A stretch of DNA of 64,000 nt from Pseudanabaena sp. lw0831. GTDB lineage: Bacteria; Cyanobacteriota; Cyanobacteriia; Pseudanabaenales; Pseudanabaenaceae. Numbering within the stretch: position 1 is the first letter of the stretch; each line of letters starts with the position of its first letter. The notes under the pieces are model-generated. The model made no database searches, was not told where the DNA came from, and saw only the letters and a list, made by a program, of their open reading frames with translations. The DNA is taken from contig NZ_BBJB01000115.1 of assembly GCF_016584665.1 (NCBI RefSeq), forward strand, positions 1 to 64,000, read 5' to 3'. The position numbers were made by a program, and so were the translations under genes. This document shows, in pieces, positions 1 through 64,000 of the stretch.

Positions 1-54
1 CTGCGCCCGCCACAACAAGTTTGGATCAATTATTCTATTGAGAGACCTCACTAA
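1..54 (+). CDS. C-terminal end of an upstream CDS (partial)
   Basis: The first 17 codons of the window are open in frame 1 and end at TAA (52-54), ten bases before the ABC ATPase start. The short tail (LRPPQQVWINYSIERPH) is not diagnostic. From operon habits of MacB/DevA ATPases it is likely the end of a membrane-fusion adaptor or of the permease. Identity is inference only. Confidence 0.5.
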   Translation: MRPPQQVWINYSIERPH

Positions 55-64
55 AAAATAAATT

Positions 65-823
65 ATGATTACTACCAGCTCGATCGCATCAATTCCCGAA
101 ATAGCTGATGATTCTAGACGCGAAATCGTCCGCCTGAATAATGTCTGTAAATTTTACGGTCAGGACGATACGCTAGTGAAAGCACTGGATGATGTTAGCT
201 TTGTGATTAAAGAAGGCGAATATTGCGCGATTATGGGTGCTTCTGGTTCTGGCAAATCAACTTGTATGAATATCATTGGCTGTCTTGATAGCAGTACATC
301 AGGTCAATATTTTCTAGATGAACAAGATGTCTCTCATATGGAGGAACGCGATCTTGCTAAAGTTCGCAATCTCAAAATCGGCTTTATCTTTCAGCAATAT
401 CATCTGTTACCACAACTCTCGGCAATGGAGAATGTGATGTTGCCGATGGCTTATGCCAATATTCGTCCTAAGGAACAAAAAGAAAGAGCAGTAGTAGCAC
501 TCGAACGGGTAGCCATGGGACATCGATTAAATAATCGACCTAACCAAATGTCGGGTGGACAGCAGCAGAGAGTAGCGATCGCGAGAGCGATCGTTAATAA
601 TCCTGTAATGTTGCTAGCAGATGAACCCACAGGGGCGCTAGATTCGAGAACTACGGCTGAAGTGATGGAACTATTTGGTGAGTTAAATGCTAGTGGGATT
701 ACGGTGGTAATGGTTACGCACGAAGCCGATGTGGCTCGAAATTCGCGACGGATTATTTGGTTTCGTGATGGTCAAATCATTCACGATCGCCTCTCGCCAT
801 CGGATTTGAATCATGTAATTTGA
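65..823 (+). CDS. MacB/LolD-type ABC transporter ATP-binding protein
   Basis: Cytoplasmic ATPase of an ABC exporter, 252 residues, normal for this family. Walker A (GASGSGKST) lies near residue 58, the Q-loop in FIFQQYHLLP, the ABC signature as MSGGQQQRVAIARAI near residue 160, Walker B as VMLLADEPTGALDS, and the H-loop as VMVTHEAD. The family powers MacB/DevC-type permeases that export peptides, glycolipids or drugs from the inner membrane. The start follows the upstream stop by ten bases, so it is probably the distal gene of an operon. No permease follows it: the next sequence is a thyX remnant on the opposite strand, so the permease must lie upstream or be lost. Confidence 0.93.
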   Translation: MITTSSIASIPEIADDSRREIVRLNNVCKFYGQDDTLVKALDDVSFVIKEGEYCAIMGASGSGKSTCMNIIGCLDSSTSGQYFLDEQDVSHMEERDLAKVRNLKIGFIFQQYHLLPQLSAMENVMLPMAYANIRPKEQKERAVVALERVAMGHRLNNRPNQMSGGQQQRVAIARAIVNNPVMLLADEPTGALDSRTTAEVMELFGELNASGITVVMVTHEADVARNSRRIIWFRDGQIIHDRLSPSDLNHVI

Positions 824-964
824 TCTACCATTGTTTTTGCTGAGCATTCGATGGGTCATGAATTCTGAGTGAATCATGCGGTGGTAGGTCAGCACAAAGG
901 TGGTCAGGCGATCGCCTGTTAAGTTAATGCTGTCAGCGATGATTGCGGCTTGGGGTTGAAACAT
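824..964 (-). pseudogene. 5' remnant of a ThyX-type thymidylate synthase gene
   Basis: Reading left from ATG at 964, about 47 residues resemble the N-terminus of flavin-dependent thymidylate synthase: an ADSINLTGDRLTTFVLTYHR segment followed by IHSEFMTHRMLSKNNGRS, which corresponds to the family pattern of a RLTTFELTYPRFIH-like stretch then EFMTHR and the S-R-N-x-x-x-S active-site region. Similarity stops where the frame runs into the antisense of the ABC gene end at 823, so about four fifths of the gene is missing. No good ribosome site precedes it. It reads as a truncated relic at the edge of the accessory island. The assignment is from memory of the family and untested by search. Confidence 0.6.
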
Positions 965-1026
965 GATGCTTAAATTCTTAATTCATCTAAGATTGTAGTC
1001 TATGGGGTATAGCTGCTAGCTAGCTA

Positions 1027-1797
1027 TTAGCTTTTTGAGGGACTTGTGAGACGAGACAAGCTAGTAAAAAATTTGCGAAACTCTGGACATTTTTGTTGAG
1101 CGATCGCAGAATCAAGTTGTCTAATAAAACGGGCGGTATGTAGTTGTTTAGAATATCTCATGCCTTCTTTTTGTTCTGAGGCTTGGATAATCGCGTTGGA
1201 AAGCTTTTGATGATAGCTCTGGGGAAATTTGGGGTTTAGCCCAAAATCTTCAGGATCGCGAAAGGATAATTGGCGATCGGTTACGAGCCAGTGCTGCATT
1301 GCCTTACATTTATCGCGAAAATCGGGATCTTTTGCTAAGGTTTGCTCCCAATCGGCAACGACCCAAGACTCTAATTCTGGTTTGGCGAATCCGATGATGT
1401 GATTAACTGGCGGAATGTTGGGGTTATTTTCCCATACCCGATCTAGGAGATCTGCAAATTCTTGAGTTTTCATTTGACAGAACTCGTTTGGATCGTTAAT
1501 GCCTTGGGGTGGATAGTCGAGATCGTCAAAAATCAAAATAAGATCGCACATAGGATCGTTTAATCTGAACTTGTGATTTAATCTCTCCTCAATTTCTTTG
1601 AGCAATGATTTACCTGTCAAGCCTTGAGATGCTCGATCTGTCTTAGGTTTTGCACCTAGTTTGTTGGGTTTTATGCCTTCCTTATTACTAACTGGTATCA
1701 CTCTTTGGAAGTCACAATTTGGAAATTCTCTGCGTAAGTAGGGAAGTAATCCTGATATTTCCGATTGTCCTCCTCCTGCAAATACCCATACAATCAC
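1027..1797 (-). CDS. DUF4276 / RloB-like TOPRIM-fold protein, partner of the ATPase
   Basis: 256 residues starting at GTG (1797-1795), which overlaps the TGA stop of the upstream ATPase as GTGA, so translation is probably coupled. An acidic residue after a Gly-rich first strand (AGGGQSE, E13), the strand LILIFDDLDYPP with D-D-x-D, and the segment GFAKPELESWVVAD fit DUF4276, a TOPRIM-like nuclease or primase fold. Families of this kind (RloB, AbiLii) sit beside OLD-like ATPases in phage-defence loci, so a nuclease effector role is inferred. No signal peptide or membrane segment. The exact substrate is unknown. Confident on family, moderate on function. Confidence 0.75.
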   Translation of the reverse strand: MIVWVFAGGGQSEISGLLPYLRREFPNCDFQRVIPVSNKEGIKPNKLGAKPKTDRASQGLTGKSLLKEIEERLNHKFRLNDPMCDLILIFDDLDYPPQGINDPNEFCQMKTQEFADLLDRVWENNPNIPPVNHIIGFAKPELESWVVADWEQTLAKDPDFRDKCKAMQHWLVTDRQLSFRDPEDFGLNPKFPQSYHQKLSNAIIQASEQKEGMRYSKQLHTARFIRQLDSAIAQQKCPEFRKFFTSLSRLTSPSKS

Positions 1798-3080
1798 AGC
1801 GCCCAGCCTCCGATTTCAGGTTCACCAACTCGATAGAGATCGCCAAGTTCCCAACCTTCATCTAGGCGGTCTTGGAGGCGTTCTCTGGATAGGGTTTTGA
1901 CATGGAATAGGGTTTGCTCTGGGTTGGAGGCTTCAAAGACATGGACATTTTCGAGTCGGTCTGTAAATTTATCCAATAGGTCGGGGCTATGGGTGGTGAT
2001 GATCACTTGTGTTCTAGCGGCGGCGTTTTTAATCCATTCGGCGAGGTAGCTCAACCATTGAACATGTAAGCCGACTTCTGGCTCGTCAATGACGATGAGG
2101 GAGGGTAAGTTAGGGGAGTTGAGAATGATTGCCCAACATAGCATTCTGACTGTGCCATCGGACATTTCATCAAGGTATAGGGGACGTTTGGTATTTTGTA
2201 AATGCCATTCAATGCTAATTCTGGTTCTGCCTGTTCTGATGGGGCGAATGCGTTTTGTTTGTGGCACGATGTCGCGCATGATGACGTTGAGTTGGTCTTC
2301 AAAGTCGATGTTTTCTTGGATGAGGTTGTCTAGGACTAGGGCGAGGTTTTCACAGTTAGGATTGAGATATTTCTCTAGAGAGCCGATTTCTGGTTCTGCG
2401 TTACGAATCTCTTTTAGATTCATATTATTAGCGCTGTAAAATCGCCAATCAGATATAAGGTTAATGATTTGACGACGAATATTAAATAGAGTTTCTGTTT
2501 TTGGAAGATCTTTTATACCCTCTAGTAGTTTTGGCATAATAGTTAAGCCAATTTCATTAGATGGAATTTCGGTTACTTTAGTACATCTTAAATGCAAACT
2601 ATCTTCAGTATCAAAAACAGCTCCATATTCGTTTGATTTGTATGGAAATTGGTAATAATATAAGGGTTTAGTATCTTTTTTAGGCTTATATACAGACAAT
2701 GATTCTTTGTGAATTTGTGGAAATCTTTTAGAAGAACATAAGATTGACAAATAAAAGCTTATTTCAATATTAATAAAATTATCAATTGCAAATGTAAATA
2801 TTAAGTCCACTTTCTCTGGTGGAGAATTCGATGCATTCAGAATTCTAGAATCGCCTAACTGTGATATTGCTTTTATAAAATTTGTAGTGCCGTTTTTATC
2901 CGACAAAGATTCGTCCCAAATACCATCTTTTAAGAACTTTAATAAGGCAATAAAGTTACTTTTACCAGAGCCATTAGAGCCAATAAATATATTTAATCCT
3001 TCACTAAGTTTCAATCCTTGATCTAAGTCAATATTTTTATATCTTAGGGAACTGACTTCACTAACGTGTCTTATGTTCAT
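1794..3080 (-). CDS. OLD/RecF-like AAA ATPase (AAA_21 type), defence-module candidate
   Basis: 428 residues. The ABC-type head is split as in RecF/OLD ATPases: Walker A GSNGSGKS at residues 34-41, a signature-like MSDGTVRMLCWAI near 305, Walker B LIVIDEPEVGLH near 328-339 and the H-loop as VIITTHSPDLLD. No long coiled coil is visible in the 290-residue insert, so it is smaller than SMC proteins. It is first in a two-gene unit with the DUF4276 protein (4-bp overlap). The central part (about 2430-3000) is markedly more AT-rich than the ends, unlike neighbouring genes, which suggests acquired DNA. Pairs of this design (RloA/RloB, AbiL, and by analogy PARIS) sense phage; the role here is inferred. 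Confidence 0.8.
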   Translation of the reverse strand: MNIRHVSEVSSLRYKNIDLDQGLKLSEGLNIFIGSNGSGKSNFIALLKFLKDGIWDESLSDKNGTTNFIKAISQLGDSRILNASNSPPEKVDLIFTFAIDNFINIEISFYLSILCSSKRFPQIHKESLSVYKPKKDTKPLYYYQFPYKSNEYGAVFDTEDSLHLRCTKVTEIPSNEIGLTIMPKLLEGIKDLPKTETLFNIRRQIINLISDWRFYSANNMNLKEIRNAEPEIGSLEKYLNPNCENLALVLDNLIQENIDFEDQLNVIMRDIVPQTKRIRPIRTGRTRISIEWHLQNTKRPLYLDEMSDGTVRMLCWAIILNSPNLPSLIVIDEPEVGLHVQWLSYLAEWIKNAAARTQVIITTHSPDLLDKFTDRLENVHVFEASNPEQTLFHVKTLSRERLQDRLDEGWELGDLYRVGEPEIGGWAL

Positions 3081-3173
3081 TTTTTTATTCTATTAACATT
3101 ATTAAATTAAAATAATTTCAAATAAATGGATATTGAGTTTTTTGTTGATAGCCCATTCATAACTTAGTCAAGA

Positions 3174-6100
3174 TTATGAATTTATATTTGATTCATTATT
3201 GATATATTCACAAAGAAAAACTGCATTTTTGAATTGTAGATTTTCAGATAAATTGGGAGGTATATTCACTGCTTCATTTAATCCCTTAGCTTTTGACCAA
3301 TCTGTACGTTCATTCCACACAATATTTTTAAGATTTGCCAACTTAAAATCAGTGTCTCTCAAATTAGTATTACTTATATCTGCACCATTGAGATCTGCAT
3401 TAATAAGTTTTGCACCTCTAAGAAAAGCACCATTAAGACTTGCCTTTTCAAGGTTTGCACTGATCAGATTAGTGTTATTAAGATGTGCATTGTTCAAGTT
3501 TGCATATTGAAGATTTGCTGAGCTAAGATTAGCACATAAAAAATCTGCATATTGCAAATCTGCGCCACTAAGGTTGACATTACCTAGATCGGCATTATTG
3601 AACTTTGCCCCTCTGAGAAATGCGTGACCTAGATCTACATTTCTGAGATTAGCTTCGTTAAAAGATACGTCTGCTAGAAATGCACTCCTTAGATCTGTTG
3701 TACTTGTATTGTCTATACCGCTAAAGTCTACATTATTTAGATATCGACCAATTATATTGATAAAAAAGCCAATGCCAAAACTTTGACTGTAGTTGATGAT
3801 TCGTAGCAATCGGAATGGATCAAATACTTGTCTTCCCTTATCTTGGTATTGCAAAGGATGAAATGCTACGTTCCCTTGTAGATTTGAATTTAACTTAGCA
3901 TAACGATGAAAAGTAAACATCAAGATCAAAACATTTAAGCCTGTATAAACATCAACCTTACGTTGCCCGATCGCAACACCTTGCTTCTGCATCAGACCTG
4001 CTTTTCTGAGTGGCATAGGCTTACTATCTGACCCAACCGCCTCAATAAATTCCCCATCACTCCAAGCCCAATAAAACCCATATAAGCGCTTAAACAACCT
4101 CTCAAAATCATCATCTTTGCCAGCAAATTCCCTTTCAATCAAAGCCACCAAATATTCCACAATCTCAGAAGTGAGCGCTCCAAAACCAAAAAAGTCGTAA
4201 ATCTGCCGCTCTAAATCTTTCTTATCCACTTTCCAAACTTGAAGATGAGGATTACTTGGATCTGGCTTTTGCTGTGACCATTCCATTAAACTATCAACAA
4301 ATCTCTTTGCACAAAGAAACTCACCAAAACTCTTGTGCAGAAATTCCATAGAATTATCTTTAGTATCTGATGATTTCAAATAGAAAGTTGCTAATGCTAC
4401 AGGTAAATTACCTTCTTTATTTTCTGAGTCAGTTTTCAGTTTAGTAACTAGATTGGGCGGTAATCTGTCTTTTATAGCGTCTAAGGTAGTAAATATCCCT
4501 CCAGACTGTACAACACATAACCCAGCCTCTTTCAAGATATAGCGAAGTTCTTCGTTCTCTAAGCTTGTCAATTCATGATTGAGATTTTTTCTGCCTTTAG
4601 TGCGTTGCTTATCTAAAACCCAATCCAATGTCTGCTCATAAATCAAAATTTTGGTACTATTGCCTGCATTTTGAAAGTTTTCAATCTTAAGGTTTCCATC
4701 CGTGTGCATTGCTGCCAAAAAGTACATTAGCATCGGCTCTTTCGCTAATGTTTTAACCTGTTCAGGACAGTTTAGATCACTTAGAAAATCCTTAAATTCT
4801 TGAGCTTTATCTGCACCTTTAAGTTTTGCCCAGTTCTGTAACCACTTCTCCTGCAATTCTGCACTCATATCAAGAATTTTTACCCGTTCCAAATCGTCGG
4901 GCATATCTTTCTCAATACCAAATAGTGCAAGTGGTCTGCCTGTAATAATTACTCTATGTCCACGCTCACTATTGCCCTGACATTTAGTTTGAAACTCAGA
5001 TACCCGATCCAGAAAATCTTTGAGATTGAAATCTCTAACGCGCTCTAGTAGAAGCTCGTCAAATCCATCTAATACAAACAAAAAGCGAGTATTACGATTC
5101 CTGAGCCAGTTATCACTAGTTGCAAAAGATTGATCTACTGCATAACCTAGCACCTTATCAAAATCATCCGCAAAATTAGTAATATCCCGCAATCTAATTA
5201 AAATCGGAATCCAAATCGGATATAGCTCCCGCCTAACGCGATCTGCAAACATCCGACAAAACACACTCTTCCCTCGCGCTGGTTCCCCTTGGATAAATAG
5301 TACCTGTCCCGATTTGCTCTCATCATTGAGTAAACCTAGCGCCCATTCTTCAATAAATTGAGGTTCGTTATTGCTACCATCTTTTGCGATCTCTGCAATC
5401 TGCAACTCTACATAGATATCTTTAAATCCAAAACCCGCGTCAAAAACTGGCTCACTAGGCTGCTTTGCAATGAAATCTCCTAAATATTTGTCAATGCTGT
5501 AATAGGTTTCTAGCTCTCGCTGCCACTCACTACCGAAAATCGCATTTAGCTTATTCACCTTGTCCTTAATTTCCGCCAACGCAGGTTTAATTTCCCGATG
5601 CGTCATCCGCGAAATCCGCTCGACAATAATCTTCGCTTGCCCCGCCTCAATCCCCGCCTCAACCAACCGCTCTAAAACAATAGGATTCAAATCTGCCGCT
5701 AACTTCGACTCATGAAAGCAAAGTAAAACAGTCTTAGCCTCAGGCTCAGTTAAAGTAAGCTTCTTGCTCAATTGTGAAATTTCTTTCTGAAGGCGATCGG
5801 ATGCTCTTGCCTTATTTAACTTCTCCAACAAATGCTTATTAGCATCATCACTAAAAAACTTCTTAAAACTCTCTAAATAAGCCGCTTGTCCCACCAATTC
5901 AACACAATCTTCTAAGGATGGATCTTCCTTAGTGCTATCCAGATAAAACTGCAACAACTTACTAGCGATCGAGACAAATGGCAACGCTGAACCCGCTAGC
6001 TGCACAATCGGCAGATTCAAAACATCCAATATTGAAGAAAGATGTCCAATGAGAGGCGTTAGTTCAGGCAGAGTTTTGTTTTCATTTATCGCTTTGGATA

Positions 6101-6206
6101 AATCCAAAACGGCTTTCGTCGTATCAACACCACCTTGTATCGTCTCTCCAACAGAAATATCTGTATTGAGCAACTTCCACGAACTTTGCCATAGTCCCTT
6201 GAACAT
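3174..6206 (-). CDS. NACHT-domain STAND NTPase with C-terminal pentapeptide repeats
   Basis: 1010 residues. Residues 1-250 form an alpha-helical N-terminal region of unknown function. A NACHT NTPase follows, with P-loop GEPARGKS (about 308-315) and Walker B FLFVLDGFDELLLE (about 377-390, the typical D-G-F-D-E). A helical winged-helix/linker part runs to about 800, and A(D/N)LxxANL-type pentapeptide repeats fill about 850-960. STAND proteins of this layout are signal-sensing switches; bacterial NACHT proteins include anti-phage sensors (bNACHT, Avs), while pentapeptide C-termini are common in cyanobacterial relatives of unknown role. It lies next to the ATPase-DUF4276 pair on the same strand, separated by 93 bases, and is probably transcribed first. 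Confidence 0.85.
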   Translation of the reverse strand: MFKGLWQSSWKLLNTDISVGETIQGGVDTTKAVLDLSKAINENKTLPELTPLIGHLSSILDVLNLPIVQLAGSALPFVSIASKLLQFYLDSTKEDPSLEDCVELVGQAAYLESFKKFFSDDANKHLLEKLNKARASDRLQKEISQLSKKLTLTEPEAKTVLLCFHESKLAADLNPIVLERLVEAGIEAGQAKIIVERISRMTHREIKPALAEIKDKVNKLNAIFGSEWQRELETYYSIDKYLGDFIAKQPSEPVFDAGFGFKDIYVELQIAEIAKDGSNNEPQFIEEWALGLLNDESKSGQVLFIQGEPARGKSVFCRMFADRVRRELYPIWIPILIRLRDITNFADDFDKVLGYAVDQSFATSDNWLRNRNTRFLFVLDGFDELLLERVRDFNLKDFLDRVSEFQTKCQGNSERGHRVIITGRPLALFGIEKDMPDDLERVKILDMSAELQEKWLQNWAKLKGADKAQEFKDFLSDLNCPEQVKTLAKEPMLMYFLAAMHTDGNLKIENFQNAGNSTKILIYEQTLDWVLDKQRTKGRKNLNHELTSLENEELRYILKEAGLCVVQSGGIFTTLDAIKDRLPPNLVTKLKTDSENKEGNLPVALATFYLKSSDTKDNSMEFLHKSFGEFLCAKRFVDSLMEWSQQKPDPSNPHLQVWKVDKKDLERQIYDFFGFGALTSEIVEYLVALIEREFAGKDDDFERLFKRLYGFYWAWSDGEFIEAVGSDSKPMPLRKAGLMQKQGVAIGQRKVDVYTGLNVLILMFTFHRYAKLNSNLQGNVAFHPLQYQDKGRQVFDPFRLLRIINYSQSFGIGFFINIIGRYLNNVDFSGIDNTSTTDLRSAFLADVSFNEANLRNVDLGHAFLRGAKFNNADLGNVNLSGADLQYADFLCANLSSANLQYANLNNAHLNNTNLISANLEKASLNGAFLRGAKLINADLNGADISNTNLRDTDFKLANLKNIVWNERTDWSKAKGLNEAVNIPPNLSENLQFKNAVFLCEYINNESNINS

Positions 6207-6256
6207 ATTTCACCAACCCTAGAAAAGCTCTTGCTATTTTAGCCCAAGTTTCATCA

Positions 6257-6509
6257 TCATTTCAGGATTTGGCAGCCTACATCACGTTGAACTATTTGGA
6301 AATTCCTAATAGTTGAAACCTGTTCTAGCTCACCTATTTGAAAAATGTTTTGCAAATGCTCATTAATTGTGGGGACACTGACATTAAAAAGTTGAGAGAT
6401 TTTTTTTACTCAGCCAAAAAGTTTCACCCTCATAAATCACCTCAATTTTTAGTGCTCCATCAGGAGAGGTATACAGCAAAATATCGTTAAACTGTGGATC
6501 TGTACTCAT
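6257..6509 (-). pseudogene. Frameshifted, truncated RhuM-family protein gene
   Basis: From ATG at 6509 the frame reads MSTDPQFNDILLYTSPDGAL, then a segment ending EGETFWLSKK, and enters a run of eight A. The original frame stops after NLSTF. Shifting by one base at the A run restores ISQLFNVSVPTINEHLQNIF then QIGELEQVSTIRNFQIVQ, ending at TGA (6257-6259). This matches the N-terminal winged-helix-like part of RhuM proteins (typical: a WLTQKQMAELF-like stretch then TINEHLKNIF). Normal members have about 300 residues, so both a frameshift and a large 3' deletion are present. Assignment is based on remembered family motifs. Confidence 0.7.
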
Positions 6510-6569
6510 TTGTAAACTTAGGCAATAATTTCTGTAAAAGTATAACCTCTCTCCCAAGGGCAAACTGCG

Positions 6570-7157
6570 ATGACCCTCTCTAACCATAGTGCTTCCACAA
6601 CAACGCTCGATCGCTTTCTGTCTCAACCAGAAACGAAGCCCGCTAGTGAATATATTAACGGTTCGATTTATCAGAAGCCAAGGCAACAAGGTCAACATTC
6701 CCGACTTCAGCTTAAATTTTGTAATACCGTTAATGCTGTAACTGAAGACAAACAAATAGCCTTAGCTTTACCAGAATTGCGTTGTACCTTTGGAAATCGG
6801 TCAATTGTGCTAGATGTGGCAGTGTTTCGATGGGAGAGATTGCCTATTAATGCGGAAGGAGAAATTGAGAATGTATTTTCTATGTATCCTGATTGGGTGA
6901 TTGAAATTTTATCGCCAGAACAAGCACCGATGAGAGTGATTAGTAATATTTTGCATTGCCTCAAGCATGGTACAGAAATGGGATGGTTACTATTTCCGAA
7001 GGAGCGATCGCTGTTAATATTTCAACGCGATCGCCAACCAATCGAAATCAATAGTGAAATAAATGTTGCTCAGAAATTACTTGTACCTAATTTTTTGGAA
7101 ACAGAATTAAATTTAACTGTAGATCAAGTATTTGGCTGGTTAAAGGTGAGGAAGTAG
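6570..7157 (+). CDS. Uma2-family (DUF820) putative endonuclease
   Basis: 195 residues, typical length. The DUF820 core is visible: E-Y-I-N-G (start of the fold), a beta strand ending in SIVLDVAVFRW (the D of the PD-(D/E)XK-like site), and DWVIEILSPEQ (the E-x-L-S motif), then YxxxGxxxxWLL-like GTEMGWLLFP. The family is greatly expanded in cyanobacteria; nuclease fold is predicted, biological role unknown. It is transcribed away from the rhuM remnant. Two more members occur in the window (28092, 52068). Confidence 0.85.
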   Translation: MTLSNHSASTTTLDRFLSQPETKPASEYINGSIYQKPRQQGQHSRLQLKFCNTVNAVTEDKQIALALPELRCTFGNRSIVLDVAVFRWERLPINAEGEIENVFSMYPDWVIEILSPEQAPMRVISNILHCLKHGTEMGWLLFPKERSLLIFQRDRQPIEINSEINVAQKLLVPNFLETELNLTVDQVFGWLKVRK

Positions 7158-7245
7158 AATGAATTATCCATTAGTTTAACCTTCCAAGAGATTTTAGAAT
7201 TTGGAGGGCGGGGTAAAACTCATTGTGCGATCGCCTAACAAAAAT

Positions 7246-7301
7246 AGGATTTAGGCAAATAAACCAAGAATTTGAGTTCTTGGTTTGTTTGCCTAAGTCC
7301 T
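7246..7301. repeat. Imperfect inverted repeat downstream of the Uma2 gene
   Basis: AGGATTTAGGCAAATAAACC and its near reverse complement (GGTTTGTTTGCCTAAGTCCT) face each other across a short A/T apex, with about three mismatches. It lies between two convergent genes, so a bidirectional terminator is plausible. Its arms are less perfect than the other hairpins of the window. Confidence 0.6.
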
Positions 7302-7308
7302 AGCTCCA

Positions 7309-7815
7309 TTAAATCAGTAACTTGGGTGGAATGGATAAAAATAGAATTCCATTACTCGTCCAAGGTTGCGTTTCGGGTAGAACTAGACCAATAATCCCAG
7401 CTTTTTTTAAAACTAAAACACCCTTAGATTCTCCCCAGACAAGCATTTCTGCCCAAGTGGTCAGATCTGGCTCGTGACCAATAATCCCTAATGAAGCTCT
7501 AGCAGGTTGTGGATGTTGAGCGAGCCATGCAGCCACCCGTTTCAGCCAATCTTCAAAACTGCCATTAGGAGCAAGTTCTGATAGCTGCTGCACAGGACAG
7601 TCACTAAAAACATTAGCAAAAATCTCAGAGGTCTGTTGAGCGCGAACTAAAGGACTAGTTTGCAAGAGATCAAAGCGCAAACCCAATTCATAGAGACGTT
7701 TGGCAACTTGCTTAGTTTTTTTGCGCCCTTCCTCAGTGAGAGGACGTTGCGTATCATCTTCGTAATTCCCGCGATCCTCGGCAATGCCATGGCGGATTAG
7801 GTAAAGACTAGGCAT
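7309..7815 (-). CDS. sixA: Phosphohistidine phosphatase SixA
   Basis: 168 residues, histidine-phosphatase superfamily. The catalytic LIRHGIAED lies at residues 6-14, and the second conserved arginine is in [10 protein letters not shown]; a late GHEPDL supplies the second histidine. SixA removes phosphate from histidine phosphotransfer domains or phosphocarrier proteins in the cytoplasm. It overlaps the end of purQ by 8 bases and is probably co-transcribed with purS-purQ. Confidence 0.9.
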
Positions 7816-8518
7816 TGACTAACAATCTCTCAACTAATACTTCCACCAGTCCTTCAAATAATGCTTTGCCATCGGTTCCACCCAAAATATCTTCCGCAGC
7901 TCTTTCTGGATGCGGCATCATCCCAAGCACATTGCCTTGTTTGTTGCAAATTCCTGCAATATTGTCCAGTGAGCCATTAGGGTTGGCATCGTCATTAACA
8001 TTACCGATCGCATCGCAATAGCGGAACACGACTTGATTGTTATCTTCGAGTTCTTTTAAAGCATCAGCATCCGCAAAATAACAACCTTCTCCATGGGCGA
8101 TCGGGAGGGTAATAATTTGCTGTTTTTGATATTTCTTTGTGAAGGCTAAATCATTGCGCTCAACTCGTAGCGGGGCGCGATCGCAAATAAAATGCAAATC
8201 TCGATTGCGAACTAAAGCACCTGGCAATAGTCCAGATTCCGTTAAGATCTGAAATCCGTTACAGATACCGAGTACATATTTACCTTTAGCCGCATGTTCC
8301 TGTAGCGATCTCATTACGGGTGCAAATCTCGCGATCGCGCCACAGCGCAAATAATCACCATAACTAAATCCCCCAGGCACGACGATTACATCGCAATCAC
8401 TAATGTCTGTATTTGTATGCCAGATTAACCTTGTGGGCTGTTTCAAAATACCGCTGGTGACTGTGGCAACATCGCGATCGCAATTGGAGCCAGGGAAAAC
8501 GAGGATGCCAAACTTCAT
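7808..8518 (-). CDS. purQ: Phosphoribosylformylglycinamidine synthase subunit PurQ
   Basis: Glutaminase subunit of FGAM synthase, step four of purine synthesis; it delivers ammonia to PurL. 236 residues, full length. N-terminus [14 protein letters not shown] is diagnostic. The class I amidotransferase nucleophile is the Cys in VLGICNGFQ, and the His/Glu pair is in MMPHPERA near the C-terminus. Start ATG overlaps the purS stop as ATGA. Confidence 0.97.
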
Positions 8519-8778
8519 GACTTTGACTCCTCAATTATGGTTAACTCAAACCGATAGTTTTCAATAACTGGGTTTGCCAAAAGCTTATCGCAGGTTTCAT
8601 CTAGCTTTTGGGATGCTTCCGCCTCATCTGCTGCATCTAAGATAATTTCAACATACTTGCCAATACGGACTGAGTCAACGTGATAATCCATTTGCTTTAA
8701 CGCCGACTGGACAGCAGTACCTGCGGGATCGAGAACCGATGGACGTAAGGTAACAAATATACGGGCTTGATACTTCAT
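8515..8778 (-). CDS. purS: Phosphoribosylformylglycinamidine synthase subunit PurS
   Basis: 87 residues with start at MKYQARIFVTLRPSVLDPAG, the normal PurS N-terminus; an upstream in-frame ATG (8847) would add 23 residues unlike the family. PurS bridges PurL and PurQ in the FGAM synthase complex. ATGA overlap with purQ shows translational coupling. purL is not in the window. Confidence 0.93.
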   Translation of the reverse strand: MKYQARIFVTLRPSVLDPAGTAVQSALKQMDYHVDSVRIGKYVEIILDAADEAEASQKLDETCDKLLANPVIENYRFELTIIEESKS

Positions 8779-8882
8779 GCTTGCTTTGAAATGATGAGCG
8801 ACTAGCGTCATACTTATAGATAACCGACGCGATCGATCATAACCCAAAAATGGAGGCGGCGCTTTGTATCGCTGTAGTCATT

Positions 8883-8937
8883 CAAAACCGAAAAGAGAGT
8901 TGAGGCGCGAAGCGCCTCAACTCTCTTTTCGGTTTTG
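8883..8937. repeat. 55-bp perfect palindrome, GGCGC-GAA-GCGCC apex
   Basis: Two 26-bp arms are perfect reverse complements around loop GAA. The apical part (GAGAGTTGAGGCGC) resembles hairpins at 13876 and 36165; the outer part (CAAAACCGAAAA) is unique to this site. Lies between purS and the AEC gene end; could terminate the AEC transcript. Confidence 0.95.
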
Positions 8938-8952
8938 TTTTTTGCGATCGCT

Positions 8953-9909
8953 TTAGCCAAAAAAGACGATCCAGATCGGGAGCATAAAAATTAGTCCGAT
9001 GAAAGAAAAGGCGATCGTGCTGATCAGTAAATCGCGATCGAGGTTATAGACTTCAGCCAGAATTAGCACCGATAAACCTGTGGGTGTACCTGACATCAGC
9101 GTGAGAATCAGACGGGGATCGTTGCGGAGTCCAAACATCGTGGCTCCTAGCCCGATCGCTAAAGGTACGATGCCCACGCGCAAAAAAGCCGCGATCGCCG
9201 CAGGTTTGAGACTGTCCCATTTTTCGATTTTGCCTAATCGTAATCCCACTAGAGACAAAGCAAAAGCGATCGTCACCCATACGCCAATATCCAACCCCGA
9301 CTCGATCGCCTCAGGTAACCCGATAGGACGCGTATACCAACCAATCGCAAAAGCCCATAGACTTGGCACAGTGGCAACATCAAGCAATAGTTTCCACCAA
9401 GTCGGCTTCACATCACTTTTGCCGAAGTAGCTGGCAATAAAAACAGCAATTCCATAATTGCCAGCGACGTTACTAGCGATGCTGTATAAAACTGCCCAAT
9501 CAGCATAGGTGGAACTTGCCAGAGAACTGGTTAGCGTCAAGCCCACAAATCCTGTGTTGCCCAGCATTGTTGCCAAAATAAAGCTACCCAAACTAGAGCG
9601 ATCGCTATGCTCCTGTTTCGCAAACTGCCAACCGACTAAAGCCAACAGCCAACTGAGAATCAAGGCTGCGATCGCCACATAGGGAATATAAGGAGTATCT
9701 GAAAATTGCGTGTGTCTGGCGAGGACAAATAGTTGCAATGGCACTCCAACCCAGTAAAGAGTGATGCCCATAAATTTGGAGGTATGGAGCGGCGCAAATC
9801 TGGACGCTACTAAGCCAACCCCTGTCCATACCATCAGTGGGATATAAGCATTGATCAGTTCGCCAAAATGGAAGCTAGACCAAAATTGGTTTGGATCACT
9901 TAACAGCAT
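8953..9909 (-). CDS. AEC-family permease (auxin efflux carrier/malonate-type)
   Basis: 318 residues with about ten hydrophobic segments in two halves, e.g. LINAYIPLMVWTGVGLVA and IALILSWLLALVGW near the N-terminus and LTLMSGTPTGLSVLILAEVY late. The T-P-x-G-x-S stretch and NTGFVGL are typical of the AEC (PIN-like) family. It should be an inner-membrane carrier for organic anions or amphipathic acids; substrate cannot be told. Its first 14 bases overlap the end of the upstream amidase gene, implying one transcript. Confidence 0.88.
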   Translation of the reverse strand: MLLSDPNQFWSSFHFGELINAYIPLMVWTGVGLVASRFAPLHTSKFMGITLYWVGVPLQLFVLARHTQFSDTPYIPYVAIAALILSWLLALVGWQFAKQEHSDRSSLGSFILATMLGNTGFVGLTLTSSLASSTYADWAVLYSIASNVAGNYGIAVFIASYFGKSDVKPTWWKLLLDVATVPSLWAFAIGWYTRPIGLPEAIESGLDIGVWVTIAFALSLVGLRLGKIEKWDSLKPAAIAAFLRVGIVPLAIGLGATMFGLRNDPRLILTLMSGTPTGLSVLILAEVYNLDRDLLISTIAFSFIGLIFMLPIWIVFFG

Positions 9910-11722
9910 TCAAAATCCATTCGGTAACGCCATCGGCAAGGGTCTTAGCCAGTAACTTTTGTTGTTGCGGATCGATAATCCATTCAAACTCGACAGGATT
10001 AATCATAAAGCCTAATTCCAAAAGTACGGATGGAGCAACTGTGGGACGGGCGAGGGCAAGATTATTCCAATAAACTCCATAATCAGCACGATTCAGCTTT
10101 TTCACGACATAAGCATTAATAAACTTGGCAAAGTCTTGCGCCTGTGGATTGTACCAAAAGCTTCCCATCCCTGACGTATTAATCGCATCACCATTATCAG
10201 GCAAAGCGTTGTAATGGATGCTAATCGCTAGGGTTGGTTCTTCTTGATTAATTTTATCGACCCTTGGCTCCAAAAGAACATCAGCATCATCAGTACGGGT
10301 CATAATTACCTTCACACCGCGATTTTGTAGTTCAGTTTGGAATAGTTTTGATGTGATCAGTGTGACATCCTTTTCGGGGTAGCCTGTTGGACCTCGCGAT
10401 CCTAAATCTTGAGTGCTTCCATGACCTGCATCGACGAGAATTTTCACCCCTTGCAGTGGTTGCGAATTACTTGATGTATCGGTCGCAAGAATCGGTGGAT
10501 GTTTAAGGGACAAAATCAGATTTGAACCTTGGTATTGAACTTTATATCCCCATTGCTGCTTTGGCTTGAGACTAATCGTATAGGTCACCTTGCTAGGGTC
10601 GGTTTGTACCCATTCCAGCTTATTAATAATCGAGTCTGGATCGATTGAAATCGTATCAGTTTGAGCAGTCACATTATAGAGAGTGAAAGAAAATATGCGA
10701 TCGCCTTGGGTAATCGCTAGAGGCACTGGTGCTTCTAGGGGAATTGTCACCTCTGTCCACAGATTATTTTGATTGCCAACTCGCTTAGTATTAATGCTGC
10801 GGACAATTGAGGGCGGTGGTGGCTCTGCGGCTTCAAGCTTAGTCATACTCTTTCTCACCCAGCCGCCATAGTCAAGCCGTAACCAATCACCTTGCTTACC
10901 TGTAACTACAGCTTTGGTTCCTTTAGGCAAAGGCGTTAGCCTTGAGAAATCAGTACTTGCCCCTGTTCTCGCGTCAGCCGCAATCGCGGTTACTTCGGCA
11001 ACTTGGATATTAGTCTGGGAGAGAATCTCTAGGTTACCTTTGGCTTTTTGCTTGACAATGCGATCGCCCAAGCGCATTTCATATTCAGGATAACCCAATT
11101 GGCTTGGCTTCTCAAAAGTGGTACAGCCGCGAAAATATCCTGAAGGAGATTCGGCTGTAGCTTCATTGTTGCCTGTTAGTACAGAAGAATTTGGCGGTAA
11201 CTGGACATTGCGACGACGCGGTAAGAGGGGGATTTCGAGATCGCTGATTCTCACTAAAACTGTTGAATTGGGCGTAGCGATCGCATCGAAGCAGATTCTT
11301 TCATTGGGTTGTCGCGCAGTATCCACAGTTGGCAATAGTGATTCTTTGACAAATCCAATATCTTTTGGCGGCAATGTAATTCGTGAATCCCTTAAAACTT
11401 TGACATTAATCTGACGCTCACTACTGAGATCGCCTTTCCCGTTAACGTATTTGATTGCAAAATTATTTTCACCCAACTGAAGCGGCAAACTCGGTGCAAA
11501 ATGTCCAGCCTCACTTCGTGATATGGGTTTGCCATTAATACTGAAATTGCCATCTTTAGGCGCAGTCCCAATAAAAAATAGGCGATCGCTGGTGGTGATA
11601 TGTCGCAACGGTGGATAAGTAAGATGCAGTTGCGTAGGTGGTACAAAGTTCTGAGCACCTGCCGCGATCGCTAAGACAAAGCTCAACAGCCCAATTACAA
11701 AAATTCCGATCAGTCGCCGCAT
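9896..11722 (-). CDS. Periplasmic N-acetylmuramoyl-L-alanine amidase (Amidase_3)
   Basis: 608 residues. A signal peptide (FVIGLLSFVLAIAAGAQ) opens the protein; a beta-rich middle includes an SH3-like segment near 240-290 (AADARTGASTDFSRL ... GDWLRLDYGGWV). The C-terminal Amidase_3 domain holds the zinc ligands in ILVDAGHGS and in LAISIHYNA and the catalytic glutamate in SVLLELGFMIN. It cleaves the peptide from muramic acid in peptidoglycan, acting in cell separation and wall remodelling. Longer than AmiC because of the N-terminal modules. Confidence 0.92.
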   Translation of the reverse strand: MRRLIGIFVIGLLSFVLAIAAGAQNFVPPTQLHLTYPPLRHITTSDRLFFIGTAPKDGNFSINGKPISRSEAGHFAPSLPLQLGENNFAIKYVNGKGDLSSERQINVKVLRDSRITLPPKDIGFVKESLLPTVDTARQPNERICFDAIATPNSTVLVRISDLEIPLLPRRRNVQLPPNSSVLTGNNEATAESPSGYFRGCTTFEKPSQLGYPEYEMRLGDRIVKQKAKGNLEILSQTNIQVAEVTAIAADARTGASTDFSRLTPLPKGTKAVVTGKQGDWLRLDYGGWVRKSMTKLEAAEPPPPSIVRSINTKRVGNQNNLWTEVTIPLEAPVPLAITQGDRIFSFTLYNVTAQTDTISIDPDSIINKLEWVQTDPSKVTYTISLKPKQQWGYKVQYQGSNLILSLKHPPILATDTSSNSQPLQGVKILVDAGHGSTQDLGSRGPTGYPEKDVTLITSKLFQTELQNRGVKVIMTRTDDADVLLEPRVDKINQEEPTLAISIHYNALPDNGDAINTSGMGSFWYNPQAQDFAKFINAYVVKKLNRADYGVYWNNLALARPTVAPSVLLELGFMINPVEFEWIIDPQQQKLLAKTLADGVTEWILNAVK

Positions 11723-11817
11723 AATTCCGATTACTTGCTTAGATTAGCAATACAAACAGCACCATTTAATACTAGCGTCATCGCGGAATCTTCAGCGCAA
11801 AACGCTATATTCTGAGT

Positions 11818-11911
11818 TTAAGTAGCTAGACGTAATTAAAAAACCAAAACCAAAATCTGTACCGCCCGCTACGCGGGCGGTACAGATTTTGGCATTTGCC
11901 TAGTTACTTAG
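11818..11911. repeat. MITE-like element, copy A (TIR AGTAGCTAG, core CCAAAATCTGTACCGCCCGC)
   Basis: Outer terminal repeats TTAAGTAGCTAGAC and GCCTAGTTACTTAG enclose a perfect 43-bp hairpin (11850-11892) with 20-bp arms and loop TAC. The same core and the same outer repeats recur at 31089-31184, and similar outer repeats at 37409-37489, so this is a small mobile-like family without coding capacity. Confidence 0.8.
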
Positions 11912-11937
11912 TAAATGCAATTAAAATCAATTAAAAA

Positions 11938-12882
11938 ATGAAAATTTTAGTAATGGGCGGCACAAGATTTATCGGTGTGTCGCTAGTCAAATTGTTGGTG
12001 TCACAGGGACATGAAGTAACTTTATTTAATCGTGGCAAGAAGCCATCACCCGTAGCAGGACTTCGCACGATTATTGGCGATCGCACTGATTCGCAACAAT
12101 TGCAGGACAAACTCAGTGGTGAATCCTTTGATGCGATTTTCGATAATAACGGTCGCGAACTTAGCGATACTCAGCCACTAGTCGAGATTTTTCGCGATCG
12201 CCTTCAGCATTTTGTGTACATGAGTTCCGCAGGTGTATATCTCGATAGCGATATTCTGCCCTACCAAGAATCCGATGCTACTGATCCAAAGAGCCGTCAT
12301 AAAGGCAAGCTGGACACCGAAGCCTATTTGCAACAAGTCCGTGCTGAATCAGGATTACCCTATACTTCCATTCGTCCCACCTATATTTATGGACCACAAA
12401 ACTATAACGATGTCGAAGCATGGTTCTTTGATCGCATTGTCCGCGATCGCCCAATTCCTATTCCTGGCAATGGCAAGTTTATTACCCAACTCGGTCATGT
12501 CGAAGATCTCGCTTCCGCAATGGCAGCCGTCTTAGGCAATCAAAAAGCGATCGGCGAAATTTATAATGTCTCTGATACGCGCTATGTCACCTTTATCGGA
12601 CTAGCCCAACAATGTGCGATCGCTGCTGGTAAAGATCCCAGTCAACTCAACTTTGTCTATTACAATCCCAAAGATTTTGACTTTGGCAAAAAGAAAGCAT
12701 TCCCATTCCGCTTACAACATTTCTTCGCGACCGTCACCAAAGCCCAGCAAGATTTAAACTGGAATCCCAAATACGATCTATTATCTGGATTGCAAACATC
12801 TTTTGAACATGACTATCTTCCTTCAAATCGTCAGCAAGCAGATATTGATTTCTCTACGGATGACCAAATAACTAAAAACTAA
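11938..12882 (+). CDS. NAD-dependent epimerase/dehydratase-like protein, CSP41-like
   Basis: 314 residues. The Rossmann motif MGGTRFIG at 6-13 begins an atypical SDR domain; the tail matches the layout of cyanobacterial homologues of the plastid RNA-binding protein CSP41b (long NAD-binding half, then a C-terminal substrate or RNA part with PFRLQHFFATV). The SDR tyrosine may be in YTSIRPTYIYGP. Whether it acts on nucleotide sugars or binds RNA is open; plastid CSP41 supports chloroplast transcription and translation. Its stop codon lies in the arm of the following hairpin. Confidence 0.85.
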   Translation: MKILVMGGTRFIGVSLVKLLVSQGHEVTLFNRGKKPSPVAGLRTIIGDRTDSQQLQDKLSGESFDAIFDNNGRELSDTQPLVEIFRDRLQHFVYMSSAGVYLDSDILPYQESDATDPKSRHKGKLDTEAYLQQVRAESGLPYTSIRPTYIYGPQNYNDVEAWFFDRIVRDRPIPIPGNGKFITQLGHVEDLASAMAAVLGNQKAIGEIYNVSDTRYVTFIGLAQQCAIAAGKDPSQLNFVYYNPKDFDFGKKKAFPFRLQHFFATVTKAQQDLNWNPKYDLLSGLQTSFEHDYLPSNRQQADIDFSTDDQITKN

Positions 12883-12923
12883 AAGAATCAAAGCACCCGC
12901 GTAGCGGGTGCTTTGATTCTTTT
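12881..12923. repeat. 43-bp perfect hairpin, CCCGC-GTA-GCGGG apex
   Basis: 20-bp arms (AAAAGAATCAAAGCACCCGC) around loop GTA; imperfect pairing continues about 10 bp further on both sides. The left arm starts inside the stop codon (12880-12882) of the SDR gene. Right arm ends in a T run, so it should terminate transcription. Confidence 0.93.
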
Positions 12924-12950
12924 TGGTTTTAGTACGCCAAAGCACTTAAT

Positions 12951-13820
12951 TTAAAAGAAGTTTGCCGTAATCTGCATGACAGCAGTACAACTAGCATTAG
13001 GCTCCAGCACAGTCAAATACTCTTTGGTGTTTAGAGAATTACGAGTCGCACTCCAAGGCTCTAGACAATAGAAGTCTTTGCCCTTAACTGTCCAAAATAC
13101 AAGATAAGTATAAAAATCATCGTAATCGATTGCAATCTTGAGCTTGCGATCGTTATCAGTTACTGAAGTTGAACGACTGGAAAGCTTGCCAAACACCGAG
13201 TCAATCTCATCTTGCTCAAAGTTAAACTTACCATCGAAAGCGAAATTCTCTTTTGTGCGATTATCTTGATAGCCGACAGAAGGAATATCCACCGCGATTT
13301 TACTTTTGTTGCCGCAGAGAAAATAGGGATGAAACCCAGAAGAGAAAGGCATTGGTGTAGAGGAAAGATTTTTGTATTCCTGACGAACCTCTAAAGTATT
13401 ACCGCGCAATGCATAGGTAAAAGCTAAATGGAAGTCAAAGGGATAGACAAGCTTGGTTTGTTCGTTGCTACTCAACTCAACTATGACGCTTGCACAGTCA
13501 CTTGCACTCTGTGCTGTAGCTGTCCAAGGTAACTCGCGGGCAAAGCCATGCTGTTTGATCTTGTAATCCGTTCCATCAACATTGTAGGTATCATTAGGCA
13601 AATTACCACAGAGCGGGAACAGGATCGGATTGCCACCTCTAACACTCAGATCTGGATGGGTAAAGCGTTCAGCGTCAAGATAGAAAACTTCTTGCTCATT
13701 AATAAGCCAGCTAGTGACGATGCCACCACGTTCTGGGACAACTTCTATCTGAGAACCTGTACTGTCATCAGACAAGGTATAGGTATTGTATTGTTTTTGA
13801 GCGGAGGAGACTTTATACAC
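12951..13820 (-). CDS. Aldose 1-epimerase-like protein (galactose-mutarotase fold)
   Basis: 289 residues, full length for the YeaD/galM-like group. Features include an early VVPERGGIVTSW strand, GGNPILFPLCGNLP, a central FHPYFLCG with the catalytic-type histidine, and a late ECLEP-like YCLEPWSA. Such enzymes interconvert anomers of sugars or sugar phosphates in the cytoplasm; the substrate is not known. Converges on the SDR gene. Confidence 0.88.
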   Translation of the reverse strand: MYKVSSAQKQYNTYTLSDDSTGSQIEVVPERGGIVTSWLINEQEVFYLDAERFTHPDLSVRGGNPILFPLCGNLPNDTYNVDGTDYKIKQHGFARELPWTATAQSASDCASVIVELSSNEQTKLVYPFDFHLAFTYALRGNTLEVRQEYKNLSSTPMPFSSGFHPYFLCGNKSKIAVDIPSVGYQDNRTKENFAFDGKFNFEQDEIDSVFGKLSSRSTSVTDNDRKLKIAIDYDDFYTYLVFWTVKGKDFYCLEPWSATRNSLNTKEYLTVLEPNASCTAVMQITANFF

Positions 13821-13875
13821 AGATTTTGCCCTGTAACTTTCCAGAATTGATTATATCGCTATAGCCGCTCTAAAA

Positions 13876-13922
13876 ACCCAAGATAGAGTTGCGGTGCTTC
13901 GCGCCGCAACTCTATCTTGGGT
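13876..13922. repeat. 47-bp hairpin, GGTGC-TTC-GCGCC apex
   Basis: 19-bp perfect arms (ACCCAAGATAGAGTTGCGG) followed by one G-T-type mismatch near the apex. The inner stem AGAGTTGCGGYGC is shared with hairpins at 8883 and 36165; the outer stem CCCAAGAT is local. Positioned between the DUF393 and epimerase genes. Confidence 0.93.
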
Positions 13923-13929
13923 AGCATAG

Positions 13930-14355
13930 CTAGAGGGAGCATGAAGTATTTGGCTTATCGGCAGCACAGCCAACTGGATAAGCGGTGTGATATGTGCGAT
14001 CGCGTTTTCCAAACAATTTATAGCGATTGTCGCGAATCTGGATATAGGTTGAGTCTCCAAGAGTTTTAATTGGAGCGATCGCCCGATAAACAGCAATTAA
14101 AGCTCTACCCATTGGCAATAATCGCGTAATTTCTTCGGCTGCATCACTACCTTGCCATCTTTGCGTAGGATCTGTGCGATCGATTAAAATCATCCCCATT
14201 TCACAATCCTCAGGTGTGACATTAAATTGCTGCAATGTCTGATCATCTTGCATCGGGATATAGCAAAACTGACGACCGCGATCAAACTTCTCTAAGATGC
14301 TGACAAAGTTAGCACAGAGATTACAATTGCCATCATAAATTACAGCATAGGACAT
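13930..14355 (-). CDS. DCC-family (DUF393) thiol-disulfide oxidoreductase-like protein
   Basis: 141 residues from ATG at 14355, giving MSYAVIYDGNCNLCANFVSI; an upstream ATG (14451) only adds residues overlapping the neighbouring gene in another frame. YDGNCNLC contains the D-x-x-C-x-x-C-type signature of the family, thioredoxin-like small oxidoreductases of unknown partner. Lies 19 bases after the 1537-residue gene on the same strand and could be co-transcribed. Confidence 0.85.
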   Translation of the reverse strand: MSYAVIYDGNCNLCANFVSILEKFDRGRQFCYIPMQDDQTLQQFNVTPEDCEMGMILIDRTDPTQRWQGSDAAEEITRLLPMGRALIAVYRAIAPIKTLGDSTYIQIRDNRYKLFGKRDRTYHTAYPVGCAADKPNTSCSL

Positions 14356-14374
14356 AGTGGAATTGGCTAATTGT

Positions 14375-17300
14375 TTAGAACTTACAAGGACCTTTCTTTC
14401 CATTAGGACAAGTTGTTTCCTCATCTGTCTTTGGAAGTTTGCTTTTATCAAAAACTATACCAGTAAGGTTAATCCCATTTAATTTTGCTCCACTCCAGTT
14501 AGCGCCATTTATCTGACTACCAGTGAGATTGGCTCCACTCAGATCTGTATTTGTCATGTCAGTATAGTTAAGCTTAACATTGGTTAGATTGGCACGTTTT
14601 AGACTCGTAAAACTCAAATTTAAACCTGACAGATCTTGAGTGGCTAAGTTACGACCTTCACGAGGCTCATTGACAATTTGCCATGCTAGCAAAGTCGTCG
14701 CACTAAATTTTGTTGCTTTCTCTGTCCCTTGAGCACCTATTTTAGAATCTTTTAGATTAGCTCCTTCCATTTTAGCCCCGACAAAATTGGAGCGGGTTAG
14801 ATCTGCACCTGCCAAATCGACAAGATTCATTTGAGCATTGTTGAACTCTGCCCAAATGACACTAGATTGAATTAATCTAGCTCGATTCAGATTGGCTTTA
14901 GTAAAGTTCACTCCATCAAGGTTAGCTCCCTGAAAGTTTGCCCCAACAAGGCTAGCATCCTGCATCTTTGCCCCTGTGAGCGTAGCTTTACTGAAGTCTA
15001 CATTATCCAGCTTGGCTCCTTTAAAATCTGCATTTGTAAAGTCCTTTCCACTTGCATCTTTAAACAGTCCCCACCGTAGGCCCAAATCAAAAATAGGTCT
15101 ATTGAGAAATGTATAAAGCAGGAAAGCTCCACCGATCGCACCTAATCCGATCGCAGGAATTTTGAGATAGTTTTGCCATAGCGACTCCAAACTGATGCTA
15201 GGTATCGTTAATTTGGGTTTACTAGGAGTCTTGGCTGGCGGCGGGGCTGATTGTTGTTCATAGCCGCTATATGCATCATAGTTATCTTCGGTAAATCGAT
15301 TGAAATCGATTTGATCGGGAGGTGCACTCATGCGTGCTTGTGTCGAATCACCAAAGCTTGCCATTGGCTTACGGCGATCGCGCGGAATTTCTCTGGTCTC
15401 GCTTGTACCAGTCATATCAGTGCGAGAATCAACTATTGGATTAGTTCTAATCCGAGAAGGTAGCTGCGTACTTTGAGGACTGATCGTAGTGATACTGTCA
15501 GATAAATCGCCGCTATCTAGCAAACCAGACCAGTCTGTATTGTCGTCATGAACTTCTAGCCCAAGATCGTCAAAATCTGGCAACCCAGTTTCTTTGCGTC
15601 TAGAAATACTAGAAGGAGAATTGCGATCTCTCCTTTCTCTGCCTTGCGAGGCTCTTCCCGCAGATTTTCCTGCACTAGGAGGGGTTGTACTGCTTATATC
15701 TGAATAGGAAGATCCAGCTGAAGCTCTTCCTCCAGAAAGTACTGTATCAGCATCTAATAAATCTGACCAACCCTCATCAATTGAGCCGATAGGTTTGTTG
15801 CGATTTCTATGTTGGTCTGGTTGATCGTGAAATCGATCAAAATCATCTTCTTCACTTCTGCTGCCCATTCTATTTTGGGGCAGCGGCCGAGCACCAGCAT
15901 TTGCCGTAGGATGAGTTGGGACTGGAGTTGTACTACCCTGAGTAGTGTTGCGCCTTGGAGGTAATGGCGGTAGAAAGGGTGGTGGTGGCGGTAAATTATT
16001 GATAGATGGAGAAGTCGGTTCTTGCTTAGTCAGGGGAGGAAGATTCGGAGGCATTGGAGCAATCGATGGTGCTGATGGAGTCAGCCCAGTAGATATTGGT
16101 GTGGAGACAAATCCATCGTCGAATCCGTCGTCACCGAGTGGGTCGATGCTTTCTAGATCAAAATCATCTAAAAAGTCGCGATCGCCTGCTCCTAGATCGA
16201 ACTTTGTAGATGCTGCTAAATTTAAGTTTGGAGATGGCATAGGAGTTGGCATAGTGGATGGCTCTTTTGCTGGCACAAAGTCATCTGGTTCTGATACAAG
16301 ACCATTAAGCAAATCATGAGCTAAAGCTTCTTCCTCAAAATTTACTTCTTCATAGTTCTCGTTAAGTAAATCATTTACCAAAGCCTCTTCAAATGAATCG
16401 CTTTGTGAAACTATATTGTCTGCAAAACTATCTATAGGACTGATTGAAGACTGCTGATGGGTATATCCTGCGAGTGAATCTTCTGAAAATACATTTGAAC
16501 GATTGGGAGTGAGTGTTGTAGGAATATTGCCGAAGTTGAAGTCGGGAGCAGGAACCTCTAGCAAACTATCTTCATCGAAAGACGCTAGATCAAAATTTTC
16601 ATCAAGTATACTTCCTATATTATCAACTTCATTACTGCCTATAACATTTGATTCAGATGTGCTTGCATCCCAATTAGATCCACCCAAGTTAGCCTTGACT
16701 GGTGGAACTATATCGTTGTCAAAACTATCAGCATAACTAGCAAAGTTATCAACTAACCCCGATTCAGCAGCAAAACTATCGGTATAACTAGCAAAGCTAT
16801 CAGCTAAACCTGAATCAGAAAATTGCCCCACAGCAAAACTATCAGCATAATTAGCAAAATCCGAGTCAGTAACTTGCTCTGCAATAGGTTCACTAAGATT
16901 TTCCCAATCTGAAGATGGCGGTAGAGAGTTCTCAGAAAAGTCAAATTCACTACCTTCTAAACTTGCATCGATATCATCATGGGATGGAACGACAAATTCA
17001 TTGAAATCCGTAAATCGTTGCTGATCGGCAATTTTTTCAGGGATATCTATATTTTCTGATATATCATTAAAATCATCATATATTTCTGGTATTTCTAAAT
17101 TAACAACTTCAGATTCACTGAGACTTTCCGTCAGATTATTGATGTGATTTGCGATTGCCCAATCGTTGGCATCAAGATTATTGCCAAAAGCAAAGTCTTC
17201 ATGGAGAGGCTGCTCTGTTATGTCACTGTCAACTAAACCCAGCAAATCATCATTAAAAATTTTTGAGGATTCTTCTGCGGGTGGCAAATAGTCTTCTGCC

Positions 17301-18988
17301 TCAACTAACGCTTCATCCCAAACGACATCGTTACCATTACTAATTTCAGCTTCTAGACTTGCGCCCCAATCATCTTCTTCACTAGGATCGGCAACAATTA
17401 TCTCATCTTCTAGCGATGAGTCCAAATTTGTCTCAGACCAAATGACATCGGCACTGATTTCATTGGCTTCAAGCCCTGCACTCCAATTTTCATTCTCAAA
17501 TCCTGATTCCAATTCTGGCTCAATGGATTCTAAACTAGAATCTATATTCTCTAACTCAAAGTTAACATAGCTTTCTACTTCAGAAGAATCTAGAGAATCT
17601 AGATTAGGAAGATCAAAGTCAATATGACCTTCTACTTCAGGTTGATCTGAAGTTGGCATGTTTTCCCAGTCATCAGATATACCAAAAGCATTATCAATAG
17701 AGGTAGATGATACTAGATCTATGCTAGGTTTAGTATCCCAAATAGCGTCACTGATCGCATTTTCTGCGATCTCCCCCCAATCATTAGTGAATGTATTCTC
17801 AACTGACTCATTAAGGAAGGATTCAGGCTCAAGATTTGACGAAGTATTCGACCAAAAATCATCTTCAGTCACACTTGGGTCAAATGATTCTAAAGATCGT
17901 GCTGGGCTAAAGTCATCATCAAGTTTATTGTCAAATTCTGCTTCCAGACTGCCAACTTTAAATTCATTAAAAGATAGATCTTGATCTTGTTCATTTTGCA
18001 GCTCGTCTTGAAATTCGCTTTGAAAGTTATTGCTAATCTCAAAATCTTCAACTATCTGATCAGATTGGATCTCATTAGATAACTCCAAATCATCGACCAA
18101 TAAATTTTCTGGATCATTATCTTTAGAAAATAGATCAGAACCTAAATCTATATTTCCTGAAGCATCTTCAGGACTTCCAAAAATCTCTGAAACTTGAAAT
18201 GGTATTTCAGGAGATTCAACAGCAATATCTAGATTGGGTTCGCTAGATAATTGATTAAAATCATTTTCAAAGATTCCTGAAATGCTATCCCAATCGTCAT
18301 TTTCCACATCAGCAATCAAATCAAAACTTGAGTCATCGTTATCGTCTAGCAATTCTGCTAGTCCTTGGATCTTACCTTCGGTATTATCGATCTCATTTTG
18401 CAGCTCATCAATACTGTGTGAGTCTGAAGCACCCAATCCTAGAGAATCTAGATCAGGAAAATCAGAATTCTCCAAAAAATCCAACCCTTCTAAATCCAAG
18501 CCTAGACCATCCATCACGTTATCTGTTAGTGACTGAAGCGTCGTCTGAGATTGACCTACATCTTGATATGAAGGATTGGATTGTGCATTAATCTCCACAT
18601 TTTCTTTGCTGATATTGAGATCGGTCACAATTAACCAATCAATATTGTTAACTTCATTATTATCAGTAGCTTTACTGCCGTAACTACCTGATGTATTTGC
18701 TGTATTTCTTGAAGAAGATTGACTCTCAATTTCATCATCCAAACCTATTGATCGTAAAAATTCTAAATCGTCAAGATCATCATCATCTTGTTTACTTGAT
18801 ATTTGCGAAGCTAATCTTGCTGGTGATTGATTTGAGCGTGATTTGATTTCTGGAGATCCGCTAATTCGCGTACTAATATCCGACATAATCATCCAATCAA
18901 CATCTGCAGCGTCAGACTGCACTGATTGCTTCTTATCTGGTTCGTTAGCGCCTTGACCTTTTTGTGGGATATTTTTATTGGAAGCCAT
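14375..18988 (-). CDS. Giant acidic disordered protein with TM anchor and pentapeptide domain
   Basis: 1537 residues. Start ATG follows a GAGGAT ribosome site at suitable distance. Residues 1 to about 1000 are very rich in Asp, Glu, Ser and Asn and low in Lys/Arg, with repeated short patterns such as DWMIMSD/DWLIVTD, ENDDWDS, DNDFASYADSF-like units and Asp-Trp pairs. A Pro-rich linker (about 1000-1060) and a Ser/Arg-rich part follow. One transmembrane segment (IPAIGLGAIGGAFLLYTF, about 1277-1295) precedes about 200 residues of A(D/N)LxxAxL pentapeptide repeats, and a tail ends in CPNGKKGPCKF. Likely membrane-tethered scaffold; which side each half faces is unknown. Function not recognised. 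Confidence 0.85.
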   Translation of the reverse strand: MASNKNIPQKGQGANEPDKKQSVQSDAADVDWMIMSDISTRISGSPEIKSRSNQSPARLASQISSKQDDDDLDDLEFLRSIGLDDEIESQSSSRNTANTSGSYGSKATDNNEVNNIDWLIVTDLNISKENVEINAQSNPSYQDVGQSQTTLQSLTDNVMDGLGLDLEGLDFLENSDFPDLDSLGLGASDSHSIDELQNEIDNTEGKIQGLAELLDDNDDSSFDLIADVENDDWDSISGIFENDFNQLSSEPNLDIAVESPEIPFQVSEIFGSPEDASGNIDLGSDLFSKDNDPENLLVDDLELSNEIQSDQIVEDFEISNNFQSEFQDELQNEQDQDLSFNEFKVGSLEAEFDNKLDDDFSPARSLESFDPSVTEDDFWSNTSSNLEPESFLNESVENTFTNDWGEIAENAISDAIWDTKPSIDLVSSTSIDNAFGISDDWENMPTSDQPEVEGHIDFDLPNLDSLDSSEVESYVNFELENIDSSLESIEPELESGFENENWSAGLEANEISADVIWSETNLDSSLEDEIIVADPSEEDDWGASLEAEISNGNDVVWDEALVEAEDYLPPAEESSKIFNDDLLGLVDSDITEQPLHEDFAFGNNLDANDWAIANHINNLTESLSESEVVNLEIPEIYDDFNDISENIDIPEKIADQQRFTDFNEFVVPSHDDIDASLEGSEFDFSENSLPPSSDWENLSEPIAEQVTDSDFANYADSFAVGQFSDSGLADSFASYTDSFAAESGLVDNFASYADSFDNDIVPPVKANLGGSNWDASTSESNVIGSNEVDNIGSILDENFDLASFDEDSLLEVPAPDFNFGNIPTTLTPNRSNVFSEDSLAGYTHQQSSISPIDSFADNIVSQSDSFEEALVNDLLNENYEEVNFEEEALAHDLLNGLVSEPDDFVPAKEPSTMPTPMPSPNLNLAASTKFDLGAGDRDFLDDFDLESIDPLGDDGFDDGFVSTPISTGLTPSAPSIAPMPPNLPPLTKQEPTSPSINNLPPPPPFLPPLPPRRNTTQGSTTPVPTHPTANAGARPLPQNRMGSRSEEDDFDRFHDQPDQHRNRNKPIGSIDEGWSDLLDADTVLSGGRASAGSSYSDISSTTPPSAGKSAGRASQGRERRDRNSPSSISRRKETGLPDFDDLGLEVHDDNTDWSGLLDSGDLSDSITTISPQSTQLPSRIRTNPIVDSRTDMTGTSETREIPRDRRKPMASFGDSTQARMSAPPDQIDFNRFTEDNYDAYSGYEQQSAPPPAKTPSKPKLTIPSISLESLWQNYLKIPAIGLGAIGGAFLLYTFLNRPIFDLGLRWGLFKDASGKDFTNADFKGAKLDNVDFSKATLTGAKMQDASLVGANFQGANLDGVNFTKANLNRARLIQSSVIWAEFNNAQMNLVDLAGADLTRSNFVGAKMEGANLKDSKIGAQGTEKATKFSATTLLAWQIVNEPREGRNLATQDLSGLNLSFTSLKRANLTNVKLNYTDMTNTDLSGANLTGSQINGANWSGAKLNGINLTGIVFDKSKLPKTDEETTCPNGKKGPCKF

Positions 18989-19451
18989 GAATCAATCCTC
19001 AGCATTATGTTCGGGCTTGCACCGTTAGGCGCGTTCTAAAATTCAGATCGCAACTTAGTTGGATACATTCATTTTGTTGTTGCAAACCATAGCTTAGCAA
19101 CAGCATAAATGTGATTTCAACAAATAGCGATTTTCATCAGCAAATCTTAAACCTATAGCAGTAAGCGTTCTATTCTAGACTCTTGTAAGCTTTAATGATT
19201 TCTTTGTATACAAAGTTTAAGCTAATCTTAACAAACAAAGCCTACAAAAGTAGAGTTGATACTTCACTTTTACTAATTCTAATTATAAAAGTCAGTTTTG
19301 TAGAAATGCTATCATCGCTAGCCTTTATTTCTAGCAGTTATCAAGCAAACGAACCACAATAAATTTTTGAAAGTGCAGCTAGGCATAACTTTCAAAAATT
19401 TATTGGTTCGAGTTTGAGCGCAAAGCGCTGTAAAACTAACTTTTATGATTT
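18989..19451. other. 463-bp non-coding stretch
   Basis: Upstream region of the giant acidic protein gene and downstream region of the aminotransferase gene. AT-rich, with no convincing ORF. Contains the inverted repeat at 19350-19410; nothing else recognised. Confidence 0.6.
19350..19410. repeat. Inverted repeat, AATAAATTTTTGAAAGT family, copy 1
   Basis: Arms CGAACCACAATAAATTTTTG... and ACTTTCAAAAATTTATTGGT... pair around a 13-nt loop containing CAGCTAGGCAT, with a two-base bulge in the left arm. The tail GTTTGAGCGCAAAGC after the right arm recurs after copy 2 (32114-32170). Confidence 0.85.
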
Positions 19452-20627
19452 TCACAATGAGAGTTGCAAAAATGTACCAATTTTTGCAGCAGCTTCTTGT
19501 AAAACTTCAGGTGGATGCACCAGTGCAAATCTTACATAGCCTTCGCCATGTTTACCAAATCCCGCCCCAGGGGCAAGGGCGATACCAGTCGATTTAATCA
19601 AGTCTAGACAAAATCCAACTGAATTATGTGTATAGCGTTCAGGCAACTTTGCCCAGAGATACATTGTTGCCTTAGGCTTGGAGATTTTCCAGCCGATCGA
19701 TTGCAGTGATTTGATCAATACATCTCGTCGCTTTTGAAATGTGGCAACTACTCGATCAATCGGTGCGCGATCGCCTGATAAAGCTTTGATCGCACCGCGC
19801 ATGATCCCTTGGTATTGATTGAAGTCTACAGCGGCTTTAATTTGACGTAGGGCTTTAATTAGTTCGCGATTGCCAACTGCAAACCCAACCCGAAAGCCCC
19901 CCATATTGTAGGACTTAGACATGGTAAAAAATTCGATACTGACACTGCGATCGCAATCAGCTTGTAAAACCGAAGGTGGCTTTGAGCCATCAAATACTAA
20001 GTCGAGATAAGGGAAGTCATGGACTAGTGCCAGATTATGCTGCTGACAAAACTTGACGGCGGATTGAAAAAATTCTAACGTGGCTGTTGCTGTAGTGGGA
20101 TTGTGAGGGTAACTCAACACCATCATTTTTGATTGAGCTAAAACTGTTTCGGGAATATCTGCAAAGACTGGTAAAAAGTTGTTTTCTGCCAATAGTGGCA
20201 TTCCATATACTTGCCCCCCAGCCAAATGAATGCCGCCATAGTGAGATGGATATCCAGGATCTTGCAAGAGGGCAAAATCATTAGGATTGAGTAAGGCAAG
20301 CGGTAAATGAGCTGTGCCTTCCTGTGAGCCAATTAACGCTAATACTTCTGTCTCAGGATCAACTTGTATATCAAATCGCTGCTGCATCCATGCTGCCACC
20401 GCCTCCCGAAAGTCCATAGTGCTACCAAATAGCGAATAGCCGTGAGTACTAGTATCTTTGAGAGCCTCGGCGATCGCTTCGAGAATAAATGCATCAGTTG
20501 GCAAATCAGACGAACCAAGCGAAAGGTCAATTACCTTCATTCCAGATGCTTTGACCTGACTTTTGGCAATGTCCATATCGGCAAATACGTTGGACTGTAA
20601 AGGCTGGAGGCGATCGGCAAATTGCAT
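19452..20627 (-). CDS. Class I/II aminotransferase, LL-diaminopimelate aminotransferase-like
   Basis: 391 residues from ATG 20627 (MQFADRLQPLQSNVF). An upstream ATG at 20666 lies inside a hairpin arm and adds a non-homologous leader, so it was rejected. Fold type I PLP enzyme: substrate-loop GSSDLPT, HGYSLFGS, the aspartate in VHDFPYLDL and the Schiff-base lysine in FTMSKSYNMGGFRVGF. The SKSYNM-type site is typical of the LL-DAP/aspartate aminotransferase group that makes LL-diaminopimelate for lysine and peptidoglycan. Exact substrate is inferred. Confidence 0.85.
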   Translation of the reverse strand: MQFADRLQPLQSNVFADMDIAKSQVKASGMKVIDLSLGSSDLPTDAFILEAIAEALKDTSTHGYSLFGSTMDFREAVAAWMQQRFDIQVDPETEVLALIGSQEGTAHLPLALLNPNDFALLQDPGYPSHYGGIHLAGGQVYGMPLLAENNFLPVFADIPETVLAQSKMMVLSYPHNPTTATATLEFFQSAVKFCQQHNLALVHDFPYLDLVFDGSKPPSVLQADCDRSVSIEFFTMSKSYNMGGFRVGFAVGNRELIKALRQIKAAVDFNQYQGIMRGAIKALSGDRAPIDRVVATFQKRRDVLIKSLQSIGWKISKPKATMYLWAKLPERYTHNSVGFCLDLIKSTGIALAPGAGFGKHGEGYVRFALVHPPEVLQEAAAKIGTFLQLSL

Positions 20628-20647
20628 AAAACTAAGCAAGTATATAT

Positions 20648-20688
20648 AAAATAGGATGTGTAGCACTTCACACTACACATCCTATTTT
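20648..20688. repeat. 41-bp hairpin upstream of the aminotransferase
   Basis: 16-bp perfect arms (AAAATAGGATGTGTAG) around a 9-nt apex CACTTCACA. It sits between divergent genes, 21 bases before the aminotransferase start, so it is in the 5' leader and not a simple terminator. Confidence 0.88.
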
Positions 20689-20742
20689 CACCTGAACTAG
20701 CGTTAACATAGAGTCAGTTGTTGAATTATCGAAAGAAAAATC

Positions 20743-20955
20743 ATGGTCTGCTGTAAAACAAAATCCAACCTAGCTAAGGCTGTAAAATTACATCGCAATT
20801 TTCATTTCAAAACTGGATTGCTTCTAGATCAAGGTGTGCGTCTTTTCGGCGTACATAAATGCTTTCTTACCAAACCATTTTATAAAGCCGTCAAAGTAGC
20901 TGGCTACACCAATGTTTCCCTAGCGAGTATTGCGCTTGTCTTGTTAGAAGACTAA
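20743..20955 (+). CDS. Small hypothetical protein upstream of sufA
   Basis: 70 residues, basic, with a Cys pair at the start (MVCCKTKSN) and a hydrophobic end (YTNVSLASIALVLLED). Lies 39 bases before the IscA/SufA gene on the same strand. Ribosome site is weak (GAAAG). No family recognised; accepted because it fills the gap cleanly and has sensible codon use. Could be spurious. Confidence 0.5.
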   Translation: MVCCKTKSNLAKAVKLHRNFHFKTGLLLDQGVRLFGVHKCFLTKPFYKAVKVAGYTNVSLASIALVLLED

Positions 20956-20994
20956 TATTGCTTTTAGAACAATTCTTATATAGGAAAATTTCGC

Positions 20995-21348
20995 ATGATC
21001 ACATTGACTGACGCAGCGATCGCTCGCGTAAGAAATCTTCAAAGCCAACGCGCCACTTCTGCGCCTTTGCGTTTAGGCATTAAGCAAGGTGGTTGCTCTG
21101 GTTTATCTTATTTGATGGACTTTGTTGACCAACTTGAATCTGACGACAATCAGTATGAATATAACGGTGTACAAATCGTTATTAACAATAGCAATTTACC
21201 TCAGTTACAAGGACTAGAACTCGACTACACCGAGGATCTTATGGGTGGTGGATTCCGTTTCCGTAATCCTAATGCCAGCAAGTCTTGTAGTTGCGGTACT
21301 TCTTTTGCCACTCCTAAAGAAATAGGTGCACCTGTAGCTTGTAGCTAA
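20995..21348 (+). CDS. sufA: Iron-sulfur cluster carrier IscA/SufA (HesB family)
   Basis: 117 residues. The three invariant cysteines of A-type carriers are present: GGCSGLSY and the C-terminal SCSCGTSF. A-type proteins hold Fe-S clusters or iron and pass them to apoproteins in the cytoplasm. Name sufA is chosen because cyanobacteria use SUF; iscA is equally possible. The stop codon overlaps the following hairpin by two bases. Confidence 0.93.
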   Translation: MITLTDAAIARVRNLQSQRATSAPLRLGIKQGGCSGLSYLMDFVDQLESDDNQYEYNGVQIVINNSNLPQLQGLELDYTEDLMGGGFRFRNPNASKSCSCGTSFATPKEIGAPVACS

Positions 21349-21393
21349 TCTCAAAAAAGAAGCCTCGCAGTGCGAGGCTTCTTTTTTGAGATT
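21347..21393 (+). terminator. Rho-independent-like hairpin after sufA
   Basis: 23-bp arms (AATCTCAAAAAAGAAGCCTC then GCA) with a single-base loop G; the right arm contains CTTTTTT. The left arm begins at the last two bases of the sufA stop codon. Confidence 0.9.
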
Positions 21394-21397
21394 TGTA

Positions 21398-21438
21398 TTG
21401 CAATAATAGGCGGCGCTTTGCGCCGCCTATTATTGCAA
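21398..21438. repeat. 41-bp perfect hairpin, CGGCGC-TTT-GCGCCG apex
   Basis: 19-bp arms (TTGCAATAATAGGCGGCGC) around TTT, four bases after the previous hairpin and four bases before the end of the GFA gene. The two hairpins side by side serve the two convergent genes. Confidence 0.93.
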
Positions 21439-21442
21439 GTTT

Positions 21443-21841
21443 TTATGAGGTAATCTGCTGAATATTATCTTCCCAATGTTTGCCGTCAAAAGGCGTAATC
21501 GTAAATTGTTCCATTGCTGCACCATCGAGGCAACGAACATTGACATCGTAATCATCAGGATGCGATCGCGGACGATAAAAAGGATGAATGCCGCAAGTTT
21601 TGCAAAAATGATGCTTAGCAATCCCTGTGTTAAAAGTGTAAGTCGATAGATTCTCTGCACCCTGCAATAGCTCAAAATCTTCGGGAGGAACGATCAAATG
21701 CAAAATTCCTTTCTTTTGACAGATCGAGCAATTGCAAGCGATCGCTTCATATTTTCTCACCTTCACCTGAAAGCGGACGGCTCCACAATGACAGCCACCA
21801 AAGATATTCGTATTTGAGTTGGAATCAGTTAATAGAGACAT
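21443..21841 (-). CDS. GFA-family protein (CENP-V/GFA zinc-binding domain)
   Basis: 132 residues. Zinc-binding cysteines are in FGGCHCGAVRF, IACNCSICQKKG and HHFCKTCGIHPFYR, the standard GFA pattern. Family members include glutathione-dependent formaldehyde-activating enzyme, but most cyanobacterial members have no tested activity. Cytoplasmic. Thirteen bases separate it from the upstream secreted protein gene, on the same strand. Confidence 0.92.
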   Translation of the reverse strand: MSLLTDSNSNTNIFGGCHCGAVRFQVKVRKYEAIACNCSICQKKGILHLIVPPEDFELLQGAENLSTYTFNTGIAKHHFCKTCGIHPFYRPRSHPDDYDVNVRCLDGAAMEQFTITPFDGKHWEDNIQQITS

Positions 21842-21854
21842 AAATTCTATACAA

Positions 21855-22346
21855 CTAATTCAATAAATTGGGCGGTATATTTATTTTGCCTGAATTATAA
21901 TCATCCCATGCTTGAAAAAGTAATCTCGCTCGCTTTGTACCTGTCTCTTCATAGGCTTGAATTTCAGTTCTCAGCAACTTTTTCATCAATGGGCGCTTTG
22001 CTAATTCCATCAATTCCTTTAGTTCCATTTCCGAAAAGTTAGCTTCTAAACGTGCCACATACTGAGATTCCACATATCTCCATCCTGCCACTTGTGCCAG
22101 AGTCTTTTGCATCCATTCACTAACCTTGGTTCTAGTACCCGTACCGTAAGCAAGATCGACACTATTCCAAAAATACAAGTCATATTGCTTGCCAATACCT
22201 AGCTCAACTAGGAGTTCTCTAGCTAATTGTTTCTTAGATTTTGTAGTAACTGTGATTGGCGCAGTTACATCTTGTTCAGCGTAGGCGATCGCAGGATATG
22301 CAAAAAGACACATGCAAGTAACTAATATCAAACTAGATTTTTTCAT
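21855..22346 (-). CDS. Secreted hypothetical protein (DUF2059-like)
   Basis: 163 residues with a signal peptide (LILVTCMCLFAYPAIAYA, cleavage after AYA-E). The mature part is helical, with LARELLVELGIGKQYD and a central FSEMELKELMELAKRP. This helix layout resembles DUF2059 proteins, but I am not certain. Probably periplasmic; role unknown. Confidence 0.7.
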   Translation of the reverse strand: MKKSSLILVTCMCLFAYPAIAYAEQDVTAPITVTTKSKKQLARELLVELGIGKQYDLYFWNSVDLAYGTGTRTKVSEWMQKTLAQVAGWRYVESQYVARLEANFSEMELKELMELAKRPLMKKLLRTEIQAYEETGTKRARLLFQAWDDYNSGKINIPPNLLN

Positions 22347-22360
22347 ACTCTCTTCCCTGT

Positions 22361-22405
22361 GAATAATTAGTGGTGCGAGGCTTTGCCTCGCACCACTAAT
22401 TATTC
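22361..22405. repeat. 45-bp perfect hairpin in a divergent promoter gap
   Basis: 21-bp arms (GAATAATTAGTGGTGCGAGG then C) around TTT. It lies upstream of both flanking genes (starts at 22346 and 22491), so its arms will be in at least one 5' leader. Confidence 0.93.
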
Positions 22406-22490
22406 ATCTTACAATACCTATTTTTTTTCCTGATTCAAACATTACATCGATCCGACATTGTGGGAAGATTTAGCAGTAAGAAATCCAGTT

Positions 22491-24173
22491 ATGTTTTCGG
22501 CTAATAAATCAATAAGTAGATCAATGAGATATTCGCTGCGTCGCTTTGTGGCTTGGTTTGCGATCGCCATCATCACAATCACCACATTATTTGCCTGTAC
22601 AAATGGCAAAATCATCAATAACGGGAAACTGGGGATTAGCGATCGCACTGATGAGCGCATCGTTTTGGGCACAACCAGCAAAATTCGCACGCTCGATCCT
22701 GCCGATGCCAACGAATTTTTTATCAGCAATATTTTTTACAACACGCTCGAACGTCTTTACACTTACAAAGAAGGTTCAAACGAGATCATTCCACAACTGG
22801 CGGCAGATATGCCTAAGGTTAGTGAAGATGGCTTAATCTATACAGTGCCAGTGCGAACAGGGATCAAATTTCACGATCGCACCAATTTTAATGCCTATAC
22901 AATGAAATTTGCCTTAGACCGCTTCATGAATTCTAAAGGCGCACCAGCATATATCTTGACCGATGTGATCGAAGCCATTTCTGTATCAAATGAAACTGAA
23001 CTGATTTTTAAGCTCAAACAACCTTTACAATTTTTCCCCAAGTTCTTAGCATTTACTGGAGCCGCCGCAATATCTCCGCAAGTTTATAAACATATTAAAG
23101 ATGAAAAGACAGGCAAGCTATTATTCTTGCCTGATAAATTAGTTGGCACTGGTCCCTATCAAGTTACACAGTTTGTCGAAGGTAGCTACTTACGCTTAGA
23201 TACATTTCCAGATTATTGGGGTAAAAAACCTGTCAATAAAGGGATTGATATTCAGTTTTTCTCTTCTAATTCCAACTTGTTGAACGCATTTAAAACTGGT
23301 GCTGTTGATATAGCTTTTCAAACGCTCACGCCAACCCAAGTCAAGAATGTAGAGACCAATGCTAAACAAAATGGTTGGACAATCGCCTCAGGTCAAGGTG
23401 CAACCATCCTATATATGGTATTAAATACGCAGCAAGTACCACTCAATGACGTGCGCGTGCGCCAAGCTTTAGCAGCCGCGATCGATCGCCCTCTGTTGGA
23501 ATCGCGTATATTTTTTAACCAACGTGCTCCCCTATATAGCCTAATCCCTAGCGCTTTTGCAGATTCCAAACCCGTATTCGAGCAAAAATATGGTGATGGC
23601 AACGGTAAACTAGCGCGGCAATTGCTAGAGTCGGCAGGATATTCCGACGATAAACCCGCTCAAATTACAATTTGGTATTCACCAAAATATGGCGGTAACG
23701 GCGACCTCATCGCCAGCACTCTGCGGGCCTCAATTCAAAAAAATGTCGGCAAAATTTTGCAGATCAAAACTGAGCGCGTTGAAAATACTGTTGGTTTTGC
23801 TTTCATTGATAAAGGCGTATATCCCGCCTATTTACTTGATTGGGTTCCCGATATTCTTGACCCCGATAATTACATCAAGCCATTTTTAGAATGTGAAGAA
23901 GCAAATGGCGATCGCTGCACAAAGGGTAGTAGTCAGTTTCAAGGGTCATTTTATAACAACCCAGAAATGAATGAGTTGATTGCTAAACAGCGTAAAGAAC
24001 GTGACGTAGTTAAGCGATCGCAAATACTCCAAAAAATCCAAGAACTTTTAGCTGAGGATGTGCCATTTATTCCGCTCTGGCAAAACAAAGAATACGCCTT
24101 TGCTCAAAAAGGGTTACAGGGAGTCAAAATCGAACCAAACCAACAACTTCCCTACTGGAACATTTCCAAATAA
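22491..24173 (+). CDS. Peptide/nickel-type ABC transporter substrate-binding lipoprotein
   Basis: 560 residues from this start; ATGs at 22458 and 22524 are alternatives. The lipobox is TLFAC within WFAIAIITITTLFAC, so the mature protein is lipid-anchored in the periplasm. SBP_bac_5 (DppA/OppA) motifs: VLGTTSKIRTLDPADANEF, YTVPVRTGIKFHDRTNFNA and LVGTGPYQVTQF. It should bind oligopeptides or similar solutes and deliver them to an ABC importer; the permease genes are not adjacent. The last codon and stop lie inside the next hairpin. Confidence 0.9.
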   Translation: MFSANKSISRSMRYSLRRFVAWFAIAIITITTLFACTNGKIINNGKLGISDRTDERIVLGTTSKIRTLDPADANEFFISNIFYNTLERLYTYKEGSNEIIPQLAADMPKVSEDGLIYTVPVRTGIKFHDRTNFNAYTMKFALDRFMNSKGAPAYILTDVIEAISVSNETELIFKLKQPLQFFPKFLAFTGAAAISPQVYKHIKDEKTGKLLFLPDKLVGTGPYQVTQFVEGSYLRLDTFPDYWGKKPVNKGIDIQFFSSNSNLLNAFKTGAVDIAFQTLTPTQVKNVETNAKQNGWTIASGQGATILYMVLNTQQVPLNDVRVRQALAAAIDRPLLESRIFFNQRAPLYSLIPSAFADSKPVFEQKYGDGNGKLARQLLESAGYSDDKPAQITIWYSPKYGGNGDLIASTLRASIQKNVGKILQIKTERVENTVGFAFIDKGVYPAYLLDWVPDILDPDNYIKPFLECEEANGDRCTKGSSQFQGSFYNNPEMNELIAKQRKERDVVKRSQILQKIQELLAEDVPFIPLWQNKEYAFAQKGLQGVKIEPNQQLPYWNISK

Positions 24174-24208
24174 TCAAAAGGAGCGCTTTGCGCTCCTTTT
24201 GATTATTT
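24168..24208. repeat. 41-bp perfect hairpin, GAGCGC-TTT-GCGCTC apex
   Basis: 19-bp arms (AAATAATCAAAAGGAGCGC) around TTT. The left arm begins with the final Lys codon and stop codon of the substrate-binding protein gene. The inner stem AGGAGCGC-TTT-GCGCTCCT recurs at 28016-28046. Confidence 0.94.
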
Positions 24209-24211
24209 GCT

Positions 24212-24254
24212 CTATAAATGGTTGCTCTCGCGTAGCGAGAGCAACCATTTATAG
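24212..24254. repeat. 43-bp perfect hairpin, CTCGC-GTA-GCGAG apex
   Basis: 20-bp arms (CTATAAATGGTTGCTCTCGC) around GTA. Follows the previous hairpin by three bases, between convergent genes. Confidence 0.93.
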
Positions 24255-24268
24255 CTTTTAGCGTTATT

Positions 24269-24721
24269 TTACTGGCTTGTTTCGCTAATCGTTAGACGAT
24301 AAGAAGCGCGATCTCCATCAGGTGTACTGATCCAGATCTCATAGTTCCCCGCAACCCAAGCGCCCGAAAGCTCAGGGCTTCCACCACTGCGACAATAAAT
24401 TCCATCAGGTCCCTTAACGAGTAGAGACAAATTTTGATCGCCTGAAACCTTCAAGGCTAAAAAACCAAAATCTTTCTGCACTGTCAAACTATGGTTTGGG
24501 GTTTGCTGCGTCAATCCTTGGCATTGTCCATTAGCTTTACTGGTAGCAATAGATGCCAAAGGAATATCTCCACCTGATTTACCAACATAGACTTGAGGAT
24601 CAGGTGTGAATTTAGGAGAGATTGGCTTTAGTGCTTCTTGGCTCATCGCTGGAGCAACTAATAGTAATGTCTGGGCTAGAGCTAATCCTGTTAAAGCGAT
24701 CGACAGTTTCAAGAGTTTCAT
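24269..24721 (-). CDS. Secreted hypothetical protein, tandem paralogue 2
   Basis: 150 residues with signal peptide (SIALTGLALAQTLLLVAPAMS). The mature part shares with the upstream gene the order F-x-P-D-P..., SGGDIPLASIA, a Cys (GQCQG), PNHSLTV, LLVKGPDGIYC and GNYEIWISTP. That resembles pre-peptidase-type beta-sandwich domains that bind or cap at the surface, but this is only a guess. ATGA overlap with the upstream paralogue shows coupling. Confidence 0.75.
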   Translation of the reverse strand: MKLLKLSIALTGLALAQTLLLVAPAMSQEALKPISPKFTPDPQVYVGKSGGDIPLASIATSKANGQCQGLTQQTPNHSLTVQKDFGFLALKVSGDQNLSLLVKGPDGIYCRSGGSPELSGAWVAGNYEIWISTPDGDRASYRLTISETSQ

Positions 24722-25209
24722 TTTTGACGTATTTCACTCAAAGACAGCATATAGCGAAAAGATTGATTAATATTTTTAGAACCAACCCAAACTTGGTAGT
24801 TACCTTTAGGCATACGGCGATTAGCTTGTGGATTGCGTCCACCTGACTCATCGTCAGCACAGATGATGATGCCATTTGGTCCCTTAATCAACATGGTCGG
24901 ATCATCATTAATATTACTGGAATAAACCAAAAGATCCAGCAGAGGAAAAGTTTCGGTCAACGTAATCGTATGATTTGGCTCTGCATTAGCAAAACCACGA
25001 CAATTATCAGAAATTCCAGCAATACTTGCAATACTGACATTGCCACCGCCAGATCCCGCTAAAGTTGCTGGATCTGGTCGAAAATTTCTCCCCAACGAAA
25101 CGGCGCTTTGAGCAAAACTAGGCGCAGCGATCGCTAAAGCCGCAATAGTTGTAAAGGTTCCCCAACCTAGCTTAAGTACATTGGAATGACTAATTTTAGA
25201 AATGTTCAT
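24718..25209 (-). CDS. Secreted hypothetical protein, tandem paralogue 1
   Basis: 163 residues from ATG 25209, which has GGAG at a good distance; an ATG four codons earlier is possible. Signal peptide (TIAALAIAAPSFAQS). Mature sequence has FRPDPATLAGSGGGNVSIAS, NCRGFANAEPNHTITL, MLIKGPNGIIICADD and GNYQVWVGS, matching the next gene segment by segment. Two conserved cysteines may form a disulfide. Likely a duplication; periplasmic or surface role unknown. Confidence 0.75.
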   Translation of the reverse strand: MNISKISHSNVLKLGWGTFTTIAALAIAAPSFAQSAVSLGRNFRPDPATLAGSGGGNVSIASIAGISDNCRGFANAEPNHTITLTETFPLLDLLVYSSNINDDPTMLIKGPNGIIICADDESGGRNPQANRRMPKGNYQVWVGSKNINQSFRYMLSLSEIRQK

Positions 25210-25302
25210 ACCTGACTCCATGTGAGATGCACTAACTTTGATGCATTATTCGGGTTTTATATTTGTTTAGACATCATGACCAAGTAGCTCCTAATTTTGT
25301 TC

Positions 25303-25363
25303 CTAAAACTCCAAAAAGGCAATGGCGGCGCGAAGTGCCGCCATTGCCTTTTTGGAGTTTTAG
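25303..25363. repeat. 61-bp hairpin, GGCGC-GAA-GTGCC apex
   Basis: 27-bp perfect arms (CTAAAACTCCAAAAAGGCAA then TGGCGGC) with one G-T-type mismatch near the loop GAA. It is in the gap between divergent genes. Confidence 0.94.
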
Positions 25364-25431
25364 ATTTGAGGACAGTCACAGGCATTTTGTAAAGAAATGT
25401 TAATTTATTGCCGTCATAGCAGTATAACACC

Positions 25432-25460
25432 TTGACAGCTTAAGATTCGACCTGTAACTT
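25432..25460 (+). promoter_or_regulatory. Candidate sigma-70-type promoter for the RHH-ycf46 unit
   Basis: TTGACA at 25432-25437 and TAACTT at 25455-25460 with a 17-base spacer, 36 bases before the RHH start. The -35 is perfect, the -10 is weak. A palindrome-like ACCCGGGT follows just downstream and could be an operator. Confidence 0.35.
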
Positions 25461-25496
25461 AATTACATACCCGGGTATTCACTGCTCTTAACCATT

Positions 25497-25814
25497 ATGC
25501 AAGACAAGCAAAAGGTAACTTTTTATCTCCCCGAACGGCTACATCAACAGCTTAAGATTCGTTCTGCTATTGATGGTGATTCGATGTCAGATTTAGCAGA
25601 AAAAGCTATCAGCTTCTATCTAGCACATCCTGATATAGTCGAATCTTCAGGTATCGGTCATACCCATCAAACTTACAACTGTCCGAACTGCTCGCAAACA
25701 GTTGTTATTCGTGAGGGTGAACTGCTAGCGATTGGGGGCAATCGAACACAATCTCTCCCTGTTACTGTTGGCAAAGCTGACAGTCCAGATGAAGAGTTAG
25801 TTTCAATTAGTTAG
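25497..25814 (+). CDS. Ribbon-helix-helix-like protein with a CPNC knuckle
   Basis: 105 residues. The N-terminus KVTFYLPERLHQQLKIRSAI plus DGDSMSDLAEKAISFYL fits a CopG/Arc ribbon-helix-helix DNA-binding fold. A CPNC pair near residue 62 could be half a zinc site; no second pair is visible. It lies 77 bases upstream of ycf46 on the same strand and may regulate it or be translated with it. DNA binding is inferred from the fold. Confidence 0.75.
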   Translation: MQDKQKVTFYLPERLHQQLKIRSAIDGDSMSDLAEKAISFYLAHPDIVESSGIGHTHQTYNCPNCSQTVVIREGELLAIGGNRTQSLPVTVGKADSPDEELVSIS

Positions 25815-25891
25815 ATTAGTCCAACTGCACTTCCTAGAAATTTTTTCTGTAGACAAGGTGAGGACAGAGGCGTAAACCTCGGTATTACTAT

Positions 25892-27415
25892 ATGCAAGAG
25901 CAACTTAGCATTTTAATTCAAGCCCAATATCCCTTGATCTACCTCAATACACCAGAGGAAGAAAGAGCAGAAAGGGCAATATCAAACATTGCTCAACTTA
26001 AGCCAGTCCGCCGCATGTTCACTTGGACTGTGACCCACGGAATAGTTGAGTATGGTCAAACTACAGGAGCAGTACAACACAATACTGAATCTGCTGAAGC
26101 GGCTCTGAAATGGATTACTCGTGCCGATCAGAAAGACCCTGCAATATACATTTTTAAAGACGCACATCCTTTCTTTGATCATCCAGTTATTGTCCGTTGT
26201 CTGCGCGATGCAGTTGCCAATTTCAAAGGCAGTCAGAAAACAATTATTTTGATGTCTCCAATCCAAGTAATCCCAGTTGAGCTAGAAAAAGAAATCGTCG
26301 TCCTCGATTTTCCTTTACCAGATATGAAGGCGATCGAAGAAGTTCTAGATCAACAACTTGGACAGGTTCGCACTAAAAAAGTATCAGCTGAAACTCGCGA
26401 AAAACTAGTCAGAGCGACTTTGGGATTAACCCAAGATGAAGCTGAAAAAGTCTATCGTAAAGCCCAAGTTACCAACGGCAAGTTGACCGAAGAAGAAGTT
26501 GACATTGTCCTATCAGAAAAGCAGCAATTAATTCGTCGTAACGGTATTCTTGAATATATTGAAGATGAAGAAGACTTAGATGCTGTAGGGGGGCTCGAAG
26601 AACTAAAGCATTGGTTGCAACAGCGCTCAAATGCTTTTAGCCAGAGAGCTAGAAATTATGGCTTGCCGCAACCTAAAGGGATGCTAATTCTGGGTGTACC
26701 TGGTTGTGGAAAATCTCTAATTGCTAAGACCACTGCAAGACTTTGGTCATTACCTTTGATACGTCTCGATATGGGGCGGGTCTATGATGGCTCAACTGTT
26801 GGCAAGTCTGAGGCAAATTTACGCAACGCCCTCAAAGTTGCTGAGTCAATTTCACCGATGATTTTATTTATCGATGAACTGGATAAAGCCTTTGCTGGCG
26901 GAGCAGGTTCTGCTGATTCCGATGGTGGCACATCATCGCGCATCTTTGGTACATTCCTGACATGGATGCAGGAGAAGAAATCGCCTGTATTCGTAATGGC
27001 AACTGCTAACCGTATCGAAAAGTTACCAGGGGAATTTCTCCGCAAGGGACGTTTTGACGAGCTTTTCTTTGTTGATTTGCCTAACGGTGAAGAACGCAGA
27101 GATATCTTTAAAATCCATCTGTGCAAGCGTCGCCCAGATGTTGAAAAATTAGAAAGATTCGATTTTGAACAACTATCAAAAGTAAGCGATGGTTTTTCGG
27201 GGGCGGAAATCGAGCAGGCGGTAATTGCTGCCATGTATGAAGCTTTTGCCCAAGATCGGGAGTTTACACAGCTAGATATCATTTCGGCTGTGAAATCGAC
27301 AACTCCCCTCTCACGCACGATGACTGAGCAGGTTGCTGCTTTGCGTGACTGGGCAAGAATGCGGGCTAGACCCGCCGCTACTTCAGTCGCTGAATACCAG
27401 CGTATGGAGTTTTAA
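25892..27415 (+). CDS. ycf46: Ycf46-type AAA+ ATPase
   Basis: 507 residues. The N-terminal half (QYPLIYLNTPEEERAE) is specific to Ycf46. The C-terminal AAA+ module has Walker A GVPGCGKSLIAK, Walker B ILFIDELDKAF, a sensor-1 Asn in MATANRIEKLP and an arginine-finger region RKGRFDELFF. Conserved in cyanobacteria and some red-algal plastids; reported as a stress- or CO2-linked ATPase, but the mechanism is unclear. Cytoplasmic. Confidence 0.95.
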   Translation: MQEQLSILIQAQYPLIYLNTPEEERAERAISNIAQLKPVRRMFTWTVTHGIVEYGQTTGAVQHNTESAEAALKWITRADQKDPAIYIFKDAHPFFDHPVIVRCLRDAVANFKGSQKTIILMSPIQVIPVELEKEIVVLDFPLPDMKAIEEVLDQQLGQVRTKKVSAETREKLVRATLGLTQDEAEKVYRKAQVTNGKLTEEEVDIVLSEKQQLIRRNGILEYIEDEEDLDAVGGLEELKHWLQQRSNAFSQRARNYGLPQPKGMLILGVPGCGKSLIAKTTARLWSLPLIRLDMGRVYDGSTVGKSEANLRNALKVAESISPMILFIDELDKAFAGGAGSADSDGGTSSRIFGTFLTWMQEKKSPVFVMATANRIEKLPGEFLRKGRFDELFFVDLPNGEERRDIFKIHLCKRRPDVEKLERFDFEQLSKVSDGFSGAEIEQAVIAAMYEAFAQDREFTQLDIISAVKSTTPLSRTMTEQVAALRDWARMRARPAATSVAEYQRMEF

Positions 27416-27454
27416 AAAGCTTATTCTGCTGTTTTTGCAGGCAGCAGAGGTAAG

Positions 27455-27497
27455 GCTAGACTCTAAAGATATCTTATTAAAAGATCTTTAGGCTAGC
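27455..27497. repeat. Interrupted inverted repeat between ycf46 and ycf35
   Basis: CTAAAGAT/ATCTTTAG arms (27463-27470, 27484-27491) with outer GCTAG/CTAGC. It could end the ycf46 transcript. Arms are short and loops unequal, so support is modest. Confidence 0.4.
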
Positions 27498-27589
27498 AGC
27501 TAACATAGGAGTAAGAACCACCAGTACTCTTATGTCTCACGTTCTGGTTAACAATTGCGTTCACAATTATTCACAGGAGCAAAACTATT

Positions 27590-27940
27590 ATGTCTCATTT
27601 CAGCACTCTTCGCACAAAAATTACTGATGCCGAAGTCCTCAAGTCGTCTTTGCGCGATCTGGGTATCAGTGTTAACACTGAAGCCGATGTTCGTGGATAC
27701 AACAGCCAACGCATTCGTGCTGACATCGTGGCAACTCTAGAAGGTGATTATGATTTGGGCTGGTCGCGTAATGCCGACGGTTCGTTTGATCTAATTGCTG
27801 ATCTTTGGGGTGTTGCCAAGAAGCACAATCAGACTGAGTTGATCAACTCGATCAATCAGAAATATGCTGTGAACAAGGCTTTGACTGAAGTGAAGCGTCC
27901 TGGTCTAAGCAATGCCAATGTCAAACTCGTTTTGCAGTAA
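27590..27940 (+). CDS. ycf35: Ycf35-like DUF1257 protein
   Basis: 116 residues. MSHFSTLRTKITDAEVLKSSL and the late DLIADLWGVAKKH are hallmarks of DUF1257 (Ycf35), conserved in cyanobacteria and algal plastids. An AGGAG site precedes the ATG. Function unknown; it follows ycf46 by 174 bases on the same strand and is followed by a clear terminator, so it may have its own promoter. Confidence 0.93.
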   Translation: MSHFSTLRTKITDAEVLKSSLRDLGISVNTEADVRGYNSQRIRADIVATLEGDYDLGWSRNADGSFDLIADLWGVAKKHNQTELINSINQKYAVNKALTEVKRPGLSNANVKLVLQ

Positions 27941-27973
27941 GGTGCCGAATCTTGCGAGTTAATTATGCAAATT

Positions 27974-28007
27974 AACAGGCTAGTCATCCTCGACTAGCCT
28001 GTTTTTT
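27974..28007 (+). terminator. Rho-independent terminator after ycf35
   Basis: 12-bp perfect stem AACAGGCTAGTC with loop ATCCTC, followed by a T tract (GTTTTTTC). Positioned 33 bases after the ycf35 stop. Confidence 0.92.
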
Positions 28008-28015
28008 CATTGATA

Positions 28016-28046
28016 AAATAAAGGAGCGCTTTGCGCTCCTTTATTT
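28016..28046. repeat. 31-bp perfect hairpin, GGAGCGC-TTT-GCGCTCC apex
   Basis: 14-bp arms (AAATAAAGGAGCGC). Same apex and inner stem as 24168-24208 with different outer stem. It stands right after a normal terminator, so termination is not its only purpose. Confidence 0.9.
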
Positions 28047-28091
28047 GCTTCATCAAATTCCATAATTTCTATACATTGTGAGGGCTAAACA

Positions 28092-28739
28092 ATGATTGTG
28101 GCAATAAAATCTAAACAACAGTGGCAGCAAGCAACTTGGGATGATTATGTGGCGCTGCGTGATGATGATAAAAGCGATCGCTGTAAATTATTTTTTGATA
28201 ATCAACATTTGTGGGTAGAAATGGGTGCAGAAGGAATTAATCACGCTAAATTTGGCGATTTGTTTCCCATGATTATCGCTTTTTGGGCAATAAAATTTCC
28301 TGACATCAAATTAAGTACCTTTGGTGGATGCCAGATGGAAAAAAAAGGCAAGCGGGCTATAGCTCCCGATATTGTTTTGTATGTTGGTGATGATTCGCCA
28401 ACTTGGAAGACTGGACAGTCAAGATTTATTGATTTAGAACAGTGGCGATCGCCTGATCTTGTTGGTGAAATTTCGGATACGACTTTGGCGATCGATTTAG
28501 ATGAAAAAAAGCGGCTCTACGCAAATTTGGGAATATCTGAATACTGGGTAATTGATGTGAGAGCCTATCGAATATTTGCATTTAGATTAGATGAAGAAGG
28601 GATTTATGAGGAGTGTGAGGTCTCTCAAGTCTTGCCAAATTTGGTGATCTCTTTATTGGAGAAAACGATGGAATTACTAGATACAAAAACTAATACTGAA
28701 GCAGCAATCTGGTTTTCAAAGCAAATCCAAGATTTATGA
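28092..28739 (+). CDS. Uma2-family (DUF820) putative endonuclease
   Basis: 215 residues. Core motifs: AIAPDIVLYVGDD (Asp), DLVGEISDTTLAIDL (Glu, with S in place of the usual L-S), KKRLYANLGISEYWVID (the conserved K-x-x-x-Y-x-x-x-G-V-x-E-Y-W-V-I-D). Nuclease fold predicted; function in cyanobacteria unknown. Paralogue of the genes at 6570 and 52068. Confidence 0.9.
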   Translation: MIVAIKSKQQWQQATWDDYVALRDDDKSDRCKLFFDNQHLWVEMGAEGINHAKFGDLFPMIIAFWAIKFPDIKLSTFGGCQMEKKGKRAIAPDIVLYVGDDSPTWKTGQSRFIDLEQWRSPDLVGEISDTTLAIDLDEKKRLYANLGISEYWVIDVRAYRIFAFRLDEEGIYEECEVSQVLPNLVISLLEKTMELLDTKTNTEAAIWFSKQIQDL

Positions 28740-28812
28740 TGGCTGAGGATCTTCACATTTCTCGCTTTTAAATGTAATATATGGATACATAATTTGAGCT
28801 AAAGTCGCCACG

Positions 28813-29499
28813 ATGGAAATTGCGATCTCCCTCTTGCAGCATTACAGTTTTGATCTTGGTGGCTATACCATCAAAGATTTGACTCGTGCATGGAGTAGTT
28901 TTAAACCTGAATGGGTACGCCAAGCCGTAATCGAATCGTTATTTCAGGGAAGATATAAAGCAGTTTCGGTAAATCAAATTTTGCATCTATGGGAACGTAA
29001 AGGCGAACCAAATTGCCGTTACAACCATGAATTTGAGCGCTTGGTGTGCGGTGATGTTGCTGTGATTTATGAAGATCGAATTTTTTACACTCCTCCTCGT
29101 ACTTCTACTCGCGAAGCTGCGATCGCAGAAATTCCTGCATTTGCAACCATCGCAGAATCGAATTTACCACTTCCATTTCCTCGTCGTCCAATGCTTGGGA
29201 CTGCTAAGATTCCTCAAGTTGCACCTCAAGTTAATCCAGTTGCTCAACCTAAACCTCAAAGATACCCTAGTCGTCTAACTACAGCTTCGGGAACGACAGC
29301 CGCCGCAAAAGTTTACCCTACCAACTCTAATACAGCGTATTCCGAAGTCTATCAATCTGCCTACGAAAATATGACTTTGCTTGCTGAATCTTCAATGTTT
29401 GTTGATAAGCTGAGAGCAATGTGTAGCGATCGCCTAGTTCTTCCAGTTCCTGAGATTAGTTCTAATCTCAATAGGGGAGAAGTTCTGAATGAGAATTAG
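28813..29499 (+). CDS. Conserved cyanobacterial hypothetical protein
   Basis: 228 residues. The N-terminal 95 residues are well ordered (YTIKDLTRAWSSFKPEWVRQ ... ILHLWERKGEPNCRY ... FERLVCGD), with Trp-rich helices that look like a small helical domain. A Pro/Thr/Ala-rich linker (about 100-180) leads to a last helix (MTLLAESSMFVDKLRAMC). No signal or TM. No family name recalled; a regulator or adaptor is only a guess. Confidence 0.75.
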   Translation: MEIAISLLQHYSFDLGGYTIKDLTRAWSSFKPEWVRQAVIESLFQGRYKAVSVNQILHLWERKGEPNCRYNHEFERLVCGDVAVIYEDRIFYTPPRTSTREAAIAEIPAFATIAESNLPLPFPRRPMLGTAKIPQVAPQVNPVAQPKPQRYPSRLTTASGTTAAAKVYPTNSNTAYSEVYQSAYENMTLLAESSMFVDKLRAMCSDRLVLPVPEISSNLNRGEVLNEN

Positions 29500-29556
29500 A
29501 TTCTGTTCAATCAAGTTTAGTGCTCCACACTATCAATTATCAACGCTTGCACTTAT

Positions 29557-30201
29557 CTACGCGACACACAAGGCGGCAGCGTAGTTTGAATCTATATTTA
29601 ATTCTGAGTCTAGTAGTTTTAGAGTCAATTCTTTAATTTGCAAGGTCTTGCCCATAGGCATCTCTAGTAATGACGATACATCCACATAGTCAAGGATATT
29701 GGCAATACCTTCTCCTGTTGCTTTGCCATAGGCTTCCTTAAGAGTCCATGCGTGATAAAAAGCTAGGTATTTATCCCGATCGCTTAAGCTTTGAATAATT
29801 TTTTGCTCTGAAGGTAAGAAATAGCGCTCAGCAATACTATCAACATCGCACTGAGGATTGATATATTCCAAATCTATTCCCACTTCGCGATCGCTACACA
29901 CTGCATAGATGGCAAAATCTTGAGAATGCGATAGATTAAAATAAACACAATGACTATTATGAATGTATGGCTTTCCGCGATCGCTATAACTAAACTGAAT
30001 TTGATTGGGTTCGCAGCCTAGCCTTGGCGCTAGAATCTCCCGTAAGTTCCCCCTTGCGGCGATAAAATTACGTTTGAGATGTTCCCGTTTGAATCGATCG
30101 GCACGCGATTGCTCATCCTCCGAAAGAAACTGCCATAGGCGATCGCACTCTGATACAGAGATGTCTAGCCTAGCTTGGTATAGTTGCAAGTCTGATGACA
30201 T
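29557..30201 (-). CDS. 4'-phosphopantetheinyl transferase (Sfp/HetI type)
   Basis: 214 residues, Sfp-like length. Motifs: P1-like SYSDRGKPYI and FNLSHSQDFAIYAV, the magnesium site VGIDLEYI, and WTLKEAYGKATGEG. It moves the phosphopantetheine arm of CoA to the serine of acyl or peptidyl carrier proteins, for fatty-acid, heterocyst glycolipid or polyketide synthesis. No carrier protein gene is nearby. Confidence 0.93.
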   Translation of the reverse strand: MSSDLQLYQARLDISVSECDRLWQFLSEDEQSRADRFKREHLKRNFIAARGNLREILAPRLGCEPNQIQFSYSDRGKPYIHNSHCVYFNLSHSQDFAIYAVCSDREVGIDLEYINPQCDVDSIAERYFLPSEQKIIQSLSDRDKYLAFYHAWTLKEAYGKATGEGIANILDYVDVSSLLEMPMGKTLQIKELTLKLLDSELNIDSNYAAALCVA

Positions 30202-30250
30202 GTGAGAACCCTAAAAAACGACATGATCATGCCCAAATCTAAATAATACA

Positions 30251-30281
30251 ATTCTCAAAATGGCAACGCCATTTTGAGAAT
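30251..30281. repeat. 31-bp perfect hairpin, AAAATGGC-AAC-GCCATTTT apex, copy 1
   Basis: 14-bp arms ATTCTCAAAATGGC around AAC. An extended copy of the same hairpin is at 54905-54937 and a degenerate one at about 54147-54174. Confidence 0.93.
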
Positions 30282-30309
30282 CCAAAAACCTTACTGGGTT
30301 TGATTTTTT

Positions 30310-30343
30310 AATTCTCGAAAGTGTGACTACACTTTCGAGAATT
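30310..30343. repeat. 34-bp perfect hairpin, GAAAGTGT-GACT-ACACTTTC apex
   Basis: 15-bp arms AATTCTCGAAAGTGT around GACT. The central 22 bases equal those of the hairpin at 37487-37534, but the outer stems differ completely. It is 42 bases before the start of the small membrane protein gene. Confidence 0.94.
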
Positions 30344-30385
30344 GGTATAAAATCTTTGAACTTGAGATGGATTGGAAAAAACTCT

Positions 30386-30694
30386 ATGAACTTGCCCCTA
30401 GTTATCGGCGCATTAATAGTCTCTTTACTGCTGTTGTGGTGGTTGCTAAGTGTGATTAAAGCTAGCTTTAAAACTGCATTTTTAGTGGTTGCCGTGATTT
30501 TTACAATTCAGGTATTGACTGGCGTTGGCCCCCAGCAAATTTTCGCGCAAGTCGGTCAATGGATGGGTGACTCAATGGGAGGTATAGGGAAATGGCTACA
30601 AAATTGGGGTGACAAGGGCAAAGTTGAGCCAGATAGTAAGAAGCAATCATTAGTTTGGATGATGCAAATTGCGATCGCCTTGATAAATTCATAA
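30386..30694 (+). CDS. Small membrane hypothetical protein
   Basis: 102 residues from ATG 30386; an earlier in-frame ATG (30323) would start inside a hairpin arm and was rejected. One or two N-terminal membrane spans (LVIGALIVSLLLLWWLLSVI and FKTAFLVVAVIFTIQVL) are followed by a soluble part with GQWMGDSMGGIGKWLQNWGD and a charged linker. No family name recalled. Converges on the MoaD-like gene. Confidence 0.72.
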   Translation: MNLPLVIGALIVSLLLLWWLLSVIKASFKTAFLVVAVIFTIQVLTGVGPQQIFAQVGQWMGDSMGGIGKWLQNWGDKGKVEPDSKKQSLVWMMQIAIALINS

Positions 30695-30726
30695 AACAAA
30701 AAGGGATGCAAAGCATCCCTTTTTGT
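30694..30726. terminator. Bidirectional terminator-like hairpin
   Basis: 15-bp perfect arms AACAAAAAGGGATGC around AAA with A and T tracts on both sides. It lies between convergent genes and starts at the last stop base of the upstream one. Confidence 0.88.
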
Positions 30727-30731
30727 TGGGA

Positions 30732-31007
30732 TTAGCCCCCTGCGATCGCAGGAATGATACTTACTTCATCACCATCATTGAGGGCAGTATTTGCCCCATC
30801 GAGAAAGCGGATATCTTCGCTGTTGACATAAAAATTAACAAAGCGGCGAAGATTGCCTTTTTCATCACAAATGCGGGCTTTGATGCCTGGGCAACTAATT
30901 TCGAGCGAATCAATAATTGCTTGAACGGAATCACCAGTACACTCGACAGTAGCTTGATTGTTGGTCAATTGTTGGAGTGGAGTGGGAATTAAAACTTTAA
31001 CAGCCAT
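30732..31007 (-). CDS. MoaD/ThiS-family sulfur carrier protein
   Basis: 91 residues, ubiquitin-like fold, ending in the obligatory diglycine (SIIPAIAGG). The C-terminus is adenylated and thiocarboxylated to hand sulfur to molybdopterin, thiamine or cysteine synthesis. In cyanobacteria a MoaD-like protein often sits by threonine synthase or cysteine-linked genes; here no partner is adjacent, so the pathway stays open. Confidence 0.9.
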
Positions 31008-31088
31008 ATTTTTGGATCAATTCAGAGAACTTTAGACTTGGATTTTGCCCATTCATATAGAAGCGGCGTAAAGCGCGGCCTCTATAAA

Positions 31089-31184
31089 TATGTAGCTAGG
31101 CGCAAATCCCAAAATCTGTACCGCCCGCGCAGCGGGCGGTACAGATTTTGGATCTGGGTTTTTAATTGGGCCTAGCTACTTAAT
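31089..31184. repeat. MITE-like element, copy B (TIR GTAGCTAGGC)
   Basis: Outer ATGTAGCTAGGCGCAAATCC and GGCCTAGCTACTTAAT enclose a perfect 43-bp hairpin (31109-31151), whose 20-bp arms are identical to those of copy A (11850-11892), with loop GCA in place of TAC. Confidence 0.82.
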
Positions 31185-31218
31185 GAATGGATTTGTATAT
31201 ATTTTAACGCGAGTGCGA

Positions 31219-31680
31219 TTACCGCCTAACTTTGCCTGCAAATCCCGAAGCTTTAAATTGCTTAAGCTCTAAAGGTTCAGGCTGTTCAGCAGGAATCGCA
31301 ACCATAATTTGAAAGTCGCTATTGCCTGTGGGAATCTCCTCAACTGCACCCAGTCTTGCTCTTTCTGGCATAGCATCATTGCCGTTCGCATCATAGATAC
31401 GCCCAAAAATATCGGCATTGTACACAACTTTGCCTGAGGGATTGGTTGCATTTCCCTTGATCATGTAGCACTTTGCCGACATCACACCGCCGCCTAGCAC
31501 CATGTTTTTACCCGCATCGCCAGTACATGGCTCGTAAGTAACATTAGTCAGCTTTATTTGCACATTTGCCCAAGCAGGTGCGCTAAGAGCCAAGGTACAA
31601 ATACATAGCAGGAGAGACAAGAAGGTAGCCTTGCAAACCTGTAATAATTTTTTGAGATTTTCAGTCTTTGAGATCGCCAT
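31219..31680 (-). CDS. Secreted hypothetical protein
   Basis: 153 residues from ATG 31680 (MAISKTENLKK); upstream ATGs on this strand would run through the divergent psbK gene and were rejected. Signal peptide ATFLSLLLCICTLALSAPAWA, cleavage after AWA-N. Mature part is beta-rich with VQIKLTNVTYEPC, KCYMIKGNATNPSGK and FGRIYDANGND; Cys pair may form a disulfide. Divergent from psbK with 106 bases between the starts. No family recognised; probably thylakoid lumen or periplasm. Confidence 0.75.
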   Translation of the reverse strand: MAISKTENLKKLLQVCKATFLSLLLCICTLALSAPAWANVQIKLTNVTYEPCTGDAGKNMVLGGGVMSAKCYMIKGNATNPSGKVVYNADIFGRIYDANGNDAMPERARLGAVEEIPTGNSDFQIMVAIPAEQPEPLELKQFKASGFAGKVRR

Positions 31681-31786
31681 AAATAAACCTATTTTATAAA
31701 ACCTGTGATAAAAAATTTTCAGAAAAAAGAATGGCTTCTTTGACGTGGTAAAATTCATCTTAGCTCTTGAAGGAGGTCTATTTTTA

Positions 31787-31924
31787 ATGCCACTTAGTCT
31801 ATTGATTGCAACTTTACCTGAAGCGTATAGAATTTTCGATCCACTGGTAAACGTTCTTCCCGTGATTCCTGTATTTTTCTTGCTACTCGCTTTTGTGTGG
31901 CAAGCTTCAGTCGGTTTCAAATAG
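31787..31924 (+). CDS. psbK: Photosystem II reaction-centre protein PsbK
   Basis: 45 codons plus TAG. The mature part reads [20 protein letters not shown] followed by a single membrane helix and [11 protein letters not shown], matching PsbK; the first eight residues (MPLSLLIA) are the short leader removed after insertion. A perfect AAGGAGG site lies twelve bases upstream. PsbK is a one-helix thylakoid subunit next to CP43 that stabilises the PSII core and plastoquinone site. Followed by a terminator hairpin, so it is probably monocistronic. Confidence 0.96.
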
Positions 31925-32022
31925 GTTTCAATTTAAGTCTTGACTTAATAAAAAAACTTATAAAAAACTTTTAAGTACATCTTGTACATTCACACTGACT
32001 CATTTATAAAACAAAAACGATA

Positions 32023-32063
32023 TAAGCGATCGGGGTAGCGGCAACGTTACCCCGATTGCTTTC
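32023..32063 (+). terminator. Hairpin downstream of psbK
   Basis: AAGCGATCGGGGTA pairs with TTACCCCGATTGCTTT (one mismatch) around GCGGCAACG. Located about 100 bases after psbK. Confidence 0.75.
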
Positions 32064-32064
32064 T

Positions 32065-32093
32065 AAGTGTGTGTCGCAAAGCGCCACATACTT
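32065..32093. repeat. Degenerate hairpin, CGC-AAA-GCG apex
   Basis: AAGTGTGTGTCGC and GCGCCACATACTT pair with two mismatches around AAA. A decayed member of the GCGC-NNN-GCGC group. Confidence 0.7.
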
Positions 32094-32113
32094 ACAGTAT
32101 TTTTCAATCAAAA

Positions 32114-32170
32114 GAACCAATAAATTTTTGAAAGTGTTGCAAAGCAAAACTTTCAAAAATTTATTGGTTC
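32114..32170. repeat. Inverted repeat, AATAAATTTTTGAAAGT family, copy 2
   Basis: 22-bp perfect arms (GAACCAATAAATTTTTGAAA then GT) around GTTGCAAAGCAAA. The tail GGCTTGAGCGCAAAGC mirrors the tail of copy 1 at 19350-19410. Confidence 0.9.
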
Positions 32171-32222
32171 GGGCTTGAGCGCAAAGCTTTGTAAGTGCTA
32201 AAAATATTATTTTTAATAAAAT

Positions 32223-32462
32223 ATGGAAATCATCGGACGTTGGACGAACAAATTTTTGATGTTCAATTTGTTCTTAGTATTTTTCTTCTTTGCATGGCTA
32301 CTAGTTGCTCTCGGCGGCGAAACCCTAAAAATAAATCTTGGCTTGGAGTTATGGCGACAACTATGGGAGCCATTGATTCAACCTGTGCTAGGAATTGTCA
32401 TGGCTGGTGCGATCGCGAGTGGCATAATCTCCAAAGTTAAACAAAAACTAGCTAAACCTTAA
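32223..32462 (+). CDS. Small conserved membrane protein, unknown function
   Basis: 79 residues with two hydrophobic segments (LMFNLFLVFFFFAWLLVAL and PVLGIVMAGAIASGIIS) and a basic C-terminus (KVKQKLAKP), so probably inner or thylakoid membrane. A candidate in another frame (32195) lacks these features. No family name recalled. Confidence 0.75.
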   Translation: MEIIGRWTNKFLMFNLFLVFFFFAWLLVALGGETLKINLGLELWRQLWEPLIQPVLGIVMAGAIASGIISKVKQKLAKP

Positions 32463-32474
32463 CGACCAAGAAGG

Positions 32475-32527
32475 CGCTTTACTATCAATGGTTAGGTATG
32501 TCTTACCCAGCCATTGATAGTAAAGCG
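32475..32527. repeat. Inverted repeat with one arm in the 2OG-oxygenase coding end
   Basis: 17-bp perfect arms CGCTTTACTATCAATGG (32475-32491) and its reverse complement (32511-32527), loop 19 nt. The right arm encodes R339-F-T-I-N-G344, part of the conserved RFTINGW motif of the oxygenase; the left arm is non-coding and directly follows the stop codon. Confidence 0.95.
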
Positions 32528-33541
32528 GCTATCAGCAAAATATTCTGATGGACAACTGACAGGCAAAACTTCATGCATACAGTGACTAGGAAAAAAGATG
32601 ATTGTATTATTCGTGGGCTGAATCACTTTGCGGGAGTCTGCAGCAACAGAATAGCCATTTTCGATTTTACTGTCATAGATTACTAACTCGCCACCAGTGA
32701 AGGGTTTAGGTTCGCGATAGTAGTAGTAAACATAGGTAAGAACTCTTGTCGCACTGTCTGGACTACCACTGTCATTATGGATTTTGTAATAATTGCCGTG
32801 ATTATGGGCGGTCATTTGCGACTCAATTTGCCCGATCTCAAAGTTGTTTATAGCTAAGTGGGTGATAATTTGCGGTGTAATTTTTCGTATTAGCTTAACC
32901 ATTAACTCTGAGAACTCAGGGAAGTGCATAAGATAAAATGAGCGCCGATAGTTGGGATCAGCGGCTGAGTTGGTGGTAGGAATAAATTCAGGTTGTTTAC
33001 TGATGCTATAGCGTAATAAATCGTTTAGTTGACTTGGTGACAAAAAATCATCAATTAGCGCATAGGGAGATGGGATAACATCTTCATCTGGTGGAATCTT
33101 TAAGAGGATTGACTCGCTAGTTGTGGATGGTTTGGGATCTTGAATTACTGGAAGATATGCTGGTATTTGAGCAGAATTATTATTAGTATTTAACAATACA
33201 TCTAGCTTTTTTCTAATAGCCCAAAAGCCTTTCCCAAATTGACGATCAACTAAAATACATTCAAAGTTTCGCCAAGAAAATCTATAGTCTTGAATTTGAG
33301 ATGCTACTTTTTTATTCAGTCTTTCAACGAAGCTATCATCAAGACTTAGTAAAATCCTAATTTCATCGGTTGAAATCCAAAAATCCGAATCAGCAATATG
33401 TTTTACATTGTCAAGCTGCTGAATTAATTGCTCGACTTGATAATTAGTGTCTTCAGAAATTGGTTTGGATTTCAGATGCTGAGCTTTCATAAATTTAATA
33501 GCTACTTTTTTAAGATTTGAGCCATCCAAAATATGGCTCAA
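32492..33541 (-). CDS. 2OG-Fe(II) oxygenase (prolyl-4-hydroxylase-like)
   Basis: 349 residues. The C-terminal 200 residues form the dioxygenase: iron ligands H-x-D in YYKIHNDSGS, distal His in FFPSHCMHEVLPV, and the 2-oxoglutarate-binding Arg in DSRFTINGWV. It hydroxylates an unknown protein or small molecule. Residues 1-150 carry a separate region (EQLIQQLDNVKHIADSDFW, LVDRQFGKGFWAIRK) of unknown use. The gene end is unusual because its last codons are duplicated in inverted form beyond the stop. Confidence 0.88.
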   Translation of the reverse strand: MSHILDGSNLKKVAIKFMKAQHLKSKPISEDTNYQVEQLIQQLDNVKHIADSDFWISTDEIRILLSLDDSFVERLNKKVASQIQDYRFSWRNFECILVDRQFGKGFWAIRKKLDVLLNTNNNSAQIPAYLPVIQDPKPSTTSESILLKIPPDEDVIPSPYALIDDFLSPSQLNDLLRYSISKQPEFIPTTNSAADPNYRRSFYLMHFPEFSELMVKLIRKITPQIITHLAINNFEIGQIESQMTAHNHGNYYKIHNDSGSPDSATRVLTYVYYYYREPKPFTGGELVIYDSKIENGYSVAADSRKVIQPTNNTIIFFPSHCMHEVLPVSCPSEYFADSRFTINGWVRHT

Positions 33542-33547
33542 ACAACT

Positions 33548-34558
33548 TTAGTTAAACCAGCTTGGCATTAATAAAATCGGTGGATCGTAATTGCCTGCTT
33601 GCATATTGTGACCAGTTAGTTTTGAGGTTAGCTGATCAGCGATCGCCCCAGAAATATTTCCTGTACCAGCAATATCAAAAAATGGCAAGGCAATACTAAC
33701 ACTAGTTTGACTGAGTAATTGATCTAAAAGTCTTTCAAAGGAAGCTGGAGATTTACGAATTGGTAATTCGCTTTGCTCAGACAACTTAAATTTTTTTCTG
33801 GATAAATCACGTAAATCTACGATCGCTGCATCCAAAGTTCCTAAAGCATCAACCAGTTTATTCTCCTTAGCTTGTTGTCCTGTATAAATCCGTCCGTCCG
33901 CAAGCTTGCGCACCACTTCTAAATCTAGTTTGCGCCCCTTAGATACATCGGTAATAAATTCTTGATAGGTACTTTGCAAAAGTTCTTGCAGTAATGCACG
34001 CTCTGGATCACCTAGCTCTCGAAATGGCGAAAAAATATCTTTGTAGGGGCCAGTTTTGATCGTTTGCGATTGGATACCCACCCGATCTAGTAATTCTTTG
34101 GCATTAAAGCCACTCAAAATTACGCCGATACTACCTGTCAATGTGCCAGCATTGGCATAAATTTTAGTTGCTGAACTTGCTGCATAGTAACCACCACTGG
34201 TTGCCTGATCGAGCATACTAACCACAACGGGCTTTTTCGCGCTCAAGTCCTTAACTGCATCGTAGAGTTCTTTGCTTGCGCCAACGGTTCCTCCAGGACT
34301 ATTAATTGATAGCAATACTCCCTTTACGGAGTCTTCCTCGATCAGTTCGCGGAGGCGATCGCGTACTGCCATTGCTCCTGATGCTGAAGCCCTTGCTCCT
34401 GTAATTGCACCATCCAAGGAAACTAGTTCAAGGCGATCGCGATCGAGTACTTTCTTTAAATTTAAAGCCTCATCCATTTGGCGGCGCTGAATACCAAATG
34501 TGGCTGAGATAAAGCAAACGGCGACTAAAACGAGAGCAATGATGCGATTGAGTTGCAT
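33548..34558 (-). CDS. sppA: Signal peptide peptidase SppA, S49 (36-kDa type)
   Basis: 336 residues from ATG 34558; the ATG at 34615 was rejected because it starts in a hairpin arm. An N-terminal membrane anchor (IIALVLVAVCFISATF) precedes one S49 domain. The nucleophile is the Ser in LDQATSGGYYAAS and the general-base Lys is in KTGPYKDIFSPFRE; SPGGTVGAS is also typical. It degrades cleaved signal peptides in the membrane and is linked to phycobilisome change under light stress in cyanobacteria. Six bases separate it from the downstream oxygenase, so they share a transcript. Confidence 0.93.
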   Translation of the reverse strand: MQLNRIIALVLVAVCFISATFGIQRRQMDEALNLKKVLDRDRLELVSLDGAITGARASASGAMAVRDRLRELIEEDSVKGVLLSINSPGGTVGASKELYDAVKDLSAKKPVVVSMLDQATSGGYYAASSATKIYANAGTLTGSIGVILSGFNAKELLDRVGIQSQTIKTGPYKDIFSPFRELGDPERALLQELLQSTYQEFITDVSKGRKLDLEVVRKLADGRIYTGQQAKENKLVDALGTLDAAIVDLRDLSRKKFKLSEQSELPIRKSPASFERLLDQLLSQTSVSIALPFFDIAGTGNISGAIADQLTSKLTGHNMQAGNYDPPILLMPSWFN

Positions 34559-34595
34559 AGCAAATTTTTCTGGCGGCTGCTTTAGTTTAGTATAA

Positions 34596-34644
34596 AACCT
34601 AGAAAGGAGAGGCATCGCTTCGCGCTGCTTCTCCTTTCTAGGTT
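34596..34644. repeat. 49-bp hairpin upstream of sppA and chlM
   Basis: 15-bp perfect outer arms AACCTAGAAAGGAGA and an inner stem with two mismatches, apex CGC-TTC-GCG. In the gap between the divergent sppA and chlM genes, 33 bases before the chlM start. Confidence 0.88.
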
Positions 34645-34677
34645 AAAATCATCTTTTTGTAAGCTTTCTTCACAATC

Positions 34678-35385
34678 ATGGCTAATAAAGCACTCAACAA
34701 TACATCAACTAAAGAATCCCCCAAAGATAAAGAAATAGTTCGCGATTATTTTAATTCCACAGGCTTCGATCGCTGGCGGCGGATTTATGGTGAAGGTGAT
34801 GTCAACCGAGTGCAGCGAGATATTCGGACTGGACACCAACAAACCGTCGATTATGTTTTGAATTGGTTTAAAAATGACAAAAGTGCCGCAGGGCAGACGG
34901 TCTGTGATGCAGGTTGCGGTACTGGTAGTCTCAGTATTCCCCTCGCGGCAATGGGTGCAAAGGTATATGCCAGCGATATTTCCGAAAAGATGGTGGGTGA
35001 AGGCAAAAGCCGCGCTGCCGATCCTGAAAATCCGATCTTTGCAGTCAAGGATTTATCTTCTTTGTCTGGAGAATACGACACTGTAATCTGTCTGGATGTA
35101 TTGATCCACTATCCCGATCGCGAATCAGAAGCGATGATCTCCCATCTAGCCTCTCTTGCTAAATCTCGTTTAATCCTCAGCTTTGCCCCTAAAAATCCTT
35201 ACTATGTATTGATGAAGAAAGTTGGCGATATGGTTCCAGGTCCAAGCAAAGCGACTCGCGCTTATTTGCACAAGGAGTCAGATGTGCGCCAAGTTCTGAA
35301 GAAGTTAGGTTTCACAATCAAACGCAAAGAATTTATAGCTACCTCATTTTATTTCTCTCGTCTGTTTGAAGCTGTCCGCAATTAA
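34678..35385 (+). CDS. chlM: Magnesium-protoporphyrin O-methyltransferase
   Basis: 235 residues, normal for ChlM. YFNSTGFDRWRRIYGEGDVN is diagnostic, and the SAM site is VCDAGCGTGSLSIPLA. It methylates the C13 propionate of Mg-protoporphyrin IX using S-adenosylmethionine, the step after Mg chelation in chlorophyll synthesis, at the thylakoid membrane. Divergent from sppA. Confidence 0.96.
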   Translation: MANKALNNTSTKESPKDKEIVRDYFNSTGFDRWRRIYGEGDVNRVQRDIRTGHQQTVDYVLNWFKNDKSAAGQTVCDAGCGTGSLSIPLAAMGAKVYASDISEKMVGEGKSRAADPENPIFAVKDLSSLSGEYDTVICLDVLIHYPDRESEAMISHLASLAKSRLILSFAPKNPYYVLMKKVGDMVPGPSKATRAYLHKESDVRQVLKKLGFTIKRKEFIATSFYFSRLFEAVRN

Positions 35386-35395
35386 AATAAATCAT

Positions 35396-35450
35396 AAACC
35401 CCAAAGAGTGAGATGCGGCGCGAAGCGCCGCATCTCACTCTTTGGGGTTT
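35396..35450. repeat. 55-bp perfect hairpin, GCGGCGC-GAA-GCGCCGC apex
   Basis: 26-bp arms (AAACCCCAAAGAGTGAGATG then CGGCGC) around GAA, ten bases after the chlM stop. Confidence 0.95.
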
Positions 35451-35498
35451 GAACAGATCAATCTCGTATAATTTACAAAAGTATTGCAAAATAAAATT

Positions 35499-36158
35499 AT
35501 GCCTGTCCTCAATGCCAGTACCTTGACCCTAGATCAAGTTTATGTTCACCTCAAATTCCAGAAATTACCCTATAGCTCTTTCACATCTTTACTTCAGCTA
35601 GAGCCATTGTCAGAATTTGAACAGGTTGAACTTAGCCAGATTCGTACTGATTTTGAGAACTATCTTAACGATGGGAAAGTGCTAGAGGATATGGTGATGG
35701 CGCTGACTGTGATGCCATTGCTGAGGCTAGCAGGCTTTTATCGCGCTCCAATCAAGATGCGAATGGAACAGGAAATAGAACGCATTAATCTTGAAGATGG
35801 CGATATTAGTATCACAGGTAGATTAGACCTGATTTGTATTAATAAGAATCGTCCTACTGCTAACGATATTGCTTTTTGGATTTTAGCGATTGAGGCAAAA
35901 AATACGAGTATTAGTGCATCGGAAGGATTGCCACAATTACTTACCTATGCATACAAAAGTTTGGAACAGCAAAAAACAGTCTGGGGATTAACTACTAATG
36001 GAGTGTATTACGAATTTTTCTACATTCAGCAAAATTCCCAGAATGCTTCATCTCCAACTTATCAACCATTGTCATCACTCCATCTAATGGAGCCTGAGTC
36101 TTCAGAAAAGTTACTGCAAGTTTTGAAATCGATTTGCAAATTACAAAATGCCATATAG
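35499..36158 (+). CDS. Orphan PD-(D/E)XK nuclease-like protein (HsdR N-domain type)
   Basis: 219 residues from ATG 35499; a TTG start at 35484 is also possible. The nuclease core is visible as E (KVLEDMVMALT), D in ISITGRLDLICIN and E-x-K in ILAIEAKNTS, as in the N-terminal domain of type I restriction R subunits and related orphan nucleases. TYAYKS and VWGLTTNGVYYEFF are also typical. There is no helicase part, methylase or specificity gene nearby, so it does not make up a type I system on its own. Confidence 0.82.
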   Translation: MPVLNASTLTLDQVYVHLKFQKLPYSSFTSLLQLEPLSEFEQVELSQIRTDFENYLNDGKVLEDMVMALTVMPLLRLAGFYRAPIKMRMEQEIERINLEDGDISITGRLDLICINKNRPTANDIAFWILAIEAKNTSISASEGLPQLLTYAYKSLEQQKTVWGLTTNGVYYEFFYIQQNSQNASSPTYQPLSSLHLMEPESSEKLLQVLKSICKLQNAI

Positions 36159-36164
36159 CTACCG

Positions 36165-36205
36165 AAAAAGAGAGTTGCAGCGCGGAGCGCCGCAACTCTC
36201 TTTTT
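36165..36205. repeat. 41-bp hairpin, GCGC-GGA-GCGC apex
   Basis: 14-bp arms AAAAAGAGAGTTGC around an apex with one A-G mismatch. The inner stem is close to that of 8883 and 13876. Confidence 0.9.
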
Positions 36206-36377
36206 GAGTTAAGAATTCTTTACACTTTAAATTTAAGCGATCACATAGAAATAGCCGCAAAACCTGTTTGAATAGAAAATAGTGCTTTTAATTAAGTTTG
36301 GTTAGCGCAACACGCCGCCCTACTCATCTTTAAACTCTGTTGTTTTTTATTGTTTTTCATATTATTTAGTTTGTCCT

Positions 36378-37328
36378 ATGGTCGCATCCTCCACAGTTCG
36401 CATTAGTTCTCGCAAAAGTCAGCTAGCACTGGTACAAACCCATTGGATACAGGCTGAACTAAGCAAAGCACATCCTAATCTCCAGTTTGATGTCGTCACC
36501 ATGAGCACACAGGGTGACAAGATTCTTGATGTGCCGCTTGCGAAAATCGGCGACAAAGGTTTATTTACCAAAGAATTAGAAGTCTCAATGCTGACTAAGC
36601 AGTCCGATCTAGCAGTGCATAGCCTCAAAGATCTACCCACAAATTTGCCTGAAGGGCTAATGCTTGGCGCTGTAACCGAGCGCGAAAATCCTGCTGATGC
36701 TTTGGTTGTCCATGAAAAGCTAAAGGACAAAACTCTCGAAACTTTGCCATCAGGTACTGTCGTTGGTACGTCTTCACTGCGTCGCTTAGCGCAGTTGCGT
36801 CATTACTATCCTCACCTTACTTTTAAGGATGTCCGTGGGAATCTCAATACTCGTCTGCAAAAGCTCGATTCTGGTGAATATGATGCGCTAATTCTTGCTG
36901 CCGCAGGCTTGCAACGTTTGGGAATGGGCGATCGCGTTCATGAGGTGATCGATGCTGAGATTTCGCTCCATGCAGTTGGACAAGGTGCTTTAGGTATCGA
37001 ATGCCGTGCTGAAGACCCAGAAATCCTTGCTTTATTTGAGCCAATCATCCACTATCCCACCACTCAACGCTGCCTCGCCGAACGCTCCTTCTTGCGCGAA
37101 CTTGAAGGTGGATGCCAAGTTCCTATTGGCGTAAATACTTTCATTAATGCTGACAAACTCACATTAAAAGGAATTGTTGCTAGCCTTGATGGTAAAACTT
37201 TGATCAAAGGAGAAGTCACTGGCGATTTAACTAAACCTGATGAGATTGGGCTAGAACTAGCCCATCAGCTCAAGGACAAGGGTGCTCAAGACATTCTCAA
37301 CAAGATTTTCGCAGAAGTTCGTGCATAA
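36378..37328 (+). CDS. hemC: Porphobilinogen deaminase (hydroxymethylbilane synthase)
   Basis: 316 residues, full length. [14 protein letters not shown] opens the protein, and the dipyrromethane cofactor is attached to the Cys in [11 protein letters not shown]. Catalytic Asp is in KDLPT-type [13 protein letters not shown]. It polymerises four porphobilinogens to hydroxymethylbilane in haem, chlorophyll and bilin synthesis. Own promoter likely, as the upstream gap is about 170 bases. Confidence 0.97.
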
Positions 37329-37336
37329 TTCTCTAC

Positions 37337-37393
37337 AAAACTAATTTCAGGAATTTCAGCGCCACGGGCGCTGAAATTCCTGAAATTAGTTTT
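37337..37393. repeat. 57-bp perfect hairpin after hemC
   Basis: 27-bp arms (AAAACTAATTTCAGGAATTT then CAGCGCC) around ACG, starting nine bases after the hemC stop. The first of three hairpins in the 325-bp gap before ilvA. Confidence 0.95.
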
Positions 37394-37408
37394 CTTAAAA
37401 CCTGATGC

Positions 37409-37489
37409 TAAGTATCTAGGCAAAGCCTCAAAAGGCAAAGTGCCCGCTAAGCTGGCACTTTGCCTTTTGAGGCTTTGCCTAGATACTTA
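37409..37489. repeat. 81-bp palindrome, MITE-like copy C (TIR TAAGTATCTAGGC)
   Basis: Arms of 36 bp (outer TAAGTATCTAGGCAAAGCCT) pair perfectly; the apex CGCTAAGCT adds three more pairs with one mismatch. The outer end is like the terminal repeats of copies A and B (AAGTAGCTAGGC), but the inner core is different. Confidence 0.9.
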
Positions 37490-37534
37490 TTCCAACGCCC
37501 GAAAGTGTGACTACACTTTCGGGCGTTGGAATAA
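37487..37534. repeat. 48-bp perfect hairpin, GAAAGTGT-GACT-ACACTTTC apex
   Basis: 22-bp arms (TTATTCCAACGCCCGAAAGT then GT) around GACT. Shares its central 22 bases with 30310-30343, yet the 11-12 bp outer stem is different on both sides. It overlaps the preceding palindrome by three bases. Confidence 0.95.
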
Positions 37535-37653
37535 GTTCCTGATTAAAGATGCGAGAAAAAGAGTAAAATTGTAGCTCACTAAACCAATTCTTATAGTTTG
37601 TAGTACCAACGGCGCGGCAACCTATAAAAATTAATAATTAAGTTGATAGCGTT

Positions 37654-39165
37654 GTGCAGCCTGACTATTTAGAACGTATCCTCAAAGCTCGCGTGTACGA
37701 TGTCGCGCAAGAAACACCATTAGAATTTGCTCCTAACCTATCGGCGCGATTGAATAATCGGCTGCTGCTAAAAAGAGAAGATATGCAATCAGTCTTCTCT
37801 TTTAAATTGCGTGGTGCGTACAACAAAATGGCGCAATTATCTTCTGACTTGCTTGCTCAAGGCGTGATTGCCGCATCGGCAGGAAATCACGCTCAGGGGG
37901 TTGCCCTCAGTGCTCGTGAATTAGGGACAAAAGCAATTATTGTCATGCCTGTGACTACGCCATTGGTGAAAGTGAACGCTGTGAAAATGCGTGGTGGTGA
38001 AGTGGTTTTACATGGTGACACCTACGATGATGCCTATGCCCATGCAAGGCAATTGGAAGCAGAGAAGAATCTCACCTTTATCCATCCCTTTGATGATCCT
38101 GATGTGATTGCAGGACAGGGAACAATTGGCATGGAGATTTTGCGTCAATATCAGAAACCGATTCATGCGATTTTTGTAGCGATCGGTGGTGGCGGGCTAA
38201 TTTCGGGTGTAGCTGCCTATGTGAAACGATTACGACCTGAAATTAAAATCATTGGCGTAGAACCAGTTGATTCTGATGCGATGTCGCGATCGCTACAGGC
38301 TGGTCATAGAGTGCGCCTCGAACAAGTTGGTTTATTTGCCGATGGTGTGGCGGTGCGTGAAGTTGGGAAAGAGACTTTTCGCCTTTGTCAGCAATATGTT
38401 GATGAGATTTTGTTAGTCGATACTGATAATACTTGCGCGGCGATTAAGGATGTTTTTGAGGATACGCGCTCGATTTTAGAACCTGCTGGAGCTTTGGCGA
38501 TCGCAGGTGCGAAAGCTTATGTCGAACGCGAAGGGCTAGAAGGACAGACTCTAGTTGCGATCGCCTGTGGTGCGAATATGAACTTCGATCGCTTGCGATT
38601 TGTTGCCGAGCGAGCGGAACTCGGCGAACATCGCGAGGCGATTTTTGCGGTGACGATTCCTGAACATGCTGGCAGTTTGCGGAAGTTTTGTGAACTCATG
38701 GGCAAGCGAAACTTAACTGAGTTTAGTTATCGGATTGCGGATCGGGAAATTGCTCATATTTTTGCTGGTGTACAGATTATCAATCGGGCTGATGCAGCAA
38801 ATCTAGCAACCACTTTTGCCGAGAATGGATTTACTGCGATCGAGATTACCGATGATGAACTCACGAAGTTACATCTACGACATATGGTTGGAGGGCGATC
38901 GCCACTTGCCCATAATGAACTTCTCTATCGTTTTGAATTTCCTGAGCGTCCAGGCGCATTGATGAAGTTTGTCGGCTCGATGAGTCCTAATTGGAATATT
39001 AGCTTGTTCCATTATCGTAATAATGGCGCAGATTATGGAAGGATTGTTGTCGGTGTGCAAGTACCTCCGTCAGAGATGGAAGAGTGGCAAGCATTTCTCG
39101 ATACACTCGGTTATCGCTATTGGGATGAAAGCCAAAATCCAGTCTATAAGTTGTTTTTAGGTTGA
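37654..39165 (+). CDS. ilvA: Threonine ammonia-lyase, biosynthetic
   Basis: 503 residues from GTG 37654. The PLP lysine is in SVFSFKLRGAYNKM, the phosphate-binding glycine loop is VAIGGGGLISG, and two ACT-like regulatory repeats occupy the C-terminal third (IFAVTIPEHAGSLRKF and YRFEFPERPGALMKF). It deaminates threonine to 2-oxobutanoate, the first step to isoleucine, and the ACT domains carry isoleucine/valine feedback. Cytoplasmic. Confidence 0.95.
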   Translation: MQPDYLERILKARVYDVAQETPLEFAPNLSARLNNRLLLKREDMQSVFSFKLRGAYNKMAQLSSDLLAQGVIAASAGNHAQGVALSARELGTKAIIVMPVTTPLVKVNAVKMRGGEVVLHGDTYDDAYAHARQLEAEKNLTFIHPFDDPDVIAGQGTIGMEILRQYQKPIHAIFVAIGGGGLISGVAAYVKRLRPEIKIIGVEPVDSDAMSRSLQAGHRVRLEQVGLFADGVAVREVGKETFRLCQQYVDEILLVDTDNTCAAIKDVFEDTRSILEPAGALAIAGAKAYVEREGLEGQTLVAIACGANMNFDRLRFVAERAELGEHREAIFAVTIPEHAGSLRKFCELMGKRNLTEFSYRIADREIAHIFAGVQIINRADAANLATTFAENGFTAIEITDDELTKLHLRHMVGGRSPLAHNELLYRFEFPERPGALMKFVGSMSPNWNISLFHYRNNGADYGRIVVGVQVPPSEMEEWQAFLDTLGYRYWDESQNPVYKLFLG

Positions 39166-39268
39166 TCTTTTTTAGGAATACCACAAACTTAGCTCACCAA
39201 AAACTTCTATAGATGACTGTTAATGCGGTTAATGAATAGGAGATGGTGATTTTGCCTCTATTCATTAG

Positions 39269-40489
39269 TTATGCCCATAGAATCCCAAACCGCTTGGCTT
39301 TGCGCTTCACTTCCGAATAGGGAATATCCACGCTCTTGGCTTGATTAAATATGCACAATCCTAACTTTGTAGCGATCATTGCCCGCAGCAAATGAAAGGG
39401 ATTTTCATAGAGCAACTTTTCACTCATCCATGAAACTGCATCTGCCTCAAGCTTCCATTTATTGTTGTACAGCTTGGCAGCTTTGAGAAGTTGACTTGGC
39501 AAAGTACCTATCTCCCCAATGCAGAGATCTAGTACCATAGACGATTCCATAGCCGCGTTGACACCCTGACCGATTGGTGGAAACGCTGCGGCTGCATCTC
39601 CGAGTAATACTGCCTTCCCACCATAAAGTTGCGAGCAAGTCAGAGTTTGCCCAATGTGGTAGCAAGTACGTTTAGCATATGCCGAGATCTTCTCTTCACT
39701 TGCTAGTTCAAGTATCTTTGGTACACGCTTTCTTAAAAACAGGTAAGCTTCTTCGGTGGTCGAGAATACTTGCTTCGTCTTTGTGCCGATCGCACAAAAC
39801 CATCGCGGTATATCTAAACCATGCTCTCCTGCGATCGCACCTGCAATGCAGAATGGCGTAATAGCTAGACCATAAAGGTAGTGTTTATCTAACTTGTCTC
39901 CCACAAGATCGAGTTCAATCATAGTCGAGTAATTTTGCAGTGACTTACTTTGGACAGTAAATTCTGGGATCTGCTCAACCATCGCTTTACGAATGATAGA
40001 ACCTGCTCCATCTGCCCCAATGATGAAATCGAATTGTTGCACGTTCATGCCGCCGATCTGGAATTCATAGGTTAGGATTCCTGTGTGGACATCCACTGAG
40101 TGAACGCGGCATTCAAAGTGTAAATCTATCCATTCTGAGTACTTGGCTTCTATCGTCGCCATCAGCGATCGCAGGATATCTCCTCTCGAACCAGTCCAGC
40201 CCGATTCCTCAGTTTCTCCATAGCGAAATTTGAGACCTTTAAATTGAAACATCCTTGCATCAAAGTAATTGCAAGCATCGATGTAGCGCAAGGCTTTGAG
40301 TCCATGACCCGATATATCGATCGCGTAAGACCTTTCTGGATTAAATCGTAAGGATAATTCTGGATGAGCATCACGCTCAAATACTTGCGTCCTTATTCCC
40401 CTTCTAGCTAGAGCGATCGCCGCAACTAAGGCCGCAGGACCACCACCGACTATCGCAATGTTTACATCACTGAATATTTTGCTTGTCAA
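39269..40489 (-). CDS. FAD-dependent monooxygenase (PHBH/kynurenine monooxygenase-like)
   Basis: 406 residues. The FAD dinucleotide motif VNIAIVGGGPAALVAAIALA is at the N-terminus, the second FAD motif is in VLLGDAAAAFPPIGQGVNAA and the NAD(P)H-linked DG motif is FIIGADGAGSIIRK. The layout fits group A flavoprotein hydroxylases. Substrate unknown; kynurenine or aromatic acid hydroxylases have a similar length. Converges on ilvA. Confidence 0.85.
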   Translation of the reverse strand: MTSKIFSDVNIAIVGGGPAALVAAIALARRGIRTQVFERDAHPELSLRFNPERSYAIDISGHGLKALRYIDACNYFDARMFQFKGLKFRYGETEESGWTGSRGDILRSLMATIEAKYSEWIDLHFECRVHSVDVHTGILTYEFQIGGMNVQQFDFIIGADGAGSIIRKAMVEQIPEFTVQSKSLQNYSTMIELDLVGDKLDKHYLYGLAITPFCIAGAIAGEHGLDIPRWFCAIGTKTKQVFSTTEEAYLFLRKRVPKILELASEEKISAYAKRTCYHIGQTLTCSQLYGGKAVLLGDAAAAFPPIGQGVNAAMESSMVLDLCIGEIGTLPSQLLKAAKLYNNKWKLEADAVSWMSEKLLYENPFHLLRAMIATKLGLCIFNQAKSVDIPYSEVKRKAKRFGILWA

Positions 40490-40501
40490 TATGTTCTAGA
40501 A

Positions 40502-40676
40502 CTAAATTTTTATTTGATTCAGAATAAATCTAGCATCAATTTCGCGTCTGGATTTGAGCTTTGAACTTTCGGGCAAGTGGCCTTTACCATTGAGCGCACT
40601 CATATTTTGGGCAGGATAGAGATCGCCGCAGGCAATGCCTTGAGATGCTCCTGCATTAATGCGATTGATGTAGATG
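40502..40676 (-). pseudogene. Possible coding remnant, unrecognised
   Basis: Reading left from 40676, 58 residues are open to TAG (40502-40504) with protein-like composition, e.g. RINAGASQGIACGDLYPAQN and LKSRREIDARFILNQIK. There is no start codon at the 5' end: the frame is closed by TAA from the hairpin at 40681. It looks like the 3' end of a gene cut by that hairpin, but the family is not recognised and it may be chance. Confidence 0.3.
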
Positions 40677-40680
40677 TACA

Positions 40681-40749
40681 GAATAAATTACCAAACCCGT
40701 AAAGTTGCGCCCCGCAGGGGCGCAACTTTACGGGTTTGGTAATTTATTC
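40681..40749. repeat. 69-bp perfect hairpin, CGCCCC-GCA-GGGGCG apex
   Basis: 33-bp arms (GAATAAATTACCAAACCCGT then AAAGTTGCGCCCC) around GCA: the longest arms in the window. A short CACCGC-TCT-GCGGTG hairpin follows at about 40771-40785. Confidence 0.96.
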
Positions 40750-40798
40750 AAACTAAGAGGGTAAATACCCCACCGCTCTGCGGTGTGAGTAAATTCTA

Positions 40799-40853
40799 GT
40801 AAAAAAAATGAATAACCCCGTCCGCTTGCAGCGGGGTTATTCATTTTTTTTAC
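40799..40853. repeat. 55-bp hairpin with A/T outer stem
   Basis: 22-bp arms (GTAAAAAAAATGAATAACCC then CG) around TCCGCTTGCAG. Terminator-like for both directions, since each strand ends in eight T. Lies in the 476-bp gap 40490-40965, which holds no clear gene. Confidence 0.93.
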
Positions 40854-40965
40854 ATGACTTATAATTATTGTTTCCAAATACACAAAAAATACCTAATTTT
40901 TGTAATTTTTTATACAATAAAAAAGATTTAAATATGTATTGCAAACCCAAAAGAGATTTAGTGTT

Positions 40966-41169
40966 ATGTTTGGTCGTACTCGTATTAGAGAAGCTCATTA
41001 TCAAGAAGGTTTGCGCGATCGCAAGGCGGGAATCCTACCACGCAGGAATGATGCTAATTATTTAGAAGCTTATCTAAACGATAGACCAGGTGGTTTAGAT
41101 GCGGTTATGCAGTATTTCCCGACAATCCAAGAATATTGGCATTGGAAATTAAATCACTCAAACTTTTAA
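40966..41169 (+). CDS. Small conserved-looking hypothetical protein
   Basis: 67 residues from ATG 40966 (MFGRTRIREAHYQEGLRDRK). A TTG nine codons earlier would also be possible. Charged helical N-half and Trp/Tyr-rich end (YFPTIQEYWHWKLNH). No signal or TM. Not assigned to a family. Confidence 0.6.
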   Translation: MFGRTRIREAHYQEGLRDRKAGILPRRNDANYLEAYLNDRPGGLDAVMQYFPTIQEYWHWKLNHSNF

Positions 41170-41416
41170 GCCAGATTGCGACCTACTACATCGTTAATTA
41201 TCGACAAGCAATCCCAACCTTGACTATGTTATGAACATCAGTTTGAGTAGCCTTAATTGCCAAAATGCTTGATTTACAGCAGTTATCGCTCAAGCCCACC
41301 ACAAAATGGGTCGCAGGGCGAAGCCCCGCAATGGGTTTTATATTCTTGTTTGTGGCGGGGTTGAAAGCAAATTGCTGCAAGCGATCTGTTCTAAACAAGT
41401 CATATATCAAATCACC

Positions 41417-41962
41417 ATGAAAGCTACTCACCTTTTCGTTGGGACAGTCTGTTCTCTCTTCGCCCTAATCATCGCTCTACCATCTCCAGTCTTGGCAGGA
41501 CGCTATGTGATAAACCAAAGCCCTGAAACGCTGAGCGAATACTTTGGAGAACCTATCAATATTTCTGAGAGTAAGAATGGGGCTATTTATACTTATTCAA
41601 GTTTTGAATTGAGAGAATTTTTACCGCAATTTAAGAATGTAAATCTTTCAGTCCTCTATGTTAATAGTCGAGCAAAGTCGATTAGTTTCAATCTGAACGG
41701 AGAGGCTAATGCTGAAGAGGAGTTCGATCTTGCGACGATTAGCAGGTTTTACAATTATATTTTCGGATATCAGCCTTCGATCTTTAAGCGTCTTGCTAGA
41801 CAGTTTTCAGGCAACGAAACAATCGCTACCTATCAATATTGTCTAGGGGATGGAGTGGCTGCAAGCTTTACTCTTGGAGGATATAAACAGTTTTTGTCGG
41901 GAGGTGTCGATTTATTTTACGAAAGTAAATGTGAACCACCCTATGTAAATCTCAAAGATTGA
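41417..41962 (+). CDS. Secreted hypothetical protein
   Basis: 181 residues from ATG 41417 (MKATHLFVGTVCSLFALIIA), which gives a clean signal peptide ending PVLAG; the longer frame from 41306 adds an implausible leader. Mature part is alpha/beta with SPETLSEYFGEP, KSISFNLNGEANAEEEFD and two late Cys. Probably periplasmic. No family recognised. Confidence 0.75.
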   Translation: MKATHLFVGTVCSLFALIIALPSPVLAGRYVINQSPETLSEYFGEPINISESKNGAIYTYSSFELREFLPQFKNVNLSVLYVNSRAKSISFNLNGEANAEEEFDLATISRFYNYIFGYQPSIFKRLARQFSGNETIATYQYCLGDGVAASFTLGGYKQFLSGGVDLFYESKCEPPYVNLKD

Positions 41963-41985
41963 TTTCAAAGCATTTTTCGCAGCGT

Positions 41986-43050
41986 TTACCATTTACTAAT
42001 TGCATCGGTTAGGTGTAGTGCCGCCGCCTGTACTGAAGCGATCGCCCTTGTATAACCCAATCTGGTTGGACCTAATACACCCACTGTCCCTACGGGCTTA
42101 TCATCACAGAGATAAGTGCTAGAAATAAATGTACAGTTTTGAATTGGCTCAATTGAGATTTCGGAACCAATTCTGATGCTGACGGAATTTGCGGATGGAG
42201 TGGGCTGATCGATAATTAACGCCATTAACGAAGCGCGATCTGCTTCCAGTAACTGCACAATATTTTGCACCTGACGCAGATTGGAAAACTCAGGCTGGCG
42301 TAATAGCTCCGTTAAGCCACTAATAAACATTTGTCCCAGAGCCGTGCGATCGCATAGTTTCATGAGCTGCTGCAAGGACTGCTGTAACAACACCGCATAT
42401 TGCTGAAACTGGCGATCGAGATCGTCCCATTGCAAAGCGCTATTTAGCTCCGACCAGTTTTTATCCCGTAAATGTTCATTTAAGAAATTATTGAGAATAT
42501 TTAATTCGCCTTCCAAAACTTCGGGCTTAGTTTCGCTAGGCAAATCCATCGTTACTGAGGCTGTGTGATAAGTATCGCTAACTGCGATCGCCATCACTTT
42601 GCAATCATCCACCATTACTAATTGCAAATGTCGAATCCGCATCGTTTGCATATTCGGAGATGTAATCACGGCGATGCAACCGCTTAGGGTCGCCAAAATC
42701 TGAGCAACATCACGCATCACTCCATCGAGACTGGACTTGCCGAGGCGATCGCTTTTACTCGCAAGAAACTGGTGAGTGCTATAGGTTAACTCGCTGGCAG
42801 GATCGATCAATTCATCAACATAGACTCGGTAGCCAGAGTCTGAAGGGACTCGCCCCGCCGATGTGTGAGGCTGAAATAACAAACCACTGCGATCGAGCAT
42901 ATTCATCACATTGCGAATCGTGGCAGGGCTAATATCAAAGTCATACTCTGACACCAAAGCCTTAGAGCCAACTGGTTCCGCCGTTAGAATATAGTGATCG
43001 ATAGTTGCCCAGAGAACTTTTTGTTCGCGATCTGTGAGGTGATGCTTCAT
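41986..43050 (-). CDS. hrcA: Heat-inducible transcription repressor HrcA
   Basis: 354 residues. The N-terminal winged helix (LTDREQKVLWATIDHYILTA and DISPATIRNVMNMLDRSGLL, then SAGRVPSDSGYRVYVDEL) and the C-terminal dimerisation domain ending in LGPTRLGYTRAIASV are diagnostic. HrcA binds CIRCE operators before groE/dnaK and is helped to fold by GroEL. No CIRCE inverted repeat was seen in its own upstream region. Confidence 0.96.
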   Translation of the reverse strand: MKHHLTDREQKVLWATIDHYILTAEPVGSKALVSEYDFDISPATIRNVMNMLDRSGLLFQPHTSAGRVPSDSGYRVYVDELIDPASELTYSTHQFLASKSDRLGKSSLDGVMRDVAQILATLSGCIAVITSPNMQTMRIRHLQLVMVDDCKVMAIAVSDTYHTASVTMDLPSETKPEVLEGELNILNNFLNEHLRDKNWSELNSALQWDDLDRQFQQYAVLLQQSLQQLMKLCDRTALGQMFISGLTELLRQPEFSNLRQVQNIVQLLEADRASLMALIIDQPTPSANSVSIRIGSEISIEPIQNCTFISSTYLCDDKPVGTVGVLGPTRLGYTRAIASVQAAALHLTDAISKW

Positions 43051-43499
43051 GGTTTATGGCAGTGAAATAATGTTGAAAGACTTATAAAAAAAGGGTTTTG
43101 ATAAAAATAGAAAAAATAAATCAAAAAATAAACGGAAGAAAAAAATAAGTATTAAATTTTTACTGTTAAATTAAATTTCTGATCAAAGGCTAATTACTAC
43201 AGTAACCAGATTCTAAAGAAATCTGGTAACAAGTTGTACAGTCATTTAAGCGTTTGTATATTTGTACGACCCAAAACAAGATGTAAATCCATAAAAATAG
43301 TCTCGCTGTTTCGCTACAATAGCCAAATGTATCTTGAATAAATAGGTCAAACCTTCTAATTTATTAGGTGGATATCGCTCAGGGCTGCTTATCCTGTCCT
43401 CAAATTTGTTAATCTAAATAAACTCTAAGACATCTGAGCTTTTCACTATATTCTTCCCTAAGTCCACCACACAATTTTGGCAAGCGATCAATAATCTTC
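43051..43499. other. 449-bp non-coding gap between divergent genes
   Basis: AT-rich, particularly 43071-43190. It must contain the promoters of hrcA and of the PP2C-nnr unit. No long inverted repeat, ORF or RNA gene was recognised; it is one of the few long gaps without a hairpin of the families seen elsewhere. Confidence 0.6.
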
Positions 43500-45392
43500 A
43501 TGGAAAAACAAGAGCAAGCTACGGCAGTTGATCAGCAATATCTTTGGGCAGTCGGGCTTGATACCGATGCATTTCCGCCCGATGCGCTGATTGGCGATCG
43601 CTATCGTGTCATCTCCTCACAAATCGTTGTTGATACGGACGCTTACTCACTGCCAGAGTTACCTCTTGAATTTCAGACCTATGTGGTGTCTTATCTGAAG
43701 CTGTCTAGACTTAGCTTGCATTTGCCCCGACCTTACGGCTTATTGCTAATGGGTGAAGAACTAAGTATTTCCGAAATATTTTTATTAGAAAATGTGCCAA
43801 TTGATCGCAAAGGCAATCTTTGCCCGACCTTGACTGAGGTATGGGCGGAAGCATCAGCTTTGCGGCAAATTAATTTGCTCTGGCAAGTCCTAAACCTTTG
43901 GCAACCCCTTGCTGAGCAAAATATGGCTCGCACCTTGATCGATCCCAAATTAGTACGGGTCGATGGCATGTGGGTGCGCTTGTTGGAATTACAAGCAGAT
44001 GTTGCCGCTGTGCATATCTCGCAATTAGGTGATATCTGGGTGCAATGGCTGGATCTGGCTAAGCCTGAAATCGCGGAACCGATCGCGGAATTTTTCTATA
44101 GTCTGGGTCGCGGTGAATATGACATCAATAGCGCGATCTCCTATCTCGATCGAATGTCACTCAAGGTGATGGAAAATCGGCCCCTCACGGTGCGAATCGC
44201 CAGTGCTAGCGATGAGGGACAGCAGCGCCCACATAATGAAGATGCTTGCTATCCTGACGTGAAGCGCCAAAAACGATCTGAACAGGTGGAGAGTCTGCGC
44301 GATCGCCTTGCGATCGTTTGCGATGGTCTGGGCGGACATGAAGGCGGCGAAGTGGCAAGTTCTTTAGCGATCAAGACCCTCGAACAACAACTAAAAACTT
44401 TATTACAACAAGCCGAAAACGATCCCGATTTTTCTGCTCAGGGTTTTATTGCCCAACTAGAAATGGTAGCTCGTGTTGTTAACAATCAAATTGTGGCAAT
44501 TAATGACCAACAGCAGCGTCAGGCTCAGCAACGCATGGGCACAACCTTGGTGATGGCAGTTATGCCCCGTCCTAACGGCAATAACAGCAATGAGGTCTAT
44601 GTCATGCATGTCGGCGATAGCCGTCTGTACTGCGTCACTAAAGACAATTTGCGTCAAGTCACCCTTGATGATGATGTGGCAACTCGCGAAACCACGTTGG
44701 GTTATAACTTTTATGCTTATTCATCTCAACGCATTGATGGCGGCGCTTTGATTCAGGCTTTAGGAACGCGAGGTTCCGATATGCTAGTGCCGCGAGTGCA
44801 GAGATTTTTTATTGATGAAGACTGCCTCTTGCTGCTCTGTTCTGATGGGTTGAGTGATTTTGATCGGGTCGAGCAAATTTATGATGGCTATCTCCTCCCA
44901 GTTGTAAGTGAGAATAAGCCTCTTGACCGCAGTTGCCAAGATCTGATCGACAAGGCAAATGAACTGAATGGACATGACAATATTACGGTTGCTCTGATGC
45001 GCTGTCGATTTACACCCGCCGATGCTGATGAGTATCTAGTAATCGAAAATAATATCCCCACATCGATTCATATTGCTGAAGAGGATGTGGATACTGAAGA
45101 CATTCAGCCTGAGCCTAGAGATCCAGCAGGTGCTTTGGTCTTGACATCACCAGACTCGACAGATTCAGAAGATACCGAGTTTGAGATCAGAGATATGGGT
45201 AAAAATATCGATATCAATTCGGCAAAAACAGAATTTGCAGTGCCGAAGCAAACCAATAGTACTTTTATTATTATTTTGATTTTAGTAGCTTTGATTTTGG
45301 GGAGCGGCTTAGCAGCGATGCAGTTTCCTCAAGTCAAAAATTGGGTGCGCCAAAACTTACCAACTAGTCTCCAGAGATTTGTCCCTGAATGA
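43500..45392 (+). CDS. PP2C-family Ser/Thr protein phosphatase with C-terminal TM
   Basis: 630 residues. N-terminal 230 residues are specific to cyanobacterial members. The PP2C domain (about 235-510) has SDEGQQRPHNEDAC, DGLGGHEGGEVAS (metal Asp), VMHVGDSRLYCV, LLLCSDGLSDFD and LNGHDNITVALM (metal Asp). A TM segment (TFIIILILVALILGSGLAAM) anchors the C-terminus. It removes phosphate from Ser/Thr of targets or from kinases at the membrane. The stop codon directly abuts the nnr start. Confidence 0.93.
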   Translation: MEKQEQATAVDQQYLWAVGLDTDAFPPDALIGDRYRVISSQIVVDTDAYSLPELPLEFQTYVVSYLKLSRLSLHLPRPYGLLLMGEELSISEIFLLENVPIDRKGNLCPTLTEVWAEASALRQINLLWQVLNLWQPLAEQNMARTLIDPKLVRVDGMWVRLLELQADVAAVHISQLGDIWVQWLDLAKPEIAEPIAEFFYSLGRGEYDINSAISYLDRMSLKVMENRPLTVRIASASDEGQQRPHNEDACYPDVKRQKRSEQVESLRDRLAIVCDGLGGHEGGEVASSLAIKTLEQQLKTLLQQAENDPDFSAQGFIAQLEMVARVVNNQIVAINDQQQRQAQQRMGTTLVMAVMPRPNGNNSNEVYVMHVGDSRLYCVTKDNLRQVTLDDDVATRETTLGYNFYAYSSQRIDGGALIQALGTRGSDMLVPRVQRFFIDEDCLLLLCSDGLSDFDRVEQIYDGYLLPVVSENKPLDRSCQDLIDKANELNGHDNITVALMRCRFTPADADEYLVIENNIPTSIHIAEEDVDTEDIQPEPRDPAGALVLTSPDSTDSEDTEFEIRDMGKNIDINSAKTEFAVPKQTNSTFIIILILVALILGSGLAAMQFPQVKNWVRQNLPTSLQRFVPE

Positions 45393-46937
45393 ATGAATGA
45401 CCTTCTCTCCGCACAGGCGATCGCCACGGCTGCACAAATGCAAGCGATCGAGAATTTGATTTTTCAGGCAGGTATGCCCGTAGCAGCCCTGATGGAAAAA
45501 GTCTCCTTGCGGATTAGCCAAAGGTTAACCGAACTCTTTCCTGTTCAATCCTATGGGCGGATTGGCGTACTAGTTGGCTCTGGTCATAACGGCGGTGATG
45601 CCTTAGTGGTTGCGCGAGAACTGCATCATCAAGGGCGACAGGTGAAAATTTATACACCGTTCCCCAAATCTAAACCCTTAACGCGAGTGCATGGGTGCTA
45701 TGCCAAAAGTTTAGGTATTCCTTTTGTAAATTTGGAAGCATTGCAAGATTGCGATTTGCTAATCGATGGCATATTTGGCTTTGGATTAGAGCGTGATGTG
45801 GTTGGCGATGTCGCGATCGCAATCAACACAATCAATAATTGGCAAATCCCAGTTCTCAGCATTGATATACCATCAGGGCTTCATACCGATCATGGCGGTG
45901 TAATGGGAACGGCGATTTGTGCCACCAATACCTTTTGTTTAGGTTTATGGAAGCGTGGCTTGCTGACAGAAGCTGCTACGCCCTATGTCGGGAAACTCGA
46001 AAGGATCGGATTCGATATCCCCGAAAAATTTGTACTTCAGATCCTTGGTAAGCAACATCCATTATGGCGAATTAATCCCCAAGCAGTAATGCGTGATCGC
46101 CTTCCGATTGCACGCAATCCCATAACTCATAAGTATGAAGTTGGGCATTTACTGCTAGTTGTTGGTTCTCAGAAATATGGAGGGGCTGCGCTTCTTGCCG
46201 CTATGGGTGCAAAAGCCACAGGGGTGGGCATGTTATCGATCGCTGTTCCAAATTCTCTCAAATCTTTGATTCTTGCCCAAGTTCCTGATGCTCTCGTCAT
46301 TGGCTGCCCTGAAACAGAATCTGGCGCGATCGCTTCATGGCCGGATCTCGATTTGCAAAAATATCAAGCGATTGCTTGTGGTTGTGGGCTTTCTACTGAA
46401 GCATTCCCAATTGTGGAACAGATGATAAATAGCGATCGCCCTTTGGTTCTTGATGCTGATGGATTAAATGCTTTAGCTAGTATGGGCAAATCTCAAATCA
46501 CCCAAAAATTAAGTCAGCGCACTAGTGCGCTGATTATGACACCACATTGGGGTGAGTTCTGTCGATTATTTCCAGATTTGCGTGAAGTTGAAAGATTAGA
46601 GGCTCTGCAAATTGCGGTCAATCAAACGCAAGCAACTATTTTACTTAAGGGTGCAAGAACAGCGATCGTGTTCCCTCAGGACACAACATCACAGACATGG
46701 ATCAACCCAGAAAGTACATCAGCCTTGGCAAGAGGAGGCAGTGGCGATGTGTTAGCAGGACTGACTGGGGGGATGTTAGCGCAAGGCATGGCAGCAAGTG
46801 ATGTAGCGATCGCGGCGGCAGTTTGGCATTCTCAAACAGCGATCTGGCTAGCTAGTCAGCGCACCGAGATGGGTGTTGATCCTGTGACTCTTGCTCAAAA
46901 TTTATTGCCATTTTTATCCGCCACACAACTTAAATAA
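45393..46937 (+). CDS. nnr: Bifunctional NAD(P)H-hydrate epimerase/dehydratase
   Basis: 514 residues. N-terminal NnrE/YjeF domain with LVGSGHNGGDALVVAREL, and C-terminal NnrD/ribokinase-like domain with PLVLDADGLNALA and the anion-hole ARGGSGDVLAGLTGGML. It repairs hydrated NADH and NADPH: the first domain flips R to S hydrate, the second dehydrates S hydrate with ATP or ADP. Starts at the base after the PP2C stop. Its last residues QLK and stop lie inside a palindrome that also forms the end of the convergent gene. Confidence 0.95.
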   Translation: MNDLLSAQAIATAAQMQAIENLIFQAGMPVAALMEKVSLRISQRLTELFPVQSYGRIGVLVGSGHNGGDALVVARELHHQGRQVKIYTPFPKSKPLTRVHGCYAKSLGIPFVNLEALQDCDLLIDGIFGFGLERDVVGDVAIAINTINNWQIPVLSIDIPSGLHTDHGGVMGTAICATNTFCLGLWKRGLLTEAATPYVGKLERIGFDIPEKFVLQILGKQHPLWRINPQAVMRDRLPIARNPITHKYEVGHLLLVVGSQKYGGAALLAAMGAKATGVGMLSIAVPNSLKSLILAQVPDALVIGCPETESGAIASWPDLDLQKYQAIACGCGLSTEAFPIVEQMINSDRPLVLDADGLNALASMGKSQITQKLSQRTSALIMTPHWGEFCRLFPDLREVERLEALQIAVNQTQATILLKGARTAIVFPQDTTSQTWINPESTSALARGGSGDVLAGLTGGMLAQGMAASDVAIAAAVWHSQTAIWLASQRTEMGVDPVTLAQNLLPFLSATQLK

Positions 46938-46980
46938 ATAAAGTCGGCGCTTCGCGCCGACTTTATTTATTTAAGTTGTG
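46924..46980. repeat. 57-bp perfect palindrome spanning both convergent gene ends
   Basis: 27-bp arms (CACAACTTAAATAAATAAAG then TCGGCGC) around TTC. The left arm encodes the end of nnr (TQLK-stop) and the right arm encodes the end of the GGDEF-EAL gene (AQLK-stop) in mirror image, so the two unrelated proteins end with the same residues. Confidence 0.97.
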
Positions 46981-49504
46981 CTTGCAGTAACAAAGTTGCT
47001 TCATGGGCAGGGACGGGACGACTAAAGAGATAGCCCTGTACTGCGTCACAATCATGCGAGCGCAAAAATTCTAATTGTTCTTTGCGCTCTACCCCTTCCG
47101 CAATCACCCTGAGATTAAGATTATGAGCCATTGCAATAATTGCAGAGGTAATTGCGGCATCATCTTTATTCTGAGGAGTTTCGCGAATAAAGCTAGCATC
47201 AATTTTGACCTTGCTAACAGGCAACAATCGTAAATAACTCAGCGAAGAATAGCCAGTTCCAAAATCATCAATCGATACGCTCATTCCTAGGGATTTTAAT
47301 TCCTTTAACATCGTAATCGTTATATGTTGGTCTTGCATTACCAAGCTTTCAGTAATTTCTATTTCTAAATATTGAGGCTCTAAATCTATCTCTGTCAGGA
47401 TTTGCATGATGCGATCGCAAAGATCTACCACTTGAAATTGTTTTGAGGAGAAATTTACAGCCATCCGAATCGGCGGTAATCCCTGCCTTTGCCATGCTCG
47501 ATTTTGCGCACAGGCAGTTCTTAGCACCCATTCGCCCAAGCGCACGATCAAGCCATGCTCTTCGGCAGCAGGAATGAATTGATTAGGGGGAACCCATCCG
47601 AGGTCAGGATGTAGCCAGCGTGCTAACGCCTCCATACAATCGATCTCCCCCGTGACAAGATTAATTTGTGGTTGATAGAATACCTGAAACTCTGAACGCT
47701 CCAGAGCTTGACGAATCCCATTCTCGATCGCCACATATTCCTTAACTTTTGCACCGATTGCATGGTTGTAAAGTTGATAATGATTGCGACCACGTTCTTT
47801 AGCGCGAAACATTGCTGTATCAGCATTTTTCATTAAAGTCTCTTCATCCGTACCATCATTAGGATAGAGACTGATGCCAATACTAGTACCAATATAAAGT
47901 GACATTTCTTCAACAAAGAAAGGACTTTCAAAGGATTGTAAAATCATTTGGGCAAATTGTTGAATTGACTCTACACTTTGCAATTCTGGGACGAGAATCA
48001 TAAACTCATCTCCACCCATCCGTGCCAAGAAAGTGCGATCAAACATGCATTCGCTCAGCCTTTTAGCAACTTCGATGAGGAGGCGATCGCCTGCGGCATG
48101 TCCCATCGTATCGTTTACTAACTTAAAGCGATCTAAATCAAGAAACATTACCGCTAGTATCGGGGAAATGGATTTGATTTCGATGAGATTTTTTTGATCG
48201 AGATCGATTTGCAGTTGTTCGTGGGCATTTACTAAAGCTGTTGAAAGGCGATCGCGAAAAAGAACACGATTTGGTAAATTTGTGAGCGAGTCATGAAAAG
48301 CAAGATGTTCGATCTCGGCTTTAGCCCGCTTACTTGATGTAATATCTTCAACCGTTCCCTCAAAATACAGGATATCCCCAGCCTTATCCCGCACTGCATG
48401 AACATTTTCTGATGTCCAAATGATTGATTTATCTTGCCGATACACCTCGGACTCAAAAAATTTAACGTCCTCTTGTTCTTCCAAAAGTTTGATTAACTCC
48501 AATCTCCGTTGAGGATCGACATAGAGTTGATGCTCGATATCCGTAAGATTAGCAATCAAGTCTTCTGGAGATGCATATCCATATATTTCAGCTAGCATTG
48601 GATTAGAAATTAAAAATCTTCCATCAACAGTTGACTGAAAAATCCCTTCAATAGCATGTTCAAAAATGCCACGATACTTGGCTTCAGCTAGTTTGAGGGC
48701 TTCTTCAGCCTGCATTTTTTGAGTGACATCATTTACCAAAATCAGTTCACATTTTCGATTTTTATAGTCCAGTGTATGCGCTGAAACATCCACAAAAATA
48801 TGCGTGCCATCTTTTTTGCAATGTCTCCATACTTCAGGCACGCTAAATCCCGCTGACACCTTAGCGATCGCCTCTAAGAGTTTTGGCATATCTTCAGGAG
48901 GGCGAATGTCTTGCAATGTCATTGACAGAAATTCATCTTCACTATAGCCATAGTGATTGATTGCAGCCTGATTTACTGCCAAAAAACCCAGTGTTTCCAG
49001 ATCGTATATCCACATGGGATTAGGATTATTCTCGAATAGATAGCGAGTCCGGTTTTCAAAATCTTGCTGATTTTTCGCGGTCTGTTCCCAATCAGTAATA
49101 TCTTCAAATCGATTCACAAAGTGAGGTTCCTTCGAGCCGCTAATATCAAGATCGGTGCTTTGGAGAACCTGCACAATTTGACCGTCTTCACGGATATAAC
49201 GCACATTGAGATAACAATGATCGATTTCTCCTGACAGCAATCGCTCTTTCAGAAAATAGTAAGCGGATAAATCATCAGGATGACAAATCTGCTCATACTT
49301 AAGTTGGCAGATTTGCTCAGAGCTATATCCTAATAAATCGCAAAAAGATACGCTAATTCCCCGAATTTGGTCATCTAGAGTTGTCTCAAAAACACCCACA
49401 GTACTATTCTCGATGCATTTAGCAATTCGCATCAAGTTTTTGAGACGCTCTTGCTTGAGGATCTCTTGATATATGGGATTAAGATGTTTATATCTTTCAG
49501 CCAA
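46967..49504 (-). CDS. PAS-GGDEF-EAL cyclic-di-GMP signalling protein
   Basis: 845 residues, no TM. Three PAS domains (about 10-130, 140-265, 270-390) sense signals, followed by GGDEF with RMGGDEFMILV (active-site G-G-D-E-F intact) and an EAL domain with EALARWLHPDLGWV and VSIDDFGTGYSSLSYL (metal-binding D-D). Both catalytic motifs look intact, so it can make and degrade cyclic di-GMP. Likely links light or redox to motility or adhesion, but no cofactor site was identified. Confidence 0.94.
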   Translation of the reverse strand: MAERYKHLNPIYQEILKQERLKNLMRIAKCIENSTVGVFETTLDDQIRGISVSFCDLLGYSSEQICQLKYEQICHPDDLSAYYFLKERLLSGEIDHCYLNVRYIREDGQIVQVLQSTDLDISGSKEPHFVNRFEDITDWEQTAKNQQDFENRTRYLFENNPNPMWIYDLETLGFLAVNQAAINHYGYSEDEFLSMTLQDIRPPEDMPKLLEAIAKVSAGFSVPEVWRHCKKDGTHIFVDVSAHTLDYKNRKCELILVNDVTQKMQAEEALKLAEAKYRGIFEHAIEGIFQSTVDGRFLISNPMLAEIYGYASPEDLIANLTDIEHQLYVDPQRRLELIKLLEEQEDVKFFESEVYRQDKSIIWTSENVHAVRDKAGDILYFEGTVEDITSSKRAKAEIEHLAFHDSLTNLPNRVLFRDRLSTALVNAHEQLQIDLDQKNLIEIKSISPILAVMFLDLDRFKLVNDTMGHAAGDRLLIEVAKRLSECMFDRTFLARMGGDEFMILVPELQSVESIQQFAQMILQSFESPFFVEEMSLYIGTSIGISLYPNDGTDEETLMKNADTAMFRAKERGRNHYQLYNHAIGAKVKEYVAIENGIRQALERSEFQVFYQPQINLVTGEIDCMEALARWLHPDLGWVPPNQFIPAAEEHGLIVRLGEWVLRTACAQNRAWQRQGLPPIRMAVNFSSKQFQVVDLCDRIMQILTEIDLEPQYLEIEITESLVMQDQHITITMLKELKSLGMSVSIDDFGTGYSSLSYLRLLPVSKVKIDASFIRETPQNKDDAAITSAIIAMAHNLNLRVIAEGVERKEQLEFLRSHDCDAVQGYLFSRPVPAHEATLLLQAQLK

Positions 49505-49540
49505 CTTTTTTTACCTTGTCGGTCTTACTATAGCGTTTTC

Positions 49541-49593
49541 CAGTCTAGCGAGTTGTGTCCCCACCGAAGGCGGGGACACAACTCGCTAGACTG
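49541..49593. repeat. 53-bp hairpin, ACC-GAA-GGC apex
   Basis: 22-bp perfect arms (CAGTCTAGCGAGTTGTGTCC then CC), apex mismatch A-C next to loop GAA. The right arm includes the stop codon and last Val codon of the sirohydrochlorin-chelatase gene. Confidence 0.95.
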
Positions 49594-50323
49594 CGAATTT
49601 CAATGCTAAATCTACAATCTGCACATTCGATAATGGTACAGGCAACTGCTGAATCTGAATGCGATCGCTATATGGTTTTAGTTTATTGGCGATCGCTTCG
49701 GTGATTCCACCTTCAGTCAAAAAATACGGCAACACAGTGACTTTATTTGTTCCCTGTGATATTAAATTCTCGATTTGAGTTTCAATTTTTGGCTCTACTC
49801 CCCAGTAGGCTGCGATTGCCTGACTCTGTTTTGCCAATTCCTCAACCACTTGATTTGCCCCAGCCCGACGACTTCCATGCGCCATTAAAATTCGTCCTTG
49901 CTTTTCTAAGTTGCTTTGTTCAGTATATTTCTCAAAGTGATGCAATAGTAAACTCGGAATCTGAGAAGCTTTGCCTAAGTGAGCCATTGTCCGAAATATT
50001 AACTTATTTGGCAGCAAATCGGGAACCGTTGTTTGTAAATTACTTTCAGCGATCGCTACTTGTTCGGGAATATCATTGCTAACATGAACCCCTTCTAGTA
50101 AAAACAGAGGCAAGATCGCAATTTCTGAAATGCCGACTTGGAGTACCTCAGTCGCAAATCGTTCTAATTGCTGCGACAGGCTAAGTTCCTGACCTTCCAG
50201 ACATCCGCCGCTAATATAGAGATCGCTTTGAGATCGCGCTACTGTCACTAAATTTTGCAATGCTAACCACGAACGGCGATCGCTACTGCCATGGGTGACC
50301 AAAAAAAGGGCTGCGGCTTTCAT
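49586..50323 (-). CDS. Sirohydrochlorin chelatase (CbiX/SirB family, two repeats)
   Basis: 245 residues, two CbiX halves: N-terminal FLVTHGSSDRRS and LPLFLLEGVHVSNDIP, C-terminal RILMAHGSRRAGANQ and VLPYFLTEGGITEAI. The conserved His of each half binds the metal. It inserts Fe (siroheme) or Co (cobalamin) into sirohydrochlorin in the cytoplasm; the metal cannot be told. Divergent from hflX with a hairpin between. Confidence 0.9.
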   Translation of the reverse strand: MKAAALFLVTHGSSDRRSWLALQNLVTVARSQSDLYISGGCLEGQELSLSQQLERFATEVLQVGISEIAILPLFLLEGVHVSNDIPEQVAIAESNLQTTVPDLLPNKLIFRTMAHLGKASQIPSLLLHHFEKYTEQSNLEKQGRILMAHGSRRAGANQVVEELAKQSQAIAAYWGVEPKIETQIENLISQGTNKVTVLPYFLTEGGITEAIANKLKPYSDRIQIQQLPVPLSNVQIVDLALKFAV

Positions 50324-50330
50324 CGCATCA

Positions 50331-50366
50331 TACTCAGTATAATTGTAGTGACAATTATACTGAGTA
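50331..50366. repeat. 36-bp perfect hairpin between the chelatase gene and hflX
   Basis: 16-bp arms TACTCAGTATAATTGT around AGTG. Right arm ends six bases before the codon where hflX homologues start. Confidence 0.93.
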
Positions 50367-50450
50367 ACGCATATCGAAACTATTTACGGAAAAACTCAAG
50401 GACTGAAGGCTCATCAATTAAAGCAACTAGATCGGCTGTATCGATCGCGG

Positions 50451-52043
50451 TTGCCTCAAGATAGCCTTGTCACACCCGAACTAGCTCAACGCCTTGCCGC
50501 AGTAAGTGCTGAGCTAAAGGAATTTATCTGCATCTACATCAATCGGCGAGGACAGGTGATCCGTGTCGCGATCGGTACACCCAATCAAACCAAGATCCCA
50601 CCCTTGGAATTACCGCGCTATGGTAGCGATCGCCTCAGTGGATTGCGCTGCATTTGTGCAAGTCCCGATGCGGAGTATCCCAATCCCACCGACTTAACGG
50701 CGATGTTGATGCAACGCCTTGATGCATTGGTGATTTTGTCAGTAAATCTTAAAGGTCATACTGAGCGCGGCTATTTGGCGCATTTATTGCCAGCTAGTGA
50801 TACAGAATTACCCGAGCAGCAGGATGCTTGGCGCGTGTCCAAACTGATGACGGTGGAGGCATTATCTAAGCAAGATTTCTTAGAATTAGTGGAAGGGCTA
50901 GAAGAAGAATTTAGCCGTAATTTTGCTGGTCGCGCCACTGACGACAATCAAGATCGGGTGATGTTAGTAGGATTAATGCATCAAAAAGAAAAATCTGAAT
51001 CCATGCCCTTTGCGATGATCGAACTCGGCCATCTGGTGGAAAGCGCAGGCGGCAAAGTGTTAGATGCGCTCTGGCAAAAACGCGAACGACCTCATCCTCA
51101 GACCGTTCTCGGCGAAGGCAAAGTATTAGAACTGGCGATCGCCGCGCAAACTAAAGGGGCAAATCTTGTGGTATTTGATCGCGAACTCACGGCTTCGCAA
51201 ACCCGCAATATCGAAAGAATGATCGGCTTACGAGTTAGCGATCGCACGGAAGTAATTCTCGATATTTTTGCCCAACGCGCCCAGTCATCAGAAGGGAAGT
51301 TACAAGTTGAGCTAGCCCAACTCGAATACCGTTTACCGCGCTTAGCTGGGCATGGACAAGCTCTATCCAGACTCGGTGGTGGTATTGGCACACGCGGGCC
51401 TGGTGAAACCAAATTAGAAACCGATCGCCGTGTGATCCAGAAGAGAATCACGTTCCTTCAGCAACAAGTTAATCATCTGCAAGCACAGCGATCGCGCATT
51501 CGCCAAAAGCGCGTCGATCAAGAGGTTCCCACGGTAGCGATCGTCGGTTATACCAATGCTGGTAAATCGACTTTGCTGAATGCTATGACTAAAGCCGATG
51601 TCTACGCCGCCGACAAGTTATTCGCCACCCTCGATCCCACCACGCGCCGCCTCACGCTCACAGGTGAAGATGACAAAATCCATACGGTTCTTCTTACCGA
51701 CACTGTCGGATTCATCCATGAACTGCCCAAATCTCTTGTTGATGCTTTTCGCGCCACGCTCGAAGAAGTCTCAGAAGCTGATGTATTAGTACATCTAGTC
51801 GATGCTTCTCATTCTGCTTGGGAAGATCAACTCAAATCAGTGGATAAAATTCTCAAGGATATGCCGATCGCTGTTGGTCCAATTTTATTAGTTTTTAATA
51901 AAATTGATGCGGTTGAAGATCCAAAGGCAATTCTAGAGCAATATCCTGATGCGATCGCGATTTCTGCCCTCAAGCGTCAAGGCTTCGAGCAAATGAGTAA
52001 GTCTTTACTCAAGCTGATCGAATATGCGATCGGTGAACTGTAA
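50451..52043 (+). CDS. hflX: Ribosome-associated GTPase HflX
   Basis: 530 residues from TTG 50451. The N-terminal HflX domain has GKVLELAIAAQTKGANLVVF and RNIERMIGLRVSDRTEVIL; the GTPase has G1 VGYTNAGKSTLLN, G3 LTDTVGFIHELP and G4 VFNKID. It splits stalled or vacant ribosomes and has RNA-helicase activity in E. coli. The frame stays open upstream to 50364 and reads IETIYGKTQGLKAHQLKQLD, which matches the usual N-terminus (METIYG-like) with ATC in place of ATG, so the true start may be at 50373. Confidence 0.94.
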   Translation: MPQDSLVTPELAQRLAAVSAELKEFICIYINRRGQVIRVAIGTPNQTKIPPLELPRYGSDRLSGLRCICASPDAEYPNPTDLTAMLMQRLDALVILSVNLKGHTERGYLAHLLPASDTELPEQQDAWRVSKLMTVEALSKQDFLELVEGLEEEFSRNFAGRATDDNQDRVMLVGLMHQKEKSESMPFAMIELGHLVESAGGKVLDALWQKRERPHPQTVLGEGKVLELAIAAQTKGANLVVFDRELTASQTRNIERMIGLRVSDRTEVILDIFAQRAQSSEGKLQVELAQLEYRLPRLAGHGQALSRLGGGIGTRGPGETKLETDRRVIQKRITFLQQQVNHLQAQRSRIRQKRVDQEVPTVAIVGYTNAGKSTLLNAMTKADVYAADKLFATLDPTTRRLTLTGEDDKIHTVLLTDTVGFIHELPKSLVDAFRATLEEVSEADVLVHLVDASHSAWEDQLKSVDKILKDMPIAVGPILLVFNKIDAVEDPKAILEQYPDAIAISALKRQGFEQMSKSLLKLIEYAIGEL

Positions 52044-52074
52044 CAGTTAGATGGTGCTTTGCGCCATCTAACTG
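52044..52074. repeat. 31-bp hairpin, GGTGC-TTT-GCGCC apex
   Basis: 11-bp perfect outer arms CAGTTAGATGG plus inner pairs with one T-G. It begins one base after the hflX stop and its right arm covers the Uma2 stop codon. Confidence 0.9.
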
Positions 52075-52637
52075 AAGGAAACATCTTCATAAAGATCCGC
52101 AAATTTCCCTTCAAAGTTAATACTCGCTAATTGGAAAATATCTTGCTCTCCAGAATATGATTTTAAATACCATATTCCTTCTTCATTGCGGCGAAAGCAG
52201 TCAAGACGTTGACGCTTGGTGTTCACTAAAACATATTCTTCAAGACTCTCTATTTGCTGATAATCGTCAAACTTATCACCTCTGTCAAATCCCTCGGTAG
52301 ACTTTGATAGAACTTCGATAATTAGTTTAGGAAATCGCTTTTGATTTTGCGATTGGGTATCTCTAGGATCGCAAGTCACCATGACATCTGGGTAATAAAA
52401 GCGATTTAAGGAATCTATTCTCGCTTTCATGTCAGAGATATAAACTCGGCAACCAGAGCCGCGTAAATGACTACGAATTACACCAAAAGCATTGCTTGCG
52501 ATCGTAACGTGAGGATCGTTTGCGCCAGCCATTGCATAAACATAGCCATCGATATATTCATGTTTAATCTCGCTTTTCTCTTCCATTTCAAGATATTCGT
52601 CTGGAGTTATGTAATTAAATTTTGGAGTTGCAATCAT
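52068..52637 (-). CDS. Uma2-family (DUF820) putative endonuclease
   Basis: 189 residues. Motifs: TPDEYLEMEEKSEIKHEYID, RFYYPDVMVTCD (Asp), PKLIIEVLSKSTEGFDRGDK (Glu in the E-V-L-S motif, then the D-R-G-D-K helix), and LEEYVLVN. This is the commonest Uma2 subtype in cyanobacteria. Nuclease fold predicted; function unknown. Confidence 0.92.
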   Translation of the reverse strand: MIATPKFNYITPDEYLEMEEKSEIKHEYIDGYVYAMAGANDPHVTIASNAFGVIRSHLRGSGCRVYISDMKARIDSLNRFYYPDVMVTCDPRDTQSQNQKRFPKLIIEVLSKSTEGFDRGDKFDDYQQIESLEEYVLVNTKRQRLDCFRRNEEGIWYLKSYSGEQDIFQLASINFEGKFADLYEDVSFS

Positions 52638-52697
52638 AATTTACCTACGATAGGATTTAGTTTTATTTTATACCCTCAATTTGTAAGGAGGATCGCG

Positions 52698-52806
52698 TTA
52701 ATGCATAAAGCAATCGCCATACATCTCTTTCAATTCTCGCTTGAGTTCGTTAAGTGTTGGCAATAATAGCGCTCATGTCGGTATTCAGGTGAAACTTGAT
52801 TTTCAT
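52698..52806 (-). pseudogene. Fused remnants of two gene starts (DUF5615-like and nucleotidyltransferase-like)
   Basis: From ATG 52806, after AGGAG, the frame reads MKIKFHLNTDMSAIIANT then stops; this is like the start of DUF5615 PIN-like proteins. In another frame (52760 to 52698) PTLNELKRELKEMYGDCFMH resembles the first helix of small MNT-type nucleotidyltransferases (a L-x-E-L-K...YGDR pattern). Both families are common toxin-antitoxin components in cyanobacteria. The similarity is short, so this is a suggestion. Confidence 0.35.
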
Positions 52807-52864
52807 GCTACTGAGGATGTCTCCTATGTATAAGTTCTTAGCTGTCCGCTTGAGCTGGCTTCAC

Positions 52865-53980
52865 CTAATTCCCCAAATGAGCGAAAAATTTGCAAACAGA
52901 CGCTGGTTTGACTGGACAAACCTTCTCCCTGATTTCATTGTCACCGAGTCCAATTGAAGTCAAATTCGTCAAGCCTGATAGCGGTTTAATATCAATGATT
53001 TGATTGCCGTAGAGATCGAGCCTAGTCAAGTTTTTCAAGCCCGATAGCGGTTTAATATCAATGATTTGATTGCCGTAGAGATCGAGCCTAGTCAAGTTTT
53101 TCAAGCCCGATAGCGGTTTAATATCAATGATTTGATTGCCGTAGAGATCGAGCCTAGTCAAGCTCTTCAAGCCTGATAACGGATTGATATCAATGATTTT
53201 ATTGCTGTTGAGATCGAGTGTAATCAAGTTCGTCAAGTTCGATAGTGGTCTAATATCACTGATTTTATTGTTAGAGATCCTGAGTCCAGTCAAGTTCGTC
53301 AAGCTCGATAGTGGCTTAATATCAATGCTTGGATTGAGAGCGAGAGTGAGATCGAGCCAAGCCAAATTAGTCAAGCTCGACAGAGGTCTAATATCACTGA
53401 TCTTATTGTTAGAGAGACTTAGTTCAGTCAAGTTCGTTAAGCTCGACAGAGGTCTAATATCACTGAGTTGATTGGTGCCGAGATCGAGTGTAGTCAGGTT
53501 CGTCAAGCTCGATAGCGGCTTAATATCACTGATTTGATTAGCTTGGATAAGGAGTGAGGTCAACTTATTTAATCTCGCTAGAGGTCTAATTTCACTGATT
53601 TTATTGGAAATGAGACCGAGGTCAGTCAATTTAGTCAAACTCTTTAGTGGTTTAAGATCGCTGATTTGATTGCCGTTGAGATACAGGTGAGTCAAATTAG
53701 TCAAACTTGCTATGGGCTTAAGATCGCTGATTTGATTGCCGGAGAGGTTGAGATCGGAAAGGTTGTTGAGTGTAGAATTAGCCAACTTACAGTCTTGTGT
53801 TCCAACTTTCTTTAACATTGCATCAACTGTCTTTCTAGTTTCTGCGGGGAGAGAATCTTTTTGCAGACACCATTGTTCAAAGCTTTGATTTTGAGTCGGA
53901 ACTGCCTGTGCTTGTAAAACTTGAAATAAAAAAAGAACTGTGGTGGCAGAGAGGATATTCAAGGCTAAAGAAGATTTCAT
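52865..53980 (-). CDS. Secreted leucine-rich-repeat protein (internalin-like)
   Basis: 371 residues. Signal peptide ATTVLFLFQVLQAQA, then a short helical cap (QSFEQWCLQKDSLPAETR) and about 12 LRRs of 22 residues with consensus L-T-x-L-x-L-x-x-N-x-I-S-D-I-x-P-L-x-x-L-x-N, and an end cap with CPVKPASVCKF. The solenoid binds an unknown ligand at the surface or periplasm. Three repeats are identical at DNA level, see the repeat entry. Confidence 0.92.
   Translation of the reverse strand: MKSSLALNILSATTVLFLFQVLQAQAVPTQNQSFEQWCLQKDSLPAETRKTVDAMLKKVGTQDCKLANSTLNNLSDLNLSGNQISDLKPIASLTNLTHLYLNGNQISDLKPLKSLTKLTDLGLISNKISEIRPLARLNKLTSLLIQANQISDIKPLSSLTNLTTLDLGTNQLSDIRPLSSLTNLTELSLSNNKISDIRPLSSLTNLAWLDLTLALNPSIDIKPLSSLTNLTGLRISNNKISDIRPLSNLTNLITLDLNSNKIIDINPLSGLKSLTRLDLYGNQIIDIKPLSGLKNLTRLDLYGNQIIDIKPLSGLKNLTRLDLYGNQIIDIKPLSGLTNLTSIGLGDNEIREKVCPVKPASVCKFFAHLGN
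52981..53178. repeat. Three 66-bp tandem repeats in the LRR gene
   Basis: Units starting at 52981, 53047 and 53113 are the same for nearly all their length (GCGGTTTAATATCAATGATT ...), diverging only at the end of the third (AGCTCTTC vs AGTTTTTC). They encode the LRR unit ending YGNQIIDIKPLSGLKNLT, which indicates recent unequal exchange. Confidence 0.95.
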
Positions 53981-54083
53981 GTATGTTCCGATTTTTTTAG
54001 GATTTTATCGCTTTTCTAGGGATGTGTCTGCGATCGCAGTTGGATCGTAATGCGATCGCGATCGCATATCTAAAGACAAAGCC

Positions 54084-54117
54084 AATTCTCGAAAATGGTG
54101 TCAAACTTTCGAGAATT
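54084..54117. repeat. 34-bp hairpin, AATTCTCGAAA arms
   Basis: 11-bp arms around ATGGTGTCAAAC. Shares AATTCTCGAAA...TTTCGAGAATT with 30310-30343, but its apex has decayed. A second degenerate hairpin (CTCAAAATAGG ... ATTCTGAGG, 54148-54174) follows, related to 30251. Confidence 0.85.
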
Positions 54118-54204
54118 AAAAATCAAATCTAGTTGAGGTTTTGACCCCTCAAAATAGGAACACCATTCTGAGGATTGGGATAAGATTATTTTGCCCATTT
54201 CCCT

Positions 54205-54828
54205 ATGCCGTCAACGTACAATCAAAGTATGAAACTTTCTACATTGGTCATAATTGTTGGTGCGATCGCTCTTCCTTTTGCATTATTTGCCGTAAAAAAA
54301 GCCATGTCTGCACCTTTACCCGTCGGATTTCCAGCGCCTACGTCTCACGACACGATCGAAGTTAAGCTATATCCCGCCTATCGCTCAGGCACTTACACCT
54401 ATGAAGGCAACCTTAGTGAAGCCACCAGTAATTCCTTTAACCCGCTATTTCGCCATATCAGCAGTAATAATATTTCTATGACTTCTCCTGTGGAAGCGCG
54501 TTACCCGATCGCTACTATCGATCGGCCAATTCAACAAGGTAAAGCTAAGGTTTCATTCTTATACAACAACAATGAAATCAATCCAAAGCAAGTATCTTCC
54601 GACATTCAAGTAGAAGATCATCCACCGATGCTAGTTGTCAGTCTGGGCATACAAGGAGCCTATGGCTATGGTAGCTTTTCAGAACATATTGCGAAGTTAA
54701 AGCAATGGTTAGTAAACCATCCAGAATATGAAATAGTCGGTGAGCCAAGAGAATTTCTCTACGACTCGCCCTTCACACCATCGCCATTAAAACGCCGCGA
54801 AGTACAAATTCCCATTCGCAAGCGATAA
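54205..54828 (+). CDS. SOUL heme-binding family protein
   Basis: 207 residues; a start at 54229 (MKLSTLVIIVGAIALPFALF) is also good and gives a signal-anchor directly. The SOUL fold is marked by TIEVKLYPAYRSGTYTYEG, NNISMTSPVEARYP and the late PREFLYDSPFTPSPLKRREV. Cyanobacterial SOUL proteins are thought to bind tetrapyrroles and to be membrane-tethered; heme binding here is not proven. Confidence 0.9.
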   Translation: MPSTYNQSMKLSTLVIIVGAIALPFALFAVKKAMSAPLPVGFPAPTSHDTIEVKLYPAYRSGTYTYEGNLSEATSNSFNPLFRHISSNNISMTSPVEARYPIATIDRPIQQGKAKVSFLYNNNEINPKQVSSDIQVEDHPPMLVVSLGIQGAYGYGSFSEHIAKLKQWLVNHPEYEIVGEPREFLYDSPFTPSPLKRREVQIPIRKR

Positions 54829-54839
54829 TTACTCAAACC

Positions 54840-54875
54840 CGAACCGATAAATTTTTGAAAAAATTTATCGGTTCG
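54840..54875. repeat. 36-bp hairpin, AATAAATTTTTGAAA family, copy 3
   Basis: 17-bp arms CGAACCGATAAATTTTT around GA. Same outer GAACC-ATAAATTTTTGAAA part as copies at 19350 and 32114, with the loop collapsed. Confidence 0.9.
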
Positions 54876-54904
54876 TTTCAACAAAAACTGCTGCAAGGCC
54901 TTTA

Positions 54905-54937
54905 AATTCTCAAAATGGCAACGCCATTTTGAGAATT
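54905..54937. repeat. 33-bp hairpin, AAAATGGC-AAC-GCCATTTT apex, copy 2
   Basis: 15-bp arms AATTCTCAAAATGGC around AAC; identical core to 30251-30281. Immediately after, the aldo/keto reductase gene ends (54942). Confidence 0.94.
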
Positions 54938-54941
54938 GGTA

Positions 54942-55886
54942 TTATGATTTTGGAGCTTTGAGGCGAAGTAGTTCTACTTCTTCGGGCGTTAATGACCACC
55001 CTAAAGCACCAGCATTTTGTTGAGCTTGATTGGCATTTTTAGCTCCAGGAATAGGAATTATGTTGCCTTGAGAAATTAGCCAATTTAAGGAAATTTGAGC
55101 AGGAGTCTTGTCGTACTTTTCAGAGAGGTCTTTTAGCGTTGAGAATAGTGGTTCTAGCTTTTTCAAACCTTTAGGACTAAAGCGAGAATCAATGCGTCGC
55201 GCACCTTGAAGAGATTTTACCGTCTCTGTGGTGTATTTGCCAGTTAATAAACCTTGGGCAAGCGGACTGTAGGCGAGAATAGTCACGCCCAATTGTCGAG
55301 CCTTTTCGAGAACTCCATTCTGTTCAATTTGTCTAGTTAACAGAGAATAAGGAACTTGATTCACCGCCAGAGGAATACCCTTCGCGGCAAGATATTGATG
55401 AGCCAGAGACATCTGAGCCGCAGAATAATTGCTCACTCCTACCGATTGAATCCTTCCTTTTTTCACCTCTGTGGCAAGAACTTCCATAAAGTCTTTGGTC
55501 TTGAGTATAAATTCTAGGGGCCAGTGAATTTGATAAAGACTAATTTGCTCAGTTTGTAGACGCTCTAGGCTAGCAGTTAGAGCATCAGCGATCGCGGATC
55601 GATTCCATCGCCAAGGTAATGGGAAATACTTGGTCGCAATCTGCACTGGCTGAGAAGTTTGTTTGCAAAACTGACCAATCAAGCGTTCTGATTCGCCAAA
55701 TCCGTAAACTTCGGCGGTATCAAAAAATGTGACTCCTTCATCAACAGAAGCTTTAAAAGCTCCCGCCACATCTTCTGCGCCAAAATCTTTACCATAAGCC
55801 CAAAACATGGTGTCACCCCAAGCCCATGTACCCACACCTAGCGCTGTTACAGTTGGACCATCGGAACCGAGCTTGATAGTTTGCAT
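54942..55886 (-). CDS. Aldo/keto reductase
   Basis: 314 residues. Catalytic tetrad members are visible: Asp in FFDTAEVYG, Tyr in VYGFGESE, Lys in IATKYFPLPW and His in LYQIHWPLEF. The NADPH site is in IPIPGAKNANQAQQN. It reduces carbonyls to alcohols; substrate unknown. Related to plant-type and AKR13-like enzymes. Lies within its own transcription unit between hairpins. Confidence 0.93.
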   Translation of the reverse strand: MQTIKLGSDGPTVTALGVGTWAWGDTMFWAYGKDFGAEDVAGAFKASVDEGVTFFDTAEVYGFGESERLIGQFCKQTSQPVQIATKYFPLPWRWNRSAIADALTASLERLQTEQISLYQIHWPLEFILKTKDFMEVLATEVKKGRIQSVGVSNYSAAQMSLAHQYLAAKGIPLAVNQVPYSLLTRQIEQNGVLEKARQLGVTILAYSPLAQGLLTGKYTTETVKSLQGARRIDSRFSPKGLKKLEPLFSTLKDLSEKYDKTPAQISLNWLISQGNIIPIPGAKNANQAQQNAGALGWSLTPEEVELLRLKAPKS

Positions 55887-55931
55887 GTGTCTTTGATTAA
55901 ACTTTTCTCAATAATTATAGCAATCACCCAA

Positions 55932-55966
55932 AAGAGAATGGCGGCGCAAAGCGCCGCCATTCTCTT
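55932..55966. repeat. 35-bp perfect hairpin, GGCGGCGC-AAA-GCGCCGCC apex
   Basis: 16-bp arms AAGAGAATGGCGGCGC around AAA. Six bases before the end of the glycosyltransferase gene, whose transcript it would follow. Confidence 0.92.
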
Positions 55967-55972
55967 CTTTTT

Positions 55973-57070
55973 CTAACTAATTCGAGCATTGCTATAGTTT
56001 GAAATTAGTTTGTCAAACCATTTTTCTAAGCGATCGCCCCATACTTCTAGAGAGTATTCTGCCTCTACTTGTTGACGACAGGTAAAGCGATCGATTTGGT
56101 CTAATTGATCAATTGCCTTAACTAACCCCGGCACACTTCCCATTTTTACAAGAAACCCTGTCTTGCCATGTCGGACGATCTCCTTCAGTCCACCACTACT
56201 GTAGGAAATAACTGGCACTCCACAGGCAAAAGCCTCGATCGCAGCATTACCAAAGGCTTCAATCCAGCGTGGAGTCATTAATAAAGCGCTACATTGCCCC
56301 AGCTTTTGCTGTAAGTTATCCGTAGATAGAAATCCTTCGTAATAAATTTCAGCTTTAGGGAAAGAAGTTTGAATCTTTTGCCAATAGCCTTCATCTTGAA
56401 TCAATCCAAATACATGTAAAGGTAATCCAGTACTTTGCGCAGCTGAGGCGGCATCTTCTAAGCCTTTCTCTGGAGAGATACGCCCTACCCATGCAAGACT
56501 AGGATTTTTCGGTTTCGCAATAAAGTTATATTGATTCACATCGATCCCCTTACCCATAATCATCAGGCGATCGCCATGGCTAAAAGTGTCAGCACAGGCG
56601 CGAGTATTCACCGCGATCGCGTCAGGGCAAATTCCTGAAATTTTGGACACCATCGCATCCATCACTGGGGAAAGTGACGACATACTGATCCAATGTGCGA
56701 TCGGGCGGTTGAAAAATGGTGTGAGGTAAAGAGGCAGCCAATCGTAGGCAAAGTTAAATAATAAATCGAACTGATTTTGCGATTCTCTGGCATAGCTCCA
56801 CATATTTTCGAGAACCGAGTTCTGTGGGATTACAACCATATCAGCACCAACTTGAGTTTGGGCTGAAGTTTGCATATTACCTGAAATTTGGGTCAGCTTC
56901 GTGACATTAGTGACAGAACCTTCAGGCGCAACGATTTCTACCTCGTGACCCTTTGCCATCAGAGCCTTAGCCGCATTTTGCAGTGTCAATTCCACGCCTC
57001 CACCGATTCCTGATCCCAAGGCTCCCACAGGAGTGGATAGAAATAGCAATCGATAATTTCTTTTAGTCAT
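55973..57070 (-). CDS. Family GT4 glycosyltransferase
   Basis: 365 residues, GT-B fold. N-terminal Gly-rich loop GALGSGIGGGVELTLQNAAK, the acceptor-side AWVGRISPEKGLEDA, and the nucleotide-sugar motif EAFGNAAIEAFACGVPVISY (E-x7-E). It transfers a hexose from a nucleotide sugar to a lipid or glycan. Acceptor unknown; sits next to the geranylgeranyl-reductase-like gene on the same strand, separated by a hairpin. Confidence 0.9.
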   Translation of the reverse strand: MTKRNYRLLFLSTPVGALGSGIGGGVELTLQNAAKALMAKGHEVEIVAPEGSVTNVTKLTQISGNMQTSAQTQVGADMVVIPQNSVLENMWSYARESQNQFDLLFNFAYDWLPLYLTPFFNRPIAHWISMSSLSPVMDAMVSKISGICPDAIAVNTRACADTFSHGDRLMIMGKGIDVNQYNFIAKPKNPSLAWVGRISPEKGLEDAASAAQSTGLPLHVFGLIQDEGYWQKIQTSFPKAEIYYEGFLSTDNLQQKLGQCSALLMTPRWIEAFGNAAIEAFACGVPVISYSSGGLKEIVRHGKTGFLVKMGSVPGLVKAIDQLDQIDRFTCRQQVEAEYSLEVWGDRLEKWFDKLISNYSNARIS

Positions 57071-57095
57071 AGAACCTATGCATCAATTACGAGAT

Positions 57096-57123
57096 GTAGG
57101 GTCAATTCATGAATTGCCCCTAC
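57096..57123. repeat. 28-bp loopless palindrome GTAGGG-CAATTCA-type, copy 1
   Basis: GTAGGGTCAATTCA / TGAATTGCCCCTAC, one mismatch. Core CAATTCATGAATTG is the same as at 60683-60736; this sequence is common in cyanobacterial genomes. Confidence 0.9.
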
Positions 57124-57133
57124 GATTTTCTTG

Positions 57134-57170
57134 TAAAGAATAGGTAGCGCTTTAAGCTACCTATTCTTTA
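57134..57170. repeat. 37-bp hairpin, TAAAGAATAGGTAGC arms
   Basis: 15-bp arms around GCTTTAA. The right arm ends on the stop codon (57168-57170) of the geranylgeranyl-reductase-like gene. Confidence 0.92.
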
Positions 57171-58295
57171 TTTCATACCGATTAAACCTTTAGTGAGCCG
57201 TTTAATGGCGGCTCCAGCCACATCGCGATAACGCATCTCACCACAAAGGATTTTGCCCATGCGCTGACTTGCACTGGGTCGTTTCACTCCCATCTTGTAG
57301 CCAAAACTCGGAATACGATAGAAAATATTGGCAATTCGCTGCGCCCAAACCATATCTTCACCCCATTCTTCTTGGACTTTGAGGGTATATTGCTTGAGCG
57401 CATCAGCGTTACCACCGATCGCTTGATCGATCGCTATTCCTGCCAACATTCCCGTTAATAACGAAGGACGAATACCTTCGGCTGTGAAAGGATCGACGAT
57501 GCAAGCTGATTCGCCTGTGAGCAAAGCATTTTGAGTATGCAGTGGTTGATTGCCATCCCATAGACAAATCGGATGTCCAAATTGCTTCATGGAAGTTACA
57601 TTAATTCCAAATTCCTGAGCATATCTAGCAGCAATTTCCTTCAGATTTTGCTTCTCGCCACCGATAAATGTCCCTGCACCAATAGAATATCCATCAGCTT
57701 TAGGGAAGTTCCAAATATATCCATTTTGAACGGAGCCAAAATCAAAGTGAGCGGCACTAGTATCAGGATGTGGATGTGGCGCTTCGACTTCGAGAGCAGC
57801 TCCCATGCGACGTTTCCGTTCTTTAAATCCTAGCCATTTTGCCATGGAGCCTTTTGCCCCATCAGCAGCGATTACATATTTGGCTTCAAAGACATCATTT
57901 TCAGTTTTGACTAACCAATGATCGCTTTTCCACTCAATGCCAGTAACACCAGTATTATCACGAAGCTCGACCCCTAGTTTTTGGGCTTGTTGCACAAGGT
58001 AATGATCAAAAACATCGCGGCGTACCATCCAGACGGGTTCTTTGGTTTCTAGTTCGACTAATTCAGGATCGCCCATTTGCCATGTATAGCGAATTTGCTG
58101 AACTGTCAGTGAAACTGCTGGTGAAAAGTCAAAGTCAAACCACTCTTGTACCATTGGCGAAACGCCACCACCACAGGGTTTGTAGCGAGGTAGACTCTCT
58201 TTTTCGAGTAACAAAACTGAGCGTCCTCGTTTTGCCAAGTGATAGGATGCTGAACCACCAGATGGGCCTGATCCCACAACAATGCAGTCGTACAT
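57168..58295 (-). CDS. Geranylgeranyl reductase family FAD oxidoreductase
   Basis: 375 residues. FAD motif CIVVGSGPSGGSASYHLAKR at the N-terminus, the family P-x-Y-K-x-C-G-G motif as PRYKPCGGGVSPM and the middle DG motif VIAADGAKGS, plus the late ACIVDPFTAEGIRPSLLTG. Shorter and different from ChlP (about 405 residues), so it is likely a paralogue that reduces another isoprenoid chain. Substrate unknown. Confidence 0.88.
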   Translation of the reverse strand: MYDCIVVGSGPSGGSASYHLAKRGRSVLLLEKESLPRYKPCGGGVSPMVQEWFDFDFSPAVSLTVQQIRYTWQMGDPELVELETKEPVWMVRRDVFDHYLVQQAQKLGVELRDNTGVTGIEWKSDHWLVKTENDVFEAKYVIAADGAKGSMAKWLGFKERKRRMGAALEVEAPHPHPDTSAAHFDFGSVQNGYIWNFPKADGYSIGAGTFIGGEKQNLKEIAARYAQEFGINVTSMKQFGHPICLWDGNQPLHTQNALLTGESACIVDPFTAEGIRPSLLTGMLAGIAIDQAIGGNADALKQYTLKVQEEWGEDMVWAQRIANIFYRIPSFGYKMGVKRPSASQRMGKILCGEMRYRDVAGAAIKRLTKGLIGMK

Positions 58296-58519
58296 AGGAT
58301 AAGTATTTTGGGTGAATTAATTACAGACAAAACTTTTAAGATTCTAGCGCTTTCTTAGCTCTTTATTTCAAATTATCGTTATTTACAATATGAAATTGTG
58401 GACAAAAATTTAGGCAATCGATGACAATTTTAATCTCATTAGCCAGAAAAAAAACAAGAAAAAAAACACCTTAACCATATTAGTTTTGGTGCTTTGACAT
58501 TTATTTTTAAGGAGAAAAT

Positions 58520-58612
58520 TTAATAGCTGTAAGCGGCGTTGGTTACTACAAAGATGGTGATCGCACAACCTAAAAACTTAAAAGAAAAAATCAAGATTTG
58601 AAAAATATCCAT
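58520..58612 (-). CDS. 30-residue membrane microprotein, tandem copy 2
   Basis: MDIFQILIFSFKFLGCAITI then FVVTNAAYSY, 30 residues, TAA stop. One hydrophobic helix. It aligns without gaps to the upstream microprotein: both have 30 residues with F4, FKF at 11-13, I18, V22 and N25-A26 identical (9 of 30). It starts 18 bases after that gene stop. No clear ribosome site, so translational coupling is possible. Not recognised as any known photosystem or cytochrome subunit. Confidence 0.65.
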   Translation of the reverse strand: MDIFQILIFSFKFLGCAITIFVVTNAAYSY

Positions 58613-58630
58613 TTTCGTAGGGAAGAATAA

Positions 58631-58723
58631 TTAAAGGGTTGAGACTGCATTTGCCAAAACTAAAACGGCGATCGAACCAGCGTAGAACTTGAAGATAAAT
58701 CCGCCGAAGTGAAATACTGACAT
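58631..58723 (-). CDS. 30-residue membrane microprotein, tandem copy 1
   Basis: MSVFHFGGFIFKFYAGSIAV then LVLANAVSTL, 30 residues, stop TAA. AGGAG lies seven bases before the ATG, a strong site. Single predicted membrane span. Paralogous to the next gene downstream. Its length and layout recall small thylakoid subunits (PetN, PsbM, PsaM), but the sequence matches none that I can recall. Located between the TVP38 and geranylgeranyl-reductase-like genes on the same strand. Confidence 0.75.
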   Translation of the reverse strand: MSVFHFGGFIFKFYAGSIAVLVLANAVSTL

Positions 58724-58846
58724 TGCTCTGCTCCTTTTTTCTTTAACTCTTGATGTACTTAGTATCAAGCTTTTTTAAGAGTCAGGTGGTGATGTCAGCG
58801 TTGAGTTAGTTTGAATTTGATCACATTATTTATGTGATCGCGATCA

Positions 58847-59641
58847 CTAGCTGATTTCTGCGATCGCCTTACGCGCAATTCTGGTGACATATAGCGTTAC
58901 AGAAACTGTGGCAATAAAACCAACAATCCGAATTACCCACTGAATAGTGGAATCTGTAGGCTGATTTTCGCTGCCAATACGGGCAATATCTCCAGCCAGA
59001 GAACCGATATAGACATACATTACGGTTCCAGGGAACATGCCCACTGAGGCAAGAGCATAGTCTTTGAGAGTAACTCCCGTGACACCAAAAGCATAATTAA
59101 GCAAATTAAATGGAAATACAGGTGACAGTCGCGTTAAGAGAACGATTTTAAATCCCTCATGGGCAACGGCGCGATCGATCGCTGCAAACTTTTGGTTGCC
59201 CTCAATCTTTTTGCCAATCCAGTCACGGGCTAAATAGCGGCCAACCAGAAAAGCGGCGATCGCACCCAGAGTCGCGCCAACAAAAACATAGAGAGAGCCT
59301 AAGACAACGCCAAATAGCACGCCTGCACCTAAAGTCAAGATCGAACCTGGAATGAAGGCGACCGTGGAAACAATATAAATGAGCATAAAGACAAGCCCAC
59401 CAATATAGCCTAAGCTTTCTACCCATTTCAAGGCTGAGCGGAGTAGTTCTTGGGGATTGAAGCTTTGGCTCGCGGCCTCTTGAGCAAAGGCGGGATCAAC
59501 AATAACTACATTGATTAATAAAAATATCAATAAAAAGGCGATCGCTACAAAAAGAACGCTCGTCAAACATGAAAATATCTCGAACTCTTTTCCCCCTATC
59601 CCTCTGGGAGAGAGGATAGGGGTGAGGGTCTTCTTATTCAT
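58847..59641 (-). CDS. TVP38/TMEM64 family membrane protein (DedA-like)
   Basis: 264 residues from ATG 59641, which overlaps the arsM stop as ATGA; the ATG at 59671 was rejected. Membrane spans: an N-terminal helix (LFVAIAFLLIFLLINVVIV), then the VTT/SNARE-assoc core with VAFIPGSILTLGAGVLFG, GATLGAIAAFLVGRYLARDW and LTRLSPVFPFNLLNYAFG. Residues 4-17 (TLTPILSPRGIGGKE) come from a REP-like DNA palindrome. TVP38 genes often neighbour arsenic genes in cyanobacteria; lipid scramblase or transport roles are possible. Confidence 0.88.
   Translation of the reverse strand: MNKKTLTPILSPRGIGGKEFEIFSCLTSVLFVAIAFLLIFLLINVVIVDPAFAQEAASQSFNPQELLRSALKWVESLGYIGGLVFMLIYIVSTVAFIPGSILTLGAGVLFGVVLGSLYVFVGATLGAIAAFLVGRYLARDWIGKKIEGNQKFAAIDRAVAHEGFKIVLLTRLSPVFPFNLLNYAFGVTGVTLKDYALASVGMFPGTVMYVYIGSLAGDIARIGSENQPTDSTIQWVIRIVGFIATVSVTLYVTRIARKAIAEIS
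59593..59622. repeat. REP-like palindrome within the TVP38 coding start
   Basis: CCCCTATCC / GGATAGGGG arms (9 bp) around CTCTGGGAGAGA. It resembles the widespread bacterial sequence that gives LTPxLSPRG peptides when translated. It lies inside the frame between the start codon and the first membrane span. Confidence 0.7.
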
Positions 59642-60609
59642 TTGCAACATCCACCACCGTAATAGTGCCATGTAGAATCTGAGATCATCACCTCTTGAGG
59701 AAACTTTTCCGCAAGTTTTGAAGCAGTTTTATCGCATACAGATGTAGGATTACCACGCTGCAAAACATGCCCAGCGCGATCGTCTAAGGATGTCTCCATG
59801 CCGCTATAAACTGCGGTTTTACCTGTAAATACACAGGCTCCATCACTGGGAATAGGAACCTTGAATGATACAGAATCTAGACTCTCTAACATTAGCGGTG
59901 TATCCAAATCAAAACTATGGGTATCGAGCAAACGATAGGGACGACGGGCGCGGACTTCAATCTGTCCAAATCCTGCTTCAATCAGATAATGAATATATTC
60001 GTCATAGGTCATGGCTCCCGATAAACACATGGCTCGTAGACGTTCATCAGCTTGGAGATTGGCAGGAATCGGACGAGTAGAGATTGGGTCGCTCATAATT
60101 AATCTGCCTTTAGGTTTGAGAACTCGATAGACTTCTTTCAAAGCTCGTTGTAGGTCTTGAGGCTCGAAAATATTAAATAGACAGTTTTGGGCAACCACAT
60201 CAACCGAGGCATCGGCAACTGGTAATGCAAAAGCATCTCCTTCTAAGATATTTACAAAATCTGTATCAAACCAATCATTCTCTTGAGCCGCTAATTTTAA
60301 ATTATGACTTGCCACTTCGCGCATAGCAGCTACAGGATCGACAGCGATAACACTTCCTTTTCGGCGACAGAAATACGCAAATTGAAGAGCTTCTAAACCA
60401 CCACCAACGCCAATATACAAGACTGTTGGGTTACCGCGTAATTCTGTAGGATGGATGGTTGTACCACAGCCATAGTTCATCTGCTCAATGATTTGAGGGA
60501 TTTTGAGATTGGGAAATTGTAGTGGTGGCGTGCTGATGCAGCACAGACCAACTTGCGGAGTTTTTGCGGCTTCCGCGTAAAATTCGGCGGTGGTTTCGAG
60601 ATAGCTCAT
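59638..60609 (-). CDS. arsM: Arsenite methyltransferase ArsM, arsenosugar-biosynthesis type
   Basis: 323 residues. Cysteines in GLCCISTPP, MNYGCGTT and AQNCLFNIFEP and the end YYGGGCCK match the arsenosugar-pathway ArsM. SAM site is VLYIGVGGGLEALQFAYFC. It adds methyl groups to As(III) using SAM; dimethylated product is the start of arsenosugars. The radical-SAM partner ArsS is not in the window. The TVP38 gene follows by an ATGA overlap. Confidence 0.93.
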   Translation of the reverse strand: MSYLETTAEFYAEAAKTPQVGLCCISTPPLQFPNLKIPQIIEQMNYGCGTTIHPTELRGNPTVLYIGVGGGLEALQFAYFCRRKGSVIAVDPVAAMREVASHNLKLAAQENDWFDTDFVNILEGDAFALPVADASVDVVAQNCLFNIFEPQDLQRALKEVYRVLKPKGRLIMSDPISTRPIPANLQADERLRAMCLSGAMTYDEYIHYLIEAGFGQIEVRARRPYRLLDTHSFDLDTPLMLESLDSVSFKVPIPSDGACVFTGKTAVYSGMETSLDDRAGHVLQRGNPTSVCDKTASKLAEKFPQEVMISDSTWHYYGGGCCK

Positions 60610-60682
60610 GCAGATTTACTCAAGAAAAACAATTGGATCGGCGGCAATATGAGATTAGTCTAACCTTTTTATGGGCTGACGC

Positions 60683-60736
60683 AAAAGGAGGTAATGTAAG
60701 GGCAATTCATGAATTGCCCTTACATTACCTCCTTTT
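60683..60736. repeat. 54-bp perfect loopless palindrome, GGGCAATTCATGAATTGCCC core
   Basis: 27-bp arms AAAAGGAGGTAATGTAAGGG then CAATTCA, joined without a loop. Core is shared with 57096-57123, outer stem is not. Confidence 0.96.
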
Positions 60737-60785
60737 ACATAATCAAAAATTTATTGATTCTTGTAAATGTAAATCGCTGTAAGAC

Positions 60786-60814
60786 AAAAAAAGGGCGCTA
60801 AGCGCCCCTTTTTT
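60786..60814. terminator. Terminator-like hairpin, GGGCGC-TAA-GCGCCC
   Basis: Six GC pairs plus an A/T outer stem with one mismatch (A versus C at the base). Right after it the large exported protein ends at 60817. T tracts occur on both strands. Confidence 0.8.
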
Positions 60815-60816
60815 AG

Positions 60817-62454
60817 CTAAAACAAGGTCGAAATACCATTTGGGCGCAGATCTTTGTAATCTAGAATCTTGCGAACTACATCGAAGGTAGACTGCGAATC
60901 TGTAATAGGAATTACAGAAGCTAGCTGCCCTGGTAGAACCTGCATTACAGGAGGCATGTCCTGTGTGAATACATTAATCGTGCGATTAATCAGTGAATAA
61001 TTGCCTTTGGAAAAAGCGTTGGTATAGGTGAATTGATTGGTTGCTTGAGGTAGTCCTGCAACATTAAACAAACCAAGTGGAATACTTTGAGATGTTGTCA
61101 AAAAGCTTGCAACTGTTTGAGTTAGAACGGTTGTCGTCTGGATTTGAGTGAAATAGTCATAGACTCTGACATTACGATCAATTTTACCAATGCGCTGAGA
61201 GTCGATACCACAGACAGTGCGAATAGTGCCATATGCTGATGGATCGCTGGGTAAAATCAGGCTAATGGTTGAGAAGTTTTTAAGCAGTTGCACTTCGCTA
61301 TATCCTAGAGGACGATTATTCAAGTCGAATAAACGGACAACTAGGCGATCGCCTGGATTCAGCCCACGGATAAAGGTAGCACGCTGATTAACGTTAAAAC
61401 GATAATCACCAACAAAGCGCTCTTTGAGAAATCCATTAGAACGCTTCGATTTGATCGAAAGACGTGCAATTACCTGAGACAAGCGCGGCTGATTTTGCAA
61501 AACTGCAAAGCTAAAATGTCCACGATGAGGATTCTTTTTAGATAGCTCAACGCCATCACGCTCCTTGCGCTCTTTGCGATCGGTTCGGCGATCGTCATCA
61601 TAGTCATCATCTTCATCGTCGTCATCATATTTTTTGGAGACAACGATGGGCTTCATTGGTTTAACAGAACTACCTGTCTGGACATTTGTGTTTTCAATGA
61701 CCACCGTTTGAGTAGACTGCGTAGTCGTTGATTGAGAACCAGTTGTAATTCCCAAATCGCGATCGGAAATTACTGAATTGTTGGAGGAGTTATTTGATGA
61801 ATTGTTGGAGGAGTTATTTGATGAATTGTTGGAGGAGTTGTTGGATGAATTGTTGGAAGTACTAGTGTACACAGAAGAAATGCGTCCAGCTTTTACCTCA
61901 GTTGCACTAGCTGTGACAATTGAAGTAAAGGATTTGACTTCTTCGATCTCAAATCTCGCATCTTTGACACCATTGGGCAAGTCATAGCGAATGCTAGTAA
62001 TCGCCTTGAGATCGCCATTGTAAATATCATCAAGAGAGATTTTTTCGCTCAGGGAACTTAGGGAAATCACTTCTACTGCTGTAAACTGTCGCCCTGCATT
62101 TTTGGAGAGCAGTCTTGCGCCTGAATTGGTATAAACTTCGCGCCATTCCCCAGCACGTTTTACATAAAGCTGATACACCGCGTTTGCGTAGGTAGTCGAA
62201 GGCTTATTGGCAACATCTAGTAAAATGCCAATGCTTGAAAGGTTGCCAGAGTTGTCTAGCAAACGCAATAGCTGTACGCCTGTTTGCCAGTCCTGTGGAA
62301 CTTGAGCAACTATTTGGGGAACAGATGGAGCTGCGATCGCTTCTATAGTATTCAGAAAAGATGCTGTAGTAAGAGTTGCTGCGAGAAGACATAGAGATGT
62401 CTTCTGAAATCTGTTGCCTATTTGGCTACGAAAATTTTTACTGACAATATTCAT
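60817..62454 (-). CDS. Large exported hypothetical protein with Asn/Ser repeat linker
   Basis: 545 residues. Signal peptide CLLAATLTTASFLNTIEAIAA, cleavage after AIA-A. Residues about 50-190 form a globular domain (GVQLLRLLDNSGNLSSIGIL and WREVYTNSGARLLSKNAGRQ). A (SSNN)-rich linker of about 30 residues (about 195-230), an acidic DDDDEDDDYDDD stretch, and a C-terminal beta-rich part with NQRATFIRGLNPGDRLVVRL follow. Likely periplasmic or outer-membrane associated. No family recognised. Confidence 0.82.
   Translation of the reverse strand: MNIVSKNFRSQIGNRFQKTSLCLLAATLTTASFLNTIEAIAAPSVPQIVAQVPQDWQTGVQLLRLLDNSGNLSSIGILLDVANKPSTTYANAVYQLYVKRAGEWREVYTNSGARLLSKNAGRQFTAVEVISLSSLSEKISLDDIYNGDLKAITSIRYDLPNGVKDARFEIEEVKSFTSIVTASATEVKAGRISSVYTSTSNNSSNNSSNNSSNNSSNNSSNNSSNNSVISDRDLGITTGSQSTTTQSTQTVVIENTNVQTGSSVKPMKPIVVSKKYDDDDEDDDYDDDRRTDRKERKERDGVELSKKNPHRGHFSFAVLQNQPRLSQVIARLSIKSKRSNGFLKERFVGDYRFNVNQRATFIRGLNPGDRLVVRLFDLNNRPLGYSEVQLLKNFSTISLILPSDPSAYGTIRTVCGIDSQRIGKIDRNVRVYDYFTQIQTTTVLTQTVASFLTTSQSIPLGLFNVAGLPQATNQFTYTNAFSKGNYSLINRTINVFTQDMPPVMQVLPGQLASVIPITDSQSTFDVVRKILDYKDLRPNGISTLF
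61775..61858. repeat. 24-bp tandem repeat coding for the Asn/Ser linker
   Basis: Unit TTGGAGGAGTTATTTGATGA then ATTG, starting at 61781, 61805 and 61829 with slight change in the last. It encodes SSNN repeats on the minus strand. Prone to copy-number change. Confidence 0.9.
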
Positions 62455-62607
62455 CGTTATTTATTCCTAGCTCGATTTACTGCATGATTTGCTAGAGTCA
62501 ACCTATAGTTGTTAACGCACGGCTATATAGGCGCACAATACGTCACGATATAGGCATATTAAGTCTTTAACAATCAGACGATCTCCTCGTTTTTTTTGTT
62601 CCATTTC

Positions 62608-62644
62608 AAAAATAAAAGCAGCCTGAAGGACTGCTTTTATTTTT
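62608..62644. terminator. Bidirectional terminator-like hairpin
   Basis: 14-bp arms AAAAATAAAAGCAG around CCTGAAGGA; T tract of 8 downstream on the plus strand, A tract on the other side. Apex CCTGAAGGA is the mirror of the common TCCTTCAGG terminator loop. It lies 28 bases before the end of the 139-residue gene and would terminate it. Confidence 0.88.
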
Positions 62645-62671
62645 TTTAGCGCAAAGCGCTATAAGAAAATT

Positions 62672-63091
62672 TTAGAGAAATCGCGATATTTGAATTTGCG
62701 CCCAAAAATTTTGGCAACGATCGCTAAAACTCGCGATCGGAAATCTTGGTTGCGATCGCCATTTATCCAATAACAAATGCCCCATCGGGGTCAGCCGAAA
62801 ACTATCAGTAATGCCTTGACCATCCACTTCGCGGCGCAATACCCCAACTTGGATCAGCCATAGCAAAGCATTTTCGGTAACGATCAAATTGGTGGGACTG
62901 GTCAAATATTTATTTTTGATGCCATCATTACTGGCGATCGCCCTCAGATTTACGCCCTCTGTTGCCATGTCCGCGAACAACTTCACTGTGAAGGGCGCAC
63001 AGCGCAAAGCTATTTCGGCTCTTGCCAAGATTTGAGGTGGATATTCAGCAAAATCTTGGCGATCGCGATTACTCAGAATTTCGGTTGACAT
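62672..63091 (-). CDS. Npun_F0494-type conserved cyanobacterial protein
   Basis: 139 residues. RAEIALRCAPFTVKLFADMA and SFRLTPMGHLLLDKW suggest a winged-helix-like arrangement, and I recall this as the Npun_F0494 family (annotated but unstudied). No signal or TM. Lies 13 bases downstream of a Lys-rich microprotein gene on the same strand. Confidence 0.7.
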   Translation of the reverse strand: MSTEILSNRDRQDFAEYPPQILARAEIALRCAPFTVKLFADMATEGVNLRAIASNDGIKNKYLTSPTNLIVTENALLWLIQVGVLRREVDGQGITDSFRLTPMGHLLLDKWRSQPRFPIASFSDRCQNFWAQIQISRFL

Positions 63092-63104
63092 GGCATTTTT
63101 GCAG

Positions 63105-63200
63105 TTAATTGTATTTTTTAGGTTCTTTCTTTTCTTTCTTTTCAGAAGCGTCTTTCTTGGGCTTTTTAGTCTCTTTATTGCTCTTTTGTTCTTTAGACAT
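63105..63200 (-). CDS. Lysine-rich 31-residue protein
   Basis: MSKEQKSNKETKKPKKDASE then KKEKKEPKKYN, stop TAA. GGAG is eight bases before the ATG. More than a third Lys; disordered. Similar short Lys-rich proteins (M-S-K-x-x-x-x-K-E-x-K-K-P) are common in bacteria, possibly nucleic-acid or ribosome linked, though the role is unknown. Directly upstream of the 139-residue gene. Confidence 0.65.
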   Translation of the reverse strand: MSKEQKSNKETKKPKKDASEKKEKKEPKKYN

Positions 63201-63408
63201 TATTGACTCCAGTGGTAGATAAAAATCGAGAAGTAAGCTTTGTTTAATAATGCTTATTATGGTTATTCTAACCCAATCCTAAATAATCTGTGAGCTTTAT
63301 CCCGAAAGCAATGCAATCCTATAGGGTGAAGTGCAATCAATCGCGATCGCCTTATATTTGAATCAATAGTTACAAGTAGCTAAATGTCTCAGCTAGAGAG
63401 CGATCGTC

Positions 63409-63996
63409 ATGATGTCCATTCAAGATTCTAAAACTCATCACTCTCCGACAACTAATGCCCTCGCTATGGGAATGGCTGTCAAAAAAATGTATGAGATGGG
63501 GCGTAAAGATTTTGATTCAGAAAATTTTTCGGGGCTAAAATTATCCTGCTGCAAGCTGTCATCTATTATCTTTACTAGATCAGATTTGCGAAATGCCGAT
63601 CTTGACCTGACTGATTTAAGTGATTCTGACCTGCGGGGCGCAAATTTGGAGCGATCGAGTCTTAACTTTACCAATCTGACTAATGCTGATTTGAGTAACG
63701 CCAATCTAAAAGAGGCAAATCTGGGGGGAGCAAATTTGAGTGGGGCAATTTTGAGGGGTATAAATCTGAGCAATGCAAATTTACGGGGTGCGAATCTAAG
63801 CAATGCTCATCTTGAATTTGCAAATTTACAAGGGGCGGACTTAACGGGGGCTAACTGTTTTGGTTGCAATCTAAGCTATGCCAATCTGCAACATGCAAAC
63901 TTAACTGAAGCATGTTTAGATAGTGCCAATTTATTAAAAAGCAATTTTGAATATGCTCTGCTAGACGGAACAACTCTCAACAACGCCAGCTACTAA
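63409..63996 (+). CDS. Pentapeptide-repeat protein
   Basis: 195 residues, complete before the window end. After a 30-residue lead (MMSIQDSKTHHSPTTNALAM) come about 30 A(D/N)LxxA pentapeptides from residue 36 to the end, forming a right-handed quadrilateral helix. Cytoplasmic. Some members mimic DNA and inhibit gyrase (Qnr, MfpA), but most cyanobacterial ones have no known target. Confidence 0.9.
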   Translation: MMSIQDSKTHHSPTTNALAMGMAVKKMYEMGRKDFDSENFSGLKLSCCKLSSIIFTRSDLRNADLDLTDLSDSDLRGANLERSSLNFTNLTNADLSNANLKEANLGGANLSGAILRGINLSNANLRGANLSNAHLEFANLQGADLTGANCFGCNLSYANLQHANLTEACLDSANLLKSNFEYALLDGTTLNNASY

Positions 63997-64000
63997 AAAA

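Follow-up and report, generated by a model that had tools for sequence, protein, structure and literature searches.

The intergenic palindromes of Pseudanabaena sp. lw0831 probably comprise two overlapping populations, gene-end hairpins and repeated palindromic elements, and both are likely to be maintained by replication template switching between the arms, in combination with selection on termination. Mirrored arm changes and loop inversions were observed directly, and it is from these that we infer the switching step, since arms that change together and loops that flip are expected if the DNA copying machinery repeatedly re-copies one arm. In the mechanism we propose, a template switch between the arms would lead to one arm being re-copied from the other, in both populations, and a mutation in one arm would be mirrored or erased; a switch spanning the loop would leave the loop inverted, and broken stems would be purged by selection on termination, with convergent gaps giving the clearest case. 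Paired stem changes are routinely taken as proof of selected RNA structure. In a bacterial genus with thousands of hairpins, a DNA-level process would give paired changes plus loop flips, and hence the two causes become separable and their rates measurable. In genomes of this kind, RNA calls based on covariation would need caution, and the long-standing problem of how perfect stems are kept becomes directly testable.

The window analysed here is a 64,000-nt stretch of this genome (contig NZ_BBJB01000115.1, positions 1 to 64,000). Between its positions 7245 and 62644, a net-stem scan (cut-off of at least 12), backed by an independent repeat finder, located 38 inverted repeats with arms of 12–40 nt, 31 of them free of mismatches, whereas five Markov shuffles of the window contained none (Table 1). 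These numbers bear out the initial annotation, which had noted more than 30 mostly perfect inverted repeats with few apex families. Every apex that it quoted was found: GGCGC-NNN-GCGCC (e.g., 8883 and 35396), CCCGC-NNN-GCGGG (11850 and 31109), GAAAGTGT-GACT (30310 and 37485), AAAATGGC-AAC (30251 and 54905), and GGGCAATTCATGAATTGCCC (60683). Genome-wide counts cover 891 kb of the 5.26-Mb genome, in which 457 palindromes were identified; those with a stem of at least 16 occurred at a density of ~36 per 100 kb here, compared with ~2 at other cyanobacterial loci and 0.6 at non-cyanobacterial loci. Rfam gave no matches across the window. Within stems (G000, n = 8580 pairs), G-T pairs were rare (52), as had been proposed for G-U, but A-C pairs were similarly rare (34). 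The outer stems had also been described as unique to each locus, which applies to the single- or few-copy remainder but not to the ~40% of palindromes in repeated families, several arms being common to multiple sites.

Table 1. Palindromes and repeated elements in the window, with differences at orthologous sites.
Position	Strand	Feature	Remarks
8883..8937	.	AAACCCAAA-base / GGCGGCGC-apex family palindrome	Triloop GAA; one-sided T-run
11850..11892	.	CCAAAATCTGTACCGCCCGC palindrome within ~100-bp MITE-like element	
12871..12933	.	Hairpin, convergent gene end	Entirely different perfect stems there in G008, G017, G019
13876..13922	.	AAACCCAAA-base / GGCGGCGC-apex family palindrome	Orthologs differ
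19333..19434	.	Repeated element, ~100 bp, containing palindrome 19357-19405	
21347..21393	.	Terminator-like hairpin across stop codon	Mirrored TC>AA with GA>TT in G017
21398..21438	.	Hairpin	G008: three mirrored changes and loop inversion TTT>AAA
22360..22406	.	Hairpin	Loop TTT in G008, AAA in G017
24167..24209	.	Hairpin, stop codon of ORF 22458-24173 inside left arm	G008/G019: mirrored TC>CG and G>A
24212..24254	.	Second hairpin, convergent gap shared with 24167..24209	
27974..28003	+	Short terminator-like hairpin	Arms identical in five relatives, no turnover
28016..28046	.	Hairpin	TTT/AAA loop inverted between species
30251..30281	.	AATGGC-AAC palindrome, repeated family	Loop inversion AAC>GTT
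30310..30343	.	AAAGTGT-GACT palindrome, repeated element	
30695..30727	.	Hairpin	Loop AAA>TTT in G008, G017, G010, G005; mirrored 2-bp insertion in G017
31109..31151	.	CCAAAATCTGTACCGCCCGC family palindrome	No insert at orthologous site in G008, G017, G005, G012
32114..32170	.	AAGTGTTGC-apex family palindrome	
35396..35450	.	Perfect stem, 26 bp	G008: loop GAA>TTC; G017: mirrored C>G
37337..37536	.	Three-palindrome cluster	Other hairpins occupy gap in relatives
40681..40749	.	Perfect arms, 33 bp; GTTGCGCCC-apex family	
46924..46980	.	Perfect stem, 27 bp, convergent gap	
55932..55966	.	Hairpin	Loop AAA>TTT inverted between species
60683..60736	.	Palindrome without loop, GGGCAATTCA-apex family	

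Hairpins outside the repeated families lay a median of 9–10 bp from a stop codon or gene 3' end, and 59–65% of them were within 20 bp of a 3' end, compared with 39% under uniform placement. In the left-arm composition profile, positions 1–8 were G/C-rich and positions 9–18 were ~60% A, paired with T; the hairpins are built from a triloop closed by C-G, ~8 GC-rich pairs, and then an A-tract opposite a T-tract. As in intrinsic terminators, they are placed just past stop codons, and a GC-rich stem of ~8 bp is followed by a T-tract. Judged by anatomy, the single- and few-copy 3'-end hairpins are probably bidirectional intrinsic terminators, predicted to cause termination in the cell. When gaps were classed as tandem, convergent, or divergent by a simple ORF picker, the ratio of double to single changes was highest in convergent gaps (P = 8e-6), and stem breakage was lowest there. 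The initial annotation had regarded terminator use as secondary, a view that is hard to maintain for hairpins that hug stop codons, have terminator anatomy, and break least in convergent gaps; on these grounds, selection and copying appear to act together. A reading based on terminators only is insufficient, given how common repeated families and palindromes in divergent gaps are.

Orthologous stems provided the main evidence on how the arms change. Among stems at least 75% identical, the only ones counted, and across species pairs that have shared ancestry, 236 of 5224 stem pairs carried double changes preserving Watson-Crick pairing. In three sister-species pairs, 55 doubles were found where ~2 would be expected with independent arms (~25 times more). 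Such changes could be ordinary compensatory substitutions, arising partly via G-U, if RNA-level selection alone acted on hairpins serving as terminators or mRNA stabilisers. This explanation suits the marked 3'-end placement, the terminator anatomy, and the low breakage of convergent-gap stems, and static mismatches on the sense strand showed a weak G-U excess (65:44, P = 0.055). We nonetheless consider it unlikely. The transversion share of doubles equals that of single changes (transitions to transversions, 147:89 versus 213:150, P = 0.39), a G-U intermediate was possible in only 25 of the 55 sister-pair doubles, and single changes on the sense strand had no G-U preference (15 G-U and 18 A-C). 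Mirrored changes also occurred at adjacent bases, doubles were in excess of expectation in divergent gaps as well, and loops were found exactly inverted (see below), an outcome that is not produced by RNA selection. Pairing was all-or-none, with 30 mixed hairpins versus 45 expected, a value as low being reached in none of 2000 permutations. Template switching is expected to leave mirrored arm changes of several bases that do not favour a G-U route, and such changes, the all-or-none pairing, and the loop inversions support the initial proposal of DNA-level copying from one arm to the other; independent compensatory substitutions or G-U-rich stems in relatives had been named as evidence to the contrary, and the relatives instead showed ordinary transition-to-transversion ratios and no G-U preference among single changes. 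The weak static G-U excess and the context-dependent ratio of double to single changes indicate that RNA-level selection contributes. Moreover, single-arm differences outnumbered doubles in alignable hairpins (163 versus 90), and hence the pace of copying is not high compared with that of mutation.

Loop comparisons pointed in the same direction as the arms. Exact inversion of the spacer, the other sign of template switching, was seen in 38 of 121 compared 3-nt loops, 42 being the same and 41 differing otherwise. Between sister pairs, 15 of 22 changed 3-nt loops were exactly inverted, compared with 2.6 expected (P = 8e-10), and one 14-nt loop was inverted with a single mismatch. Two loops (48642 and 54598) flipped between G002 (a single-contig assembly) and G020 (nine contigs), with stems unchanged and flanks ~2.5% diverged, and loop orientation was near 50:50 by 7–12% divergence.

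The repeated palindromic elements, some of them MITE-like insertions of ~100 bp, sit in any gap. Approximately 178 of the 457 palindromes in the 891 kb had at least five further copies. An entire 20-bp arm is common to 11850 and 31109 and occurs at 75 sites in the genome, outer arms are common to 30251 and 54905, and one arm is common to 19357, 32114, and 54840. In the CCCGC family, pairs of the TIR TAAGTAGCTAGGC are spaced 80–110 bp apart, and this family alone has the character of a MITE (short, with TIRs, 75 sites, and an ortholog of 31109 without the insert). As for an autonomous partner with these TIRs, two longer TIR spans containing ORFs of 285–350 aa occur in the DNA analysed. Some palindrome families are mobile. 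Transposition had initially been ruled out on the argument that fixed elements never give local stems, which we reject because there are families whose ends are fixed but whose mid-stems vary; many palindromes lie within fixed-end mobile families, and orthologous sites without the insert were found. A REP-like seed or RAYT origin was not borne out either, as the sole Y1_Tnp gene in the genome is a weak match and its 3.3-kb locus is free of palindromes.

Could transposition alone account for all palindromes as REP- or MITE-like copies, with differences reflecting insertion, loss, replacement, or re-insertion in the opposite orientation that mimics loop inversion? Family membership of ~40% of palindromes, TIR-bounded elements, insert-free sites, and hairpins swapped at one position speak for it, but single-copy hairpins with conserved flanks flip or mirror at the same base position (30695, 21398, and 35396; 48642 and 54598 in G002/G020), and some mirrored or flipped hairpins have a stop codon inside an arm, which makes this reading quite improbable. 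An assembly or library artefact at perfect hairpins, which are awkward templates in relatives that are mostly draft assemblies, is very improbable as the source of the loop inversions and mirrored arms, given that whole palindromes (~40–70 bp) are below common read length, that mis-assembly is not expected to give mirrored stem substitutions, and that flips hold between the single-contig and nine-contig assemblies.

Template switching between arms, our preferred reading, has to be supplemented at some sites. Stems at 12871 and 13876 are fully replaced in G008, and wholly replaced stems go beyond arm copying alone; insertion or recombination is therefore needed. A lack of hairpin suppressors was rejected as a cause, as two SbcD-like genes were found along with ExoVII. 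The ExoI C-terminal domain had no match in this genome, which is uninformative because only E. coli among 14 control genomes has that domain. A more tentative and rather doubtful idea is that template switching is unusually active in this genus, such that thousands of terminator and mobile hairpins would self-renew by mutation, a change in either arm before long being copied across or lost, with the DNA-stable GC-GNA-GC apex, which we take to be the d(GCGAAGC) mini-hairpin, as a folding nucleus. If so, terminator perfection would largely reflect mutation bias and not per-base-pair selection.

Each of these ingredients is already known, and what stands out is the scale of the phenomenon and how close to random loop orientation is at 7–12% divergence. 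Arm homogenization and spacer inversion have been ascribed to template switching (PMC8604942; PMC8794818). In Saccharomyces, template switching at short inverted repeats (Abraham & Hazkani-Covo 2021, PMC8604942) likewise gives arm homogenization and exact spacer inversion, with GAA/TTC loops on 10–11-bp arms and reversible spacer flips; the events there number a few dozen and lie in coding genes, whereas here each bacterial genome carries intergenic hairpins by the thousand and loop orientation in Pseudanabaena approaches 50:50. RNA-hairpin template switching (Monttinen & Loytynoja 2022, PMC8794818) is alike in its multi-base compensatory stem changes and loop inversions, although those cases concern rRNA and microRNA genes with constrained loops and rare inversions, while the loops here seem unconstrained and are frequently flipped. 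Terminator-like stem-loops in which a 5' A-rich stretch pairs with 3' uridines (Petrillo et al. 2006, PMC1590033) have the same symmetric A-tract/T-tract and position at gene 3' ends, but are from low-GC Firmicutes; the arms here are longer, perfect, and turning over between sister species. Cyanobacterial Nezha, the small dispersed repeats of Elhai et al. 2008 (as outlined in PMC3733652), and GTAG-REPs (PMC3733652) are likewise short multi-copy intergenic palindromes, some TIR-bounded, but they differ in apex and ends; several families here have locus-specific mid-stems, and no RAYT gene adjoins them. The flip-flop inversion of small hairpin loops in noncoding chloroplast DNA is similar in that the loop inverts and the stem is kept.

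A scan at a net stem of at least 12 found 38 inverted repeats in the window, which spans bases 1-64000 of contig C115 (31 repeats mismatch-free, arms 12–40 nt). Five Markov shuffles gave zero, and a second, independent repeat-finding tool agreed with the scan, confirming the more than 30 counted in the initial annotation. The 891 kb sampled from the 5.26-Mb source genome (G000) held 457 palindromes, extrapolating to ~2,700 genome-wide; in the sampled DNA, 178 had at least five further copies, 116 had one to four, and 163 had none. At a net stem of at least 16, density was 36 per 100 kb in this genome and 27–69 in most sampled relatives (lower in G014 and a short P. mucicola locus), compared with ~2 at sampled loci of other cyanobacteria and 0.6 across 1 Mb of non-cyanobacterial loci. 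The nearest named relative found was Pseudanabaena mucicola FACHB-723 (94% identity for a window protein), which places the source among Pseudanabaena-like cyanobacteria.

We compared orthologous gaps in relatives of ~90% identity (G008, G010, G017, G019) and ~80–85% (G005, G012, and others). A palindrome was present in 247/340 gaps, many with mirrored stem changes, i.e., both bases of a pair changed with Watson-Crick pairing kept (see table). Among stems at least 75% identical, 236 of 5224 pairs had changed in this way across all species pairs, which are partly non-independent. In three sister pairs, assigned from similarity rather than a tree (G000/G017, G008/G019, G005/G012), there were 55 such doubles in 1718 pairs, against ~2 predicted by independence at the observed per-base rate. 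Doubles matched single changes in transition/transversion ratio (P = 0.39). Only 25 of the 55 were of the G-U-reachable type, whose share in rRNA was 61% for instantaneous changes and 78.5% for two-step ones (PMC8794818). Single changes in tandem gaps gave 15 G-U and 18 A-C on the sense strand. Hairpins tended to be all-mirrored or all-unpaired (30 mixed versus 45 expected; 0/2000 permutations as low). These patterns are expected if one copying event corrects a whole stem.

Of the 3-nt loops in hairpins that could be aligned, 42 were unchanged, 38 were the exact reverse complement, and 41 differed otherwise; in sister pairs, exact inversion accounted for 15 of 22 changed loops, where the loop pool predicts 2.6 (P = 8e-10). 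In species pairs with flank divergence below 12%, same and inverted loops were about equal in number (29:30), so loop orientation is nearly randomised. Inversion also affects longer loops, one of 14 nt (with one mismatch) among them. Elsewhere in the genus, G002 (one contig) and G020 (nine contigs) share identical stems at two hairpins whose loops differ by inversion alone, the flanks being 2.5% diverged. RNA selection does not yield such inversions but template switching does; arm homogenization with spacer inversion is the published template-switching signature (PMC8604942).

The apex suggests shaping by DNA rather than RNA folding. The closing pair was C-G in 461/469 palindromes with 3-nt loops, and GNA or TNC made up 52% of these loops versus 12% in the C-NNN-G background. 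Their share was higher in repeated families (56%) than in single- or few-copy hairpins (32%). A GNA loop on two G-C pairs forms an extraordinarily stable DNA mini-hairpin, e.g., d(GCGAAGC), Tm 78 C (PMC4686876).

Hairpins outside the repeated families lay a median of 9–10 bp from the nearest stop codon (59–65% within 20 bp, versus 39% expected with uniform placement) and fold strongly as RNA. From the apex, they have the C-G closing pair, ~8 GC-rich pairs, then an A-rich left and a T-rich right arm. In build they match bidirectional intrinsic terminators, a putative role in the cell. With gene context assigned by a simple ORF picker, mirrored changes outnumbered single ones in convergent gaps (37:20) but were the minority in tandem (26:65) and divergent (27:63) ones (P = 8e-6); the loss of broken stems is accordingly greatest at sites that need a terminator working in both directions. 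A weak G-U excess among static sense-strand mismatches (65:44, P = 0.055) is in keeping with this. Our best reading, drawn from these footprints, is that template switching would supply mirrored changes and loop flips in both gene-end hairpins and repeated elements, the former then being filtered by selection on termination. The DNA-level arm copying proposed initially stands in part. Selection also acts, and arm copying alone cannot explain 12871 and 13876, where some orthologous gaps keep the position with an entirely different stem. Recombination may be another route by which alleles arrive.

Transposition had been dismissed in the initial annotation, a view that did not hold. The CCCGC palindrome (11850, 31109) occurs at 75 sites per genome within a ~100-bp element bounded by terminal repeats TAAGTAGCTAGGC/GCCTAGCTACTTA, and G008, G017, G005, and G012 have the site orthologous to 31109 without it. 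In another family, the base AAACCCAAA and the apex GGCGGCGC are fixed, whereas the mid-stem between them varies yet is still mirrored. The suggested REP/RAYT link gained no support: the genome's only Y1_Tnp match (C48:61833-62099, L009) had no palindromes nearby.

Mirrored stem changes and other located features (C, contig, of the source genome unless another genome is named; bare coordinates, window)
Location	Compared with	Observation
C57 8512	G017	Five mirrored changes, zero unpaired
C57 142217	G017	Three mirrored changes
24167		TC>CG, mirrored as GA>CG
30695	G017	2-bp insertion, mirrored
19333-19434	All close relatives	~100-bp repeated element enclosing 19357; high-copy, 80–89% identity
41274-41381	All relatives	~105-bp repeated element, many copies; missed as a palindrome by the scan
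C95:79977-81414; C54:53501-55245		Longer stretches flanked by TAAGTAGCTAGGC-type terminal repeats, ORFs of 285–350 aa inside; candidate autonomous partners of the CCCGC (MITE) family
34596-34644	Seven relatives	Imperfect hairpin across the start of ORF 33548-34615; position kept, flanks strongly conserved
52865-53980	Relatives	Gene region with many partial ~65–70% matches, in tandem-like clusters (G008 C27, G017 C19)
3174-6206 (-)		1010-aa NACHT protein, N-terminal NNH3 domain, pentapeptide repeats

The imperfect hairpin at an ORF start is possibly regulatory rather than a terminator. The match pattern of the 52865 gene region resembles that of a paralogous array, and the NACHT protein is possibly a defence NTPase.

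Follow-up and report, generated by a model that had tools for sequence, protein, structure and literature searches.

A 3' hairpin of a Pseudanabaena oxygenase gene whose outer arm was probably copied from the end of the gene by a template switch

Hairpins at the 3' ends of genes need perfect pairing, and point mutations build them slowly. Bidirectional intrinsic terminators occur between convergent genes, and the template-switch mechanism has been argued mostly from human, yeast and reporter data. Switches that create hairpins have been described in microRNA and rRNA genes (Monttinen and Loytynoja, 2022; PMC8794818), correction of a pre-existing quasipalindrome was reported by Klaric et al. 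(2020; PMC7202029), and homogenisation of arms together with inversion of spacers was found in inverted repeats of yeast genes (Abraham and Hazkani-Covo, 2021; PMC8604942). Here we describe a hairpin at the end of a 2OG-Fe(II) oxygenase gene of Pseudanabaena sp. lw0831, which was very probably produced by one short template-switch mutation, from the coding arm into the gap, on the branch to this genome. As in the microRNA and rRNA genes (PMC8794818), a single event would have laid down a nearby reverse-complement copy and left a perfect stem, with loop inversion as a companion trace; unlike the cases in the part of that paper used here, the copy would have been taken from the end of a bacterial protein gene and written into the gap past its stop, over an older hairpin. 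Like the corrected quasipalindrome (PMC7202029), an imperfect inverted repeat would have become more perfect by arm copying, although, compared with the excerpt of that work we rely on, the inner stem was very weak at the start and the stem is mostly new. As in yeast (PMC8604942), switching would explain clustered changes in an inverted repeat, and spacers flip, but the yeast examples in the portion considered lie in coding DNA whereas here the copying would run from coding into non-coding DNA. In our search of the open-licence PMC literature, we met no report in which template switching from a gene end had given rise to a bacterial 3' hairpin. The class of mutation is already known from the sections of PMC8794818 and PMC7202029 used here, and this locus adds a clean, polarised bacterial case. 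The site also resembles a bidirectional terminator in its short gap, in its facing stops and in the A- and T-rich outer arms of the hairpins of its relatives, but the new hairpin differs in having a coding arm, a 19-nt loop that holds the stop, and a T-run on neither side.

The features of the hairpin in the window, i.e., the whole 64,000-nt stretch of DNA that was analysed, are collected in Table 1. The oxygenase protein matches Pfam family PF13640 (E 2.8e-18), its closest named orthologs are from Pseudanabaena, and its mechanical ORF extends to 33541. It ends in RFTINGWVRHT, followed by the stop; RFTING presumably contains the 2-oxoglutarate-binding arginine of the oxygenase. The facing stops of the oxygenase gene and the convergent small gene lie 29 nt apart. 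All 17 nt of arm 32475-32491 pair without mismatch with arm 32511-32527, and the hairpin extends imperfectly to arms of 27 nt (89%) with a loop of 5 nt. The minus-strand sequence of the coding arm (32527-32511) is CGC TTT ACT ATC AAT GG, and its inverted form, CCATTGATAGTAAAGCG, occupies 32491-32475, beginning at the base that adjoins the TAA stop (32494-32492). The preliminary description, which had reported a perfect inverted copy of the RFTING codons at the base after the stop, was thus confirmed over all 17 nt.

Table 1. Features of the oxygenase gene end, its hairpin and the adjoining gap.
Feature	Coordinates	Strand	Remarks
2OG-Fe(II) oxygenase gene	32492..33490	-	PF13640; 332 aa from the start common to orthologs
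Convergent small-protein gene	32224..32462	+	Ends ...AIASGIISKVKQKLAKP; stop near hairpin
Coding arm (putative source)	32511..32527	-	CGCTTTACTATCAATGG; RFTIN codons and first two bases of G
Spacer, 19 nt	32492..32510	-	Final codons and stop; weak inner stem GGTA/TACC
Outer non-coding arm (putative copy)	32475..32491	-	First base directly after stop
Twelve newly written bases	32478..32489	-	ATTGATAGTAAA on gene strand; relative to G008 and G019 flanks
Surviving far half of older GGCGC...GCGCC hairpin	32468..32477	-	GCGCCTTCTT on gene strand

Perfect inverted repeats of at least 17 nt with loops of up to 60 numbered 24 in the window, against none in 60 sequences, each of 64 kb, simulated with a third-order Markov model; hairpins are therefore real here as a class. 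A random 12-mer at the site would have a perfectly matching inverted partner no more than 100 nt away with a probability of ~1.3e-5 (27/2,000,000), a value that holds for this one gap alone and not for all gaps open to inspection. RNA folding of 32440-32560 gave z = -5.5. The arm sequence is unique to the hairpin: exactly two copies occur in the 5.26-Mb genome, both being its own arms, and no further copy was found there at up to one mismatch. Exact copies were likewise absent elsewhere among the 26 same-genus genomes searched, and matches with one mismatch occurred in G008 and G003, on other contigs. An origin of the outer arm from a mobile or dispersed hairpin, like others in the window, would be in keeping with a genome that holds families with 93 and 16 arm matches; we consider it the least probable of the explanations weighed here, since the arm matches its own partner only, that partner lies within a conserved run of codons, and two arms are not the many copies that such an origin would predict.

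The gene was sought in related strains, and matches were obtained in 18 of the 26 same-genus genomes. Seventeen genomes, the window genome among them, yielded a readable syntenic gene end; G011, which has only a fragment with stops, was left out. In G003 (L028, L075; G003:C19), the oxygenase appears to be split, with residues 4-199 and 303-331 matched in separate pieces. All 17 Pseudanabaena loci end in RFTINGW and share the same convergent neighbour end, in agreement with the conservation of RFTING proposed at the outset. We then compared gene ends, taken from 15 nt ahead of RFTING as far as the stop, with the next 80 nt; two unreadable loci were omitted, as were L031-L038 because their genomes were already counted. 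In the window, perfect pairing reached 17 nt; its maximum was 4-6 nt across the 16 other Pseudanabaena loci and no more than 7 nt across 41 further loci from cyanobacteria. A coding arm that had diverged while the outer arm changed to match it, named in the preliminary description as the pattern that would speak against copying, was seen in none of these 16 and 41 loci, and comparison of the 3' flanks, which it had also proposed, showed long pairing with the gene end in the window genome only.

An alternative would be an old structure under selection, for example a conserved terminator or RNA element, in which compensating changes in the two arms have preserved the pairing. The gap alone folds at -6 kcal/mol or below in 14 of 16 relatives, the exceptions being G008 (-3.3) and G010 (-4.0), as such a structure might lead one to expect. 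However, the hairpins of the relatives lie within the gap and have different stems, pairing between coding end and flank occurs in no ortholog, and Rfam gave no match in 31900-33600; we therefore regard an old selected structure as very unlikely. In the window, the gap folds at -2.5 alone and at -34.4 together with the coding end.

The direction of copying was judged from the four nearest relatives. Identity in the coding arm was 0.82 in each of G008, G019, G017 and G010, while that in the non-coding arm was 0.35, 0.41, 0.41 and 0.47, respectively; in 4/4 relatives, the source was kept and the target changed (82% vs 35-47%), as the preliminary description had proposed in deriving the outer arm from the coding arm. 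In a tree of 16 genomes built from the 900 nt of the oxygenase gene before the arm, the window genome falls just outside G008, G019, G017 and G010 (support 97.9/99), which places the change on its own branch; G003 was left out, its crude reading frame having 18 stops that distorted the topology. The reverse or a two-way process, in which the outer arm was written into the gene end, draws on three positions of the 17-nt coding arm that differ from all four nearest relatives: third positions diverge at 39-44/300 codons from G008 and G019, so that three differences in five codons are somewhat high. Such copying is nevertheless extremely improbable, as the non-coding strand would need to have held RFTING by chance and the coding changes are synonymous in 3/3 cases. 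Given these three differences, a later exchange between the arms is conceivable. The comparison supports the coding arm as the probable older member and the outer arm as its copy.

The outgroups G022 and G016 carry clear GGCGC-loop-GCGCC hairpins in the same gap; the hairpin is also present in G019 and has decayed in G008 and G010. It follows that the older hairpin is ancestral and that its near half was replaced in the window genome. The gene strand of G019 reads TAG CC AAGAAGGCGC TTT GCACCTTCTT aagcg and that of the window TAA CC ATTGATAGTAAA GCGCCTTCTT ggtcg, and the surviving far half matches G019 with one mismatch, G022 and G016 less closely. Because the outer CC (32491-32490) and the far-end GCG (32477-32475) are also found in the flanks of relatives, the newly written stretch amounts to 12 bases, 32489-32478. 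A single reverse-complement copy accounts for this cluster of changes, i.e., 12 new bases within a 17-nt inverted copy 19 nt away. The outer arm was thus rightly described as a copy with regard to source and direction, but the new sequence is limited to 12 of the 17 bases, and half of an older hairpin was overwritten. The sequence comes from one assembly of 118 contigs, and a false fold-back from a chimera of assembly or amplification might be suspected; this too is unlikely, as the expected conserved genes continue on both sides, 12 bases were exchanged with no onward reversal of sequence, and the retained half hairpin agrees with the relatives.

The one-sided novelty, the unique arms and the surviving half hairpin are direct observations, from which we infer the polymerase event and the strand used. 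In a template switch, the growing strand would leave its template at the gap during replication, take the reverse complement of 12-17 bases from the end of the gene nearby and rejoin where a few bases match within the older hairpin of the gap. The 12 new bases are bordered by matches of two and three bases, CC and GCG. By one route, the gene-sense strand would fold back: RFTING would be made first, so that the coding arm precedes the outer arm as the preliminary description had proposed, the CC after the stop would pair with GG, and the strand would copy itself and rejoin at GCG. By the other, with the other strand growing, the switch would occur between strands; the sequence is compatible with either route. 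The inner stem GGTA/TACC is a possible primer for the fold-back, although it is weak (DNA fold -1.9 kcal/mol in the window, -0.8 in G008 and G019). A copy of the coding end would have taken the place of the near half of the GGCGC...GCGCC hairpin, so that a single event removed one hairpin and made another; a one-step origin of the perfect stem is plausible. When the window supplied the source, a switch model lowered the edit count from 29 to 18 against both G019 and G008, yet other tiles gained up to 48 because ordinary hairpins score too; when the relative supplied it, the gain was 9 for G019 and 5 for G010, with no gain for G008 and G017. Since the gain score could not tell the focal hairpin from ordinary ones, we relied on the contrast in conservation between the two arms.

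Other hairpins of these genomes were also compared. The 124 kb of the window genome surveyed contain 75 inverted repeats of at least 13 nt, which crude ORF calls assigned as 67 intergenic, 4 intragenic, 3 at starts and 1 at a stop, the last being the focal hairpin. By similar calls, 5 of 296 repeats in five genomes straddle a stop, the focal one included. Neither of two such repeats served as a parallel case: that of G008 belongs to a repeated element of unclear gene status, and that of G017 lies on a C-terminal tail missing from the orthologs and is therefore uninformative. The preliminary proposal that the coding arm comes first in the other hairpins as well was not supported, as 67/75 are wholly intergenic and some belong to dispersed families. 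Arms could be judged for 23 of 78 repeats against G008, 12 against G017, 10 against G010 and 22 against G019; in the window, the focal hairpin alone was strongly asymmetric against all four, and repeat 21347 was so against G019 only. This latter hairpin (21347-21393) begins within a stop codon. Together with G008 132095 it represents one gene-end hairpin with different outer arms, which change together (AATCTC/GAGATT in the window genome, G000, vs AATACC/GGTATT in G008); its right extension is missing in G019. In G008, an asymmetric repeat at 113838 adjoins a length difference relative to G000. A 23-nt perfect inverted repeat in a coding region of G019 (11042-11102; L079, G019:C98) has one arm that is new compared with G000 and G008, with several residues changed, and on this comparison is a probable second template-switch event.

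Loops of hairpins kept in both G000 and G008 were exactly inverted in 4/9 cases and the same in 1/9. With the stem largely kept, the loop was reverse-complementary to that of a relative at 21398-21438 (ttt/aaa), 30695-30727 (aaa/ttt) and 35396-35450 (gaa/ttc). Exactly inverted loops are another recorded trace of template switching, according to the part of the yeast study used here (PMC8604942). Dispersed hairpins were also observed. A perfect one with arm CCAAAATCTGTACCGCCCGC lies at 11850-11892 and 31109-31151 in the window, its arm having 93 matches with up to one mismatch in the genome; in several copies, the two arms share a variant, a pattern that suggests arm correction or the spread of variant copies. 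The second family, AATAAATTTTTGAAAGT, is found at 19357-19405 and 32114-32170, with 16 arm matches in the genome, and one copy sits ~300 bases from the focal hairpin, past the small convergent gene. A multi-copy hairpin, AGATCTCCGACTTTTT (L076-L099), occurs in G008 (G008:C60, ~40476-40540), where it is repeated nearby, and on a G019 contig; no match to it was found in the compared stretches of G000, G017 and G010.

Any effect of the new hairpin on transcription is likewise something we infer. The sequence has no T-run after either arm, unlike an intrinsic terminator, in which one follows a GC-rich stem, and a scan of 32000-33600 gave no terminator-like site at the hairpin on either strand, by criteria (loop 3-8 and a T-run) that exclude a 19-nt loop. 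Considering that a hairpin is usual at this site and that its loss is apparently tolerated in G008 and G010, selection for the new hairpin is less supported. In E. coli, ribosomes repress terminators near or overlapping a gene end, as stated in the part of the source consulted (PMC4824070); the new hairpin may therefore work poorly as a terminator if the oxygenase gene is well translated.

The value of the locus is that the direction of change is set by a protein-coding source and the ancestral state is seen in several close relatives; the hairpin also suggests a way to test terminator turnover among related strains. A broader idea, which we hold to be doubtful, is that template switching is a routine source of new 3' stem-loops in these cyanobacteria, a copy of adjacent sequence, at this locus a gene end, overwriting a decaying terminator hairpin in one step. 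If true, an arm within the last codons would fold only once the ribosome has left, and the 3' structure of the RNA, and perhaps termination, would be coupled to translation of the oxygenase gene.

Follow-up and report, generated by a model that had tools for sequence, protein, structure and literature searches.

A perfect palindrome shared by the ends of two convergent genes in Pseudanabaena and its probable origin by template switching

Results

The window analyzed here is a stretch of 64,000 nucleotides in contig C115 of the 5.26-Mb genome of Pseudanabaena sp. lw0831 (G000); relatives from the same genus are referred to as Pseudanabaena. It contains nnr, encoding a bifunctional NAD(P)H-hydrate epimerase/dehydratase, and a convergent PAS-GGDEF-EAL gene (GGDEF-EAL below), whose 3' ends meet in an inverted repeat (Table 1). 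nnr closes with ACA CAA CTT AAA TAA (TQLK-stop) and the GGDEF-EAL gene with GCA CAA CTT AAA TAA (AQLK-stop). The last three codons and the stop of both genes lie inside the repeat, both proteins finish in QLK, and the two stops mirror each other about position 46952. A sequence-only reading of this DNA had proposed that one perfect palindrome holds both C termini, and the repeat search bore this out, with the arms complementary at 27 of 27 positions. The TTC loop is not self-complementary, and the element is thus strictly an inverted repeat with a 3-nt spacer. Both arms encode protein, as that reading also held, 14 nt of each open reading frame (ORF) being covered. Its view that chance is an unlikely source stands as well: 59 such repeats were found in 124 kb of the contig compared to none in one first-order Markov control, and the RNA fold of the palindrome reached -45.6 kcal/mol (z = -10.2).

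Table 1. Positions of the two convergent genes, the parts of the palindrome, and two sister palindromes in the window
Feature	Position	Strand	Basis or remark
nnr; tail probably overwritten	45393..46937	+	Pfam YjeF_N + Carb_kinase
PAS-GGDEF-EAL gene, start codon uncertain; tail ancestral, judged by comparison	46967..49504	-	Pfam PAS + GGDEF + EAL
Perfect inverted repeat, 57 bp, 27-bp arms, 3-nt loop	46924..46980		Sequence and repeat search, RNA fold
Left arm	46924..46950	+	First 14 nt = nnr end (putative copied tract)
Loop TTC	46951..46953
Right arm	46954..46980	-	Last 14 nt = GGDEF-EAL gene end (putative donor of the copied tract)
G+C-rich core AAAGTCGGCGC-TTC-GCGCCGACTTT	46940..46964		Terminator-like
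Sister palindrome	35396..35450		C/G change in both arms compared to G017
Sister palindrome	30695..30727		Loop inverted (AAA/TTT) and AA length difference in both arms compared to G017

The core resembles those of about 20 other G000 hairpins, two of which carry the same AAATAAATAAAG variant, and may be of separate origin from the outer arms. The latter, CACAACTTAA, equal the old GGDEF-EAL end, were absent from the remaining hairpins read, and are, judging from the sequence, gene-derived and locus specific. In a terminator scan, the plus strand of the hairpin passed, but an interruption breaks its T tract, which can also pair within the long stem; no site was reported on the minus strand. An Rfam search of the window gave zero hits.

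Orthologues of both genes were located across the genus. In many genomes, the two genes lie apart; they are still convergent in G000, G008, G019, G010, G016, G021, and G002 and, by contig positions, in G013. Two genomes have an additional nnr copy of greater divergence (67-68% identical), located at G003:C57:6680-8197 and G013:C70:3382-4899. The GGDEF-EAL tail QAQ[LF][KN] (QAQLK, QAQFK, or QAQLN) persists in most genomes, irrespective of the neighbor and of whether a palindrome covers it, including G005, G017, and G020, in which nnr lies elsewhere. The nnr tails are diverse (ERIN, NQEFLAFAE, QTLKTKKL, QLSKFYK, QISKSQ, QHFFRAVLIG, and others), and an end in Q[LF]K was found only in four related genomes, G000 (TQLK), G008 (PQLK), G019 (TQLK), and G010 (AQFK). 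Only in these four does the nnr tail equal the GGDEF-EAL tail over 12 to 17 nt, inverted on the chromosome; no such match was present in G016, G005, G012, G022, G002, G021, or G017.

Because it is conserved regardless of palindrome or neighbor, the GGDEF-EAL tail is the ancestral one and the nnr end derived, which answers, across Pseudanabaena, the question of ancestry that the earlier reading had referred to an orthologue alignment. Since the GGDEF-EAL tail is old, whereas the nnr tail is variable and matches it only where the genes converge, the GGDEF-EAL end was probably copied in inverted orientation onto nnr. The counter-case named in the same reading, both genes ending in QLK in the absence of a palindrome, was not encountered for nnr, whose QLK or QFK end occurs only with a convergent junction and an inverted copy. 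In the tree of both proteins, (G010,((G008,G019),(G000,G017))), the node joining G010 is modestly supported (0.68). The simplest history would be one gain of the copied tail on the stem of this clade, followed by loss of the junction in G017, in which a rearrangement break falls at the focal site.

The arms have probably changed again since then. The cores of G008 and G019 are imperfect, that of G019 reading GTCGGCGC-TTT-GCACTGCC compared to GTCGGCGC-TTC-GCGCCGAC in G000. The right core arm is GCACTGCC in both G008 and G019 and GCGCCGAC in G000; its three differences lie together, and each complements the left arm GTCGGCGC, common to G000 and G019. The loop was changed (TTT/TTC) and not inverted between these relatives. 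Compared to G008 and G019, each arm of G000 also has 4 bp inserted and reads CTT in place of CTC, and this CTT is found in the GGDEF-EAL end of G017 as well. These patterns suggest that the G000 arms were secondarily made identical again, a concerted change that is the mark expected of quasipalindrome correction. A different locus may be the source of some of the changes present in both arms, because the core likeness is shared by the 20 or so hairpins mentioned above, among them the two with the AAATAAATAAAG variant.

In 49 orthologous hairpin comparisons with flanks 92.6% identical, 34 complementary double changes were counted compared to 1.7 expected, together with 59 single and 2 noncomplementary double changes; these counts are approximate and do not represent independent events, since the comparisons share branches and some loci occur in several pairs. 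Of the 3-nt loops, 30 could be compared unambiguously: 10 were inverted, 6 identical, and 14 different in some other way. The corresponding numbers among 618 flanking 3-mers were 1, 486, and 131. Loop inversion is a published footprint of template switching (PMC8604942, PMC8794818); it was found here genome-wide, as were paired and multinucleotide changes in the arms. Both sister palindromes in Table 1 show two-arm differences of this kind. Arms also grew by flank copying: at G008 C6:75221-75287, an inverted copy of the left flank, itself retained in G000 and G017, stands on the right in G008 only; at G008 C6:45598-45654, the left arm was altered to match the right flank; and similar growth was seen in one G017 C1 hairpin. 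The G008 hairpin opposite G000 C16:107499 is re-centered, and at sites 77816 and 82365, unrelated hairpins occupy one position in three genomes.

Such hairpins abound in Pseudanabaena. In G000, 175 near-perfect hairpins were found in 505 kb; at this density of about 3.5 per 10 kb, compared to 0.2 in the other cyanobacteria sampled, the whole genome would hold some 1,800. At an arm score of at least 22, their density was 1.28 per 10 kb in Pseudanabaena loci versus 0.01 in loci from other bacteria (1.04 Mb), and none were detected in 386 kb of other cyanobacteria, in which an arm score of 14 yielded 0.21 per 10 kb. The core GGCGCNNNGCGCC is present in 94 to 690 copies in each of 23 Pseudanabaena genomes (reversed control, 0 to 2) and is scarce in most other cyanobacteria, G025, G027, and G030, with 58 to 124 copies, being exceptions. 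The hairpins are mostly intergenic, favor convergent over divergent gaps, and are concentrated at gene 3' ends, their arms overlapping the 3' ends of 95 ORFs and the 5' end of none. Within about 1.17 Mb from four Pseudanabaena genomes, 12 convergent gene pairs, some of them mutually orthologous, have both ORF ends in one palindrome, and the focal palindrome reaches deepest into both genes. Tail identity was 0.72 where 9 nt or more of the ORF end fall within a palindrome (n = 14, not independent) and 0.86 without a palindrome (P = 0.006), a suggestive link between overlap and C-terminal divergence. At G000 C16:93028-94246, the gene tail HPNP, contained in a palindrome in both G000 and G017, is missing from G008.

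Of eight synteny breaks, two, one of them the G017 break at the focal site, are bounded by palindromes on both sides, a sample too small for a conclusion. Contigs of G000 end at or adjoining hairpin cores (G000:C35:1-13 and G000:C5:19749-19761), which suggests that hairpin repeats break the assembly. An assembly artifact is an unlikely source of the hairpins themselves, similar ones being present in independent assemblies, including genomes of a single or few contigs.

Discussion

We consider it probable that a terminator-like hairpin between nnr and the GGDEF-EAL gene was perfected and lengthened by replication template switching, i.e., quasipalindrome correction. Synthesis would stall at the hairpin, and the nascent strand would fold back, copy its own other arm together with adjoining sequence, and then return to the true template. 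One or a few such switches on the branch leading to G010 and G000/G017/G008/G019 probably overwrote the nnr end with the inverted GGDEF-EAL end, giving the nnr tail ending in Q[LF]K-stop, and further switches in the G000 lineage would have restored arm identity. The same process probably acts on hairpins at gene 3' ends throughout Pseudanabaena, and the focal palindrome would then be one instance of a genus-wide rewriting of hairpin arms, which goes beyond what a single window could reveal. All evidence for template switching is comparative, none of it coming from a mutation seen in real time: the ancestral tail, the concerted arm changes, the loop inversions, arm growth by flank copying, and the location at 3' ends emerge from the comparison of genomes, and we infer the step at the polymerase and termination of transcription by the hairpin from both sides.

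Quasipalindrome-associated template-switch mutagenesis is known from the Ripley model, the thyA hotspot of E. coli, and lacZ QP reporters (PMC7202029). As in the E. coli quasipalindromes, imperfect inverted repeats would be perfected in one step with the nascent strand as the template. However, those are described as mutational hotspots, whereas a large part of all hairpins in Pseudanabaena appears to owe its form to the process, which also enters gene ends. Template switching has also been reported to create and maintain RNA hairpins (PMC8794818) and to rewrite coding sequence in yeast (PMC8604942). Multinucleotide paired changes, inversion of loops or spacers, and arm homogenization are common to these cases and ours, but they concern RNA genes and yeast ORFs, and here, bacterial terminator-like hairpins are affected and a gene end was apparently written from its convergent neighbor. 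The mitochondrial coding palindromes of Nematomorpha, for which repeat conversion or template switching was proposed, are likewise perfect inverted repeats with both arms protein coding (PMC6649704). In contrast to these palindromes, which lie within genes and extend up to 284 bp, the Pseudanabaena arms come together in an intergenic space, with effects confined to C-terminal tails.

Selection for a strong bidirectional intrinsic terminator, with point mutations that restore pairing being favored and arms entering the genes as the intergenic space is short, appears unlikely as the main explanation. Bidirectional intrinsic terminators are known, and inverted repeats are in excess after stop codons (PMC6060812). 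The focal hairpin resembles such terminators in its G+C-rich stem with A and T tracts, the plus-strand T tract being interrupted, and in its position at gene 3' ends, but differs from them in its 27-bp perfect stem, into which the stop codons and some coding sequence of the two genes are drawn. One terminator could serve both convergent genes. The position of strong hairpins at gene 3' ends and the lack of Rho in cyanobacteria (PMC13289151) are in line with terminator selection, and selection on an RNA hairpin would likewise yield paired changes. Yet it leaves unexplained three adjacent changes that match the other arm, as well as perfect 27-bp stems that include codons, and in Synechococcus elongatus, only a minority of transcript ends are due to intrinsic terminators (PMC13289151). 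Template switching is favored over selection on RNA because RNA pairing cannot explain loop inversion or flank copying, although the two may act together.

Still less likely is cutting and resealing of cruciforms or hairpin tips, e.g., by SbcCD or a resolvase, as the activity that flips loops and homogenizes arms in place of a polymerase template switch. Frequent loop flipping and the near-universal presence of a second SbcCD pair in the genus would fit, but cutting by itself copies no flank onto the other side, and the second pair is also present in G001, which has the lowest core count.

Least probable is that both gene ends came by chance from the termini of an inserted mobile hairpin (REP, MITE, or small dispersed repeat): although the core belongs to a dispersed family and MITE-like elements with palindromic cores insert cleanly in G000, the outer arms match the old GGDEF-EAL end and none of the other hairpins read, the genome has a single Y1_Tnp match, with no link of the repeat to a RAYT transposase, and syntenic relatives offer no clean empty site at the focal junction. 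REP/REPIN elements resemble the Pseudanabaena hairpins as many short intergenic palindromes, but the outer arms of the latter are mostly unique to their locus, and RAYT-type transposases are not abundant. The MITE-like elements, which have TAAGTAGCTAAGCA-type terminal repeats, lie at G000 C16:58566-58608 and 159799-159837 and are absent from the orthologous G008 sites. A further element, about 105 bp long and bearing inverted ends (L212:7824-7930, G000 C16), has dozens of copies of 84 to 98% identity in G017 and G008.

If template switching formed the focal palindrome, one C terminus was written from a neighboring gene via a palindrome, with the direction of copying indicated by the orthologues. 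The formation of palindromes is generally investigated as a rare hotspot mutation; in this genus, it would be frequent enough to be followed by genome comparison. Paired changes in bacterial hairpins are not proof of selection at the RNA level, because template switching alone produces them. The mutational mechanism has been described before, and what looks new is how intensely it acts here and that it rewrites the C terminus of a convergent neighbor. In the open-access literature, we found no description of such a process in Pseudanabaena.

More tentatively, and with slightly less than even confidence, we speculate that a palindrome-making process is unusually active throughout Pseudanabaena, perhaps as a distinctive state of replication or hairpin repair, and that it continually perfects, flips, lengthens, and replaces 3'-end hairpins and is a source of new C termini. 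Elsewhere in the window, three long palindromes, one with 40-bp arms, lie in 200 bp at 37337-37536, and two distinct perfect ones are separated by 2 bases at 24167-24254.

Loss of hairpin or single-strand nucleases was considered as a cause of the high activity and rejected, SbcC, SbcD, and ExoVII all being present. The second SbcCD pair is at most a lead, and its occurrence in G001 speaks against it as the sole cause. A second SbcD above the family cutoff was detected in none of 15 other cyanobacterial genera sampled and in nearly all Pseudanabaena genomes; in G000, an SbcC match adjoins it (G000:C78:8432-12584 and orthologues).

Follow-up and report, generated by a model that had tools for sequence, protein, structure and literature searches.

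Two adjacent open reading frames of 30 codons each lie on the minus strand of a 64,000-nt stretch of DNA from Pseudanabaena sp. lw0831 (below, the window), and they raise the question whether frames this short are genes at all and, if so, what their products might do. A first-pass annotation had reported them as a tandem pair of translated, paralogous membrane microproteins resembling, in size, small subunits of thylakoid complexes. Both frames are present (genes A and B, Table 1), and both are real protein-coding genes, easily overlooked.

The flanking DNA has features of its own. A VTT-domain membrane protein is encoded beside ArsM of the arsenosugar-biosynthesis type (NF038099, 568 bits) at 58847–60609, probably forming an arsenic-metabolism unit; a geranylgeranyl-reductase superfamily protein (TIGR02032), scoring under the BchP and ChlP cut-offs, is encoded at 57168–58295; and a large secreted-looking ORF at 60817–62454, with an (NNSS)n repeat encoded near 61780–61990, has no Pfam match.

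Table 1. Features of the A/B locus, in coordinates of the window
Feature	Position	Strand	Remarks
Microprotein gene A	58631..58723	−	30 aa, product MSVFHFGGFIFKFYAGSIAVLVLANAVSTL
Microprotein gene B	58520..58612	−	30 aa, product MDIFQILIFSFKFLGCAITIFVVTNAAYSY; without a Shine-Dalgarno sequence
Shine-Dalgarno AGGAG of A	58731..58735	−	Read in the sequence; common to A and C members
−10-like element GATACT	58761..58766	−	In GATACTAAGTACA; conserved 35–52 nt before ATG in most A and some C genes
ATCACnnC half-site-like motif	58786..58793	−	Conserved in the alignment; centre at about −41.5 if GATACT is the −10 element
Second, degenerate CRP-like site	58810..58825	−	TGTGATCAAATTCAAA; 51 nt from GATACTA; 11/14 consensus positions
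Near-perfect CRP-type palindrome	58833..58848	−	AGTGATCGCGATCACA; 74 nt from GATACTA
Putative Rho-independent terminator	58459..58495	−	AAAGCACC...GGTGTTTTTTTT; hairpin and T-run just 3' of B

Paralogy, selection and predicted fold of A and B

Aligned without gaps, A and B have ten of 30 residues in common, Met1 included (M1, F4, F9, F11, K12, F13, I18, V22, N25, A26); the first-pass annotation had counted nine, overlooking F9, and on paralogy itself it was right. Random shuffling of B reaches the ungapped BLOSUM62 score with p = 5e-6 and the level of identity with p = 5e-4, and no other pair among the window's 24 ATG ORFs with exactly 30 residues is so alike. Moreover, the profiles of the A and B ortholog sets align over columns 1–29 with E 1e-9 (hhalign). 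Given the shuffle statistics and this whole-length profile match, the paralogy is real.

A strong Shine-Dalgarno sequence precedes A only; the AGGAG that had been noted there is present and conserved. In the window 18 nt separate the A stop from the B start. A longer form of A, of 45 residues and starting at a TTG, was ruled out because this codon precedes the −10 element and the added residues lack conservation.

Selection was estimated from Nei-Gojobori counts along a minimum spanning tree, with tree edges treated as independent, so that the p-values are approximate. For A, 22 distinct sequences yield pN/pS of 0.22, with 108.5 synonymous differences against 67.5 amino-acid differences (p 5e-23 for the synonymous excess); for B, 15 sequences yield 0.35 (p 5e-11), the constraint being weaker than on A. 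These ratios clearly point to purifying selection on both genes and, together with the conservation of the frames, bear out the proposal that both are translated. An alignment of 14 sequences, with another genus represented, shows no change at Lys12, Tyr14 or Leu21 of A. Codons 19–22 of A (58658–58669) stand apart: 0.04–0.16 of same-residue pairs differ synonymously there, against 0.5–0.7 at many other codons, and GCnGTTTTAGTT is retained at this place in nearly all A genes. Such low synonymous variation suggests that a DNA or RNA signal may overlap the coding sequence.

AlphaFold2 models A as one helix spanning residues 4–29 (mean pLDDT 93), and the best 19-residue stretch has mean hydropathy of 1.8–2.5 in all members tested (A, B, C and a pair from another genus, genome G029). 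A single hydrophobic helix is predicted for A and B alike, as in the earlier proposal of one membrane span each, and each protein would insert in a membrane in this form. By the positive-inside rule, positive residues favour the cytoplasmic side; the conserved lysine, being nearer the N-terminal end, suggests that the N-terminus of A is cytoplasmic.

Searches of the family members against Pfam, NCBIfam, PHROGs and PADLOC yielded isolated chance-level matches only, and comparison with PDB chains gave no sensible match. PetN of the same genome (29 residues), used as a positive control, was readily found, with 1e-16 in Pfam and 4e-9 in the PDB, so that any close relationship to a small subunit of known structure would have been noticed. 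The hint of a thylakoid-complex subunit in the first-pass annotation, a likeness in size, is thus not supported, as no Pfam, NCBIfam or PDB relative appeared.

Distribution and turnover of the family

A was sought in 58 genomes of rising distance, and profiles were run on sets of 291, 26, 388 and 38 genomes. Considering convincing members only, A is present in 19 of the 26 Pseudanabaena genomes. In a twentieth genome the same promoter precedes a divergent member of 24 residues that starts with TTG, and six genomes, two of them incomplete, have no family member. About 27 A, 16 B and 9 C genes were counted, C being a third subfamily of 27–30 residues (MTEINIGGFIFQSYATAIAFLILIVIL and similar), and the number of genes per genome ranges from one to five.

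The tandem arrangement, whose conservation in cyanobacteria had been put forward as a check on the pair, is retained: B follows A at 16 Pseudanabaena loci, with a spacer of 12–14 or 18–19 nt, and has only ever been seen just downstream of an A. The window's own genome has a second A/B pair (contig C105, 41228–41424), and the cultured Pseudanabaena PCC 7429 carries an A gene. G029, from another genus of the same family, carries two family genes in tandem, both encoding exactly 30 residues (MSIYKIANFIFKLYGVSLFALLATSALTAR and MSIYKSFLFTVEYCLISTAALLIISTVVPS), with 61 nt between them. Beyond Pseudanabaena and this genome no further members were found in 388 class-wide genomes, nor in the other families of cyanobacteria searched. 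Titles of matching public contigs refer mostly to Pseudanabaena strains, plus one Phormidium tenue record, one uncultured cyanobacterial MAG and one Lokiarchaeota MAG; the last, a match to the A-gene DNA pattern, was taken as chance or contamination. Weak matches outside the genus and in genomes G001 and G003 (E above 0.005) were rejected as relics, since they lie in or across other frames or contain stops, and lack the promoter. The A-gene DNA pattern has no match in viral contigs, plasmids gave no tblastn match, and phages gave one chance match only (E 3). We conclude from these searches that A and B belong to an unnamed microprotein family almost confined to Pseudanabaena.

Absence from sister genomes, or broken frames in them, had been named in the first-pass annotation as arguments against the pair. 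Conservation proved to be widespread and, at the same time, incomplete: besides the six of 26 genomes without a member, B has a frameshift in one MAG (G009) and is cut short at one of the loci of G008, and one G010 promoter precedes a broken gene whose coding sequence is lost. The decayed copies of B and of the G010 gene mean that the family gains and loses copies, and, taken with the six genomes, they indicate that its function is dispensable. A G010 locus (L091, G010:C33:60200-70700) shows local expansion, with three members in about 500 bp, namely A, B and a second A with its own promoter.

Promoter architecture and the candidate regulator

In the alignment of upstream regions the conserved blocks are a palindrome near TGTGATCnnGATCACA, the motif ATCACnnC, GATACTAAnTACA and AGGAG, while the surrounding DNA aligns poorly. 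Among the family promoters the palindrome occurs at one of two fixed distances from GATACTA, 51/52 or 74/75 nt. If GATACT is the −10 element, and the transcription start is assumed accordingly, the palindrome centre falls at about −63.5 or −86.5 and that of the half-site at about −41.5; on the same assumed start, the three CRP-like positions are 22–23 bp apart, that is, two helix turns. The degenerate site of the window shares its phase with the full site of other members.

The pattern ATCACnnC-N17-23-GATACTAAnTACA has 13 matches in 25 genomes, all of them before a family member (A or C), and none in reversed controls; a looser promoter pattern ending in GGAG has 22 matches, five of them unrelated and one at a broken copy. 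Even subfamilies A and C have this promoter in common. Across the 306 kb of context DNA, 33 palindromes match at least 12 of 14 positions, and 27 of them lie no more than 200 bp upstream of a family gene, against 0.14 expected (an approximately 200-fold enrichment). Palindromes of this quality occur in 26 of 34 family promoters, and in the other eight a good one is absent. At most one mismatch to TGTGATCnnGATCACA is found at two places in the whole 5.26-Mb genome, the A promoter and C65:54572 (L133). The latter is upstream of an uncharacterised 73-residue ORF (MSATTKCLFPKSRYYG...), and the gene further on is one that we take to encode argininosuccinate synthase.

Most loci have, past their last gene, a terminator hairpin with a T-run; a stricter terminator scan did not call the one 3' of B in the window. 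Comparison of the family loci between genomes revealed no consistently conserved neighbour gene. The commonest neighbour, a molybdopterin oxidoreductase (Oxidored_molyb), lies before A at 12 of the compared loci and does not occur in the window. As the neighbours vary between genomes, the unit is autonomous, moved or copied with its promoter and terminator; judging by this comparison, A and B form a compact cassette with putative control elements of its own. Still, GATC-rich (HIP1-like) words abound in cyanobacterial genomes and the promoters have a common origin, so that a function of the palindrome as a CRP site is something we infer.

The cyanobacterial CRP consensus is TGTGAN6TCACA, and at known targets the −10 box is about 22 bp downstream of the site (PMC2633013). 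The A promoter has a TGTGAN6TCACA-like palindrome at fixed spacing, and its proximal half-site ends 21 bp before GATACT. It thus resembles the SyCRP1 regulon of Synechocystis both in the palindrome and in the −10 box about 21–22 bp past the proximal half-site, but differs in that the full palindrome is at one of two more distant, phased positions and that the genes constitute a new family.

Six Crp-family proteins are clear in the genome. One of them, encoded at C114:4057-4746, has the cyclic-nucleotide cassette FGEM..PRST and the recognition helix RETVTR, whereas NtcA of the same genome has a different helix, STRVTVTR. This protein scores better on the CRP model than on that of NtcA, in both cases under the curated cut-off, and it is found with 90–100% identity in 24 of 25 genomes, including all 22 good ones. 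From its motifs we read it as the probable SyCRP1 ortholog. This SyCRP1-like putative cAMP receptor is most likely the factor that would act on the A/B promoter, presumably as an activator rather than a repressor.

Possible roles of the pair

The explanation we prefer, if tentatively and with slightly less than even confidence, is that A and B are a CRP-controlled, non-essential accessory pair of membrane microproteins, probably modulating a larger membrane complex. Both would be translated from one short two-gene mRNA of about 290 nt with its own promoter and terminator, transcription of which would be raised when a CRP-family factor binds the palindrome. The strong ribosome-binding site would drive translation of A, and B would probably be translated by coupling or re-initiation 12–19 nt past the A stop. 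Together, or A alone, they would serve as a small accessory partner altering the activity, stability or assembly of the larger complex when the CRP factor signals the relevant condition. A dispensable function may, of course, be something other than modulating a complex.

A more specific form of this proposal, which we consider unlikely though worth stating, is that the cassette, relocating and present in several copies, uses a cAMP-CRP promoter to make a matched single-helix pair. The two proteins would act together as a hetero-oligomer and so pass cAMP signals in Pseudanabaena to a respiratory or photosynthetic membrane complex or to the membrane as such. If true, the cassette would be a new kind of cyanobacterial membrane control device.

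The best analogy for the function would be SliP4 (HliR1), a protein of 37 residues from Synechocystis 6803, which supports the association of NDH1 with photosystems (PMC12850537). It is likewise a genus-restricted single-helix cyanobacterial microprotein with its own regulation, initially unannotated (PMC5126843, PMC12850537). It differs in being controlled by RpaB and high light, and the available text of the same papers describes no tandem partner. The first residues of SliP4, deduced from a primer, are unlike A or B, a comparison covering these residues only, and we treat it as an analogue rather than a demonstrated relative. Norf4 of Synechocystis 6803 (31 residues) also matches A and B in having about 30 residues and one membrane span, but it is extremely conserved in 51 cyanobacterial genomes (PMC5126843), whereas the A/B family occurs in one genus and one relative, is multi-copy and paired.

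Several other readings were weighed. Rather unlikely, in our opinion, is that A and B are membrane-active peptides in the style of type I toxins (ZorO, Ldr, Ibs, TisB, Fst), strong expression of which would depolarise the membrane and slow growth, restrained by antisense RNA or by the CRP-type promoter. The resemblance to ZorO, Ldr and Ibs is considerable (about 30 residues, hydrophobicity, tandem multi-copy organization, narrow range; PMC8309996): at 30 residues, with their hydropathy and one helix, A and B are small hydrophobic peptides, usually under 60 aa in such toxins, and the tandem duplication, one to five genes per genome, narrow patchy range and copy decay all fit. ZorO itself was found through a search for tandemly duplicated small hydrophobic proteins (PMC8309996), and the suppressed synonymous variation at A codons 19–22 would agree with a nucleotide signal overlapping the gene. 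However, the structured leader of these toxins has no counterpart, as the leader is only about 30 nt long with the Shine-Dalgarno sequence unpaired in the centroid fold; the whole A/B mRNA is no more structured than shuffles (z 0.14); a sequence scan detected antisense sigma-70-like promoters over the genes at no more than chance frequency; and no toxin family in Pfam, NCBIfam or PADLOC is matched. The same suppressed codons, along with the short independent transcript with a promoter and terminator, could be cited for a transcript acting chiefly as a regulatory RNA or leader with incidental ORFs. We hold this to be very improbable, since both ORFs show a strong synonymous excess, the start, stop, length and Shine-Dalgarno sequence are conserved, the fold is not unusual and the window has no Rfam match; the terminator and the varying downstream genes speak against a leader in particular.

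PetN, PetL, PsbT and PsaM are single-helix proteins of about 29–35 residues and fixed parts of their complexes. In size and helix number A and B are like them, and the host is a cyanobacterium; both points would suit permanent structural components of one of the known thylakoid complexes (photosystem I or II, cytochrome b6f, NDH-1) whose sequences have become unrecognizable through divergence. We nevertheless regard this as improbable. Unlike those proteins, the family is patchy, multi-copy and without a sequence match in Pfam or among all PDB chains, cyanobacterial complexes included, where PetN was found at once. A thylakoid subunit is expected lineage-wide and normally in one copy, and this family is missing in six of the 26 Pseudanabaena genomes and in almost all the other cyanobacteria covered by the searches, has up to five genes elsewhere, and appears to be under CRP-type control. 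Such a patchy, multi-copy, genus-level spread speaks against a core role in a photosystem or b6f, whereas an accessory subunit would be compatible with it, and membership of A and B in a photosystem or b6f appears unsupported by these comparisons. About as improbable is an action on the cell surface or beyond it, in the manner of a signal, a bacteriocin or a factor related to pili. The CRP-type promoter and the multi-copy family are compatible with it, and in Synechocystis SyCRP1 controls type IV pilus and motility genes, the formation of pili and motility both requiring it (PMC2633013); on the other hand, there is no double-glycine leader and no conserved exporter among the adjoining genes, and one helix takes up the entire protein.

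Whatever the exact role of the accessory pair that we favour, a conserved microprotein family, unmatched in the family libraries searched, is added to the small membrane proteins of cyanobacteria. The candidate CRP (cAMP) site makes the timing of A/B production directly testable, a matter usually open for such genes. As so good a palindrome is found at only two places, A and B would, if the CRP link is right, be among the most clearly marked CRP targets of the genome.
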